The position numbers and the translations under genes were made by a program. Below, in pieces: positions 1 through 64,000 of a DNA stretch of 64,000 nt. Origin of the DNA: Ulva prolifera (taxonomy: Eukaryota > Chlorophyta > Ulvophyceae > Ulvales > Ulvaceae); contig CM041202.1 of the NCBI GenBank assembly GCA_023078555.1, forward strand, positions 124,001-188,000, in the 5' to 3' direction. Each line of letters opens with the position of its first letter. The stretch's first letter is position 1. The notes under the pieces are model-generated. The model had not been told where the DNA came from and did not search any database. It saw only the letters and a program-made list of their open reading frames with translations.

Positions 1-210
1 CTACCACCTTTCCAAACCTCCTACCGGGGGAGCAGCAAAGCAAACGCCCACCTACGGAAAATGTTGTACACTATGCGGTCATGAAGGCATCCACTACATA
101 TATATAGGGGATATATAGGGGATGTGTACATACGTAGCACCTGCGTGGCGAGGCCTGTAACTCCCTGTGCAAACCCATTCACTCACCCACGACGTCGCAC
201 ATGCAGACCA
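1..210. other. Window edge, no feature recognised
   Basis: No reading frame or repeat I can support. The last exon or exons of the minus-strand membrane-protein gene at 211-819 could lie here or beyond the window edge. Confidence 0.3.
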
Positions 211-819
211 TCAGGCTGTGATGGTTGCGAGAGGAAACAGTGTATCAAGATCTGGGTGCTGTCTCCTGAAATTCCCTGGCACACACCCGACAGCAAAGTC
301 AAAGTTCCGAAGCAGCTGCCCCCGCACGTTGGGCCCCGCCTTGTCCAGGTACAGCACCACTGTGAGCGCTCGTGTGTGTGCCATCACATCTGAGAGCACC
401 ATCGCCCAGTACATCAGTGCAAACGGGGTGCAGAACATGAGCACAAGCAGCGCATTCCTCGCGCCTGTCAACAGGCCCCCGCGGGGGCACTGCAGCGCAT
501 CCACCCAGCCGTACACGCTGCCGCATGCCGTTGCCCCGAACGTCGCTGCCAGGAAGATGTAGATGAGCGCAATGCGCAGTGACGCCATGGCTTTGGGGAG
601 CCGGCGGCACCGCCTCGCGGCCGCGGTGATGCAGAGGGGCAGGGGGGCGCCGGAGGGCCAGTGGGTGGCGTCGACGTACGGCTCCAGCGCCGGCGCGACC
701 GCCCCGATGCCGTGGCGTGAGCGCGCCGCGGCCGTCTGCCTGCGCAGCTCCTGCAGGCCGCTGCTGTGCATGGGGAGGGTGTGCCGGGCGCAGTTTGTAC
801 CTGGCTCTAGGCCTCCCAA
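211..819 (-). CDS. Two-helix membrane protein exon, possibly an eroded DHHC-type acyltransferase
   Basis: An open minus-strand segment of about 200 codons with two strongly hydrophobic helices: one around ALIYIFLAATFG and one around NALLVLMFCTPFALMYW. After the second helix comes a VRGQLLRNFDF stretch. This matches the position and pattern of the segment after TM4 in DHHC S-acyltransferases (compare DRGTRRNFTEVFG in the complete gene at 60159-63369). The part where the cysteine-rich domain should lie (RSRHG ... VDATHW ... LCIT) can be aligned to RSHHC ... MDHHCPW ... NCIG, but the zinc ligands and the catalytic Cys are absent. A GT at about 286 (minus) could be a donor, so the protein may continue in 1-210. 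The start is not fixed; upstream exons, perhaps including a CWAC segment near 1130, are unproven. It could equally be an unrelated two-TM protein. Confidence 0.4.
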   Translation of the reverse strand: MGGLEPGTNCARHTLPMHSSGLQELRRQTAAARSRHGIGAVAPALEPYVDATHWPSGAPLPLCITAAARRCRRLPKAMASLRIALIYIFLAATFGATACGSVYGWVDALQCPRGGLLTGARNALLVLMFCTPFALMYWAMVLSDVMAHTRALTVVLYLDKAGPNVRGQLLRNFDFAVGCVPGNFRRQHPDLDTLFPLATITA

Positions 820-3800
820 ATTCGTGCTTGAGTCCGAGCTGACTAATCAATTACAAGGGATGGGCTGATAGCTGCAGGGTGCTGCGAAGGAGGCAGGGGG
901 GCCGGTGGATGCTCAAGGCGTTGGGGGGTGGGTGCTGGAGATAGTTGTGCTGGCTTGGAGCGCTTCAGCTTGGATTCAGTCCGCTGCAGCTTCGGGCACC
1001 GTGTCGGCTGGTGAATGCAGGCCCAGCAGCGCGGCGTGTGCGGCCAAGCTCCAGCGCAGGTCTGCAAGAGTTCCGTGCGGTCAGGCGGTGTGTGGGTCAG
1101 TGTGGGGGCGCTTTGCAGCAAATTTGGAATTCTTGCATATGATCGGGCCCGGCGACCCAACACTGGTGGTCGCATGGGGCACACAACTGCAGTGGACTAG
1201 GCCCAACTCCAGCTGTATTCCAGAGGTATGTGCAGTACACATCATGGCATGAACGTGGTGCAGCCTTGCAGGCCTCAGTGTGTCGGCAGCACTGTTACTG
1301 TGAGAGAGTTGCAGGGCCTGCAAGTCTCTCACAGCAGCAGTGCTGCCAAGCACTAAGGCCGGGTCAGTCGAGTCGGAAGACACTGATCATCTCCACGAAA
1401 GTATGCCATACTTCCAGTGGAAGACATGGCGTTGTCACTCGGCACAGCTAGCAAGGCCCGACACTGCTCCACTGTGGTGTGTTGCCGGCGATGCTGCCTG
1501 CCACCCTGAATGCTTTGGTATATAGGAGGTCTCTTTTGTAAAACTTTGGTATATAGGAGGTCGCATGGTATGGAGCGTCATTGTTTCGTCAAGGCAGAGC
1601 CCTCTGCTGCATGTCCGACCTGACAGAGACGCGCACTGGAGGCATCAGCCAGCCTTGAGATGAGGGACGCACTTGAGCAAGAAAGATGCTATGGATCAAT
1701 CTGAGACCTGATGCATTGATTCATCCCGTAAGATGAGAACCCACGTCGCGTCGCTGATCATCATCATCGCTGGGCACGCTCGGGTTGAGAACACCCGATC
1801 CGCGTCACCACCCGACATAGCACTTCAGTCACTCACGCTCATGGAGAGGCATCACTGTGAGCGCAGAGTCTTGGGACGATTCTTGCGCTCCCTACGTATT
1901 CCGCACTTGCAATTGGCGTACCGTTGGATCCTGTGGCTGACGCGCATACCTGCGCAGTCACCAACAGTGACACGTTGATCCAATTCGTGCATCCAGGCGA
2001 CTATATGTCGAAATCTTTCGCAAGTTGCACCCAGCCTGACCAGATCCGGAACACCAGGAGTCACCAGGCGCAGCTGTAGCCACGCCTAGAGAGTGCGCTG
2101 ACGCGTGCGGAAGGAAGTGGATCGCAGGTGCAATGTCCGGCCTGGTACCGCAAAGGCCTCTGAGGGATCCATCGACTTGTCACTTCTGAGGCTCCTCACC
2201 GGAGGAAAACAACTAGTGACGGTCGCAGTGCCGGGCATTGTGTCGGGTATTGTCGATCAAACTGACTGCGCAGCCGAAGCTATGGAAGCGCATCACATCG
2301 ACCTTGCTGCACGATACTTTCAGCAGGCAACAGATATTTCCTTATTTTTTCCAAGGCGGCCATCGTGAGCGGCCATGTCAGGCCGGGTCGTCGCAGCTGT
2401 CTGCACCATGTCCAGGACCTCTGGTGTCCGGCAACATGCACTGATCCCAGCATCATGCCACCATCTACTCCCGTAGGTTGGTTCAGGTCGAGGACTCCAC
2501 GACGCTCTCGAACGGTGTGATGCTGTCCTGCATCCCAGCGACCACCCCGAACGACGTCCTCGTCGATCCATCGCTGTGGCTGTTGCTGTTCTCGAGCCCA
2601 GCCTCCCTTCAAGAACTCGTTGGCAGTCAGTCATTCTATCACCTATTCCTGACTGTACTGTCGGAGGATTCAGCAATTGTCTCCGGCCGCCGAGAGTGCA
2701 TCTTTTTGCTCCCAGCCTGAGGCTGCATCCAGTATAACACAGCAATCTCGCGGGAAATATTCTGGCAGTGCATATATCAGAATATAACGCGACTCTTCAA
2801 CGCTGGTGTACGTACTCGAGGTTACACAAACACCTGCTGGATGACCACAGTTGTTGTGTTGTCTGTACTATCACGATCAGCACGGCTAGGAGCATTTGTG
2901 CTGCTTGAAGTTCCACGCGCCTATCTGCTACTACCAGAGCATTGGCCGAAACCGCGCGTCAGACGAGTCCAGGACATGATGTGCGGGTGTGTAGATGCTG
3001 CATACACAATGCCGAGTTTCCGCTTGCCACAGCAGAGCCACAGAGTATCGATCTTCTGCCCAGCCAGAATCACCCTGATGCATGAGCACTCCCTCTGCAT
3101 GAGCTGTGTTGTCTTCCTGTGGACCTGCCTGAATACGTGATGCTGCAGCACTTTGAGACCCTTGACTGTCAGACCTACGATTCTGGCCATCTGGAAGAGA
3201 CCAGCCGTGAGCTGGTGTCGTGCTCAGCATTTGTCTAGATCCAATTGACTGATCTGATCGCTGCATCACTGTCCACAGCATGATCAACACATGCTCATGC
3301 AGATTTGGGTCGGTTCCCCTGTAGAACAGTGCTGCCTTGTCCCACGGGATCCTGCGAGGCCAACGACCAAACCTGCCCTTGCCAGAACGCTGCTAGAGGC
3401 CGCTACAAGCTTGCGGATCGTACCGGTAGTATGCATCGGATTGCCGGTGTGATCACGGTGGCGGTCATGTCACGGTGGTATAGAAGTGCATAACAGTGAA
3501 TATGCCGCAAGCAGCGCTGACCCTGCTCACCATGCATATGCGCAGTCAGTGGCGTTGGGGCATGTCTCCTGAGAAGTACAACAACTTCAGATGCACGGGA
3601 CCACATGCCGCTTCAGCTTTGGGCCCTGCAGCTGCAGCTGTGGCTTCTCAAACAGACGAAGCTCTCTGTGTGTTAAAACTCCATGCGTTTTGCCTGCTGT
3701 GGTACTAGCTATAGATGTATCTACTACAGTATCCGCTGCTCCAACTGTGCCTGTGCAATGTACAAACGTTTGCTCCATGTCAACGAGACTTTGTTCCATA

Positions 3801-3838
3801 GAGACCGAACGGGCGCGTTGAAAAGCTGCGCTAATTCT
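820..3838. other. Intergenic, no supported gene
   Basis: No ORF here has recognisable composition or domains. Visible items are an 18-bp direct repeat, TTTGGTATATAGGAGGTC, at 1514-1531 and 1545-1562, and near 1125-1165 a copy of a motif (ATATGATCGGGCCCG followed by CCCAACACTG) that recurs near 5967-6007 and 12747-12787. Confidence 0.4.
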
Positions 3839-4238
3839 CTCACACACAGAGTTGCATTAGTACGTTTCGTGATAAAGTACGTTAAGCAAAAATACGCGTA
3901 TGGTACGTTGGCTCCAATGTTGGGGGGTTGAAAAGTACGATGTATCTCTTGAGACATAGGCTACATATGTAGCCTACGCATCACTGGCATGGTGCCTGAG
4001 GCGCCAAGCTGGTCATGGCCAGACTTGGTAGTGCCACGATCACTGGCATCTGTGCTTATGCACACTATTACAGAGAAAAGTACAACATACTGACAGTCAA
4101 TTAGATGACCAGGTTACACAGGTTCATCATGCAATGCAAGGGATGTTAAAAACCTCCTTTGGCCTTGTGGCTAGAGGTGCACCACAGTGCAGAGCTCTAG
4201 GCTCTCAAAATGCGTTTGTCCGAAGCGTACGCACATAC

Positions 4239-5369
4239 CCATCGGGGCAGTTCTGCCACCTGTCCCAGTGGCACATCGTGATCGGCATGTCTCCGCCGTT
4301 GCGGTTTTGGTGCGGCAGTCGCTTACACGTCCAGGTCCTTATGACAGTGCCTCTGGTGTTTCGTGGTCTGATGTAGCGGTTGTTCTTATTGTCGGTATAC
4401 CGGTGTTGATGGTGTTGGTGTTGATGCTGGGGTGTCGGGTGTTGAAAATCGCCCGTCCCCTCTCGGTGAATTGGCTCGTGTTGTTGCATTCTGTGGCGCA
4501 AGTCAGAGTTTGCGGCAGCATGTTGCTTGGATGCCTCTTTCGGTCCCGGATTTCGGAGTTGTCAATGTCCAAATGGATACGGCTATGTAATCATGCATAC
4601 ATACATACCCGCGGAGCCGATACCTGCAGCCCCGCCGCCGCCGGTCGCGCGTGCGGACGCGGCGCCGGCACCTGCGACTGCTCCGGCCGCCGACGCCGAT
4701 GCCGGGCACAGCGCCCAGCCGGGGCGCCACGCGCCAGCCGCAGCGCAGGCTGCGGCCCTGGCGGCGGCAGCGGCGCCGGGTGGCCAGGATCCGGCGGGGC
4801 CTGGGGAGCAGGCCGCTGCCGCGCAGGCAACGGCGCTGGCGCAGGTGTTCAGGGCAGTGGCCCAGGAGAAACTGGGGGACATCATGTTTATGCCGCCGGG
4901 TGACCCTTTGTGCATAGGAGATGTGTCGGTTGTGAACCCCTGTGCTGCTTCCTATTGCGGCCGCGCGGCCCGCGAGGATGGGGGTGCTGCGGAGACGCGG
5001 GAAGTGCAGAAACGCACTGCTTATCGTTTGTACGACCCCGATGCGTATAGTTTTGTGCCGTTGTCGCATGAGACGCATGGTCGCTTGGGACGGCCTGCCA
5101 TGAATCACTTGAATCGGCTGGCGGAGGTTGCGTCTCGGTGTGGTAAGGTGAACCGTGCTTTGTTTGTGACGAATGCTCTGCGCCGGTTGAGTGTGGCGTT
5201 GTGCAAGGGGAATGCTCTTGTGCTCCGTGCGGGGCTTCAATCTTTGGCTGGCATCACCGGCCGAGCTGTGGTACGTGCTCGTGCCCGGCCTAGTGCCATG
5301 ACTGCGTGAGTGGATTTGCGTGTGTATTCCTGGCAACGGCTCGCTGCCCGGCCTCTGTCCTTTGTAACT
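4239..5369 (+). mobile_element. 5'-truncated LINE inside the hAT MITE
   Basis: This segment is absent from the sister MITE copy. It is bounded by a short direct repeat, ACATAC (4233-4238 and 5370-5375). It carries the end of a reverse-transcriptase-type ORF (4527-5309), then a short 3' UTR ending CCTTTGTAACTA. Copies of the same 3' end occur at 30373-30523 (plus), 53757-53881 (minus) and 6713-6778 (minus). This identifies a non-LTR family whose 3' end carries the host TGTAA signal. The 5' part (4239-4600) has no clear protein. Bases 4553-4592 match 13525-13566. Confidence 0.7.
4527..5309 (+). CDS. C-terminal end of a LINE reverse-transcriptase ORF
   Basis: An open frame of 260 codons. The first half is Ala/Pro low complexity. 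The second half (from about residue 125) has the pattern seen at the C-terminus of many algal and animal non-LTR polymerase proteins: a GDVSVVNP core, then a KRTAY element, then FVPLSHETHGRLG, a small helical stretch, and FVTNALRRLSVALCKGNALV. The D...K..Y arrangement resembles a restriction-like (PD-(D/E)XK) nuclease remnant. The catalytic polymerase motifs are missing because the copy is 5'-truncated, so no activity is expected. The assignment rests on remembered family patterns, not a search. Confidence 0.6.
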   Translation: MDASFGPGFRSCQCPNGYGYVIMHTYIPAEPIPAAPPPPVARADAAPAPATAPAADADAGHSAQPGRHAPAAAQAAALAAAAAPGGQDPAGPGEQAAAAQATALAQVFRAVAQEKLGDIMFMPPGDPLCIGDVSVVNPCAASYCGRAAREDGGAAETREVQKRTAYRLYDPDAYSFVPLSHETHGRLGRPAMNHLNRLAEVASRCGKVNRALFVTNALRRLSVALCKGNALVLRAGLQSLAGITGRAVVRARARPSAMTA

Positions 5370-5470
5370 ACATACACACTACACGCTGATAAAGTACGTT
5401 ACAATAAAATATGCGTATTAAACGTACCGAAATCGAAAGATACGCGTATAAATGCAACTCTGCTCACACA

Positions 5471-5982
5471 GCAGGTCCTTGCGCATGCTGCCCTCAACAC
5501 CACAGCATTGCTTCATCACACAGGCCCACACACACCCTCTATAGCCCCTGCTCCAGCAAGGCAAACACCGCGTGCCCTGCATCGTCTCTGTTCCGTGCAT
5601 TTGTCAGTGAGTTGAGTTGGTGCTGTTGTTGCATGCGCCTTTCCACCTTTCTGTAGCCGTGTGTTAGTGATGGTCTGCACCAAATGTTCAGCTGCCAGTG
5701 GGCATCCTTTGAACATGGTGGTGGCCACAGTGCAATCAGCAAGAATTCAAATTATGCCCTGAGCATTCAAGCTATGCCCTGAGCACTTAAACTGTGTCCT
5801 GAGCATTCAAACTGTGCCCTGAGCTAGCATGCACTCGCTGATTGCAGCCTCGCATTAATTCCTGCTGGAATATTCCTGCACTGCCCACGTCACCACATGC
5901 CTGTGAACCAGTTTTTAGTCGCTGTGCAGCATTTCCAGGGCTGCCATCCAGAAAACAGACCTGAATATTCGGAATTGTTACA
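5471..5982. other. Intergenic upstream of the Cys/Pro-rich gene, with a 20-bp minisatellite
   Basis: No gene seen. Four imperfect 20-bp units (core TGCCCTGAGCATTCAAAC) lie at about 5741-5824. Confidence 0.5.
5741..5824 (+). repeat. 20-bp tandem repeat, about 4 copies
   Basis: The unit core, TGCCCTGAGCATTCAA, repeats with period 20 and a few substitutions per copy. It is noncoding. Confidence 0.8.
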
Positions 5983-7822
5983 TATGATCGGGCTCGACGT
6001 CCCACCAACACTGCTACGAACGTGCAGGAGCGGGTCGGTCCGCAGGCCAAGGCTCCTGGCTGTGGTGTGTCTCCTGGCAAGCCTACACCTCGGGTGCGTG
6101 GCACAGGCGCCTGTTTCCGAGGACTGCAACCTGGGCTGCGAATGCACGTGTTCTGCCACCGATGAGCCCTGCAACAGCGACGATGACTGCTGCGGGGGCG
6201 GCCTCGACCTCGGCTGCAGGCCATTCTCAGTCGCAGGGCCGTCGGGCGTCCTGACTGACGTCGGTCTGTGCACACCAGACACACCGGGCTGTGACACACC
6301 CGCAGGAGCAGGAGGCGAGGGCTGCCCATGCGCGGGAGTGGCCGCAGGCGGCGATCGCGAGTGCGATGGCTTGCTCGAATGCGCACCTGCTGGGCCCAAC
6401 AAGAATACATGTCAGGTACAGCGCCCGCCGGCTCCAGCGCTCTACGCAGCTCTCACTCGCGGCACCTTTTGCGCCATGCACGCTGATTGCCGAGGGGTCT
6501 GAGCACCGCTGGAGCCGTGGCTGTGCTCCGGCCAGTGCACTCTTCTCTTCATGGCAGATGCCACTCGCGTCTGCATCAATGCTGCATTCCCGCAATGGGC
6601 ACTCATGGGATCCTAGCTGCACCCAATACTGCTGATGTGCGAGTGTGAGGCGTGCACATCCCACTGAACTCTCCCCGGACAGTGTTGTGCATCTTGCTCC
6701 CCAACATATGATTATAGGACAGAGGCCTGGTGCCGGGCACCAGGCCGGGCACGAGCTCGTACCACAGCCCTAACGGCACCACCTGCAAATGTATGCATGT
6801 ATGCGTGTCAACCTACTGACAGCCAAAACATCTCATGATCAATGCATGATCAGTGCATCGAGATTGCCATTTCTGTAGCACAGGCCACAAACATTGCAGC
6901 CGCCGACCAACATCGATGTTGCGATATCGTGTCTGGCATGCAGTTCTTCTACACAATTGTTTTGAATTGGAGGGGATCTGAGGACCTGGAGTTTGGGGTC
7001 GCGTACGTCACTGTCGCGGGCCAGATCCGCTTCCAGAGCACAGCACCCAGGCCAGAGTTCCTGGCGGTGGCAAGCGGATCAGTGGATGGGAGCTGCAGCG
7101 AAGAGTTGAGTGAGGAGAGCTTTACGTTTTCGTCAGACCGGGGCCGCGACGATGCTGCGATTGTGTTTACCGGCGACCTTCTCCGTGATAGAATATACGA
7201 ACCCACCTGTGAAGGCATCGATGAGTTTCTCAGGGTGGAGGTGAGGGGCTGGGGTGTTCTCCTCGAGTCGGTTGTCAGGGAGGGCGGAGACACGTCCATT
7301 TTCACCATTATTACGATCCCTCGCCTGGCAGTTAGCACCCGCGCTCTTAATTTTCCATGTGAAGCATCACTGCCACCGCCCCCACCGCCACCGCCCCCAC
7401 CGCCACCGCCCCCACCGCCTACGCCTCCCCCACCTCCCCCATCGCCCCCACCGCCACCTCCCCCACCAAACCCATCACCTGTACCAACACCGCCTCCAGA
7501 CGGGCCTGGACTGCCACCTCGCGACACTACCACACCCCCTGGCCAAGCCCCCCCATTCGCTGTCGTCGTAACCACTCCCCCCACTCGGCCTCAGCCAGAC
7601 AGATTCTCCTTTGCCGACTGTGGCCGACCGGGCGAGGCCTGCTGCGTGGCCGTCTTCCCCTTCGGATCAATCGGTGTCTGCTTTGGCAGCAGTATCTGTG
7701 ATGTAGATTCGTTCTTGCCAGTGTGCCTGGACACCCTCGTGTGTGACGGGATGGCCACTCCATTTGGTGGATTCAATGTCCTTGGAACTGGCGTGGGTGC
7801 TGCATGCACCTCGTCCTTCTAG
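5983..7822 (+). CDS. Secreted Cys-rich and polyproline wall-type protein (partial model)
   Basis: Two coding blocks can be supported. Block 1 (about 5983-6500) has a signal-peptide-like stretch, LLAVVCLLASLHLGCVAQA, followed by a Cys-dense segment with EPCNSDDDCCGG and later GTFCAMHADCRG. Block 2 (about 6900-7822) has a beta-rich domain starting near FFYTIVLNWRG, then a polyproline spacer of the PPPPSPPPP type (7371-7530), then a second Cys-rich module (CGRPGEACC ... CFGSSICD) up to the TAG at 7820-7822. Secreted globular-HypPro-globular layouts are typical of algal hydroxyproline-rich wall glycoproteins such as the pherophorin group, though I cannot assign that family. A GTACAG donor follows 6415 and a usable acceptor lies before 6943, but the join is unresolved. 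An in-frame TGA at 6500-6502 is followed by further Cys-rich sequence (LCSGQCTLLFM), so splicing or damage must intervene. The start (5983 or 5897) is uncertain. Confidence 0.55.
6713..6778 (-). mobile_element. LINE 3'-end remnant
   Basis: The reverse complement matches the 3' end of the LINE at 4239-5369 (GTGCCCGGCCT ... GGCCTCTGTCCT) with an internal deletion. It lies between the two coding blocks of the Cys/Pro-rich gene, probably in an intron. Confidence 0.5.
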
Positions 7823-8445
7823 ATGCCCGTTTATATACCTACCTCTGTCAAAAGCCGCATGCTCTTCGCGAATCCGATGAATGTATTCGCTCATAGCTAA
7901 ATATGGATGATGTGCTGTGGGAGAGCACTGCACTGGTGCCTGTTTATTTTGTGCTTGTTTAAATTTATTTTGTGCCTGTTTATCTTGTAACTTGAAATCC
8001 TGTAGACCCCATGGAATTTGGGGTGATGGACGATCGTGGGGGAGGCTTCAGGTGGCGTGTCCTGATGTAACAATTGATTCAGCGGTTGTGCTTGAGCGAA
8101 TGGCCCAGTCGCCGGGTGAATGTTTGCAGACAACATCCTGCCATGTATCAGCAGACTGTGCATAACTGTGGCACACTCCCAACCGCAGACCCCTCCAATC
8201 CATACACCACTTGCACTGTACTGAAGAGTCGGTCCGCAGTAAACAGCCTGTGATATGGCATGCACGATGTGGCACTCTGTTCACTGTGGTCACGTCATTG
8301 CTACCATAAGTCATCTTCGTCATTCGGTTATGACCAAATTAATTACGTTCCTCTGTTTGAAAGCCCCATGGGGCTGCATCTGCCTACGATCATCGTTCAC
8401 TGGTCACCAAAGCGTGAGCAGCTGTGGCGATAATGGTGAGTATAC
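7823..8445. other. Gap between paralogous wall-protein genes
   Basis: No supported exon. A short Cys-containing frame around 8055-8165 (TTSCHVSADCA) could be a relic of the upstream part of the following paralogue. Confidence 0.3.
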
Positions 8446-9198
8446 TATACGTACTTGAGCCTGGAAGTGACAGCGAAATCCGCGTTGGAAGGCACCCCTG
8501 AGTCCACAATGTACACGTGCATAAATCTTCTGTCCATTGACACATCATCACTTGCCTTTCCGTGCGATCGCGAAGCGCCACCCACCTCCACCACTGCCTC
8601 CGCCACCTGCCGCACTACCACCACCGCCAAGGCCAACACCATCCTCACCACCCCCGCCTGCGCCCCCACCTCCAACGGCACTTCCCCAGCCGCAACCACT
8701 GTCACCTCCGTCGCCGCCCACGGCTACCACCGCTGCTGCCACCTTCCTCACCACCCCTGCTTCCGCCTCCACCCCCCACGCCCCCACCACCACCGCCGTC
8801 GCCACTTCCTTCACGACCAGCATCGCCCCCCCCGCGCCGAATTCTCCGCCACCGCCACCGCTACCACCCATTGTAGATCCACCGCGGTGCACGTACCTGT
8901 TGTGCCGCCCATTCCACCAGACCCGCCGATTCCCCGAGTAGCACCAATCGCACCAGACCCGCCGGTGGTGCCGCCACCCGTGATGTAGCCACCACCGCAG
9001 CCTACAGGCAACCCCGGAGGTGCCACACCGCCACCGGCAGGCAGCCCGGACGTCTCCACGCGAGACAATCGGCAGTGCGCGGGCTCCGGCTTCGCCGTTA
9101 AACAGGCGTGCTGCAACCCGGACCAAGTGTGTTTGAAGCGGAGCTCGGTCTTCGGCTCATGCCGCCCGGCGACGGGCCCAGTCCCCTTTGAATATTAA
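8446..9198 (+). pseudogene. Decayed paralogue of the Cys/Pro-rich secreted protein
   Basis: Three pieces match the neighbour ending at 7822, in the same order. The first is the end of the beta-rich domain (YLSLEV ... SLAFPCDRE, against FLRVEV ... ALNFPCEAS). The second is a long polyproline region at 8570-8990. The third is a Cys module (QCAGSGFAVKQACCNPDQVC) ending with TAA at 9196-9198. The polyproline region changes frame, and a TAG (8985-8987) separates it from the last piece. The upstream domains are not found. Either it is a broken tandem copy, or a small intron ending in the CAG at 8998-9000 hides part of the damage. A duplicated, decaying copy is the simpler reading. Confidence 0.55.
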
Positions 9199-12100
9199 TG
9201 TGACAGATCGAATCTTGCTTGTGCTGCCAGCCCCTACCTACCCATCAGCTAGGGTACCACGTGGTACTCCTGCTGATGCGTGTAAAGGGGCGGGCGCCAG
9301 TGACGCATCCTGCCATGTGGCACGGCCTACATGTCCACACATGAAGCGACCTTTTCTGTGTACTACTTGCAGATCCGGGGCCGTCGACCGGAGCTGCTCC
9401 CAGGCAATGCCGGGGTCATACAGCCATGTCTGCGTAACCCCATATGTGGCTATGGAGTACTGCTTGTTTTTTTGGTTGGGTCTGTGGATGCAGGCACAGT
9501 TACAGCCGGCAGTGGTCGTGTTCAGAGTAATAGAGGCTTGAACTCTGGTCGCTGTTGGTGGATAGGCCACATCTGTGGCTGATGCTGAAACACTGATACT
9601 ATTGTTTTTCTTCCATTTGTTCAAGAGCGTGCCATTGAGCTGCGCCTTTGATCGTGCTCATTGTCAAAGTAAAGCAAATTAAATTGTGATATAATAAACT
9701 TGCAGCTGCCTACAGTGAGTGTGCATACACCATACACTGAATTTCCTCAAATGTAACACAAGAGGCAAGTAGATCTTCAATGTCCACTGGCATGCTCGAG
9801 CGCGGTCTGTTGACCAGGTGCATCTATGCCTAGATACGGGAGAAGCCCGTGCAAAAGGCAGGATGTGCTGTGCGATCGTACGTAATTTAAAAGCTCTCCT
9901 GGTGCGCGCTTAGCTGTTCTCTGACACGTCCCTGGGAGTGAGGTACTGCTACGTTGGCCGCTGGGCTGGGATCAAAGCGTTGTGTGCCCCCATGTCCCGT
10001 TGGGGGCGCCCCAACGCAGATGTGGCAGCGCGTGTTGCGGGGATGGGTAGATCCAGCCTGAACCTTGGTATGCACAAGATCGGCGAAGTCCGTGGCACAT
10101 GCAAACCTGGCCTAGGCATCGTAAGTTCGGGTTGGTTCGGAGTGACATTGGGCAGATGCGCCATGTCTGGTCACTACTTGTGCACTGTCACCTCCTGGGC
10201 AGATGCACCATATTATATCACTACTTGTGCACTGTCATCTCCTCTCGTGTGTGAGCACTCTTCAGCCAGAGGTACCTTGCCGCGCGGCACAGAAGCCGGT
10301 ATGCTCGCAATTTCGGAGCCATTACACATACGAATTGATTTTTATTCCACACAAATCTGCGTTGAAGCTGACAATGATCGCATGGGACGGCAGGTAGGCC
10401 AACAGAAGAGAGAACAGCGTTATGGACAGCGTGAGAGTGGGTCAGAGCGCTCGGCGGCAGCGATGACAGACATCAACTGACCTGGCGAATAAGTCTGATA
10501 AGTGGCGAGATCAAATAGCAGTGACGCGGAATGTTGTGCGGGAAAGTTCCGCCGGGCCCATGCCAGGACAAGTCGGAAGAGTTCACGCCTGCGTACCGCC
10601 GATGATGGCGTCTCTCGGCAGCCTCAGCGCAGCAGATTCAACGAAAGAGTCTACCAGCGAAAGGGCCGATACGATCCCTGCTGTAGATGGGCTGCCCGTG
10701 CAGATCCCATGAGACTGAACGCCGAGGTCCTGAGACGAACAGGATCATTAATCTGGATCATTACTGCTGTTACATCCTATGTGTGAGCAGGCAATGCTAG
10801 ATAATTCATGTCTCCACATGCACAAAGCCACGGTTCTCTCTAGCCTCCTCTGTAGGCACTTCGAGAAGCTGCTCAAGCGCAGCAATTGTAACTGATCAGC
10901 ACACAGCACACATACACCATCTGCAAACTATGCATGGTCTCTTGCAAAACAATTTTCAATGCGGAGCAACGTCTATGCTTGCATCGGCGGGGCCTGTCCG
11001 CTGCTTCCGAACAATGACGCACTTGTAGGCACCGACACCGACTGATCACTGCGCCCGCTAGACCGTGGAGGCATGTTGATATGCGCTGTGTCCTAGCAAA
11101 CATATTTTTGTGGTACAGCTGAAGTGTACCGCCTCACTCCTCTGCAGCTGACTCTCATGATCAGCGACACCTTGATGCCCTGCATCTTTGTCTCCGCATA
11201 CACGGCTATTGCTGCCATGCCTACAGGCGATTCTTTCAAAGCAAATTAAATAAACGTTTGTATGCCCCACTCATTGCGGCTGATTGTCCCCCGGGTGAGA
11301 GCAAGACTGCACTGCCAGCATCCTTTCGCCCGATGGCCCGAATGCCCTCTGGAGAATCTGAACGACTTCAGCGGTCTTCTCAGCTCCTCAAAATTTTTCA
11401 AGGGCTGACGACAGGTTACAGTTGCTCGGTTGCCATGCCTGCCCATAACCTCGACGCCCATTCGTGTTTCGTAGCTTCTAGCCAGCGAATGCCTCCCATA
11501 TATGTACACGTGCTGCCGCACGATGCGATGAAAGGCCGGTGGCTCATGATGCCATAGTGGTGGGCTTCAAATCCCCCGTTCCTGCACACTTGCTCGGACA
11601 GCAGGTCTCATTGAAAGGAAGCACAGCCCTCAGCAGATTGCACGAAGTCGTCGGCTCTCCAACTTAGCGTGAACCACGTCCAGTGATACAATCTTTGTGC
11701 ACCAGCAGAGCATGTGCCTTTGCTCGTGTGGCCTATACTCATGGCTGCCACCTATGGATCTGGTGCCTGTTTCGTCCTGCAGCGTGCTTCCTCCTTGACA
11801 GTGCTGTGGGCATAGCAACACCTGCCGACAATGCTGACAACCTCGACGCAGACAAACATCTCAGGATCTTCAGCTCCCTCGGTCTTTTTGCGTGACTGAT
11901 TTGCTGCATGAATGCAATCCTCTCACGAATCGTGCATGTCTGCGCAGACTCCAGTGTCAACTGCTGCATTGTGTACCTGCACTGTTTTTCTGCAAGCAGT
12001 TGCTACAGGCTTCTTCTGCAGAACAGCAGTCTTCAGTCCATGTGTGTGCGTTGCAGCTCAGCAAAAATATCTGATGGCCACTTCCCCAATGCCTTCCCCG

Positions 12101-12875
12101 GTCAATCTCGCAAACGGGCAAACCCGAACGTGGAGCAGAAGCAGAGACGGGAGCCAGCCTGCTTCTTTGGTGATTGCTACCTTCCCGCATAATTGCTACC
12201 TGCTCGCATGCATACCTTTGATCTGGAACTGCCACCCCTCCGCACATATGTCATCACAGCAGTACTGCATGCCTTTGCCTGTGCCCTGAGGCTCCGATGA
12301 CTCGCTCCTGGTGAGACGCACTCGGCCGCACGCAGTCGCATGGACCTGTCAATCAGACTCGGCACCGCATCAATTGAGGTCAATGGAACAGAACCCGCAT
12401 CTGGTTCGAATGGCCGCACTGCGTTCCCGTCAATCGAGCCGCACTGCGGATTACGAGGAACGCAGCCTACGTGGCCGCTCTGCGTTCCTCGCACTGCGTT
12501 CCTCGTTCCTCGAGCCTCACTGCGTTCCAGTCAATCAGGCTGCTGGACCGTTGGATTCTCAGCACGATGAAGGCCGAAGCCTCTTGGTTCTGATGCAGAC
12601 ACCATACGGTGCAACCGACGCTGCCAGTGTGGGTGACAGTGTTGGCTCGTCTTGCAGCAATGCCTTTTTGGGATTGCAGCGCCTTGCTGCAAGGCGCGCT
12701 TTGGGACGGCACGGGCTGCTATCCGAAGAGGTGGACCTGTATTTCGAAAATTGTTCTATGTGATCGGGTCCAGCAACCCAACACTGGACAGGGGACCCCC
12801 CTGCCGGGGGCCCAACTCTATGCTGCCAGGGAGCCCCAACGCAGTACTCCGGGAGGTGTCTGAGAGACAGAACGA
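9199..12875. other. Intergenic, no supported gene
   Basis: ORFs here are short, without domain signatures or composition like the real genes nearby. 12420-12545 holds degenerate, interspersed copies of a CACTGCGTTCC motif. Near 12747-12787 is a copy of the recurrent TGATCGGG motif. Confidence 0.4.
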
Positions 12876-13016
12876 CCTGACACAATGGGACGGTTCCGCC
12901 TGGCGAAGTGCAGCCTCCATGGCCTGACACAATGGGACGGTTCCGCCTGGCGAAGTGCAGCCTCCATGGCCTGACACAATGGGACGGTTCCGCCTGGCGA
13001 AGTGCAGCCTCCATGG
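12876..13016 (+). repeat. 47-bp tandem repeat, exactly 3 copies
   Basis: Three identical units (12876-12922, 12923-12969, 12970-13016), each beginning CCTGACACAATGGGACGG and ending CTCCATGG. Identity of all three units indicates recent expansion. Confidence 0.95.
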
Positions 13017-13339
13017 CAGACTGTGAACACACACAGTGGTTGTACTCGATGATGGTGATGGCCCATGAGACAGGAAGAAGTCTGAAACAGGTCGGGGGGA
13101 GTGGAAGCAAGGGGTGAGAGCGGAGGGGCCTTTGCCGGGGCTGCTGCTTGGCCGTGGGGGCATGTGCAACGATGGGTGTGGCTGAGGGCTCGAACGAAGT
13201 ACGGCGGGCTGTTGGCTGATGGGCACAGATTAATAGCAGGAGGGGTGCTGTTTGCGCTAGGAACACAGGCACTGCAGGTCAGGTGATGTTAGCGGTGTGT
13301 AGCAGGCTTGGGATCTACAGCCTGGGTCCAATGGGTTGA

Positions 13340-13566
13340 GGACTGATTAAAAGCTACCCCCTCCGTTTCAGGAGGTCGTGGGTTCGATTCTGCGTGCGCT
13401 TTGGGGAATCGAAACGGCCGTACGTGACCACCTTGCTTAGCACAGGAGGAGGCCCTGTGAGTTGCGTACGGTCGTCTGAGGGGGGTTTCCAGGTGGTTTA
13501 CCCCTTCGGCATATGTGGTCCCGTTACCTCAGAGTTGTCAATGTCCAATAGGATACGGCTCAGTAA
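13340..13566 (+). repeat. tRNA-like box followed by repeat shared with the LINE region
   Basis: 13371-13390 reads GGAGGTCGTGGGTTCGATTC, closely resembling the variable loop and T-arm (B box) of a tRNA, but the T-stem does not pair, so it is not a functional tRNA. The stretch 13525-13566 (AGTTGTCAATGTCC ... GGATACGGCT) recurs at 4553-4592. A tRNA-derived SINE is possible; a chance B box next to a dispersed repeat is the alternative. Confidence 0.3.
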
Positions 13567-15203
13567 ATTCAGATTTACTTTACTTTACAGCCGGGTTAGT
13601 TGCCAGGGCAGGACTTGGTGGAGGGAGTGGTGGCATCATGGGAGGGGTATTTGGTAGGCGGTGCCTGGGAAAGGGGGTTTGTGACGGCATATGGAAACTA
13701 GTACTACTAGTAGTGTTGTAATGGAAAAATTAGTACTAGTGGTGTAGCAGTCGACTGATCATATTACTGGCCTGTCACGTGGCACGCTGAAGGAGTTCTG
13801 CTCCGGGTGCAGTGGCAGCACGTGTTGCTCAGGCGATACGCTTGTGTTCGTGTGCCCTTGCTTAGATGTCCTTGTGTTCGTGGTACCTGTCCCACTCCTT
13901 ACCCCGCGTGTGCTGCTGCTAATGGCTAGCTTGAAGGGAAGAGAAGCTTGAAGTGAACATTGTCCACCAACGCGATCTGACCATTGATCAATTGACCCAA
14001 TGTATGCAAGCTATGTCACACCGACATAATTGCACAGTCCAGCAGCAAGCAGGGCACGCCAGGCAAGCAGGAGAAGCAGGGCCACGCATGCGATGGGCAG
14101 CGGCGAATCGTGCACGTCGACGGTCGCAAAAGCACGGCACGACAGTGACCTCATGTACGAAGGATCAACCGCTGCTCGCTGCATGTTGATTTCAAACTGC
14201 AGTGGCCGATACACTTGCGGCCATTGCTTCGCCATGCCACCATCTGCGAGTGCTGTGGACATCGAACGCGAACAACGTAGTGACAACAAACCGCAGCATC
14301 CAACGACATGATTTTAAATTTCTGTTGTCGTACTATGAGGCCTCTGCCGTTGTAATTGCGGCAAGAGTGTGTATGCAGTGTGCGACACAACGGCTTCCAC
14401 TTCCAAGTCTGAATGCCTGTAGACAATGCCTGTGTTGCTAAGGATGAACCAAAGTACTCTGCTCCGAACTTCGCATTTGATACACTGCGCCTTTGTCTCC
14501 GCTGAGGTCTCCGCTGAAGCCTCCGCTGAGGTGAACCAGGTGGCGTTTTGCTTGTTTCTGGCAGATACCAGAACCCAAGCCTTACCTCTGAAAACGTTTA
14601 GCGCAGTCTGTAACTTAGGAGCGCAACATGCGGGTTTGTCTCAGGCTCCAGTACGCTTGAGCATAGTATTGTATCTCTCCCAGGTGGATTGCAGCAGAGC
14701 AAGCATAGCATCGGTGGCGCAGCTGCATGATGTTCGCAATTGCGTTCTTGACAAAAGCTTATCTCAGACTTGTAGATGTGGAGAATGCAGGCTCACCGCT
14801 TGGCAGTGCTTGACCGTTTTGCAGATGGCGTGGCTGCCAGCACACGGTAGCATGAATGGGACCAATCAGTGCTACTGTATGGTGGCAGCCAAGCCATCTG
14901 CAAAACGGCCAAGCAGTGCGGGTTGCACATCACGTCAACAATGATCCTGAAGGCCGAACCGTACATGTGATCCTGCCAGGAGATGCAATGATCACACACA
15001 CACGAGTCCTTGCGGAGCAGTCGTGAAGATTTGCACATTTTTACATCTAGGAACCTAATCCTACCTGAATATTCCTACTCCCTACTTATTTGAACGGTCA
15101 GTGCCTGGCTCATCCCACACCCTCAGCTGCGGGCACACCCCAGCCCAACCCTCCCAGCATGCCCCTATGCTACTAGTAGTACATCCACACCAGGTGGGCC
15201 ACA
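13567..15203. other. Intergenic with a fold-back repeat
   Basis: No gene supported. The main structure is the inverted repeat at 14803-14920. 14503-14530 holds three short CCGCTGAGGTCT-like repeats. Confidence 0.4.
14803..14920. repeat. Fold-back inverted repeat, about 50-bp arms
   Basis: The left arm 14803-14852 (containing GACCGTTTTGCAGATGGC) and the right arm 14870-14920 are imperfect reverse complements separated by about 17 bases. Transcribed, it would form a long hairpin. It could be a miRNA-type precursor or a fold-back element remnant. Confidence 0.75.
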
Positions 15204-15862
15204 CTAATACTGGCGGGCCCGGCCAGAGTGGCGGCGCTTGTTGTGGACCTTCTTCACAGGCTTGCGTGCCACCTTCTTCGGTGCCCTGCGGTTGTGCTTC
15301 TTTGCAGGCTTGCGGGTGTGCTTCTTGGCGTGTCTGCGGTTGTGCTTCTTCGCCGGCTTGCGGTTGTGCTTCTTGGCCGCCTTGCGCTGGCGGCGCTTGT
15401 GAGCGGGAACCTTCTTGTGGGGAGCCTTCTTCGTTGGGGCAGGGGCCTTGACATGGACGGGTGTGGGGGCGGGGGTTGGGTGCGCAGGGGCGGGGGCTGG
15501 GTGTGTGGGCACGGAGCCGCCGGGAATGACCTCGGTGGTGGTGGCCACAGGCTCGATCTTGGCAGTGATGTCAACAGACGCGACACAGTTGCCGTGGGCG
15601 TCGACAATGGAAGTCACGATCACCTTGGCAATCGCCTCGGCGTAGGTGGTGGCGATGACGGTCTCGACCTTGTCATACACGAAGAAGGAGTCGGGGCCTG
15701 CACCACATAGCACGTCATTGGTGTACCTTCCTCGCCGTGGGTTTTGGTATGACAGGCGGAGACGCTATGACACGTGAAGATGCAGCAATGTGACTAAACC
15801 AATAGAAGGGATCCGGGAGGTGACTTGTGCAGTAGGCATGCAGGTACAGTACCACATTTACC

Positions 15863-15900
<38 letters not shown>

Positions 15901-17629
15901 CTGCGCACTGGTCTGCGATAGTCTTCGAGGTGGCGGTGGCGAGGACCTCGGCGAGGCTGTCGGTGAGGGCCGCGATGTCGACGCTGCAGCCCTCAAGGCA
16001 GGTGGATGTCGCGGAGGCCAAGCCCTCGGCGAACGCGAACGCAACAGCCTGCACCGCGACTTGTGTGTGTCAGATGGTGTGGTAAGTGCGTTTGTCTAGA
16101 CAAACTTGTGCTGGCCTGAGGATCTGGGCCAGCTGCGCAGTTGCGAGCTGAGGATCTGGCCTGAGGACAAGCCAACACTGCCAATCAGAACAGACGACGG
16201 AGCAGATAATGTCAAGTTCAGGTTGAAGGGCTGGCAGGGCTGATCGATGCACTCACCTTGGCGGTCTTGGTGATCTCGGCTGTGCCGGCGACGCAGCCGA
16301 AGCCTGAGCCCTGGACGTAGCAGCCGGACAGGACCTCGGTCATCGCGATCGCCATCGCCTTGGCCACAGCTGTCGCCTCGATGGAGAACGTGCTGGCGGC
16401 AACGCCCGAGAGGTCAGCGCAAGCCTTGGCGGCGGTCTCGGCTGTCACGGCGACGATGGCATCGGAGACAACGGCGCCGGTGGCGCCACCGAGGTTGATC
16501 TCGCAGGCAGCGACGGAGAGAGGGCCGCCATGCTCGCCGGCGATGGCAACAGCCTCGGCATTACCAGAGCACTCCTCGTCAGCTGCGAACGCGGTTGCCA
16601 TCACGCCGGCAAACGCATCGACAGTGACGACCTTGATGGACTCAGTGACGACGTTGAGGGCGGCGACGAGGTCCGTGTCCTGGGTGATGCCGTCGAGGGT
16701 GAACTGGATGTCGACGGTGGCCTGGAGGAAGATCTCCTGGAAGGCCTGAGCGACGGCGATGCCGGCAGCGTGGCACTTTCCGCACGTGGCCGCCTCGACT
16801 GCTGCGGAGGCGTAGGCCTCGGCGATGGCGAGGGCCTCGGCGTAGGCGGCGGAGTGGCCGTTGACGTAGAAGCTGCCAGTGCCGGAGGAGGAGCACTCGG
16901 CGGTGATGTCGACGATGGCGACGGCGAAGGCGGTGGCGGAGGCGGTGGCCGCGATCTGGAAGGTCTCGAACTCGGGGGGGGAGTCGCTGCAGAGGGCGGC
17001 GCTCACCTCGAGTGCTGCATGCATGCGTGTTCGTCAGCAGTCGGGTGCGCATGCATGAATGCGGCAGCGTGATCGATGTGGTGATGACTACCCTACTGTC
17101 TGTGAGCGTGCGCTGCGGCGGGGAATCATGATGCATGTACACGTCATCATGTTCGAACATGCATGCGCTGGCAGACGTCTACCCAGTGAAGGCTGCAGGG
17201 TCGGTTGGCAGTGTAGGGGCGCACCGATGCTCTGGGCGACCTCGGCAGACTCGGAAGAGGAGTGAGATGACGATGACACGTGGCACCGGGTGTGGCTGCC
17301 TGCATGGACAACACAGCTGTTGGCAAGTGTGCAGTTTTTGGCAGCAAAGCGATGACAGGCAACGCTGTCCGGAAGGCGCCTTCTTCGCCTTCAACGCTGT
17401 CCGGAAGGCCGGCCGGATGGAGGCATCATTACAAAGGAGGCATCATTGATCATGATGATGAGGGCTCAACGTTCGATTCAACAGCGACTCTCGGAGGCAA
17501 GCATGGCGTGGGTTGAATTCGAAGCGATGAGGCATGGCGGCGAGGCGTACCACCGTGCGGCTTGGCGGCGAGCGCCTGGCCGGAAGATGCCAGCAGGGCT
17601 GTGCCCGCGAGCATCGCTTGCACAAGCAT
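15204..17629 (-). CDS. Family S gene 1: secreted Ala-repeat protein with polybasic tail
   Basis: Four exons (17554-17629, 16257-17014, 15901-16048, 15204-15697), all GT-AG with matching phases, give 491 residues. Exon 1 is a signal peptide (MLVQAMLAGTALLASSGQA). The secreted part starts with an Ala-rich domain built from about ten segments of the form AxAxA...C (for example TAVAKAMAIAMTEVLSGC). A Thr/Pro/Ala linker and a tail of KKH, RKPAKKHNRR and similar basic repeats follow. The paralogues are at 25755-29423 and 45754-49684. Exon 2 (758 bp) equals the exact sum of their exons 2, 3 and 4 (129+515+114), so two introns are absent here with no indel. I do not recognise the family. Secretion plus a polycationic tail suggests a wall, mucilage or mineral-binding role (inference). 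Intron 3 begins GTG followed by about 33 C on the coding strand. Confidence 0.85.
15865..15897 (+). repeat. Poly(G) run, about 33 bases
   Basis: A homopolymer on the plus strand (poly C in the transcript) placed directly after the 5' splice site of family S gene 1 intron 3 (donor bases 15895-15900). Its length may be imprecise because of sequencing. Confidence 0.9.
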
Positions 17630-19220
17630 CGTGCCTGCAGAGAGCGTCAGCGTGTCATGACAGTTCTGATCAGCTGTGAGCCGGTACGCTGTAGCTAGTG
17701 CCAGTGAAACTGATGGCGGGCAGGTGTGGCAGCAGGCACGCAGCCGCACGCAGGCAGGCTGCCACCACGACTACTGCATCCAGGTTTTCGAGCAAAATAG
17801 TAGCGAAAATTTTGCTCTGATAACACAAGCATGTGTCTGAACATGGACCCGAGTGAAACGCAGAGGTGCTCGGAAAGATGTTCAACAGCAGCACGTGGTA
17901 ATCATTAACAGGCTAGACGCCGTCATGAGGATGCAGCACAAGTGGAGGTGTACAAATGGAAACAATAGAGAGGCTACGCAGTCGCCGTGGGCAGGATGGC
18001 CATGTTCGGGGTCGCACCTGCTGGTTGGGATGGAGTCGAAACGCTGGAGGCCTAGAGAGTCTGGGATGACGGGGGGTCAGAGGAAATCTGATGTACACTG
18101 TGGATTCTGTTATGAACAATGGACCTCGATGGACTGTTATTGCTCTATGGAGTTGCAGCCGTATTTATACGTTTGCGAGGGCGCCAAAGACGGCAGGCAG
18201 GGTCGAAAGCAGGCGTTGTTGGAATCGAAGCGTAGCCCTCGATGCATCGACCCACATCAGCAGGGCAAGCTGGTATGCATGACGGTGTGCGAGGTTCGCT
18301 GCATGTGGTCAGAGCAGGGCAAATGTGTGGCAAACTCAGCCGCCAGCGATGCTGTGACGTACATCCTGGTGGCTGTCCACTGAGTTGATGGCGCGCGCAT
18401 GCATGCGGCATCATAGCCTATTATCGACCCTACCCCCGCGGCGCACTCGCCTCGAGCGCTCGAATCAACAGCCACTTCGGAAGGGATACCATCTGAAGCT
18501 ACTCTGTACTGATTCAGAAGCGAGTATACCTTCTAATGCGCAGTACTGGGGCTCAAGGCTGAAACTGCGCGCTGCCACACGGCGGACGTCCCAGGGTGCA
18601 AATACATCGTTGCATCGCACGGCGGACGTCAGCATATGCATTGCTGTTCGGCATACCGCGGCATAGTCCTACGTTGTAGAATGTCTTGTGCGCCTCCGTC
18701 CAACTACCCTTCAGATCCAGATATGGCGTCTTGACGCGTCTCCACAGCGTCGAGAGGCAGGAGGCTCTCTAATCGCACCACCTTCTTACTAAGTAGTACG
18801 GACTGCGGCCGGTGTTTTGCGAGATCCATGCCCGCGCCGCATCGGCAGCCCACCTTGCTACACGACAATAAACAGGTGCAGACAGGAACGCCCAAGCGCA
18901 CCCCAGCGAGTTCACTGGCAGTGATGTCTGCTGCCGAAAGATCAACGAATCTCTGTGAGGTGACCTCGCACCGCGGTACCGTGCGACCTCACACCAGATC
19001 CGGATCGAAGCCTGCAGGAGAATCCCCATGCATGATGCTGGCGTGCTCCTGTACTTGCCATGGCACGCTCTTGGCCCGCGCGCCGCTGTCAGTAGCTTGG
19101 CATCGTCCCGTTGGCGTATGGTAGCAGATACTGTGTGACTCGCTGTCTGCAGCGATGCAGATTCTGTGGGCTTCGGCGTGGTTGTTGTGTGATCGGGTGT
19201 GTATGTGTGTGTTGCTGGTG

Positions 19221-19274
19221 ATTCGGATGAGATTTGGTTTCGGTGTTTGTCTTCTTCCGTTCACTCTTTTGTAA
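19221..19274 (+). mobile_element. LINE-like 3' end, second tail family
   Basis: Reads GATTCGGATGAGATTTGG ... TTTGTCTTCTTCC and ends TTCACTCTTTTGTAA. The same ending is seen at 31236-31302, 33215-33255, 38470-38497, 38557-38590 and, inverted, 19558-19599. The shared 3' end with variable 5' limits is typical of 5'-truncated retroposons. Confidence 0.55.
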
Positions 19275-19557
19275 ATGTGGGCTTCGGCGGAGAGGCGGCG
19301 TGTCAATGGTAACGCTGCGGCGGCATACGTGACGCCATCACGTCGAAGCGAATGTACGAGCGCTTGGTTCGGACGAGATCTTTTTGTTGTGATTGTCTGT
19401 CCCCGTTCACTCTTCTTTAACCAGATTGTTACGTACGTCGATTCCCGTATACTCTTCTGTAAGACAGTGTATGATCGCTCCACAGCAGGCACGGGATCCG
19501 TGTGTTGCCACACAAAAAACGGGTTGGTTCGGTTGTTGCGTATATGTCCCTGAGGGT

Positions 19558-19599
19558 GTTACAAAAGAGTGGACGGGAGAAAACAAACACTGAAACCGA
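19558..19599 (-). mobile_element. 42-bp LINE microcopy with perfect target duplication
   Basis: The reverse complement is the second tail family (TCGGTTTCAGTGTTTG ... CTCTTTTGTAAC). It is flanked by a perfect 14-bp direct repeat, ATGTCCCTGAGGGT, at 19544-19557 and 19600-19613. The duplication proves a retroposition event that kept only the last 42 bases. Confidence 0.75.
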
Positions 19600-20479
19600 A
19601 TGTCCCTGAGGGTCGATTGGCAGCGGCACACATGGAGGGACGGCTGCAGCATCTAGCCCCGCTGAACCGCACAAACAGAACCGTTTTCGAGCTGCTCGAT
19701 CGCTGTTTTCGCGGCGTTGCACGCCTGCCTCATCGTCGGTGCCCTTGCAACCCAGATCTAGAGGCTCAGCGGACATCGTATGATCATCGACATACGGCAC
19801 GTCGATATCGATATGCCGTATGTGACGCCATCACGTTGCTGCCGAGGCGGTGCACCGGGGTCTCCTGTGTATTAATTCTTTTATGTGTGCTGCCATGCTC
19901 AGGCCGTGGCTCCGTGTGAGGGTTCTGATCAGGAGCTGAAACCATGTACATGGTTTCACACATGTGTACATACGATATTGAAGAGCAACGGCGACCACAA
20001 GCCGTGTATGAAGTGTGCACTTGACTTGCAAGTCGGCTGAGTAAGACGACCCTGGAGGCATACTATGCCTCCAGTGTTGAGGAGAACTGTCTTCAGGGTG
20101 GGTCCCAGTGGTACAACACTGCACCCACGAGTCCACCAAACGCCTCAGGTTTAGGCTTAAGTTGAAAAGACATGTGTCGCACAGATGCAAAGAGTAGGCT
20201 GCATCACTGGTGAGGTGGCATACAAGTTACACATGTTACACATACCTGGCCATCGTATGGCAAAGCAAACAAACACATTAAGCCAAATCCGTGACCGGCT
20301 GCCACACAAGCAACCACCAAAGCTCACCCAAGCAAACGAGCCAGAACTGGCGAGGTAGCGCACCGTCCAGGTGGCGTTGTGGTGGATGATGCCTCTGAGA
20401 TAGAACTGCCACACATGCATGCTGGGAGAGGGCATGCTGGATGTGATTGCACAGGTTCAACAGAGCGTTGCGAGCAGAC

Positions 20480-20484
20480 TTACA
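20480..20484 (-). terminator. TGTAA polyadenylation signal of family W gene 1
   Basis: TGTAA followed by GTCTGCTCGC on the minus strand, about 150 bases past the stop codon. The W gene at 40571-44673 has the same arrangement. Confidence 0.6.
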
Positions 20485-20635
20485 CATTGTAATTCGCATC
20501 GACCTTTATTTGGGAACCGCCTCACTACTTGAGCACCACGACCATCAACGCTACGATGCAGCCTCCTCGGGCGCAACAGCGATCGACACTCTACTCATGC
20601 TTTTATTTATTTAAATCATTCGACAACCGCGGCAT

Positions 20636-23600
20636 CTACACCAGGAGGGCCATCTGCTGAGGTGAAGCGTAGCCATTGCTGCCGGGGGTGCCTGGGGAGC
20701 GGGGGGAGGAAGCTGCCGAACCGAACTTGCCCCACAGCCATGACGTTGCCAGATCCGGGGACGAGGGCGTATGCAGGGCTGGCATCTTGGGCAGGGCGGG
20801 CACCTTGGGGAGCACGCTGAGGAGGCGGCCGCCGAACCAGCCCTGTGGTCGCTCCATCTCCACGCATGGGGAGGGGGCCTGGGGAGGTGCATTGTGGAGG
20901 AACACATCCTGAGCAGGTGCTGCGCCGCCCCAGGATTGGCTGCCGTACCCGGGGTCGACGCAGTACCGTCCACTGTCGGCGAGCGCAGTGGTCGCAGGTG
21001 AACCCCATGCATTGGCACTGTCGCCGTACCCTGCAGCAGTGTAGTACTGCCCGTCCGCGGCGGCGGCCGGGGCTACCGGGGGGGGTGTCTGCCATCCAGA
21101 GTGCTCACCACCGTACCCTGGAGCAGTGTAGTACTCACCGGCGCCGGCAGCGGCGGCGGACGGCCCCCATCTGGAAGCGTCGTAGCCATACTCTGGAGCA
21201 GCGTAGTACTGCCCTTGGTCGGCAGCAGAGACAGCAGGGGTGGGAGGGGCCGGGGGGCCCCACGCGTTGCCCCCGCCGAAGGTCGCAGGCATCGCAGCGA
21301 CGATCTTTGCAGGTGCAGCCGCTGGCAGGTTGGCCCGGGCGCTCACGATGTGTCCCTGGTGGTTCGCACCCTGCAGCAAGCACGGCACTGATGTCCTGTA
21401 CAAGCCTCAACGCATGTGCGGTATGTTGTCAACAGTACGTGCAGAGAGCCGCGCGTGCCAACAAGATTGGCATTGCGTTTCGTGCGATCGAACGCTGCAT
21501 CTATCGCGGATGTCGCGGGAGGGTGGCGCACCAGTGAGAGCTGTGCTTCGGCGGCGTCGGCGCGGGCGGTGGCGGCATCGCGGGCGGCCTCCAGCTCCTC
21601 CTGCTCGGCGTAGATGGCTGCAATGGCCTCGCTCGAGCTCTCCTGGGCGGCTGCCAGGGCGGCGACGGCAGCGGCGGCTTCGGCCTGCAGATGGCATGCC
21701 TGGTGTTAACATGGCCGGAGGAGTTTCTACACTGCGTGCTGGTGACGGGCACGGGCGTATGCATGGGGTCCATGCAGCTTACCTCAGTGCCATGTCTCAC
21801 GTTATATACACCACCGTCTCAAATGGCCACAGGTTGGCGTGTCAGCTTCACTGACGCCGATGCCGCGTAACAAAAATGGTGCAGAGTATACGTAAGAGCG
21901 AACAGGGCGGCACACCTTACATATGGATCAACATGGATCAAAACAGGTCGTGTATCTGCAGCGGAAGGAGGCAAAGCGCGTGCATGGAAAGCCCGGTGGC
22001 TCAAGCACTGCCGTGTCAGAAGTCTAGGGGATATTGACGGCCTTGGCGGGTCTAATGATCTCAAAAGCGAAGCAAGAACCGCGAGGTGTCACAGAGGGGG
22101 GGCGGCGCACCTTGGCGGCGCGGGCCTCCTCGGTCTTCGCGTCAAGGGCAGCCTGCAGGGCGGCCTCGCGGTGGCCAGCGGCGGCGAGGGCGGCGGCGTG
22201 CTCGCGCAGAGCTGCCCGCAGCCGCGCCGCTTCATCATCGTTTCCCACCGCGACCGGCGGCACAGCAGGGGCAGGAGCAGCTGTTGGTCCATGGCCTGCA
22301 ACACCGGAACGGAGTCAGTGCAAGAGCATGAGCAAGGAAGCTGTAACAGAGCGAGTGATGCCAAGAGCACACAGCAATTTTAATGCGAAAGTGATCCTGA
22401 GGATAGCAATTCTACAAGCAGCAGTCAGCAGACTCTAGGATAGACACATAAGCACAGACACCGGGAGGATGCCATGAGTAGAATTTGATAGCGGGAGCTG
22501 CACAAGGGTAGATGGATGCTGCCTCTGAAGAGCAGCCAGTCTAAAACACACACTCCATGGCATAAAGCGGACTGTCTTGGTGAGCCGACAAGGGCATGCG
22601 CTGCCACCAGCAGCGCCAGATCGTTTGGTCACATGCCAGTGAAGACACACCAGACTCGGTGCCTGTGGCAGCACCAGTTTGTCCGGAAGCGGCTGTGCCC
22701 TTAGCAGACGCAGACGTCATCTGGTGTGAGTCCTGTGCGGCTGAGAGAGGTGACGTGGAGATATTCTGGCCTACCCCGACGGGATCGCCGCTGCCGTGAG
22801 AAGCCCCTTCGGCCTCGGTCTCCAGCATTGTAAGCGCCTCAGCCCTCTCTTCTGCAGGTTCTGGCGCACTCCCTGAGCTGTCTCCGCCCTCTGTCGATTC
22901 ATCGGTGGCGTACCCTCCCATAGAGGTGAGCCACTCGGCGGTCGCAGTCCCTCCGGCCATAAGTGGCGCCCCTTCGGCCGGCAGCGGCGCCGTCGGCCAG
23001 CCGTGTGTGTGCCAGTGTGCACAGTAGGCATCGATGAGGGCACCGTCGTCGGGGCTGCCCTGGCGGAAGGCCTCCCACTCAGCGTCGCCCCAGGAGCCCT
23101 GCTGGCCCCACAGCACCATGTGCAGGCAGAAAGCCTCAGTGCCGCCCTCACGCAGCCACGCCCAGTAGTCTGCTGCCCAGGAGCTGTAGTCGTACAGCAC
23201 ATGGGGACTGGGGATGTCTCCGTTGTCAGGCTGGGTCGCCCACCAGCAGTCCTGTGCAGGAGACTCCGGAACAGACGACGCCCCATCAGGAGATGAAACT
23301 TGTGTCGCATGCTCAGTCTGGACGTTGGAGTACGATGCTTCTACACCGTTGTCCCAGGAAGTCGCGCTTGGAGCTGTACCGCATGGCCCAGGTGAGGTCG
23401 TGGAGGCTGCACTCGGAAGCGGGACTGTGTCTGCATTATGAGACTCTTCAACCCCCTTCTGCACTCCGAGAGGAGAAGGAGCAGGATCACCATCATGAGC
23501 AGCACCTGCAGGAGGACGCAGCTACTGAGTGCAGCAATGTGTTTCCAGCAGTCGCTTTGCAATTTCGTTGCCATCGACAGCAGTCGCTTTGCAATTTCGG

Positions 23601-24723
23601 TGAAGGTCGCTGTCAGGAAAAATAAAGGCCTTCACGTGCTGAATTCAGCGGAAATAGCTGGATTACTGTGCAGCAGCAGCATGAAGAGTGGCATCCGCGA
23701 CTGATGTTATGGCATGAAGTGGATCGCCACTGCACGTCCAATGTTCATTACAGTATAGGCATTATTTCAAGATCGATGAAGTGCACTTTGGTATGCTCGG
23801 TGGTTGGTGGCAGATGCGCTCCCGTGTCGTTCACGCAACATTGTAATTCGACCGCACGCGGCAGCAAACTAAAAGGTCCACACCGTTTACTTCATAAGTT
23901 TTCGAGACTGCATTTTCACCCTTTGCGTGCCATTCAGATCCAGATCCCCTGCACGCGAGCGCTCGCGTCAACGACGTGCCTATGCCTTCGCGGCGATGGG
24001 TGGAGGGCCACAAAGAGACATGTCAGCAGTTAAACATGACTACACAGAATAAATGCATCAACAGCCGAGTTTCTGTCATCTACTGAACACGCGCAGCTGT
24101 GCAGCATGCCCTATAGCTATGGAACAATCAAACGGAGCGCGGATCCGGAGCTGCTTGCCATGGACAACCCCACTACGTATAAGGCACTGAGAATATGAAA
24201 ATGTGATTACGGGGGATGAAAATGAACGGTTTTGCGATGCCAGTGTCGTACCGGCCAGTAGCTGATGTCAAGCCTGTTGCAGCAGTGCGCGGCATGCCAG
24301 AAGCATGCGCACAATCTCCGGATCCCGCAAGCGTACCGTCCACGTCAGCAGCGTCGCCACCAGCCTGCAGCACACACCGATTCACTCTCTGGCCGGCACT
24401 CCATCAGAGCCAGCATAGATTATACGACCGTCTGCGTGTCATGTACAGCGTTGCCCGAGCTCGAGCGCGGTGGTCTTCAGCAAAACTCGAACACCCTCGA
24501 CGGGGGGCCGGCCTTCAAGTTGGCAGTGTGCGGTGCCACAGCTCACAGGCGGCGCGCAACAAGAAACCCGCTCACAGGCGCAGCCATATGAATTTGAACA
24601 GCAGAGGCCACGAAGCTTCATGTGGGGGTGTCGGTGCACGCCCAAAGAGCGGGAACGTACCCTCGCAGCCGCCTGGCGCTGGCGGATGGAGGAGAAGGCG
24701 TTGGAAGCAAGTGGCGAAGTCAT
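20636..24723 (-). CDS. Family W gene 1: Trp-rich domain, coiled coil and YG/W repeats
   Basis: Seven exons (24661-24723, 24252-24364, 23884-23948, 22651-23505, 22111-22295, 21532-21684, 20636-21370) with GT-AG ends and consistent phases give 722 residues. The start MTSPLASNAFSSIRQR is shared with the copy at 40571. There is no signal peptide. Residues about 166-278 form a Trp-rich domain (DCWWATQP ... HVLYDYSSWAADYWAWL ... CAHWHTHGWP). Residues 366-478 are an Ala/Glu/Arg coiled coil. The last exon has degenerate repeats (GEYYTAPGYGGEHSGWQT) and ends with GWFGGRLLSVLPKVPALP, SWLWGKFGS and SPQQMALLV. I do not recognise the family. It is head to head with the S gene at 25755. It forms one arm of an inverted duplication with 40571-44673. 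Exon 3 uses a donor six bases further on than the aligned site in that copy. Confidence 0.85.
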
Positions 24724-25754
24724 CTTGGGATTTATGTGTATTTGTTGAGAGTGTCTTTCGATTGGATGGAGGCAGGCACGGAGGTGGATGCCGGAGTGCC
24801 GACAAGCTTGATACAGGAGCCGCCTAGGATGTATCGCAAGGTTATTCAGCAGCTGCAAGTTGGATCGATGGAAGATGGTTGGTAGTGGAATAGTGAAACT
24901 GAAGTTGTAAGTATACCCAATGCCACAGTCTCAGGCCTGTGCGGCAGCGTTTCGCATGCTTTTGTAGCTCCAGTGACGGATATCCGACGCGAGCATCGAA
25001 TGACATGCCGATCAAGGGACTGCATGACGCTTGAATGCGTCACGGGCTGCACGTGACAGCAGGCGAACGGAAGCACATGCGGCTACAAGCGAGCGTTGTG
25101 CATGGGGCCCTTCGCTGACTCGAGATCTGCTATGGCTATATGCATACACCTCGAGATATCAGATCCATGTTTGCCTCGAGAATTGTTCGACGACGTTTCT
25201 GTTGGCCGCGACGGATGTCGCTGGCTGCGCCTGGCACTGATGCCACAGGCCCAGAACACACATATATAGACATCCGCAATGCTGAAAATGCCAACCTACG
25301 TTTCCACCATCCATCCCAGCGCTTGGACTAGCAGTGCGCCGTCGTGCAAGTGGGAGGGCAGGTGCCTCTAAGGCTCTCTTGAACTCTTAAGCCTCCGGAG
25401 AACCGTCTCAAGCTCACCGCGGGTCACGCGTGAACCGCTGGAAGCTTGGCCAAGCTTGGGTGATCTCCAGCTCGACTCGGCTGTCTGCTGCAAAGGTGCG
25501 ACACGCACATTGCCGGCTACACGTGTACACCTCCGAGGTTGTGAGTCACACAAACCCAAAGGCAGATCCTAGAGCGGTCGACCGGATGTTGAACACGGCG
25601 ACGATCGTTGACATGGCTCCGACAACCTCTCTCATCTGCTCTTTCGCTGTGTTTGTCTCCACCCGGCTACTCTGGCCATCTGCTGCTGCGAATCATCGCT
25701 GATATCTGTCACGATGCAGATTTCATATTTCTTGGGCATGTGCAGGCGCTCCGG
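24724..25754. promoter_or_regulatory. Shared upstream region of divergent W gene 1 and S gene 2
   Basis: 1031 bases between two head-to-head start codons, with no ORF supported. It contains CTCGAGAT at 25119-25126 and 25150-25157. The same 8-mer lies upstream of the other two W genes (40478-40485 and 49806-49813). A bidirectional promoter is inferred from geometry only. Confidence 0.45.
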
Positions 25755-28700
25755 ATGATCTTGCAGTCGCTGTTTGTGGGTGCTGCCCTCCTGGCAGCTT
25801 CTGGCCAGGCCGTAGGCGCCAAGTCACTGGGTACGCACGCTCAGCAACCTCGTACATGCACCATGATCATGCATTATCAATAAATGGTTGCTCACACGTC
25901 GAGCTTTCACATCACGATGCCCATTGCTGGCACCTCCGACGCTGATGTCCATATGTATGGATGACGTCTGTGACGAGTGTTAGATACACATGTGTATGCA
26001 CAGGATGTATGTGCGGCGCACGTTGTGCGGCTGCAAGCCTATAGGTCGAGCTCAATATGTTGCTGCATATGCCGATCAACACAGTGCTTGTGTAAGAAGG
26101 GCGTGGGTGGTTGTGCAGAGAGTGTGTCCAGTTGCAAGGTGTCCTCCATCACCTCCGCCTCTTCTGAGTCAGTGAAGGTTGCCCATTATGTTGGTACGAC
26201 TCTGCCAGCAGTACCACTCCCACCCACATGTATCTGACAGATATGTCTCACATGTACACCCGGCCCCGGGCCGTAACAGCAGAGTCGACAGCTGCTGCCG
26301 TGCACTGCTGCCATGCACATGTTTCCTGGCTCTTCAAAAAGTTCTTCTGAACATATACGAAGCACCTGTTCTAAACTCTTTCATTTGTAAAGAGTTGACT
26401 GGCACTTGAAACATATAGTACAAAAACTCACAGCCCCAAAATGTTATTTCAGTTTTGGGCACTTTGATCGTTTCTGGCATGTCCTGAAAATTTGCACCTG
26501 GGCACTCTGATATGTCTGGCCGTCCAGCAGCATGCATGCATGAGCCCGCCAAACACCGCGCATGCATGCAGCCACCAAGGTCAGCGCAGCCCTCTGCCAC
26601 AACGGCCCGGCCAAGTACGAGCACGACCACGCCGCCGCCTACGCCACGGCCACCGCCGTGGCCGCCGCAATCGTGGACATCACCGCCGGCTGCTACACAA
26701 GTGCGCACACCCCCCACATCCGTGTGTGCACATACATGTACATACATTAAAACACTAATAGTATTGTCTTCTGCGCCTGTTTACATATGCACAGGCCAAA
26801 TGCATGCGCCTGCAGCCATGACATGATCAATATCTCTGTATTCCTTGAACAATAATCCCTCTGCAGCATCTCAGTGGCCCACATGTGAGGTGCTGCCGCC
26901 TACTAGGTGCTGCCGCCTACTATAGTATGCGGTGGTTATTTGCACGGCATGTCCTCATCTACAGGCTGTAGTGTGCCTTCATGTACACCGATGGGCACCG
27001 GCCGGCACCACATCTAGTGCCTTCGCAAAGGCAACGTCCCCCGGCTTTGAGATAGAGTACTTGTCACACCTACTCTCATAGATGTGGCATCGCCAACGTT
27101 GCACCGCCTGCAGGTGGCACCGGCACTTTCAAGGTGAACGGCCACTCCGCCGCCTACGCCGAAGCCATCGCCATCTCCGAGGCCTACGCCGACGCCGCCG
27201 TCTCGGCCGAGACCTGCGAGAGCTGCGCCGCCGCCGGCATCGCCGTCGCCGGCAGCTTCCACGAGATCTTCCTCCAGGCCACCGCCGCGGTCGAGTTTGC
27301 CTTTGCGGGCATCGCCGACAGCGGCGACGTGGGCGCCTCGATCGAAATCATCACCACGTCCATCAAGGAGGCGACGGTGGTGGCGTTCGCCGAGGCGATC
27401 GGCACGGCCCGCGCCGCTGACGGGGCGTGCTCCGGCAGCGCAGCCGCAAACACGGTGGCCGGCGTGGTGGGGGGGCCGCAGAGTCGCGCCTCGTGCAGGA
27501 TCGACGTGGACGCGGCTTCAGACTATGTTGTGTCCGACGCGCTTGTGGCTGTGACGGCGGAGCTCGGGGAGAAGGCGTGCTTTTACGGTGCTGGTGTGGT
27601 GACAAGCACCTTCTCAGTTGAGGCTATGGTGTGCCCTGACTCCTTACATCGGACATATTGTATCATGCATTAAGTGATCCAGTATGTAATGACTAAGTAT
27701 CAAATAGACAAGTAGGTGACTCGCAGGCGGTTCACAGCAAGCATGATGTAGACATATGCCCCTGTTTCAGAGAGACAAAGCTCACAGTCTGATCGATAGG
27801 AATGCCTGGCTATAGCTGCACATGCACAATGCGAAGGCAATCGCTGCGGGCGGCACCAGCATTGCCTGTCATCCAGCGTTTGTCTGCAGGCCGTTGCCAC
27901 GTCCATGGCGCTTGCGATGACCGAGATCTCGTCGAGCTGCTACGTCGAGGGCGAGGGCTACGGCTGCGCTGCCGGGAAGGGGGACATCACAAAGACCGCC
28001 ACGGTACGTAGCTGCTACCTGTTGCAGGCCAGAAGTTCACATTGGACGCATGCTCGCCTGAATGCGAGTACAATTGCAGCTGCATGAACAGCATGGTGCC
28101 CCGCCGCCGGCCGAGTGTTTGGACAGGTGTGTAGGCAGATGGGCGAGCGTATGTCACACGTTGTGGTACTATGGTAGTATCAGCATGTTTTGCAATGCAC
28201 TGACAGCAAGGCATCGCCTTCACGCAGCCTTCATGGAGACCATGTGCCGCATCAACACTGCCGTCGATGCCAGTTTCCAAGCAACCCGCCATTCTGAGCT
28301 CTGAACGCTGGGCATTTGCTGCAGGCTGTTGCGTCAGCGGTTGCAGAGGGCATCGCCGTGGCCACCACCGACTGCATGAAGGGGGGCTGCACCGTGGTGG
28401 CGCACTCTCTGTCCGCAGCGCTCGCCGACGTCCTCGCCACCGCTACCTCCCAGGCCATGGCTCACCAGTGCACAGGTGTGCCCCACGCGGCTGGCGTGAC
28501 AACATGTGAGCGCACACAGCTGCCCCAACTGCGTTGCGTCGCCATTCAAGTTGTGGAGTAGCTCACTGTGTCTGCCTGATAGCCACGTGCTGTTCTCCGG
28601 AGTGCACACTCCCTGTTCAGCTCCAATCTTCACACTTCAAATCCAGCGCTGAAAAGTTTGCCGCGAACAGTGGTAGTGGGCACATGCCAATGCCGAAACA

Positions 28701-29423
28701 CTACCGCGTGGATACACCATGCATGGCCGGCGTGTACATATGCTGCGTGCCTTGGGTGTAGGCCTGACTGCCATGCATGCCGCAGGCCCGCACTCCCACT
28801 TCACGTACGACGACATGGTGCACGAGATGGTGGAGACGAGCGCCGCGCATCTCGCGATCGCCGAGGTGCTCGTCACGGCGACGGTCGACGCCGCCGGCAA
28901 CTGCGAGGCCTCCGCCACCACCGCCGCTACCGTCGTCCCCACGACCTCCACCTCCAGCTCCCCCTCAGCCACGACCACCGCCCCCAGCGGCGCCCCGCAG
29001 GCGTCCGCGCACGCCCACACGCATGCGAAGGACCCCGCCCCTGCCCGGCGTCGCCACCACAAGAGGCCATCTCACCCCAAGCGCCGTCACGCCGAGCGCG
29101 GCCACAAGGGCTCCAAGAGGGGCGGCCACAAGGTCGCAAAGAAGGGCGGCCACGGGGGTTCCAAGAAGGACGGCCGCGAAATCGCGCAGAAGGGTGGCTA
29201 CAAGGGTCCTCACAGGCGCGGCCGCAGGCATGTACCCAAGGGCCTCCGCAGGGGTGGCCGCAGGGGTGCTCGTAAGGGGGGACACAGGCGCGGGCACAGC
29301 ATGGGGACACGCCCGAAGGGAGTCCGACGGGGTGGCCACAAGAAGGGCCGCAAGGGGGGCAAGGCGCCAGCACACCGGCGCGTTCCACACAAGCACCTTC
29401 GCCACAAGCGCGCCACCTACTAG
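25755..29423 (+). CDS. Family S gene 2: secreted Ala-repeat protein with polybasic tail
   Basis: Six exons (25755-25830, 26572-26700, 27114-27628, 27890-28003, 28325-28475, 28786-29423) with GT-AG ends and matching phases give 540 residues. Exon 1 is a signal peptide (MILQSLFVGAALLAASGQA). Exons 2-5 encode the Ala/Cys segment domain (GHSAAYAEAIAISEAYA; SFHEIFLQATAAVEF; ALAMTEISSSCYVEG). Exon 6 starts GPHSHFTYDD, carries a Ser/Thr/Pro/His linker, and ends with about 130 residues of Lys/Arg/Gly/His repeats (GGHKVAKKGGHGGSKKDG). Exons 2-5 have exactly the same lengths as in the S gene at 45754 (129, 515, 114, 151), and the 758-bp exon 2 of S gene 1 equals the sum of exons 2-4. That absence of indels is strong evidence of coding constraint. 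Extracellular matrix or adhesive role inferred; function unknown. Confidence 0.88.
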
Positions 29424-30372
29424 TAGGCCCCCGCCCCCCCCACCCTGAGCTGGCCCTGTATTTCTAATGCGCCTGTCTGTAGCACATATATGTGTATATA
29501 CCACAGATATGATTCGTTTAGATACTTATCTTCTAGAGATTCTCTGGAGATCCGGTAGGAGATATAGACACAGCCCTCGAAGTTGGGGTACGTGCCCAGC
29601 ATATGAGGCTCTTAGAGGTTAGGACTGGACACCACAGCATGACGCAAAGTCAATGCTTGAGTGTCCAATCATTCAGGCACAGGGCAGTGCTGCCGTACAT
29701 GGCAGCCACAGCACAGACTGTGCCTTCGGTAGACACGAGGCTGTATAGCAGCCTGCTACTGAGTAGTATCTAGGTTTATAGCTTCTGGCCTCTCGTTTGT
29801 AAGTCAGATCAATCAATGATTCCACGTGCACTGGCCACAGTATGCATAATATATGTAAGCATTCTGTACTGAGGATTTCAATCTGCTGCAGAGTATCTGC
29901 AAATTTGCTGATCTGCACAGAATTACCTGTACCCAAACTTTGCATAATTTTGCTTTGGCAACTGCGCTCCCGGTGATTTGGAGTGAGTTATGTCTTGACA
30001 GGATTCGGCTAGGTCGACCCAGGTTCTGTTGGCTTCATATGGCAGCTAGCCTGGGTATCGGTACCTTGTGTACGGTACACACTGCGTCAGCATCATAAGC
30101 TTGCTTTCCACTCGACCATGACTCACAGTCCCTTAAGGCCAGCTGGCCCCAACCGGCTTGTGTGTGAATTTCCACAGCTGCATAATACCACCCATGCAGC
30201 CTGCCGCAGATCTGCTGTAGGAGAAGAAACAGTGCTGGAGGCAGGTGCCGACACCGGTTCAATCCAATCGTGATCACACCAAGGCTGCTCCCCTCAAGAC
30301 ACGTGTATATAAACACATGAGTATGTGCATTTGCTCGTCTGAATTCGTATGCTCATGTACATCGCACTCTTT
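29424..30372. other. Intergenic, no supported gene
   Basis: Downstream of S gene 2. Only short frames without signatures. No TGTAA lies within 300 bases of the stop, so the end of that transcript is not identified. Confidence 0.4.
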
Positions 30373-30523
30373 TTGTGTTTATTCTAATTGTGAAGACGCT
30401 TTTGAAGTTTCTCATGTGCAGTGCACTTGCCCGTAGTGGGCGTGCACTGATTTGGTGAACGAGTGGATTTGCGTGTGAGTTCCTAGCAATGGCTCGATGC
30501 CCGGCCTCTGTCCTTTGTAACTA
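30373..30523 (+). mobile_element. 151-bp 5'-truncated LINE copy with 19-bp target duplication
   Basis: The 3' half matches the 3' UTR of the LINE at 4239-5369 (GAGTGGATTTGCGTGTG ... GGCCTCTGTCCTTTGTAAC). It is flanked by a perfect 19-bp direct repeat, CATGTACATCGCACTCTTT, at 30354-30372 and 30524-30542. This is a clear, probably recent retroposition. Confidence 0.8.
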
Positions 30524-30637
30524 CATGTACATCGCACTCTTTGTGGTCTTCCGGACAGGCGCGACATGGCGTGGTGAAATTCAAGTGAAGTTGAGATGTT
30601 TACATCTATGCTGCATACATGTACTGGCGATGGCTGT

Positions 30638-30682
30638 TGTGGCAATCCAGTGATATGACCGCTATACCACTAGATTGCCACA
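30638..30682. repeat. Inverted repeat, 15-bp arms
   Basis: TGTGGCAATCCAGTG at 30638-30652 is almost the complement of CACTAGATTGCCACA at 30668-30682, with a 15-base loop. It is the first of three consecutive palindromic structures. Confidence 0.85.
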
Positions 30683-30713
30683 GCAATCTATATATGTGCG
30701 TGCCTTCGCTGCA

Positions 30714-30739
30714 GTGCTGCATGCTTAAGCATGCAGCAC
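30714..30739. repeat. Perfect 26-bp palindrome
   Basis: The half-site GTGCTGCATGCTT is followed immediately by its exact reverse complement, with no spacer. Confidence 0.95.
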
Positions 30740-30750
30740 CATACATATAC

Positions 30751-30786
30751 ACATACATATATGGCAAGCTTGCCATATATGTATGT
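30751..30786. repeat. Perfect 36-bp palindrome
   Basis: The half-site ACATACATATATGGCAAG is followed immediately by its exact reverse complement, centred on AAGCTT. It lies 11 bases after the 26-bp palindrome. It could extrude as a cruciform or be a protein dyad site. Confidence 0.95.
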
Positions 30787-30789
30787 CAC

Positions 30790-31160
30790 TAGGAGAATGG
30801 TGACGTGGTGGTGAGGAAGGTGCGAGGATGGTTTGAGGAAGAGTGGCGGAGGCCTGGCGGAACCCCGGGAACGGCGAAAGGACCGTTGGCGGAGCGCCCG
30901 GAAGGCAGCCCGGATTGTGGACGGAAGTTCCGCGAGCGTTCCGGACGGGGTGTTTCAACGGGCACTCCACGTGGGGGTTCCGCCGGAACGTTTCCGGAGT
31001 GATGCCGGAACGTGCGAAGGATCCGCAATGCTTCCAGAGGACTGTTTGAGGAAGAATGCTTAAAATTTCGGAATGGTTACGGATCCGATAACGTTCCGGC
31101 AGAGCCTTGCGGAAGCCTCCCGGAAGCCTGGAAGAACAGGATGGTTCGTGAGAGGTTAAT
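30790..31160. other. GC-rich patch dense in CGGAA/TTCCG
   Basis: More than ten CGGAA or TTCCG motifs in about 350 bases, often as TTCCGG or CCGGAACG. Three overlapping short frames exist, but none resembles a protein. The composition contrasts with the AT-rich flanks. It may be a decayed element or a regulatory island. Confidence 0.4.
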
Positions 31161-31235
31161 CTCTGCCCGGATGTGCTGGAGACAGATTACGTAAGTGGTG
31201 AGGTCATCAAGGCCTTCTTTACATGCGTGCCACGT

Positions 31236-31302
31236 GTAGGTTGCCGTTGATTCGGATGCAACTCGGTCTCAATGTTTGTTCTCTCCCATTCACTCTATTG
31301 TA
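31236..31302 (+). mobile_element. LINE-like 3' end, second tail family
   Basis: GATTCGGATG ... AATGTTTGTTCTCTC then CATTCACTCTATTGTAA. Imperfect flanking duplications are ACATGCGTGCCACGT (31221-31235) and ACATGTGTACCACGT (31303-31317). Confidence 0.55.
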
Positions 31303-31304
31303 AC

Positions 31305-32044
31305 ATGTGTACCACGTTTTCGACAGAGAATCGCGATTAGTGCACAGGACATACGGTCCTGCGGGAAAGGCAGTTTCGAGTGCACATACAAGCAGCATGT
31401 CATCAACTGTACACCGTGATTCCGGAACAAGACAGATTTATTGATGTGTTCACACGAGCTCGTAGGCAGGGGTGGTCATGGCTTGCATAGGCATATCATA
31501 GACATTGCTTACATTGATATCTCGTCACCTTGGGTGCCCTCATCATGTCCATAAGGAACGATGATACTACGATCACATGTAGTGCCACCTCTAACATGTC
31601 ATATACTCCACTCATACATTTAATCACGATCACCGCATGTGTACACTTTCTTTCCGAGCCCACGTTGGTATACAACTAATCGACATACTTCTTCCGGGTA
31701 ATCTTCAACGCGAGGCCAACCTTCTGGCTCCTCTTATGGGTGGGATGCAACGGAGATTCCGCTGTCCCCTCCGTTTTTAGTGCGCCAAGGATGAATTTCT
31801 TGAAGTACTCGTAGTCAGCCACGTACAGTCCGTCTTCTTGTGCCCACTGCGCGGCCGGCTTCATCGTGCCCACGCCGTAAGCAGTCCTCGCTCCGAGTCT
31901 GGACAACTGCATGGATAGGTTATGTGTCAGTGGCTTGCGCTCATTCACGCGCACTGGTATGTTGTTGCCCAATGTGTTTGTTTTGCAGTAGCACAACGTC
32001 TACATCAGATGGGTCTGTCAGGGAATGTGGGGCGCGGCGCCCGA
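31305..32044. other. Intergenic, no supported gene
   Basis: An unrecognised minus-strand frame covers 31676-31996 (contains GALKTEGTAESPLHPTHKRS). Composition and isolation give no support for a gene. Confidence 0.35.
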
Positions 32045-33171
32045 GAATGGTTGGTGGGCCACCAACCATTCGGGAAGTCATGCATGTAAGCATCCATGCA
32101 CGGCGCGGCGCACAAGAATGGTTGGTGGGCCACCAACCATTCGGGCGGTCATGCATATGCATGACATATATCATGATCCAGGCTCCCCGGAATGGTTGGT
32201 GGGCCACCAACCATTCGGGCAGTCATGCATGTCACGATGCAGGCTCCCCAGAATGGTTGGTGGGCCACCAACCATTCGGGAAGTCATGCATGTAAGCATC
32301 CATGCACGGCGCGGCGCACAAGAATGGTTGGTGGGCCACCAACCATTCGGGCAGTCATGCATATGCATGACATATATCATGATCCAGGCTCCCCGGAATG
32401 GTTGGTGGGCCACCAACCATTCGGGCAGTCATGCATGTCACGATGCAGGCTCCCCAGAATGGTTGGTGGGCCACCAACCATTCGGGAAGTCATGCATGTA
32501 AGCATCCATGCACGGCGCGGCGCACAAGAATGGTTGGTGGGCCACCAACCATTCGGGCAGTCATGCATATGCATGACATATATCATGATCCAGGCTCCCC
32601 GGAATGGTTGGTGGGCCACCAACCATTCGGGCAGTCATGCATGTCACGATGTAGGCTCCCCAGAATGGTTGGTGGCCCACCAACCATTCGGGAAGTCATG
32701 CATGTAAGCATCCATGCACGGCGCGGCGCACAAGAATGGTTGGTGGGCCACCAACCATTCGGGCAGTCATGCATATGCATGACATATGTCATGATCCGGC
32801 TCCCCGGAATGGTTGGTGGGCCACCAACCATTCGGGCAGTCATGCATGTCACGATGCAGGCTCCCCAGAATGGTTGGTGGGCCACCAACCATTCGGGAAG
32901 TCATGCATGTAAGCATCCATGCACGGCGCGGCGCACAAGAATGGTTGGTGGGCCACCAACCATTCGGGCAGTCATGCATATGCATGACATACGTCATGAT
33001 CCAGGCACCCCGGAATGGTTGGTGGGCCACCAACCATTCGGGCAGTCATGTATGTAAGCATCCATGCACGGCGCGACGCACAAGAATGGTTGGTGGGCCA
33101 CCAACCATTCGGGCAGTCATGCATGTCATGATCCAGGCTCCCCGGAATGGTTGGTGGGGCACCAACCATTC
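32045..33171. repeat. Near-palindrome satellite, 17 hairpin units in a 206-bp higher-order repeat
   Basis: Each unit holds a 27-bp near-perfect palindrome: arm GAATGGTTGGTGG, one central base, then CCACCAACCATTC. I count 17 copies. Linkers of three kinds (GGGAAGTCATGCATGTAAGC; GGGCAGTCATGCATATGC; GGGCAGTCATGCATGTCACG) alternate so that the pattern recurs every 206 bases about 5.5 times. The linkers are also rich in ATGCAT/CATGCATG palindromes. Both strands show long frames that are simply the repeat read through; no protein is supported. Confidence 0.95.
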
Positions 33172-35252
33172 CAGTAGTCATGCATGTGACGAACCATGCG
33201 CGGCGTGGCGACTAAGAATTTCAGTGTTGTTTTTCTCTCGTTCACTCTTTTGTAACTACGAATGGACGGTGCTCCACCATCCGCTCTCGCGGACTCTTGA
33301 AAACGAACGGTGCGGGACTGCCCGCTCTAGCAGGCATGCAGAAGAACACTAAACAAACTTACGATGGTGCAGATGTATTCCGCGTGCCTCTTGGGATATG
33401 CAATGTGCATCAGCTATCAAGGCGAGACAGGACACCACGTGGAGGCACCACGTACGAAGCTAAATGATACATGTATACACTCGAAGGATTGCAACCCCAA
33501 CACAACGCACTCAAACAAGGAACGCGCCGGATAATTCTCTAAGCCCTCACTGCTGTCGACATATTCCGGTCCTCTTAATCCTTTGGCTGCCTTGTCTTAC
33601 AGTTTTGATCCCATGTATGCTTATAGACGCCCTACGGGTACTAACGAGGTCAAACTTGGACGCACGTGTGCACACACAAATGCGATGTTTGGGCGCCTGC
33701 TTGTTGCCACGAAGTAACTGTCGATGGCAGTTGTGCATGTAAACTTTGTTCGCCGAGATTTATGCAAGTCTCACGAGAGTGTTCGGTACTGTCCAACCAT
33801 AGTCAATCTAGAACATACTCCATATGTTTGCTCTCCACAATGGAAGCACTTGGTATAGGATCGCACCACCTCCATGCCATGCGGTTTTGCTTGATGTCAC
33901 GATCCCATGGCCGGCTCGAAATAACTTCCACGTGAGTGTGTGTTCCTCAGGTAGGCTACGTAGGTATACCGGAAGATGCTGATACCCGTGACCTGCGAAA
34001 ACACACCTGGTCAACAACCGATGGTGCACGCAAATGCCAGGCGCACCACCAATGATCTCGATCGAGCAGCAGAGAAGCAAGCGTAGATAGGCTCCAAGTA
34101 ACATTACTGCTTACGCGTACTCTAAGAATGTCAGTTTGTTTGAGACACGGAGTCGGACGGCAATCACCTCAGCTGCTCTGCAAGCAAGGTGGACGTGGTT
34201 CATGCGATCGGGCGCCATCGCACATCCGAAGCTACAACATATCCAAAGCTACAGCATACAGCTACAGCATATATGATATACGAAGTAGTTCTAAACTGGT
34301 GGCAGGTGCCATCTCGAACAGAACAATGTGTGCGCCTCGACCATCGATATCGGCACATCAGCTGCGTCTTCGGCGCCTTCGCAAGGAAGTGATGTCCACG
34401 ACAGCGCCGTCAGACATATACAAACGTCACACCTTGCAGCATACTTCAATTGAGCATGTCGGAAGTTGAGCAGCGGCGATGACGCCTGCGGCTGCTGCTT
34501 GCTAACAATTAGACGCCAGCCCGGGAGTGAAAGACCCGCCTACGATTCACACCACATTATACAATAATACCCACAGACAGAGATTGTAGAAGACTTCAGG
34601 CGCTCTGTTCAACCAGGTACGCCGCAATGATCATGTCGGTGCGCCCGCACACGCAGTACGGATGTCATGGCTTGCACTCCAACGCATTGAGACAGCACAA
34701 CGAATTGATAATACATTTATGCTCACTGATGCAATGTTTAGGTTTTGACAGCTCACATATGGAGATCGCGCCTGGAATGGCGAGCGTTACCGCCACACAT
34801 CGCATGCACGCATGCATGCAAAAACAGCATCGCGGTGAGTGTGGCGTTAGTGGACCCAGCCATGCACGCAACCCAAACAGCCCCAGGCCACCATTACACA
34901 GATCTCATGGTGCCTCCTGGCGCTAGCATGAACCCCGGATGATTGGCGACACCGAAAGCAGAGACACAACGGAAGTATGAGCCATACATATGTACGTGGT
35001 AAAGTAATAAAATCGTTTTAGTGGTTCCGATGCAAGACAAGTCGGGCAAAAATGTAGTATATGCACCGCTGCTGCAGTACGTACCGTTGAACGTTGTACC
35101 AATGTGGGTGTGCATGCGTGTTTGTGCGGGTGGGCATCATGTGTCGCGTGGCCTCCCCCCTCTCAGATGGCAGAGGCGCATAGTATGGCTGTGACGCAGC
35201 ATGCTACAGCAGCAATGGCTCGGCAATGTATTGGGATGTCGGCAAAAGTGCG
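33172..35252. other. Intergenic between two satellites, no supported gene
   Basis: Contains one LINE-like tail (33215-33255, ending CGTTCACTCTTTTGTAA, imperfect flanking ACTAAGAAT/ACTACGAAT). Otherwise nothing recognised. Confidence 0.4.
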
Positions 35253-37740
35253 TCCTCTGCCCTCCCACGCAGTGCAGCGGGGTTGACAGTGGTGCTGCCC
35301 ATCGTTGCCGTAGCACAGCGGCACCTGGTCCTTCTGTGCTGTTACCCCCTCTGCCCCCCCACGCAGTGCAGCGTGGTTGACAGTGGTGCTGCCCGTCGTT
35401 GCCGTAGCACAGCGGCACCTGGTCCTTTTGTGCTGTTACCCCCTCTGCCCCCCCACGCAGTGCAGCGGGGTTGACAGTGGTGCTGCCCATCGTTGCCGTA
35501 GCACAGCGGCACCTGGTCCTTCTGTGCTGTTACCCCCTCTGCCCCCCCACGCAGTGCAGCGTGGTTGACAGTGGTGCTGCCCATCGTTGCCGCAGCACAG
35601 TGGCACCTGGTGTTTCTGTGCTGTTACCCCCTCTGCCCCCCCACGCAGTGCAGCGGGGTTGACAGTGGTGCTGCCCATCGCTGCCGCAGCACAGTGGCAC
35701 CTGGTCCTTCTGTGCTGTTATACCCTCCGCCCCCCCACGCAGTGCTGCGGGGATGACAGTGATGCTGCCCATCGTTGCCGCAGCACAGTGGCGCCTGGTG
35801 TTTCTGTGCTGTTATAATTACCCCTTCTGCCCTCCCACGCAGTGTAGCGGGGTTGACAGTGTTGCTGCCCATCGTTGCCGTAGCACAGCGGCACCTGGTC
35901 CTTCTGTGATGTTACCCCCTCTGCCCCCCCACGCAGTGCAGCGTGGTTGACAGTGGTGCTGCCCGTCGTTGCCGTAGCACAGCGGCACCTGGTCCTTTTG
36001 TGCTGTTACCCCCTCTGCCCCCCCACGCAGTGCAGCGTGGTTGACAGTGGTGCTGCCCATCGTTGCCGCAGCACAGTGGCACCTGGTGTTTCTGTGCTGT
36101 TATACCCTCCGCCCCCCCACGCAGTGCTGCGGGGATGACAGTGATGCTGCCCATCGTTGCCGCAGCACAGTGGCACCTGGTGTTTCTGTGCTGTTACCCC
36201 CTCTGCCCCCCCACGCAGTGCAGCGGGGTTGACAGTGGTGCTGCCCATCGCTGCCGCAGCACAGTGGCACTTGGTGTTTCTGTGCTGTTATACCCTCCGC
36301 CCCCCCACGCAGTGCTGCGGGGATGACAGTGATGCTGCCCATCGTTGCCGCAGCACAGTGGCGCCTGGTGTTTCTGTGCTGTTATAATTACCCCTTCTGC
36401 CCTCCCACGCAGTGTAGCGGGGTTGACAGTGTTGCTGCCCATCGTTGCCGTAGCACAGCGGCACCTGGTCCTTCTGTGCTGTTATACCCTCCGCCCCCCC
36501 ACGCAGTGCTGCGGGGATGACAGTGATGCTGCCCATCGTTGCCGCAGCACAGTGGCACCTGGTGTTTCTGTGCTGTTACCCCCTCTGCCCCCCCACGCAG
36601 TGCAGCGGGGTTGACAGTGGTGCTGCCCATCGCTGCCGCAGCACAGTGGCACTTGGTGTTTCTGTGCTGTTATACCCTCCGCCCCCCCACGCAGTGCTGC
36701 GGGGATGACAGTGATGCTGCCCATCGTTGCCGCAGCACAGTGGCACCTGGTGTTTCTGTGCTGTTACCCCCTCTGCCCCCCCACGCAGTGCAGCGGGGTT
36801 GACAGTGGTGCTGCCCATCGCTGCCGCAGCACAGTGGCACTTGGTGTTTCTGTGCTGTTATACCCTCCGCCCCCCCACGCAGTGCTGCGGGGATGACAGT
36901 GATGCTGCCCATCGTTGCCGCAGCACAGTGGCGCCTGGTGTTTCTGTGCTGTTATAATTACCCCTTCTGCCCTCCCACGCAGTGTAGCGGGGTTGACAGT
37001 GTTGCTGCCCATCGTTGCCGTAGCACAGCGGCACCTGGTCCTTCTGTGCTGTTATACCCTCCGCCCCCCCACGCAGTGCAGCGGGGTTGACAGTGGTGCT
37101 GCCCATCGCTGCCGCAGCACAGTGGCACTTGGTGTTTCTGTGCTGTTATACCCTCCGCCCCCCCACGCAGTGCTGCGGGGATGACAGTGATGCTGCCCAT
37201 CGTTGCCGCAGCACAGTGGCGCCTGGTGTTTCTGTGCTGTTATAATTACCCCTTCTGCCCTCTCACGCAGTGTAGCGGGGTTGACAGTGGTGCTGCCCAT
37301 CGTTGCCGCAGCACAGTGGCACCTGGTCCTTCTGTGCTGTTATACCCTCCGCCCCCCCACGCAGTGCTGCGGGGATGACAGTGATGCTGCCCATCGTTGC
37401 CGCAGCACAGTGGCGCCTGGTGTTTCTGTGCTGTTATAATTACCCCTTCTGCCCTCTCACGCAGTGTAGCGGGGTTGACAGTGGTGCTGCCCATCGTTGC
37501 CGCAGCACAGTGGCACCTGGTGTTTCTGTGCTGTTACCCCCTCTGCCCCCCCACGCAGTGCAGCGGGGTTGACAGTGGTGTTGCCCATCGCTGCCGCAGC
37601 ACAGTGGCACTTGGTGTTTCTGTGCTGTTATACCCTCCGCCCCCCCACGCAGAGCTGCGGGGATGACAGTGATGCTGCCCATCGTTGCTGAATCACAGTG
37701 GCACTTGGTGTTTCTGTGTTGTTATGCCCTCTGCCCCCTT
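35253..37740. repeat. 94-bp tandem satellite, about 26 copies
   Basis: The unit includes GTTGACAGTGGTGCTGCCC, CGCAGCACAGTGGCACCTGG, TTTCTGTGCTGTTA and CACGCAGTGCAGCGG. Some units carry a 6-base insertion (TTATAATTACCCC instead of TTACCCC, making 100 bp), and variant types alternate in blocks. Because 94 is not a multiple of three, every frame closes after about 80 codons. The serial ORFs on both strands are therefore artefacts. Confidence 0.95.
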
Positions 37741-38157
37741 CATGTCTGGGTGCTGCCACGCCAGGGTCAGGCTGACCATCGCCTTAAAGACAGGCCACAG
37801 CGCCCTCACCACCCAAGCCAGACATGTTATGCCACGCTATACAAATGAATCGCAAGCATTATTCGTGCCACATGCTGTTAACCTTCAGCTAGCCTCCCTG
37901 CACGTCAGGACAGTACCAGAGAAATACAAAGAGAGTCGATACAAATAAACTAGAAATGCATTATCATGAGACGATATCGACGCCGACGCCGAGAGACTCC
38001 AGACGCTTATAATAGCTCATATGAATTGGCTTACATTGCTGTGGGAAGATGCTCCGTTGGTACTATACTCGCTCCAGAGATCGTTGATGGCGAGATGCAA
38101 TGCTCGTGGGCTATCCATCGACACTGCAGTGGTGACTAGCGCATGCATTACTCGACC

Positions 38158-38242
38158 CCGTAATGGTCGGTGAGGCACCGACCATTCCACGACGTTGCTG
38201 ACTGGGCCGTAATGGTCGGTGAGGCACCGACCATTCCACGAT
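38158..38242. repeat. Two copies of a variant hairpin repeat
   Basis: AATGGTCGGTG, a 3-base loop, then CACCGACCATT, present twice about 55 bases apart. A decayed third copy is near 38280. The arms resemble the satellite at 32045-33171 with one change (TCGG for TTGG), so the hairpin family also exists outside the array. Confidence 0.8.
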
Positions 38243-39390
38243 GTTGCTGACTGGGCACACTTGCATCGATTCAGACCGGAATGGACGGTGCCACACTGAC
38301 CACTCAGCGACAGGAGCACGCCATTTGTCTCCTCTGAACGCGGTCCATGCTTGACCACCTAAAGGAGAGTAGCACCAACTTGTCAGGCACGTCCTCGTCT
38401 TCCGTGGGCATCGGATATGCAGGCATGAGTGCTCAATCCTTTTCAATATCCTTTGGTGTACATGCATGTATGTCTTCTCCGTTAACTCTTTTGTAAACTT
38501 GTTCCAGCTCAAACTCTGAGCAGTCGGACTGCTGGACGTACATGGGCGCATCTTCTTTGATGTTTGTCTTCTTCCATGTGCTCGTTTGTAATGTTTTTAT
38601 TTGTGCGCAGCTGCGTTCGCCTCAGTACGCAATGGATTTCCAGTGCTTTTCATCTGCGGAGACTGCTCTGGTTTTCTGCCAAACTCGTTGTGTTCACATC
38701 CAGGTTTGGCATGACTCAGCAGAGTGAGGCCGAGCGAGCCCGCCATGCCAGCCCCCAATTCCAGCAGCTTGCTGGCTTGCCTGGCACTTGTAGGAGTAGC
38801 ACATGTAAATTATGTGGCAGGTGGGATCCATGTGTGGTGCTGTCCACCTCCAAATATGCCCCAAAACTGACTTTTTCAATTCTCAGTGCAAGGATGTTTG
38901 CGGCAGGCCACTGTGATACCCCAGAGTGCATTACCACTGATGTTGTGTTGTGAAAATTCGCAGCCTCAAGGCCAAACAACCAACATGCAGCTCGACCAGA
39001 ATCCGCCCGATCAGCACTTCACATATACCTCAAGTGATCTCCTGTTCGAATCTGAGCCTCAATCCTTGCACACCAGCTCCAACAGCTATTCTGCGTGTGC
39101 TATCGAGCCCGACTATGCGTGTGCTTCACCATTTTCTGTGCTGAAAGTTGCTGTGCACTCAGTCTCACAAATCGAATGCATTCACCGGCAGCTTTTTTGC
39201 GTGCTTCGCGAATCTGCATTCCAGTTGTCAACACTGATCTCGTGGAGTGCATGGCGTGGCGGTGTGGTGAGTGGTGTCCCGTGACGCACGCCCCATGCGA
39301 GATTCCAACACCCCGAGTTTGGGTGAAAACCGGTGACTGATTGGCCTGTCTCGCGCGATGGAAGAGCACACAATCATGTCAGCGCTGTTG

Positions 39391-39480
39391 CCGAGGAAGC
39401 CATAGGACATTCCGCAGCCACCAAGGAAGCCATAGGACATTCCGCTGCCACCAAGGAAGCCATAGGACATTCCGCCACGA
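39391..39480 (+). repeat. 30-bp tandem repeat, 3 copies
   Basis: Units of AGGAAGCCATAGGACATTCC plus 10 variable bases, with exactly 30-base spacing. A frame reading KEAIGHSAAT passes through it, but there is no other sign of a gene. Confidence 0.9.
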
Positions 39481-40361
39481 TCGTTCCTTGTGAAGCATAC
39501 GGACGCGGGCGGAAGGTCAACAGCCTCGTAGGAATGTTCCTCTGTCAGCGGAACGCCTTCGGTTCCGCCCCGGAATGTCACCATTCTCCTAGTGTGTAGG
39601 CACACCCTAGCTGCGTGGCCATACTTGACAGCCACAGCGCCAAGGCGCGTTCACCACATCTCAGGCTGTCGCATATGAAATGTAATATGCAAATAACTTG
39701 ACAAGTTGATGTTATCATTCATGCCATAAAGTACGCTGGTGTTTGTACAAACATGTGTAGGCCTAGGCATACTCTGCAATTCCCTGAATGCCATTCACAG
39801 TGTCTGCAGTCGATTCCTCTACTTATGCCTCCATGCTCAGCCATGGCTGAGGTAAACGCCTTCAACTGCAGGCTTCATCCTGCATCCATGAAAGCGTGGC
39901 CACTGGTCAGCTGGTGCTGCCATGAGCCCGACGCCGATCGCAATGATAAAGGCCACACGCACGGGTCTGCAAATTCCACGGATAGTAGCATGCTACATGG
40001 ATGTTCGTGTGCAACATCGAGCTAGCTACAGTTAGGCACCGGACATTGCTGGTCTCGAGCTCCATAGGGAGCCACGAATCTGCGAATGTCGATGTGCACA
40101 CGTGGCAGGTCGACAGTGGGCGCGCTCGGAGCTCGCTCGGAGCTCGCTCGGCGCCCGCTCGCTACCGCACATGCCGCCTATCGCTACATTTCACCTGCGA
40201 CAATTCCATGCGTCTTGAGGCACGTCTGTATGTCATGCTTGGCTCACATCGTCCCACCGCAAGACGGCCACACGATGCATCGTCGAAGGGGCCCGGGCAT
40301 TCACAGCAAGAGCGCGACGTCGACAGCACCATGCACGCCGCCTGTTTGCTGTGGAAAAACG

Positions 40362-40369
40362 TATATATA
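40362..40369 (+). promoter_or_regulatory. TATA-like box upstream of family W gene 2
   Basis: TATATATA about 200 bases before the start codon at 40571. No such box is evident at the same place in the other two W genes. Confidence 0.35.
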
Positions 40370-40474
40370 CCGCTGCAGTTCAACTTTTTATCTCCAGATA
40401 TGTTCAATCGATCAACCTGGAAACTGCTGAACGACACTGCGATTAGCTATAGCCAACGTACGGTACATCCGAGC

Positions 40475-40486
40475 TATCTCGAGATA
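40475..40486. promoter_or_regulatory. Palindromic TATCTCGAGATA motif
   Basis: A 12-bp dyad about 85 bases before the start codon of W gene 2. Its core CTCGAGAT also occurs upstream of W genes 1 and 3. No experimental basis. Confidence 0.35.
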
Positions 40487-40570
40487 TAGGCCTTGTCCGT
40501 CTCAAACTTGTTTGCACTCCGACGACCACCTCTCGACGGACACTTTCAACGAAAAAAGATACATCCAGAG

Positions 40571-43500
40571 ATGACTTCGCCACTTGCTTCCAACGCCTTG
40601 CCTTCCATCCGCCAGCGCCTCGCTGAAAGGGTACGCGCTCCTGGATCGAGAGCACTGTCACCTCTCGGAAGCTGCATGGCTCTTGCTTTGCGCTGGAGCT
40701 GCCTTTGTGAGCGTGTTTCGTGCTGCGCGCCGCCTGTGAGCTGTTGCAGCGCACACTGCCAAGGCCAGCGCTCCAGCGCTGCGCATGCGTGGCAAAAGTG
40801 CTCGAGGTTTGCTGAGGTCGACCACGCTCGAGCGCGGGCAACGTGACACGCAGAACATCGTATAGTCTATGCTGATTCTGATGGCCTGACCGCTAGAGAG
40901 TGACTCGGTGTGTGGTGCAGGCTGGTGGCAACGCTGCTGACGTGGACGACGCGCTTGCGGTTTCCGGCGACCGTGCGCATACTTCTGGCTCGTCGGGCAC
41001 AGCTGCAACGGGCTTCACATCAGCTACTTGCCGGTATGACACTGGCGTCACATGTCCATTCACCTGCATCCACGGGATGTTCTCGTTCCGTAAGTCTCTT
41101 CGAGACATGCGACAGTACTTGTGGGGTTGTGAGGTTGCTGCTCGGTTTTTCCAGTGGGGCATGCTGCACATCTGCGCGGGGTGCCTTGGGTGGCGGCAGT
41201 TCGGCTGTGAAAGACATTAATGCTGCCCACTCATAGTCTGCTGTACATGTCTCCTTGTAGGCCTCCACCCATCTGCGCCAGCCCATCGGCCCATCGTCGA
41301 CGTGATCGCTGGCTTGCAGGGGATCTGGGTCTGAATGGCACACAACGGCTGACAATACAGTTACATCTAGTGCAGAAGGTATGAGCCCACTTCACTTGCG
41401 GCTGCGTGCGGTCGGGTGACAATGTTGCGCGAACGCCATCGGAGCTCTGCCCAGAGCATCTCAACATCTAGCATGGCAGAGTGCACTTGATTGATACATG
41501 AAGGATTTTTCTACCGTCTTCAGCATTTGATGTGCTCTGGCGATCCATTTCATGCCATAAAATCAACCGCGAATGTTACCGTTCATGCTGCTGCAAGGGA
41601 ATCGAGCTACTTTTGCTCGACGTAGCATGTGAAGGCATTGTATATTTCTTACAATGGTTTTCAACGCAGTTGCAAGGCGGCTGCTGTCGCTGGTACATTA
41701 TATCATGCAATCAGATGTGGTTTCCTACTGCAGGTGCTGCTCGTGATGGTGGTGATCCCGCTCCTCCTCACCGAGTGCAGAAGAGAGTGGAGGAGTCTCC
41801 TACTGCTGCATCCCATGGCGCCGCCTCCATTCTTCGTCCGACTCGAGCCTGTACAGCATCACCTGGGCCAGGCGCTACAGCTCCAGACGTAAGCGCCTGG
41901 GACAACGGTGTAGAAGCATCGTACTCCAACGTCCAGGTTAAGCATGCGACACACGTTTCATCTCCTGATGGGGCGTCGTCTGTTCCGGAGTCTCCTGCAC
42001 AGGACTGCTGGTGGGCGACCCAGCCTGACAATGGAGACATCCCCAGCCCCCATGTGCTGTACGACTACAGCTCCTGGGCAGCAGACTACTGGGCGTGGCT
42101 GCGTGAGGGCGGCACTGAGGCGTTCTGCCTGCACATGGTGCTGTGGGGCCAGCAGGGCTCCTGGGGCGACGCTGAGTGGGAGGCCTTCCGCCAGGGCAGC
42201 CCCGACGACGGTGCCCTGATCGATGCCTACTGTGCACACTGGCACACACACGGCTGGCCGACGGCGCCGCTGCCGACCGAAGGGGCTCCGCTGCTGGCCG
42301 GAGGGACTGCGACCTCCGAGTGGCTCACCTCTATGGGAGGGTACGCCACCGATGAACCGACAGAGGGCGGAGACAGCTCAGGGAGTGCGCCGCAACCTGC
42401 ACAAGAGAGGGCTGAGGTGCTTGCAATGCTGGAGACCGAGACTGAAGGGGCTTCTCACGGCAGCGGCGATTCCGTCGGGGCAGGCCAGAATACCTCCACG
42501 GCACCTCTCTCAGCCGCACAGGACTCACACCAGCAGATGTCCGAGTCTGCTGAGGGCACAGCCGCTTCCGGACAAAATGGTGCTGCCACAGGCACCGGGA
42601 AGGGTGCGTCTCCTCTAGCATGTGACTGAATGATTGGCATTGCTGGTGGCTGCGCCCTTGCCCTTTTCGGCTTAATGCCCGAGGAGATACTCTGCTTGCT
42701 GTCATGGAGTGTGTGGCTGACACTGGCTGCTCTCCTCGTGTCAAGACCTGTCTACTCTTGCACTAACACACGAGCGTTTTGGTCCTCCCTTGCACTAACA
42801 CATGAGCGCTTTGGTCCTCCCTTGCACTAACACATGAGCGTTTTGGTCCTCCCTTGCACTAGCACATGAGCGTTTTGGTCCTCCCTTGCACTAACACATG
42901 AGCGTTTTGGTCCTCCCGTGCGCTAACACATGAGTGTTTTGGTCCTCCCTTGCACTAACACATGAGCGTTTTGGTCCTCCCTTGCACTAACACATGAGCG
43001 TTTTGGTCCTCCCGTTGCCTGTGCCCGTGGTTTCATGCTGGATATTGCTGCCTGCTGCTCGTTGACTCGCTGACCGCAGGCCTTCGATCGGCAACGCCGT
43101 GTGCTTCCGATGCCATTTGCTCATTTACCGGCTGCTTGCACATGCGGTTGCACTGATTGCCGTCCGCTGGTGCAGGCGCCGATTCACCAACATGCCCAGC
43201 TGCTGTTCCTGCCACTGCGGACGCCCCACCCCACCGGCCCGCCGTTCCCCTCACACCACCACCTCCAGCCGAATCTCAGACAGCGCCGTACGACACGAAA
43301 CCGGTAGCTGTGGCGACTGATGATGAAGCGGCGCGGCTGCGGGCAGCTCTGCGCGAGCACGCCGCCGCCCTCGCCGCCGCTGGCCACCGCGAGGCCGCCC
43401 TGCAGGCTGCCCTTGACGCGAAGACCGAGGAGGCCCGCGCCGCCAAGGTGCGCCGCCCCCCCTCTGTGACACCTCGCGGTTCTTGCTTCGCTTTTGAGAT

Positions 43501-44673
43501 CATTAGACCCGCCAAGGCCGTCAATGTCCCCTACACTTCTGACACGGCAGTGCTCGAGCCACCGGGCTTTCCATGCATGCGCTTTGCCTCCTTCCGCTGC
43601 AGATACACGACCTGTTTTAATCCATGTTGACACCAGGCAAGCTGCGTGCAGGCAGAAGCCGCCGCTGCCGTCGCCGCCCTGGCAGCCGCCCAGGAGAGCT
43701 CGAGCGAGGCCATCGCTGCGATCTATGCCGAGCAGGAGGAGTTGGAGGCCGCCCGCGACGCCGCCACCGCCCGCGCCGACGCCGCCGAAGCACAGCTCTC
43801 ACTCGTGCGCTACCCTCCCGCGACACCCGCGCTGGATGCAGCGTTCGATCGCATGCAACGCAATGCACCTTGTCTTTGCATGCGGGACTGCTCGGGGCAC
43901 GATGTTGGCACGTGCACCGAGGCCGCCGCTAAACCCCTGTGCCGTCCGTGTTGCAGAGCCAAAGCCACCAAGGGGACGATGTCAGCGCCCCGGCACCCCT
44001 GCCCCATGCTGGGCTTGCCGCGGGCGGCGCCGTGATGGCGGCTGATTCTGCAGGGGCCACAGCATGGTGCCCGAGCACCCCTGCCGCCCCTGTCGCCGAC
44101 CAAGGAGATGGCTACGCCACTGCTGGATGGGGGCCGTCCGCTTCCACCGCCCCGGCCGCTGCCGACGCCGGTGAGTACTACACTGCTGAAGGGTACGGCG
44201 GTGAGCACTCTGGATGGCAGACACCCCCCCCGGTAGCGCCGGCCGCCGCCGCGGACGGGCAGTACTACACTGCTGCAGGGTACGGCAACGGTGCCAATGC
44301 ATGGGGTTCACCTGCGACCACTGCGCTCGCCAGCAACGGGCGGTACTGCGCTGACCCCGGGTACGGCTGCCAAGCCTGGGGCGGCGCGCCACCAGCTCAG
44401 GATGTGTTCCTGCTCAATGCACCTCCCCAGGCCCCCGCCCCATGCGTGGAGACGGAGCGACCACAGGGCTGGTTCGGCGGCCGCCTCCTCAGCGTGCTCC
44501 CCAAGGTCCCTGCCCTGCCCAAGATGCCAGCCCGGCATACGCCCTCGTCCCCGGATCTGGCAACGTCCTGGCTGTGGGGCAAGTTCGGTTCGGCAGCTTC
44601 CTCCCCAGGCACCCCCGGACCAAGCACTCCCGGCGGCTACGCTTCACCTCAGCAGATGGCGCTCCTGGTGTAG
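40571..44673 (+). CDS. Family W gene 2: Trp-rich domain, coiled coil and YG/W repeats
   Basis: Seven exons (40571-40630, 40921-41033, 41320-41378, 41734-42603, 43176-43447, 43652-43804, 43957-44673), phases consistent, 747 residues. The layout matches W gene 1: short N-terminal exons (MTSPLASNALPSIRQRLAER), a Trp-rich domain at about 168-280 (YDYSSWAADYWAWLREGG; CAHWHTHGWP), and a coiled coil at about 420-509 (REHAAALAAAGHREAALQA; EAIAAIYAEQEELEAARDAA). Tyr/Gly/Trp repeats follow (GEYYTAEGYGGEHSGWQT; GQYYTAAGYGNGANAWGS), then the conserved end GWFGGRLLSVLP ... SWLWGKFGS ... SPQQMALLV. The coiled-coil exons and the intron between them are almost identical in DNA to W gene 1, while upstream introns have diverged. 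Intron 4 carries a 32-bp minisatellite missing from gene 1. It is convergent with the S gene ending at 45754. Family not recognised. Confidence 0.87.
42757..43012 (+). repeat. 32-bp intronic minisatellite, 8 copies
   Basis: Unit of CTTGCACTAACACATGAGCG then TTTTGGTCCTCC, eight copies with few changes. It lies within intron 4 of W gene 2 and is absent from the matching intron of W gene 1 (22296-22650), so it arose after the duplication or was lost there. Confidence 0.92.
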
Positions 44674-44830
44674 ATGGTATAGTTGTGAGTCGAATAGAAG
44701 CTTGAGTAGAGCGTTGATTGCCGTTGCGCCCGAGGTGGCTGCATTGTAGCATTGATGGCCGCGGAGCTCAAGCAGTTGTTTTATTTTCAGTGAGGTGGTT
44801 CCCAAATAAAAGTCGATGCAGATTACATCC

Positions 44831-44835
44831 TGTAA
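44831..44835 (+). terminator. TGTAA polyadenylation signal of family W gene 2
   Basis: TGTAA followed by GTCTGCTCGC about 158 bases after the stop, matching the signal of W gene 1. Confidence 0.65.
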
Positions 44836-45753
44836 GTCTGCTCGCACTGCGCACCGTTCTTTCTGACCTGTATGCAATGACCTCAGCCCTCCTCCCCAAA
44901 TGTGGTATTTCTTACTGGCACGTCTCCTCCACCGATGCATAAGCATTTGAGCGCTCCTCTACTTCACCAGCAATTTAAGCTGAACTTCACTCTGTTCGAC
45001 AGCTTGTCTTCACAGTGCAATGTGATTGTGCGAAACTTCGTGTGCTGGGATCGCCCAAAATTGTGTGAGCGGTGATGTGGTAACGGATGTGGTAACACGC
45101 CATGTACATCTACAGTGGACATTTATCCTGCAAGGCCCAGCAAACACAGTGTGTTTGTATCAGGTGCACAAAAAGTGATTGGTGGATCTCCGGAGCCAGC
45201 CTGGCATGGATTGGCGGATCTCCGGAGCTAGCCTGACATGGTTCGCAGGGATGCTGGCGAGTGCCAATACTGTGTCAACGCGGTACAGTACATGTAGACT
45301 TCCTTACCAGCATCTTCAAGAGGATATTGACAACTCCAAATGAGGAGGACCACATGTGTGCAAGTATCTGCCATTTGATGCCAGTTTCGATTCAATGCAT
45401 TTCCTTCCAGCTTACACTGCAGCTGCAGCCATGGACAAGACATGGCTAGCTGAAATCTGCACACTATCCCACCCGCATACGCCTCGACTTGTACTCTTTG
45501 ACAACGAGAACGTATCACAGCATGGCGAACCTATGCCCCCCTGGACACACAAGCGTCGACCTTTCGTCAAGCCCAGCTGCCCAGTCCTACTCCTACAGGT
45601 CCAACTACGGCCCCTAATAGCTAAGCAGCTACCTACACGCATGCGCGTCTGCAGAGGCCTAGATGCTCAGACTTGCTGTCTGTCTCACACACCATGTGTG
45701 TGGCTATGAGTGCACTGCAGCATGCATGCTTATATCAGCAACTATTTAGTTAC
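44836..45753. other. Convergent intergenic region
   Basis: Between the ends of W gene 2 (plus) and S gene 3 (minus). No gene supported. A duplicated GGATCTCCGGAGC...AGCCTG segment is at about 45182-45240. Confidence 0.4.
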
Positions 45754-48700
45754 TTAAGCGGCATGTCCACGGCGAGGGCGCCTGCGAGGAGCACGGCGCT
45801 TCGCTGACTGGGCCCCCTTGCGCTCCACCTTGCGGCCGCCCTTGCGGAGGCGCTTCTGTTGGACCTTGTGGCCACCCCGACGGCCTCCTTTGGGCACATT
45901 CTTGCGTCCACCCTTCCTGACCGGTTTGCGCACAGGCTTGCGAGCAACCTTGCGGGCACCCCTGTGGCCACCCTTCTTTGCGACCTTCCGGCCGCCCTTC
46001 TTGGAGCCCTTGTGGCTACGCTTGGCGTGGCGGCGCTTGGGGTGTGACGACCTCTTGCGACCGCTCCGCGGGGCAGGGGTGGGGCGTGTGGGGGCGGGTG
46101 CTGGCGGAGTGTGTGCATGGGCGGGGTGTGGTGCATGAGTGTCCACATGGCCACCTGGGGTGTGCCCGGGCGCAGGGGTGGGTGTGGCGGGGTGGACCGT
46201 GCCTGAGCCGGTGTCGACAGACACGTGGCAGCGGCTAGAGGCGTCGACGGTGGCGGTGACAATCGCCTCCGCGATGGCCACGGCGCTGCCGTCGACCACC
46301 ACGAGCACCGTCTCCTCGTAATCAAAGCGCGAGTCCGGGCCTGCAGCAGCCGAGGCCCTCACGTACTTGCACAGAAGAATGTACACAAAAGGCAGCCAAT
46401 GCCATGCAGTGCTTGTCGAAATTTGAAATAGCAGGTGGACGGTTGGGTCAAGAAGATAAAGCAAGTACGCGTTCGCTGCAACAGTGACAAAATTGTCAGG
46501 GGCTCCGGGTCTGGACTCATGTCTGCTAGTACAGCTAGCACTAAACAAACACATCAGAGTGAACATGCATGGGGCGAACACCAGCGCAGGTCATGACCAG
46601 CTGCCAGGGCTGCACATTTTGCAGTGCACAACCTGATGCACGTGTGGCAGGCCGTACGTGTGGCAGGCCGAGAGGGCGGGGCGCACCAGTGCATTGGTGA
46701 GCGATAGCCTGGGAGGTGGCGATGGCGAGCACGCTGGCGATCGCCTGCGACAGAGCGTGGGCGTTGACGGCGCAGCTGCCTGCGTAGCAGTCCGACGTGG
46801 CGACTGCGAAGCCTTCCGCAAAGGCGCCAGCAACCGCCTGCACAGCAGCGCGCACAGTGATGCATCATGTGTACTGTAAAGTACGAGTGAATCTGGATTC
46901 ACGGAGCCGTATCCTGAAGATCTAGAGGGTGTTGACTGTAGAGCGTGGGTGTGCGGGGCCTACATGCATATGGCAAATGCCCTAGCCGGGCATGCGGTGG
47001 TGGATATCCGTGTACGCAGCTGCAGGATGTAGGTCAAGGTGATGTGGGGGCCTGCACCGGCACTGTCATAATATATGCATGTACCAGCTTCGATCGAAGC
47101 TTCAAGTTCAGCTGATTACGAGTAATTGGGTCGAGTGTGTGCACACGTGTGGGCAGGCACACACCTGCGCAGTTCTGGTGATCTCGACCTCCCCGGCAGC
47201 GCAGCCATAGCCCTGGCCCTTGATGTAGCAGCTCGACGAGATCTCGGTCATCGCGACCGCCATAGCTTTTGCTGCTGCCTGCAGGCACAGCCCTTGGTGC
47301 TTGCTAACGTAGCACTGACCACGGAGGCTACTAGTAGCCGGCCACAGCTGCAGGCTGAGGATCATGCATACAAAAACATACAGCACATGTACATATGAAG
47401 TTCTGTACATATGAAGTTCATACGAAATTGTCGATTCCATTCCGAGAGAGTCTGGAAAATGCCAGTGCGATCGACGGGAGTATGCCCTGGGGACCAGCAC
47501 CGCATGTGCTGGCGGCAGTTCCAGCCGGCCTTGGCCACACTGCCGACATCGGTCGACTACATCACTGATGGAAGGTGTAAACATGCGGACGCACCACAGC
47601 CTCCACAGAGACAGACGCCGCCACCAGCCTGGCCTCCTCGACGCACGCCTTTGCTCCCGCCTCCGCCGACGCCACCACCACGGCATCGGAGACGATGTAC
47701 ACGGCAGACGCGTCCAGGTCAACCACGCACGAGGCGCTGTCCTTTGGCCCCCCCTCCACGCCGGCGGCCGTGTTCGCGACGGCCTGTCCCGAGCACTTGC
47801 CGTCTTCGGCGCGGGCAGATGCGATCGCCTCGGCAAAGGCTTCCACTGTCGCCTCCTTCATGGACGTGGCGACGAGTTCGTACGCGGCATCAACGTCGGC
47901 GCCGTCCGCGAAGCCGGAAAAGGCGAACTCGAGGTCGGAGGTGGCCTGGAGGAAGATCTCCTGGAAGCTGGCCGCGACGGCGGTGCCGGCGGCACTGCAG
48001 CGGTCACAGGCGTGGGCGGAGGTCAGAGCGCCGGCGTACGCCTCGGCGATGGCGACGGCTTCGGCGTAGGCGAGGGAGTGGCCGTTGATCTCGAACGTGG
48101 CGGTGCCGCCTGCAGGCAGTGGCTACAGGGTCACCCACCCTCACGTTGGACCAGACCACTAGTGAACCCTGTGTTGCTTTCGAGCAAGAGGAGCAGCCAC
48201 GTAATACGAACTCTGACTGCGTTCAGAATGCGCAACATGTGTATATCTGCCAGACCATCGACACCAGGCTGATGTTCCAGTGGAGCCAACATGCATGCAT
48301 GTGGCGCGCAGTGTATGGGCCGCAAGGTCCCAGGGATACTATCAGTAGCATGACTGGGGCGTGCGCACTTGCGTAGCAGGCAGCTGTGACGTCCACGATG
48401 GCGGTCGTGAAGGCTGTGGCGGTGGCGGTGGCGGCTGCGCGGTAGCGCTCGTGCTGCGCCGGCCCTGGGTGGCACAGGGCGGCGCTCACCTCTGTGGCTA
48501 CATGCATGCAGAGCCGTTATTGAAAATATGCATGCATGAGGCTGAAGCATTCTAGAAGTTGAACTTCCGGACCACCTGAAGACACTTGGCCGGTTTAGAA
48601 ACCCAAAACCCAAATGCACTTTATGAGTTTGTGCTGACGGTCTGATACCACTGTGCATGCATGGGTGTATGATGCTGATGGCTGCTGTAGCAAAATGACT

Positions 48701-49684
48701 GTACCATGGATGCAACTGAACCTGGTTTGCTGCCGAGCAGAGTTGCATTAGTACGTTTCGTGATAAAGTACGTTAAGCAAAAATACGCGTATGGTACGTT
48801 GGCTATAATCAGGGGGGGTTGAAAAGTACGCTGTATAGGCTACATTGCTGGCTTGGCGCCGGAGGCGCCAAGCCCGTGATGACCAGCCGTGGTGCCACGG
48901 TCACTGTCATCTGTGCTTAGGCACATTATTGCAGAGAATAGTACAATGAACTAGTAGTCAATCAGATGATCAGGTTACTCAGGTTCATCATGCAATGCAA
49001 GGGATGTTCAAAACCTTCTTTGGCCTTGTGGCTAGAGGTGCACCACAGTGCAGAGCTCCAGGCTCTCCGAAATCGGCCAAGTCCGAAACGTACGCGCGTA
49101 CTGTACGCTGATAAAGTACGTAAGCATAAAATACGCGTATTAAACGTACCGAAATCGAAAGATACGCGTATTAATGCAACTCTGCTGCCGAGCATGCACT
49201 GCGCAGAGGGGCATACCAACATACTGGGCGACCTTCGCAGACTCAGCAGAGGCGGCGGAGATGGAAGAGACCGAGCATCTGGTCACACTCTCTGCAAGCA
49301 CACCTTGCTTGTCAGCACATGCATCGTTGCGGCAGCACTTGTGAAACTCGTATGGTATGTGCTTGCTCCAGTACATGGAGTCTATCGTTTGCATGGAGTA
49401 CAACGTACACAACGTGTCATGCAGAGACAGTGTGCTAGAAGCGGTTGTTGCGATGTGTCTGAGACCTCGTGCGCACGCGTACGAGGGATTGCCCTGCAGG
49501 ACTCGGAGTTCACAACAAACTAGGCCGTGTATCTATTGTGGTGCGGATGACACGAGGATATGTGCGATATCATCGTTGGCAAGGCGTTGCAAGATCGAGC
49601 CGCACCGTAAGGCTTGGCGGCGAGGACGTGGCCGCTCGAAGCCGCCAGCACGCCAGCAGCCGCGACGAGAGTTTGCAGTAGCAT
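45754..49684 (-). CDS. Family S gene 3: secreted Ala-repeat protein with polybasic tail
   Basis: Six exons (49606-49684, 48369-48497, 47595-48109, 47165-47278, 46687-46837, 45754-46340), GT-AG, phases consistent, 524 residues. The signal peptide is MLLQTLVAAAGVLAASSG. The Ala/Cys domain follows (GHSLAYAEAVAIAEAYAG; SFQEIFLQATSDLEF; AVAMTEISSSCYIKGQG; EGFAVATSDCYAGSC), then GPDSRFDYEE, a Pro/Thr/His linker, and a tail of KKGG/RKPVRK-type repeats ending RRRPRRGHAA. Exon lengths 2-5 are identical to S gene 2. Intron 1 contains a complete hAT MITE (48738-49184). The gene is head to head with W gene 3 (start 50502), mirroring the S gene 2/W gene 1 pair. The tail, rich in Lys, Arg and His, would be strongly cationic outside the cell. 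Function unknown. Confidence 0.88.
48738..49184 (-). mobile_element. hAT-type MITE in intron 1 of family S gene 3
   Basis: 447 bases with terminal inverted repeats starting CAGAGTTGCATTA, flanked by the perfect 8-bp duplication CTGCCGAG (48730-48737 and 49185-49192). It has internal subterminal repeats of the type ATACGCGTAT and GTACGTT. It is the uninterrupted relative of 3847-5462. There is no coding capacity. Strand is nominal, given as the host gene strand. Confidence 0.85.
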
Positions 49685-50501
49685 CCTGAAAGCCTGCAGC
49701 TGCTAGAAACTAGCTGTAGCAGCCAGGGTTGGCTTGGCTCAGGCACTCGGGGTTGCGGTGTCGGGCGGTTTGAGGTTTACACCACGGAACCTGCACCGCT
49801 GCGCCCTCGAGATCTCTAGATATTAGCGCTAGCAACGCTACACAGCACGCACGGGACCCGAAGCGCTCCGACTTGAATTCATGAAGAAGCAACACAGGGT
49901 TGGACAGGATATTGCAGAGCTCTACCGTGGCACTTGCTTGCTTGCCACGGCTTTATATATGTACGGTTTCGCCAAACATGGCTGCTGCAGTCGCAAGGCC
50001 TCGCCATCGACGCAAACGAGCGTTGGTGAAGCTGCACGGCGTCCTAATGCATTCAGCGCATGGCGATGTTCGATCATTCGAGATGAACACGCGTATCCAC
50101 CGACGTGCCGCGACAAGTTTCAGGCAGGTCATGAGTCATGACGCTCCATGCATACACTATATTCGTCATCTCTGAGGTATGAGACCCTGTGATCCACCAG
50201 TTGATGGAACGATTTCACGGTGTGCATGGCTCTGCACGGTTTCCGCAACACCCGAGCTGAAAGCCCAGGCGCAGCCAATGAGACCAGGAGACACAAAAAC
50301 CCCCATACACCCTGTTTGAGCTATACTCTCTGATCAGTGGACTGGCTGTTGTTACAAGCATTGGCTGCAGGCCTTGGTAGAAAACCCCTTCGCGCTCTAG
50401 ATCTCCCTCAGCTTCAAGCTTGTATTATCGTACGTCCACCGGTACCTCAGCAACTGCCAACGAGGAGCTTCAACACTACTCTCTACCACATCTCTTAAGA
50501 A
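49685..50501. promoter_or_regulatory. Shared upstream region of divergent S gene 3 and W gene 3
   Basis: 817 bases between head-to-head start codons. No ORF supported. CTCGAGAT is at 49806-49813. The geometry matches 24724-25754, suggesting a bidirectional promoter (inference). Confidence 0.45.
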
Positions 50502-53500
50502 ATGGATTCGCTGCTACCTTTCAACGTCAGCCCCTTCACCCTCATGCGCCAGAGCTTCGTCCCGGGGGTGCGTGCTTAAGCTTGCGTTGATAGCATCGGC
50601 CAAACCCTGACACAAATTCTCCATAACGTTTGGGTTGGGGCTTTTTTACGGGTTGATGTGATGTCCGCGGGTGGTACCCAGCTGCAGCCCTGTCCCACGT
50701 CCGACGTGGACACGGCGCTAGCAACAAGGGTCGCGAAAGATCCCTTCTGCGCAATTGCAATCGCTGTCAACATGAACACACATGACAGAAGGAGATCGCG
50801 GAGGTGCTGCGTAGGTCAAAGATAGATTCATCAAGGATGTCCGTGGCGACGAGCAAGCTCATCGAGTACGTAAACCCAGCAGCAGCAGCGAAAGCGAGCC
50901 GAGGCCAGCGGCTGTGAAGGCCGATTTCACACCTCCGCAGCAAGCTGAACTAGTACGAGCCACTGCAGACATGCAGATGATCAGAAGTGACGTGTTTGAG
51001 GGAGAGAGAACGCATTTGATGTATCTTGGTGTTCTGCAGGTTGGTGGACGCGCTGCTGTCGACGAGGAAACGGGTGATCGACGCAATGGCTCTGGAATTG
51101 AGCTCACTGTCACAACCTGCGCAACTCATAGGTACGTGCATTTCACCATACCATGTAACGAGCACGACTGGTTTATCCGGTTCTCCCTTGCCTTCAGCCT
51201 CTTTTGCCGCACAAGTGCATTCATGTTGGCATGTGTGAGCCCACCCGTGCCTCTTGTGTGGCCCACCCGTGCCTATTTCGTGAACTCATTGCCAAACCTA
51301 AGCATCAATCCACTAGCAGTAGAGATTTGAGTGATCCCTGCTCATTTCAGTGCATCCATGCTTGCACATGTCTCCGACGTATCAGGAGCGTCCACGCCAT
51401 GACTGTCTTGCAGAGAACACGATCGCGAGAATGATGACCTTGAGCCATCCGAGAAATCATCTAAGGTACAACATGCTGAAGACTGTGACGGTGTGTTCCT
51501 CTCTTCATCTCTTCGGATGTGCTGCCCGTGGGCCGAGCCGGGCCGGAAGCAAACATTATGTTGCACGCTTCAGTGTTCAGTCGCTGACAATCAGAGAACT
51601 CGTTTGTCTCTGTGCGAATGAATCGTCGGTGCCTTCCAGTCACATCTCTGTAGCGGTATCTTCGCCTCGATGAAGGGTTTTTTATTCTGCGGTCGTGTTG
51701 CTGCTGTCAGTGTGTGCTAAGCCATCGGTGGCATGTGTTCTGAAAGTCTGTAGCATGCAAAGCATGCTTGTGGTGAGAGTGCTGCTTGACCTTGAGTCGG
51801 GTTGAGTGACATGGACACACAGCATGTGTGCTGCTTTTGCTCCCCGCATCTCCAAGAATGAACGTCGTGACTCTGAGCTTGACTGCATTCACAATACAGG
51901 TACTGAAGCAGGAACATGTGATCCCTCTGTTGCTTCAGCACATTTCTCGGCCGAAGAGCATCCCACATCTACATCCTCAGGCAATGCCATCGAGCCAGCG
52001 TCTTCCATTCGCGATAGCTCTGGAGAAGAGCGCCCACAATCTACCTCCCCATCCAAGATCATCGAAGAACGGACATCACGTCCTGACGGACTGACCTGTG
52101 AACAAGCTCACGTCGCCCCAGATGCACTTCCGTCAAATCTCACCTGCGACGGAGCCCTGTCAAGCACTGTTCCTTCTGATGACCACGTCAACACCCCTTC
52201 CCAGCCACTGCTGACTCCCCCAGACGACCCATCTACAACTTCTCCAGGAGACCTCGTCATCGAAGAGGCATGCTCAGAAGCGCTTCCCGGTCCACCTGCA
52301 TCTCATGTTGAAGCGTCAGAGCCAGAGTCTCCTGCAACAGACTGCTGGTGGGCGACCCAGCCGGTCATCGGAGACATCCCCAGCCCCCATGTGTTGTACG
52401 ACTACAACTCCTGGGCAGCAGACTACTGGGCGTGGCTGCGTGAGGGCGGCACCGACGCGTTCTGCCTGCACATGGTGCTGTGGGGCCAGCAGGGCTCCTG
52501 GGGCGACGCTGAGTGGGAGGCCTTCCGCCAGGGCAGCCCCGACGACGGTGCCCTCATCGACGCCTACTGTGCACACTGGCACACACACGGCTGGCCGACG
52601 GCGCCGCTGCCGGCCGAAGGGGCTCCGCTGCTGGCCGGAGGGACTGCGACCGCCGAGTGGCTTGCGACCATGGCCGGCACTGATACGCCACCCGAACAAG
52701 TTGATGGGGGTGTCGAAGACCTGAAGGAGAGCAACGACGACGAGCCCGAGGCGCTGCTGCCGCCAGGGGCAGCCTTCACCGGCCCGACGTCCGCAGAAGC
52801 TGGAGGGGCCGTGGAAGCACTGGGGATGAGTCCAGAGGACACCGGGAGCGATGCGCCTCTGCCGGTAGAGACGGTTTCCGGTGAGGTGGCTGAGGGCCTC
52901 CGAGTCGACGTCTCCGGTGATGTGGCGGCGGTGTCTTCTTCAGAGCCCGGGCCGCCGGAGACGCCATCTGGTGAGGTGGCTGATGACCCACCTCATGAGG
53001 GCCTCGACGGCAGCGATGATATGGAGGCGGTGCCCACTCCAGAGGTCACCCCGGTGGACACTATGAGTGCTGGAGACGATGCCGGCGAAGGTGACGCCGA
53101 GGCTACTGCAACAACGCTCGATGAGGGTGCGCCTTGTGTTTCTGTCGACACGTGGCTTGTTCGCTGGCATGCTTTGTTCGCTATCAGCCGTGGACCAGAC
53201 CCATGCGCGACCTTGGCGCATGACCTGATCTCATGGCGGCCCTCATCCACTAGTAGTATACTGTCTAGAGGTCGTGAGGGCTCTCGAGCTGGCTTGTCAC
53301 CTTTTCTCGCACACGCGGTGCTGCTGGCAGACGGCCACGTGTGTGTACACCGAGGCGCTAGCATCCTGGTCAGCATTTGCTTGAGACCACTCACGTTTAC
53401 TTTACGTGGACACATAGATAGAAATGGCCTGCATCTCTCGCATTACTGCAGGTGAGGACGCCGCCATACCTCCAGATGCGATCGGCAGTGATGGCGCGGG

Positions 53501-56500
53501 TGTGCCTGCCTCTGAGCCACTGTTGTCGGCGAGTGGCACCGAGCCCGCCACCGTCCCGCCGCACTGTGTGCTCGTCACGGTGCTGGTGGAGAAGGAGGAG
53601 GAGGTGGCGAAGCTCCAAGTTGCACTGGAGGAACAGGCGGCCCTGCACGCCGCCGCCCTCGTCGCCACGGGACAGCGCGAGCGCGCCCTGCAGGCTGCAC
53701 TCGACGCCAAGACCGAGGAGGCCCGCACAGCCAAGGTGTGGTGCTCGTGTGTGTATGTGGTTACAAAGGACAGAGGCCGGGCACGCAATCGGCTCTGGGA
53801 ATCCACTCGCAAACCCACTCACTCAGACATGGCACTAGGCCGGGCACACGGGCTCGCACGACAGCCCTACCGGCGACACCTGCCTGTACGTGTATGCGGC
53901 TAGGTACGGCGTGACTGCCTTGTTGTCGCCGAGGAGCTAGTGTCTTGGGGGTCGTGTCGGTCTGCGGCCACGCACGTGAGCGCCGCAGCGCCGCCGTGTG
54001 ACGCGGTGTCGACAGCCGACGACTCTTTCGAGGTGGTTTGTGCTGGTGTCGTTGACACCCGACATCGCGCCTTGTCCCGCTTTGCTTTGAGGCAGTGTGC
54101 TGGAAGCAATCACAAAGAGCCGTGCGCTGCCATAAAACGCCATGCTGACATCGAGGGGTACCTGTGCCTTTCAGTGTGAGCAGTTGCCGCGTGTGATTGC
54201 AGGCCGAGCTGGAGGCGGCGGAGGCGTACGCTGCTGTGGAGGAGGTGGTGCTGCAGCGGCGGGCGGCCGTGCAGCTGGCAGCCGCTCGGGAGGGGCGGCA
54301 GCGCGCGCAGGAGGCGTTTGCGGCCGCGGAGCGCCTCCGCCTCGAAGCTGACGGCCGCCGCGCCGAGGCGGAGCGGTGCTTGGCTGAGCTGCAGGCCCGG
54401 CTCGGCCCCGCTGAGGTGCGTGGCTGCCTTCCGTGGCCGAGTTTGTGTTGCGACTTGTTACTCACAAGGACAAAGCGAGCGAGGCAGGTAGCACCGCGGG
54501 CAACAACCAGGGGAACCCCACACCCACGCAACCAGCGGCTATGTGTTTGTGTGCTTTTGTCGCCGTAGTCGGTGCTGTGCCTGCATGCTTGATTGGCCGT
54601 GCTGACCGCAGAGATCCTGTCAGACCTGCAGGGGCCATGAAAGCACATACATGCATTGTACAAATGTGGAGATACACCGGCCGGTGGAGGCGTGCCTGGC
54701 CGTGTAGCGATCTAGCTCGTCGTCGTGGCGTGTGGCTGCAGCCCGCATGCAGCCCGTGTTGCACCACCTAGCTGTGCACCTCACTGTGGCCCCGTATTGC
54801 ATTGCCTTGACGCTCGGCGGGTGTGCAGGAGGCTGTGGCCTCTGTCACGGAGCGACTCCGGGCAGCAGAGGCCGCCAACGTAGCTCTGCGGGAGGAGCTA
54901 CAAGCAAGCCGCGACGAGGCTGCTTCATCACAGGTGGGTCCCGGGTCCCACCCACCGACTGGACATGATTGTATATCCCTATATAATATAGTAATATATA
55001 GGTTTTTGTATGTAGATGATATAAGATACACACGAAGCACGTCTGTGCTACGTCCCGTTGGTTGCGTGCGTGTGTGGGGCCCTGTTTGTGCCCTGCCGTG
55101 CTACGTGCCTCTCTGGTGTTGTCCTTGTCACGCACAACACATGCTCCTCGTACTTGTGCCGTTGATGCCAATGATCTTGTCCTGCACTGGCATCAAGCCT
55201 GTCCCAGTGCCGATAAAGCTGCATCGACATCGAGCCTGTGTGTTGACCAAAAGGATAGTATGCCGACCGGGCCCTGCCCATGTGGAAGTCGAGCACACAG
55301 CCTCAGTCACATGCGGCCGAGTGCAGGCGCAGGCAGACACTGCCGCCACGGAGGCCTCGGCCGCTGTCACCGCCGCGGTGGCCGCCGCACAGGAGAGCTC
55401 GACCGCGGCCATCTCGGCTCTGTATGCCGAGCAGGAGGTGCTGGAGGCCGACCTCGAGGCCGCCACCGCCCGCGCCGACGCTGCCGACGCCCGCGCCGAC
55501 GCCGCCGAACTCGAGGTGCCCCTCCCCTCCCCCCCCCCCCCCCCCCCCCCCCCCAAACAAATCCCGCGCGGCGTGAGCTCTCCAAACTGTAAGCTTTCAA
55601 TGGAGTGAGTGAGCTGTGTTTTTCGCGCAGTTTACCACCTGGTCCAGCATGTGATGATTCCCCAAGCTGTGCAGCCAGCACGTAACACGCACCCGCATGC
55701 TGTGGTCAGTGTCTGTCAATGCTTATGCATGAAAGTGCCGGCCTGTTTCCAGTGTGCTGGCGAGGTGTGGTATGCCGTGCTGAGGTTGCTTTTGTACTCA
55801 GCATTGTGTCGTGGCTCGCACTGCGAGGACCAATGACATGTACTTCGCCACCATTGGGGCATGTGTTTTGCCATCACTGAATGCATCGATATCTGGTGCG
55901 GTCTGCAATTAGAGGACACGTGCGTCTTGTTCTTACCTGTCACTACACGACTTTGATCGTTGCTGTGTGCCCTACAGGCTGCGCGATTGACTGAGCAGCT
56001 CCAGGCAGCTGCGCCTGTGGCCGCACCCACGCCACCCACAGCCGCACCACCTCTGCCGTTGGATGGCGGCGAGGCCACCGAGTGCGCTGACCCCGACCTG
56101 GCGCCACAGGAGGAGCAGTCGGTTTTTGCTCATCCACGGTTTGCTGCTGGGGCCCCTGCGTGTGCCGAGCCCGGGCCTGCTGCTCCGGCTCTTGAAGGTG
56201 AAGCATCATTCTTTGCTTCCACCGTTGAGGGGCAGTGCTTCGCTGATCCTGGCACCTGCGGCGAGCATGCCGCATGGGACGCGGCCACCCCCGCTGCCCC
56301 CGCCGCCGCCGGAGATGGGCAGTACTACGCTGACTCAGGGTACGGTGAGCACGCCGACTGGCAGACGGCTGCCGCCGCCGCCGCCGCCGGAGATGGGCAG
56401 TACTACGCTGACTCAGGGTACGGCGAGCACGCCGACTGGCAGACGGCCACCCCTGTCGCCCCCGCCGCCGCCACCGGAGATGGGCAGTACCGCGCTGATT

Positions 56501-58029
56501 CAGGGTACGGCGAGCACGCCGACTGGCAGACGGCCACCCCTGTCGCCCCCGCCGCCGCCGCCGGAGATGGGCAGTACTACGCTGATTCAGGGTACGGCGA
56601 GCACGCCGACTGGCAGACGGCCACCCCCTGCGCCCCCGCCGCCGCCGGAGATGGGCAGTACTACGCTGATTCAGGGTATGGCGAGCACGCCGACTGGCAG
56701 ACGGCCACCGCCGCCGCCGCCGCCGGAGATGGGCAGTACCACGCTGACTCAGGGTACGGCGAGCACGCCGACTGGCAGACGGCCACCCCCTGCGCCCCTG
56801 CCGCCGCCGGAGATGGGCAGTACTACGCTGATTCAGGGTACGGCGAGCACGCCGACTGGCAGACGGCCACCCCCTGCGCCCCCGCCGCCGCCGGAGATGG
56901 GCAGTACTACGCTGATTCAGGGTATGGCGAGCACGCCGACTGGCAGACGGCCACCGCCGCCACCGCCGCCGGGGATGGGCAGTCCCACGCTGACTCAGGG
57001 TACGGCGAGCACGCCGACTGGCAGACAGCCACCCCTGTCGCCCCCGCCGCCGCCGGAGATGGGCAGTACTACGCTGATTCAGGGTACGGCGAGCACGCCG
57101 ACTGGCAGACAGCCACCCCTGTCGCCCCCGCCGCCGCCGGAGATGGGCAGTACTACGCTGATTCAGGGTACGGCGAGCACGCCGACTGGCAGACGGCCAC
57201 CCCCTGCGCCCCCACCGCCGCCGGAGATGGGCAGTACTACGCTGATTCAGGGTATGGCGAGCACGCCGACTGGCAGACGGCCACCGCCGCCACCGCCGCC
57301 GGAGATGGGCAGTCCCACGCTGACTCAGGGTACGGCGAGCACGCCGACTGGCAGACAGCCACCCCTGTCGCCCCCGCCGCCGCCGGAGATGGGCAGTACT
57401 ACGCTGATTCAGGGTACCGCGAGCACGCCGACTGGCAGACGGCCACCCCTGTCGCCCCCGCCGCCGCCGCCGTAGATGGGCAGTACGACGCTAACTCAGG
57501 GTACAGCGAGCACGCCAACTGGCAGACGGCCACCCCCTACGCCCCCGCCGCCGCCGGAGATGGGCAGTACTACGCTAACTCAGGGTACGGAGAGCACGCC
57601 GACTGGCAGACGGCCACCCCCGCCGCCGCCGGAGATGGGCAGTACTACGCTGACTCAGGGTACGGCGACACCGCTGAGCACGTTCCGCCGCCTGCTGATT
57701 CTGCCCCGGCTGCTGAGCTGCAGCCTCAGCCTTCTGCATGCCCACCTGCAATGTCCCCCACAGTCCGCACCGATGGCAAGACAGCAGCAGGCACGAAAGG
57801 CTGGTTCGGGGCCCGCATCTCTGACGTCCTGACAAACACCGCTGCCTCACCGACCGTGGGCAGCGCTCCGCTGCAGATGAGCTGGCTTTGGGGTAAGGCA
57901 GGGGTGGTTCCGCCAGGGCAGCAGGCCTCCCCGCGGTCACCCGGAGCACCAATGCCCGAGACGCCTCGACCGGGAACACCGCAGGGGTCCCGCTTTGCAT
58001 CACCAGAGCAGCTGGCCTGCATGGTGTAG
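50502..58029 (+). CDS. Family W gene 3: largest member, 16.5 Tyr/Trp repeats
   Basis: Nine exons (50502-50567, 51040-51131, 51414-51490, 51900-53126, 53452-53735, 54203-54415, 54829-54933, 55327-55515, 55978-58029), all phases agree, 1434 residues. The start is MDSLLPFNVSPFTLMRQSF. The Trp-rich domain (about 226-338) is nearly identical to the other two genes, although the flanking acidic regions are unrelated. Residues about 520-751 are a long Ala/Glu coiled coil with two exons more than its paralogues. Residues 863-1315 are 16 full and one partial copies of a 26-29-residue repeat (GDGQYYADSGYGEHADWQTA plus an Ala/Pro spacer). The end keeps GWFGARISDVL, MSWLWGKAG and ASPEQLACMV. Acidic Tyr/Trp repeats with flexible spacers suggest multivalent assembly, perhaps a condensate or filament (inference). 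There is no signal peptide, so the product is probably intracellular. Intron 8 begins close to a poly(C) run. Confidence 0.88.
53757..53881 (-). mobile_element. LINE 3'-end copy in intron 5 of family W gene 3
   Basis: The reverse complement matches 5240-5369: GTGCCCGGCCTAGTGCCATG, then GAGTGGATTC, then GGCCTCTGTCCTTTGTAAC. It is antisense to the host gene. No clean target duplication was located. Confidence 0.65.
55529..55554 (+). repeat. Poly(C) run, about 26 bases
   Basis: A homopolymer starting 14 bases after the exon 8 donor of W gene 3 (intron begins GTGCCCCTCCCCTCC). It is similar in placement and sense to the C run in S gene 1 intron 3. Confidence 0.9.
56311..57669 (+). repeat. Coding tandem repeat, about 84-bp unit, 16.5 copies
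   Basis: The unit encodes GDGQYYADSGYGEHADWQTA plus a spacer (TPVAPAAA, TPCAPAAA or TAAAAA). Spacer types recur in blocks (units 8-11 resemble 12-14), showing expansion of multi-unit segments. Variants at the end (YDANSGYSEHANW) are older. A plus-strand frame of 470 codons in another register is a by-product of the repeat. Confidence 0.95.
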
Positions 58030-58128
58030 ATAGATATGTCAGAGAGGGGGAATGTTTTCGCATGCAGCTGAGCCGGTTCATCGGCGCGCTCATGATACAG
58101 TCCTACATAGGATGACGTAAGCTTGACT

Positions 58129-58133
58129 TGTAA
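58129..58133 (+). terminator. TGTAA polyadenylation signal of family W gene 3
   Basis: TGTAATCCTGCTC about 100 bases after the stop. The downstream sequence resembles TGTAAGTCTGCTC of W genes 1 and 2. Confidence 0.6.
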
Positions 58134-60158
58134 TCCTGCTCCCCATTGCCTGTCTTGCGTGTTTGCATCATAGCATCCGGTTGATGTGATGCATACCATG
58201 TCGTCCAGATTACGGCCTGCCTTGCTGAGACACGGACTGCACAGGGGTAGATTGTTGCATTCCGCTGTGATGCACTGGCAATGCAGAAAAGCACACTCAG
58301 CATCCTGTGCTTCTGCACTGCATAATAAGGCTACTATAGTGCGAAGTGGGCGCCGTGCCTTCGAATATGGGGCATGGATGCATCCCTCTGCGGGGAGGGC
58401 CCCCGCCGTGTCCAGGCCTGCTTCGATGTCGGTCAATCTACAGTGCGTATGTTCACTCTGCTACTGCACTTCAAGCCAAACTACATCAGACTCCCCGCCC
58501 AGACAGTGGGCATGTGTAGAGGCTGACATGTCAGATCTCGACCTACTGAGGTCAGTTGCCTACCGATACAACGGGAGTTGTGTACTGAGATCTGAAATTT
58601 AGTGGAGTAGCGCTCATTTTACTGTGTCAAAATAAAATGTCCTGTACGCTGTCAGACTTCGGACAGTTTGTAACACAACAAAACAGTACCGACTTCTGCA
58701 GCATGGCGACGTTGTGGGAGACTGGACAGGGAAGCAGGGTGGAACACTGCACAGGCGGAGGCCGGTGCTAGAACTTGCTTGTTGCAGAGCATGCTACAAG
58801 CGGCAGGTATTGGCCATCCTCAGTGTGACAGTGGCAGCGCACGTAGAACTAGATCCATTCATGACCAAATGTGCAGCCACCTTTGATGAGCTGTGCAGAT
58901 TGACATGCTCGTCTCTGTCAAGAACAGGATGCAGCCCCTCGCACCACACATGTTGTTACACGCAACTTGCGTCCTGGTAGTCATGGATGTGCGTCAAGAG
59001 ACGTTGCACGGATACTGGCTCCGAAACAGCGACCCCACTGACTGTCAACATCAGAATGAGAAAATGGCGAAAATATTGAGAACAGCTGACACCACTAGGC
59101 GCCAGTCCAACAGCATCGGCACGGTCGTGCACTGTCAGAGCAGGCACAGCTACCATTGACACTAAAGGCTCGACGCCATACAGGAAAGGCTTGGCTTGGC
59201 AGGCCATCAAAAGGATTTAATCCGCCATAGAAGGTCACACCAAAGCACGGGCCGCCTCGTAGGAGCATGCATACATGCAGCAGGCACTGAAACAGAAACA
59301 CCTGTGGCAGCGGTGGCTGCCAGGTTGCTGTCAACTGTGACTCAGGCACCCTGGAATGCACAGCTCACTAATGATTCTACATGCTGGCACCAATTCAGCT
59401 GGCACCCCAGCAGCTGTTGCGCGCCTGGTGCACAGACCTGAGTTCCGCAACTCACAGAAAACTTCTACAAACTCGAGCCTCCCAGGACTGAGGCTCACTT
59501 CAGGCTGCTCATTGCTCATCTTTGAGCAGACGGCAGCCGCTGTGCCTGAGATCTCCCGGGCGGCTGCAAGGCACGGGGGTGGGAGCGCCGCGGCAGCTGC
59601 ACCCAAACGGGGAAACTCCGGCTCACACAAGCCACAGCACATGAGCAACCGCAATTTCTGGCACACATGCAGCCCGGAGATGGCTGACTCATGGGCCTGG
59701 GCCGAATGAGTTTCAGCGTGCTGTGTAGGGAGGAGCGGCCGGCGCGCACAGCACAGCGGCGCGCAGAACAACTCCACCATGCATGAGTGGAGCATGCGCA
59801 CAGCACACATGCACCGGGAGCCACAGCCTCCGGCACCATCGCGGCTTGGGGCTGGTGGAAACGCAGCCGCCTGGTGGCCGAGCTCGGCTGCAGGGGAATC
59901 AGAGATCAGCTGTAGAACCAGCATGACTGTGCTGCGCTGAAGGCCTGGGCGATGGAATCGCGTGGCCAGTCGCAGCGACGAAGTCTCTGCACCGGTGCAG
60001 CGGAAACTGTGCGAACGATGCAGCGGCGCATGTGATGGCGGCGCGAGGCTGCGGACGATGCAACCTTGACTTGACCACGGACTCACAGCAGCGCCACAGC
60101 AGCACTTGACAGTGCGGTGCGGCAGGAGGGGGCCGCCGAGGGGGGGTGGGAGGGGGGG
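58134..60158. other. Convergent intergenic region, probably includes the 3' UTR of the acyltransferase gene
   Basis: A long minus-strand frame (59331-60086) follows the acyltransferase stop, but it has no domain, is low in structure and is not joined by any convincing splice site. Otherwise nothing recognised. Confidence 0.35.
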
Positions 60159-63100
60159 CTACACGAGGGCCGGCCCGGTGACCTTGGGCGCCGGAGGAGG
60201 CCGTTCGCGGTCGGGGGGCCGCTCCATGGCAAAGACCAGCGGCTGGGACTGCCCCTCCAGCGCCTCCGCCAGTAGCCACTCGCGGTCGTCGCGGCTGAGG
60301 ATCGGCAGCGGCCACAGCGCCCACCTGCAGCCCGTTACGCCTCTGGACTGTGCAGGACGACGTCAGGGAGGGCGGGTCCACTGGTTGCGTTCTTACGTGG
60401 GGGTATGGAACTGCGCGGGAACGCCCTGGCAACGCACAGAGCGCGGCAGCCGCACTGTGTCGCACGGCGGCCATGCCGCACTCCGGGACGACCCCGGAGA
60501 AGCAGATGCATCGTTTGAAGATGGAATGATACTTTGTACACCATTGGCCCGTAAGGTGCCTCAAGCAAGTGTGCCCTTGCGTCTGATGTAGATCGGGCGT
60601 CTGATGTAGATCGGACGAATTTGTGTCAATAGTTCAGGGCGAGAGGGAGAGGGGGAGGGAGGGGGCCGCACCGGCGGCCAAAGACTTCGGTGAAGTTGCG
60701 GCGGGTGCCGCGGTCGTGCGGCCAGGTGGCGGCGTACGTGTAGTCGATGCTCTCGATCGATGTGTAGTTGTGCGCGACCATGTCCCAGTGCATGCCGACA
60801 AATGCGAGCAGCGCGATCGAGAAGCCCATCGAGAACGTCGTCGCGACAAACACGAGTGTCGCCGTCCTGCACCATGACGAAAGCTCACGGCCTGTGGGAG
60901 ACGGGTGCACGGCGGAGGTGCCTGGAGCACGAGGCCATACAGTCCAGACAAGGTTCAGCTTTCTGAACTGATGTTGGACTACTGCACGGTGCGCTGGGAT
61001 GGGGCGCATGATGCTGTAGCGGTGGAATGTAGCGTGGTGGAGTCCAGGGGCGGAGCATCACACTAACTACAAAGTAGCAGGGAGGTGGAGGCGTGAGCTG
61101 GTTAGATGGTGGTCGGCCTGTGCTCGCGGCCACGCTGAACGGGTATGAAGGTCCAGGGGACAGCAGCACGGCCGACAGGAGTCGCTGCTGGATAGGGGCA
61201 TGCATCTGTGTTGTCTGAGGTGGTCACCGAAACAGGGCGCCCTATGCAGCACCACCAGGGTGCTCAACACCCCATCTGGGTGGCTGTGGCGACACCGCCA
61301 GCACCGGGTAATGATCATGGAGCTGCGGAGCCGAGGCGGAAGCTGCATCTGCAGCCTACGGCCACTCGCCCTCAGACTCCCACCGCACATGGCGCCACCG
61401 GCACTCCCACAACCAGAGGCTGTTGGCAGCGCCCGCGGCTCCGGGTGCGCCGGAGGATGTGATCAGACGCCGTGTGTTGGAGATGCGGTGCGTGGCATTG
61501 AGGATGCAAGGGGTGAGATGGAGCATGAGAGGTCCGCCCAGTTGGGTCGGCCTCGGGCTCTGGGCTCAAGCGGGAGGCAGGAGGGCGCACATGGAGCTGT
61601 CGTTCTGTGAGATCGCCCTGATAGCCATCGGGAGCATCACGGCCGCCGTCTCGATGCATGCCAGCGTGCTGTAGCCGATGAACAGCAGGAAGGCCTTGTA
61701 GTTGAGCAGGCCAACAGAGTTCACCACCCATAAGCAGAAGTGGTCGAGCTTGAGGACGCATGTGCCGAGGACGCTGCAGTGGTGCGCCCGTGGAGGCTTC
61801 CATGCCTGGCACCTGAACGATCACTGAACCTGTGACATTTGGGTCTGGAATCTCCAGCACTTTACTTGAGGCGGGTGGTCCACCGGCCAGCTGGTGTAAC
61901 TGTGCTACTTGACAGCACAGATGGCCCTCGGGAGGCGTGCCCAGGTCAGAGTGGAGTGTTTTGATGCACAGGTGATGTGTAATTCAGGGGCGAAGAATGA
62001 GAATTGCTGGCTGGGCTCTAGGTGGACAGACACGAGTGCAAACAGCCTCCAGGCCCAGGACCACACTGAGCCCAAGCTGTGGCATGATGGCATGTGATGC
62101 ACAGGCGGATAAAGTGCAGATTGGCAATGCCAATTTGGTTCTAAGCTACTGCTGCGGGCAGAGGCCTGGCGCATCGCACCGTCGGCAGAAGTTGACTCTC
62201 CGCTGCCCTGCAGTTTGGGATGAAAGGTTCTTGATTGCGCTGTCCCGGGCTACCTCCTCCTCCTGCAGGCAAGATTGTGTTGACAGCAGCAATTTTTGAT
62301 GCTGTGCATGTGCTGCATAGCATAGATGCGCGGGTGTGTTCGTTAGCTGGGCCGTCGTTTGCAGCTGTCTCCGTGAGGCAGTGATGCCTTGTTTTGCTGA
62401 GCAACACACAAAGCCAACATCGACTCTACCCACAACGTGTGGAGCGCTTTTGAAACACATACGACAGACCGGTTCACTGCCCGGATCTGCTCGGGTGGTC
62501 GCGCTTCAGCTATTGGTCGCACTGCCTGTAGCAGCTGTGGACAGGGGGGCAAGGAGGGGAGGACCACATGGCGATAGCTGATGTCAGCATCAGAGAGCCT
62601 GCTGTAGCGAAGGCCGACACAGTACATCGAGTATAGGTAACGCGATTAGATGATCGACAGAGCCTAGTCTCTGCCACATCATCAGTTGCGTGACGCGATT
62701 CACAGCACATTCGAGAAACATGCAAATATGGCATTGATACTGCGCGGGGCTGAACGACCTGATTTTTATGAAGCATGGAGACATCGTGACGTGTCCAAAA
62801 ATAGACTGAGCAAATGTCGCCGTCAGTAGCGAATTGTCCAGGGATGTATCCTCACACGACAGTCCGCATCACGCCAGCATTGTCACGTCAGCCCGTCGAA
62901 TGCTGTATTCGCGGTAGTATGTAGTTGCGAGCCGACCCCATACAGTCACAACTCAATTGCCGCGGTTATAGTGTCGAAAGTGCAGGGAGGACAGACGCAT
63001 ACCTGGGGAGAATTGAAGGGATGCCATCCCGGTGGAACACTTCCTGGATCGCTAAATATGGCCACGAAGTATGACCAGGTCAACATCGCACACTGCAGAC

Positions 63101-63369
63101 ATGAGATGTTGACTCTCATTCCGGTGTTTCTGGCATGCGCCGCGTCAGGGACATGCGTGGGCGAGCTTTACCAGTGCTGTGTACGTCAATAAGACGCAAA
63201 GAGCTGTGATCTTGTAGCCAATACTTGATTGCAGAAGCATCCGAGTATACACAGTGCACACTGTCTGATACAGCAATCCTTCGAGGGCCAGGACCACAAG
63301 GATCATGACCCCTCCGGCATACCGCAAGCAGCGACAGAACCGAAACACATCAAAACGTAGCAACATCAT
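60159..63369 (-). CDS. DHHC-family protein S-acyltransferase with a DHFC motif and depleted second zinc site
   Basis: Six exons (63172-63369, 63003-63092, 62180-62262, 61591-61812, 60672-60866, 60159-60324), GT-AG, phases consistent, 317 residues, normal for plant-type PATs. The start ATG at 63367-63369 begins MMLLRFDVFRFCRCLRYAGG. TM1 is about residues 18-38 and TM2 about 51-79, followed by the DPG motif (SDPGSVPPGW at 80-89). The Cys-rich domain is 122-165: FCRRCQAWKPPRAHHC, then SVLGTC, then LKLDHFCLWVV. TM3 and TM4 and a TTxE-type TSIE (233-236) follow. The enzyme would move palmitate to cytosol-facing cysteines at endomembranes or the plasma membrane. Asp147, His148 and Cys150 (catalytic) and zinc site 1 (C122, C125, H135, C142) are kept. 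Zinc site 2 keeps only C136, with Leu139, Phe149 and Ser156 replacing Cys, His and Cys. Activity is uncertain. Confidence 0.9.
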
Positions 63370-64000
63370 GATCACCTCGTAACGCTGAGGACCTCACTGC
63401 ATTCTATCCCCCTACATCTGCTTATGTGACGCTGTCCGCGCGCTACAGCTGTAGGAGGCAGCGCTGTCGTCGTCTTTGAATTGTAGCTACATTCGATAAT
63501 TTGGTCCACAAAGTACAATGAAATGATATGAGGTGCAACGTAAAGGCAGATATTGTTCAGAGCAACGCGACACAGGCGCGAACCAAGTGTTTGCGTTGAC
63601 ACTGTTGTGGCTACAGGAGCAGGACATGTTGTGTACAGACCAATCCCATAATTCAGAGGGAAGAATATACAGTACTGCGTGGATGCTAGAGGAATAAAAT
63701 GCAGGCAGGGCCGTGTATTTCTATCCCTGTAAAAGCGGTGAATTTACACCAGAGTGGACAGGAACAGGCAACCTCAAATACAACAGATTCTTGCAGTGAC
63801 GTGTGTCACAATTCAGGATAGGACTTCCAGCACTACAGCAGCATAGCCGTGTACGCGTTCGTGGTGCAAGGAACCCGTCATCAACCTGGATTTGTACAGC
63901 TATGGGGACTGGCATAGAACAGTCTTTGCAGTGAGGTGCCAACTCTGAGCCACCAAGTATGATGTAGCGTATCTATTCTGTGCAACTTGTAAGCATCATA
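63370..64000. other. Upstream region of the acyltransferase gene
   Basis: No gene supported up to the window edge. It should contain the promoter and 5' UTR of the minus-strand gene starting at 63369; no clear TATA box is seen. Confidence 0.35.

Follow-up and report, generated by a model that had tools for sequence, protein, structure and literature searches.

The window, a 64,000-nt stretch of the Ulva prolifera genome, contains six predicted multi-exon genes, each modelled with GT-AG introns, a single open frame and zero internal stops. They belong to two families, designated S and W, as the first-pass annotation had proposed; S proteins combine a hydrophobic start, 14 aligned Cys and a polybasic tail, and W proteins a Trp-rich domain, a coiled coil and Tyr/Trp repeats. 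S1 (15204-17629, reverse strand; exons 17551-17629, 17225-17299, 16257-17014, 15901-16048, and 15204-15697) has 5 exons and encodes 517 aa. S2 (25755-29423, forward strand; exons 25755-25830, 26119-26193, 26572-26700, 27114-27628, 27890-28003, 28325-28475, and 28786-29423) and S3 (45754-49684, reverse strand; exons 49606-49684, 49217-49291, 48369-48497, 47595-48109, 47165-47278, 46687-46837, and 45754-46340) each have 7 exons, and encode 565 aa and 549 aa, respectively. W1 (20636-24723, reverse strand; 7 exons, 722 aa, pI 4.56), W2 (40571-44673, forward strand; 7 exons, 747 aa, pI 4.54) and W3 (50502-58029, forward strand; 9 exons, 1434 aa, pI 4.05) are interleaved with them. The reported divergence of S2 from W1 across 1.03 kb and of S3 from W3 across 0.82 kb is borne out by ATG-to-ATG gaps of 1031 bp (24724-25754) and 817 bp (49685-50501). 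Intron phases are concordant among S1-S3, two of the introns being absent from S1, and are likewise concordant for the first five introns of W1-W3. The earlier S gene models are refined by an extra 75-nt exon of phase 1-1 inside intron 1 of each S gene (17225-17299 and 49217-49291 on the reverse strand, 26119-26193 on the forward strand). An Rfam scan of the window gave no match.

In S1, a hydrophobic N-terminal exon is followed by an Ala-rich domain with 14 Cys and a tail of 83 residues, 47 of which are K/R/H and none D/E. The tails of S2 (126 residues, 64 K/R/H, 3 D/E) and S3 (104 residues, 53 K/R/H, 1 D/E) are similar in composition. The pI of the tails is 12, in contrast to 4.3-4.7 for the bodies, and the DNA encoding the tails contains tandem repeats. 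The first exon is conserved among S1-S3, hydrophobic, and ends with (A/G)AK; a similar hydrophobic first exon is present in the 444-kb S paralogue. With this putative signal, S1-S3 look like secreted proteins with a cationic tail. S2 showed a Pfam match to New_glue, an insect-type glue family, at 18.6 bits against a cut-off of 31; this sub-cut-off match was attributed to composition. Structure prediction from the window sequences alone was too poor for use, both for the S module (mean pLDDT 36.3) and for the Trp domain of W (mean pLDDT 49.5).

The W proteins are acidic, with pI 4.05-4.56 and net charge from -46 to -178, and no secretion signal was seen in them by eye. The starts of W1 and W2 are rich in Ser, Ala and Arg without acidic residues, and resemble a transit peptide by eye; the start of W3 includes an acidic residue. 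W3 contains a tandem array at 56259-57668 on the forward strand, composed of 17.1 copies of an 84-bp unit (DGQYYADSGYGEHADWQTATP..-type repeats), and its protein has 17 aromatic repeats at a spacing of 25-29 residues. The repeats are quite different in the W paralogue on C7 at 5.25 Mb. Judged by these sequences, W is an acidic, scaffold-like protein family unrelated to S.

Similarity within each family is far above chance. For the core exons of S and the N-terminal exons of W, tblastn e-values range from 5.6e-48 to 9.3e-171; for the tails among the S genes they are about 1e-20 or better. dN is below dS across the full length in all six within-family pairs. The S pairs, computed on models without the 75-nt exon, show dN 0.28-0.43 and dS 0.68-0.91. 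Among the W genes, W1 and W2 are the closest (dN 0.10, dS 0.21), and W2 is an inverted near-copy of W1 with similarity extending into introns; W1-W3 and W2-W3 show dN 0.42-0.43 and dS 0.92-0.94. The copy order from W divergence is (W1,W2),W3. A 20-row tree of the S module gives (S1,S2),S3, in which S1-S3 form a clade (support 96/92) and S1 and S2 are sisters (93/83).

The Trp domain departs from this pattern. The W1 tract at 22918-23277 on the reverse strand is 93% identical over 360 nt to the W3 tract at 52314-52673 on the forward strand, and the flanks are diverged. Within the Trp domain, W1 and W3 differ at 13 of 76 synonymous sites, versus 277 of 472 elsewhere (p 8e-12), and W2 and W3 at 10 of 77, versus 292 of 486 (p 2e-15). 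Synonymous sites of this domain are free to change, because pS between the window copies and three unlinked W paralogues is 0.50-0.74. Thus, the Trp domain has apparently been homogenised between the W copies, most simply by gene conversion, and the locus is a clean case of apparent gene conversion confined to one domain between inverted copies.

The count of three members each, given in the first-pass annotation, holds inside the window but not genome-wide, where at least 46 S-module loci and at least six W-domain loci were recognized. The S family is not in Pfam. A CBM1-like Cys domain lies on the same strand within 4.5 kb downstream at 27 of the 46 S loci, versus 0.2 expected; distance and strand suggest that module and domain belong to one gene at these loci. 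A polybasic tail is found at eight loci, S1-S3 and five further ones where an open frame shows it, and the C-terminus was assigned to neither type at the remaining 11. S matches with E > 1e-3 and CBM1-like matches with E > 1e-3 (11 of the 74 listed) were left out of this count. One left-out CBM1-like match, C1:11298380 (E 0.006), sits downstream of one of the 11 unassigned loci. A Pro-rich spacer precedes the CBM1-like domain in the CBM-type paralogues. In the window, a Pro-rich ORF ending with a CBM1-like Cys domain is located at 8989-9198 on the forward strand, and is a probable piece of another wall-protein gene.

In the S-module tree, the eight polybasic and eight CBM-type rows are split with one change, and none of 500 shuffles scored as low; the branch parting them is weak (48/76, present in 54% of bootstraps). 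CBM1 (PF00734) scored 12.3 and 14.8 bits in two of four S-paralogue C-terminal domains and gave no score in the other two, all below the Pfam cut-off of 20.6. A profile of the C-terminal domain matched only two PDB chains (E 0.03 and 0.036), and both matched stretches are presumably CBM1.

The first-pass annotation knew no described family with either architecture, and the searches agree. S1, S2, W1 and pieces of W3 have no Pfam or NCBIfam match above cut-off. A PDB sequence search with single S1 and W1 queries returned no match, and PDB profile searches gave chance-level results only (E 0.3 and 1.2 for W, 0.75 for S). Scans of viral_contigs and genome_contigs confirmed no relative of the Trp domain, and a scan of viral_contigs confirmed none of the S module. 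Among the papers listed in searches of the openly accessible literature, none names the S or W family.

The linkage of S and W had been read as duplication of a functional pair; in a fuller form of this reading, S and W would be co-regulated from shared divergent promoters and duplicated as one unit. Consistent with it are the two divergent arrangements, each with about 1 kb between the genes, the agreement between the copy relations (S1,S2),S3 and (W1,W2),W3, and the opposite charges of the S tail and W. The genome-wide distribution is not. Each of the 43 S-module loci elsewhere in the genome is either separated from the nearest W by about 268 kb or more or sits on a W-free contig; the three W loci outside the window are likewise separated from S loci by at least 1.8 Mb or sit on an S-free contig. 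Because S and W are thus unlinked genome-wide, pair duplication was dropped as the main reading, and as a rival it is quite improbable. The gaps themselves also argue against it, having in common only one 13-bp match (E 0.03). The approximately 11 kb upstream of W2 contain no S gene (29.5-40.5 kb, no S match by tblastn), and the upstream regions of W1 and W2 share stretches of 84 bp at 69% and 34 bp at 79%. The pair ages disagree as well, with dS 0.77 for S1-S2 versus 0.21 for W1-W2, unless gene conversion rejuvenated W1/W2. A weak S match in L031 (E 3e-7) falls in the Ala-rich coiled-coil frame of a W paralogue and was not counted as an S near W. As for the proposed extracellular cationic and intracellular acidic partners, the properties stand, S looking secreted and cationic and W being acidic without a signal by eye, but their pairing is unsupported; the predicted opposite compartments make a direct partnership hard. 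Head-to-head placement need not mean joint function, and the S-W neighbourhood looks like a local accident.

The plastocyanin encoded in this genome is identical to that of PDB 7pcy, from Ulva (Enteromorpha) prolifera, at all 95 residues compared (45 of 45 and 50 of 50). Ulvan is the sulfated polyanion of Ulva walls. PMC10762512 describes it as sulfated and gives up to 30% of biomass. With moderate confidence, we interpret S1-S3 as secreted components of the wall whose anchor is exchangeable, here in a cationic form suited to ulvan, and W as a separate acidic scaffold family that shares the locus through local duplication. The S module would be exported and disulphide-bonded, and the C-terminal part would serve as the wall anchor, the CBM1-like end binding cellulose and the polybasic end binding ulvan by charge. 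As polycations, S1-S3 may then cross-link the ulvan gel or act as its glue. W1-W3 would be coiled-coil scaffold proteins with aromatic repeats, brought to the same locus by local, partly inverted duplications. A broader proposal, which we put forward only tentatively, is that a large, lineage-specific family of secreted Ala/Cys proteins helps to build the Ulva wall through an exchangeable anchor, cellulose-binding-like in one branch and a repeat-grown, ulvan-cross-linking polycation in the other, and that S1-S3 would be a missing protein constituent of the ulvan gel or the Ulva adhesive.

Wall, adhesive and antimicrobial roles are each compatible with a secreted polycation. Repeat-bearing secreted polycations are typical of wet adhesives and Ulva spores are well-known foulers, and the polybasic subfamily stands apart from the CBM1-like one in the S-module tree; still, it is unlikely that polybasic S is a dedicated spore, rhizoid or holdfast adhesive instead of a general wall component, and the predicted compartments speak against W and S as a cement pair. 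A cationic surface defence by antimicrobial S proteins would fit their putative secretion, their richness in Cys, the tail pI of 12, and their local duplication and divergence. A structural role is suggested instead by the acidic body with its 14 Cys and by the relatives of CBM1-like type, and the tails grow via tandem repeats and not by amphipathic design; defence is improbable. For W, a role as plastid scaffold, such as a pyrenoid linker of Ulva, is scarcely credible given the strong negative charge, the acidic residue in the start of W3, and the quite different repeats of the C7 paralogue, even though the starts of W1 and W2 look like transit peptides. PMC11570498 describes linker searches with a repeat spacing of 20-120 residues, a range that includes the spacing in W3, and states that pyrenoid linkers from one alga to another have no sequence in common.

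Under the preferred reading of S1-S3 as wall proteins, the presence of at least 46 S loci with two anchor types in the Ulva genome raises a concrete question: whether cellulose or ulvan is the ligand of each anchor type, and in what tissue it is bound. The S family is relevant to seaweeds that form green tides, to biofouling and to ulvan-based materials.

Several known systems resemble parts of these proteins. W is similar to the pyrenoid proteins EPYC1/CsLinker and SAGA1/2 in having disordered-looking aromatic repeats or a coiled coil with a compact domain, but is strongly acidic and without CBM20. Green-algal hydroxyproline-rich glycoproteins, pherophorins and extensins share with S the putative secretion and, in CBM-type paralogues, the Pro-rich spacers; the S core, however, is Ala/Cys and not Pro/Ser, and S1 and S2 match no such Pfam domain. 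CBM1 is the fungal-type cellulose-binding domain, carried by some wall proteins. At their C-terminus, the CBM-type paralogues show a CBM1-like Q-C-x-G ... CC/C ... C ... N-x-x-(F/Y)-S-Q-C frame, which differs from CBM1 in one additional pair of Cys and in a WDG(S/T)I..C extension. S1-S3 have a polybasic tail in place of this domain, and S1 and S2 show no Pfam CBM1 match. Silaffins and the cements of mussels and worms are secreted polycationic mineral or adhesive proteins, and S resembles them in a repetitive Lys/Arg-rich segment on a putatively secreted protein. Sequence relation to them was checked by Pfam and PDB, and S differs from these proteins in its separate acidic 14-Cys domain.

The models of three S genes, which encode secreted-looking Ala/Cys proteins with a polybasic tail, and three W genes, which encode a Trp-rich domain (Trp domain), a coiled coil and Tyr/Trp repeats, have GT-AG introns and uninterrupted frames in the window, and the intron phases are consistent inside each family. 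Comparison of intron 1 between S2 and S3 revealed a conserved 83-bp stretch, which corresponds to a 75-nt exon of phase 1-1 present in S1, S2 and S3. The exon-level description in the first-pass annotation is borne out by these models apart from this S exon, which is missing from it and may or may not have been known to its author. The S1, S2 and S3 proteins are 517, 565 and 549 aa long. They begin with a hydrophobic exon (M-I/L-x-Q...ALLAASGQALAAK), followed by an acidic, Ala-rich body of ~430 residues (pI 4.3-4.7) with 14 aligned Cys, and a Pro/Thr/His-rich linker. The tails of 83, 126 and 104 residues include 47, 64 and 53 Lys/Arg/His and 0, 3 and 1 Asp/Glu, respectively, and 24- and 48-bp tandem repeats make up part of their DNA. 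The dS among S pairs, calculated from models without the 75-nt exon, is 0.68-0.91.

W1, W2 and W3 (722, 747 and 1434 aa; pI 4.56, 4.54 and 4.05) share a short N-terminal part, the Trp domain, Ala-rich coiled-coil-like exons, Tyr/Trp repeats, and a conserved C-end with the motifs GWFG..., SWLWGK and ...MV/LLV. The repeat array of W3 contains 17.1 units of 84 bp, with 17 DGQ units. No secretion signal is visible in W by eye, and no Pfam or NCBIfam family matches W1 or the scanned pieces of W3 above its cut-off. W may be an acidic scaffold protein with a coiled coil and aromatic repeats; the probability of a role in the plastid or pyrenoid is low. The earlier view that S and W are unrecognised families is correct within the scope of Pfam, NCBIfam and PDB sequences. 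The predicted structure models of the S module (the N-terminal Ala/Cys part) and the Trp domain are of poor quality.

The 88.9-Mb genome (44 contigs), in which the window is C7:124001-188000, was searched for further copies. PF00504, the light-harvesting family, has 38 matches in it, and the one compared with PDB matched green-lineage LHC chains. Its plastocyanin exons are identical at 45/45 and 50/50 residues to PDB chain 7pcy, the plastocyanin of Enteromorpha (Ulva) prolifera; the next-best, 1iuz, from Ulva pertusa, shows differences. The alga is therefore U. prolifera or closely related to it. With two S-module queries (E <= 1e-3; same-strand hits within 2.5 kb merged), at least 46 S loci, many of them clustered, were found on contigs C1, C2, C3, C4, C7 and C9. 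At least six Trp-domain loci were recovered by two different queries, the window's three and those at C3:6.28 Mb, C8:5.06 Mb and C7:5.25 Mb, with one second-query match at E 0.11 left uncounted; S and W counts are both lower bounds. Beyond the window, the other 43 S loci either share a contig with W at a distance of ~268 kb or more, or occupy contigs that lack W. Of the three outside W loci, two have their nearest S at 1.8 and 2.8 Mb, and the third is on a contig without S. S2/W1 and S3/W3 had been proposed as functional divergent pairs duplicated as a unit, but with 43 other S and 3 other W loci unlinked, this is unsupported genome-wide; unlinked homologues, suggested as counter-evidence if seen in relatives, occur among this genome's own paralogues. 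The W paralogue at C7:5.24-5.26 Mb has long Ala-rich coiled coils and, in neighbouring frames, numerous SFFG/FFD and WG-rich repeats that recall trafficking adaptor motifs.

W2 is a near-copy of W1 in inverted orientation (dS 0.21 across 708 codons), and their similarity extends into introns and slightly upstream of exon 1. W3 is an old copy (dS to W1 and W2 of 0.92-0.94), with the exception of its Trp domain. Synonymous differences in the Trp domain are 13/76 sites against 277/472 elsewhere for W1-W3 (p 8e-12), and 10/77 against 292/486 for W2-W3 (p 2e-15). These synonymous sites are not frozen, because pS from the three unlinked paralogues is 0.50-0.74. The simplest account is gene conversion, which would have homogenised a tract of ~360 nt (22918-23277 and 52314-52673, 93% identical), while a recent copy of the exon would look the same.

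Several repeats lie in the window. An array of 60-75-bp units occupies 32036-33219, with related 49-bp units at 38158-38256. Within each 60-75-bp unit is an inverted repeat of 27 bp whose arms measure 13 bp each (GAATGGTTGGTGG-G-CCACCAACCATTC). This 27-mer has 497 exact genome copies in dispersed arrays (232 and 265 by strand), against 0 occurrences in the genome for the 27-mer read backwards. A minisatellite of ~26 94-bp units with a 382-bp higher period lies between S2 and W2 (35254-37738), and a 47-bp unit has three perfect tandem copies at 12876-13017.

Sequences were read for part of the paralogous loci, covering 20 stretches of 10 kb plus short loci. In these, one of two C-terminal parts comes after the S module. 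One is a tail rich in Lys/Arg/His (stretches L033, L034, L035 and L045, and, within L036, the 473-kb gene); the other is a small Cys domain, here called CBM1-like, which is preceded by a Pro-rich spacer (L038, L041, L044 and L046). The pattern of this domain is C..C....R.C.G....CC....C..R...F.QCR..G......WDG(S/T)I..C. It has 74 genome matches at E <= 0.01 and 63 at E <= 1e-3, of which 27 have an S module 0.45-3.7 kb upstream on the same strand. Thus 27/46 S loci have the domain downstream, against 0.2 expected under uniform placing; 8/46 have a polybasic tail, and 11/46 were assigned to neither type. In a tree of 20 S modules, including 8 polybasic and 8 CBM-type rows, one change separates the two types (0/500 shuffles as low), on a branch with support of only 48/76 that appears in 54% of bootstrap trees. 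The S1-S3 clade is supported at 96/92, and the 444- and 455-kb genes adjoin it at 85/87. A Pro-rich ORF 6 kb from S1 (8989-9198, forward strand) has a CBM1-like domain at its end, and is therefore probably a further wall-type gene piece. Open frames at 5828-7822 on the same strand combine a long run of Pro with a Cys-rich part that looks secreted, and have no match in a Pfam scan.

The main soluble polymer of the wall is described as sulfated ulvan (PMC10762512). S1-S3, whose body is acidic and predicted to be disulphide-rich and whose tail has a pI of 12, would be secreted into this wall, where such a tail would be expected to bind the ulvan polyanion by charge. They would probably cross-link or glue the ulvan phase. 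For their relatives that end in a CBM1-like domain, the target would be cellulose in place of ulvan. In sequence, the small Cys domain resembles CBM1; two of four tested domains scored 12.3 and 14.8 bits against Pfam CBM1, below the cut-off of 20.6. A PDB search with the Cys-domain profile returned only two chains, with E-values of 0.03 and 0.036; their annotations are glucuronoyl esterase and xylanase, and the matched stretches are presumably their CBM1.
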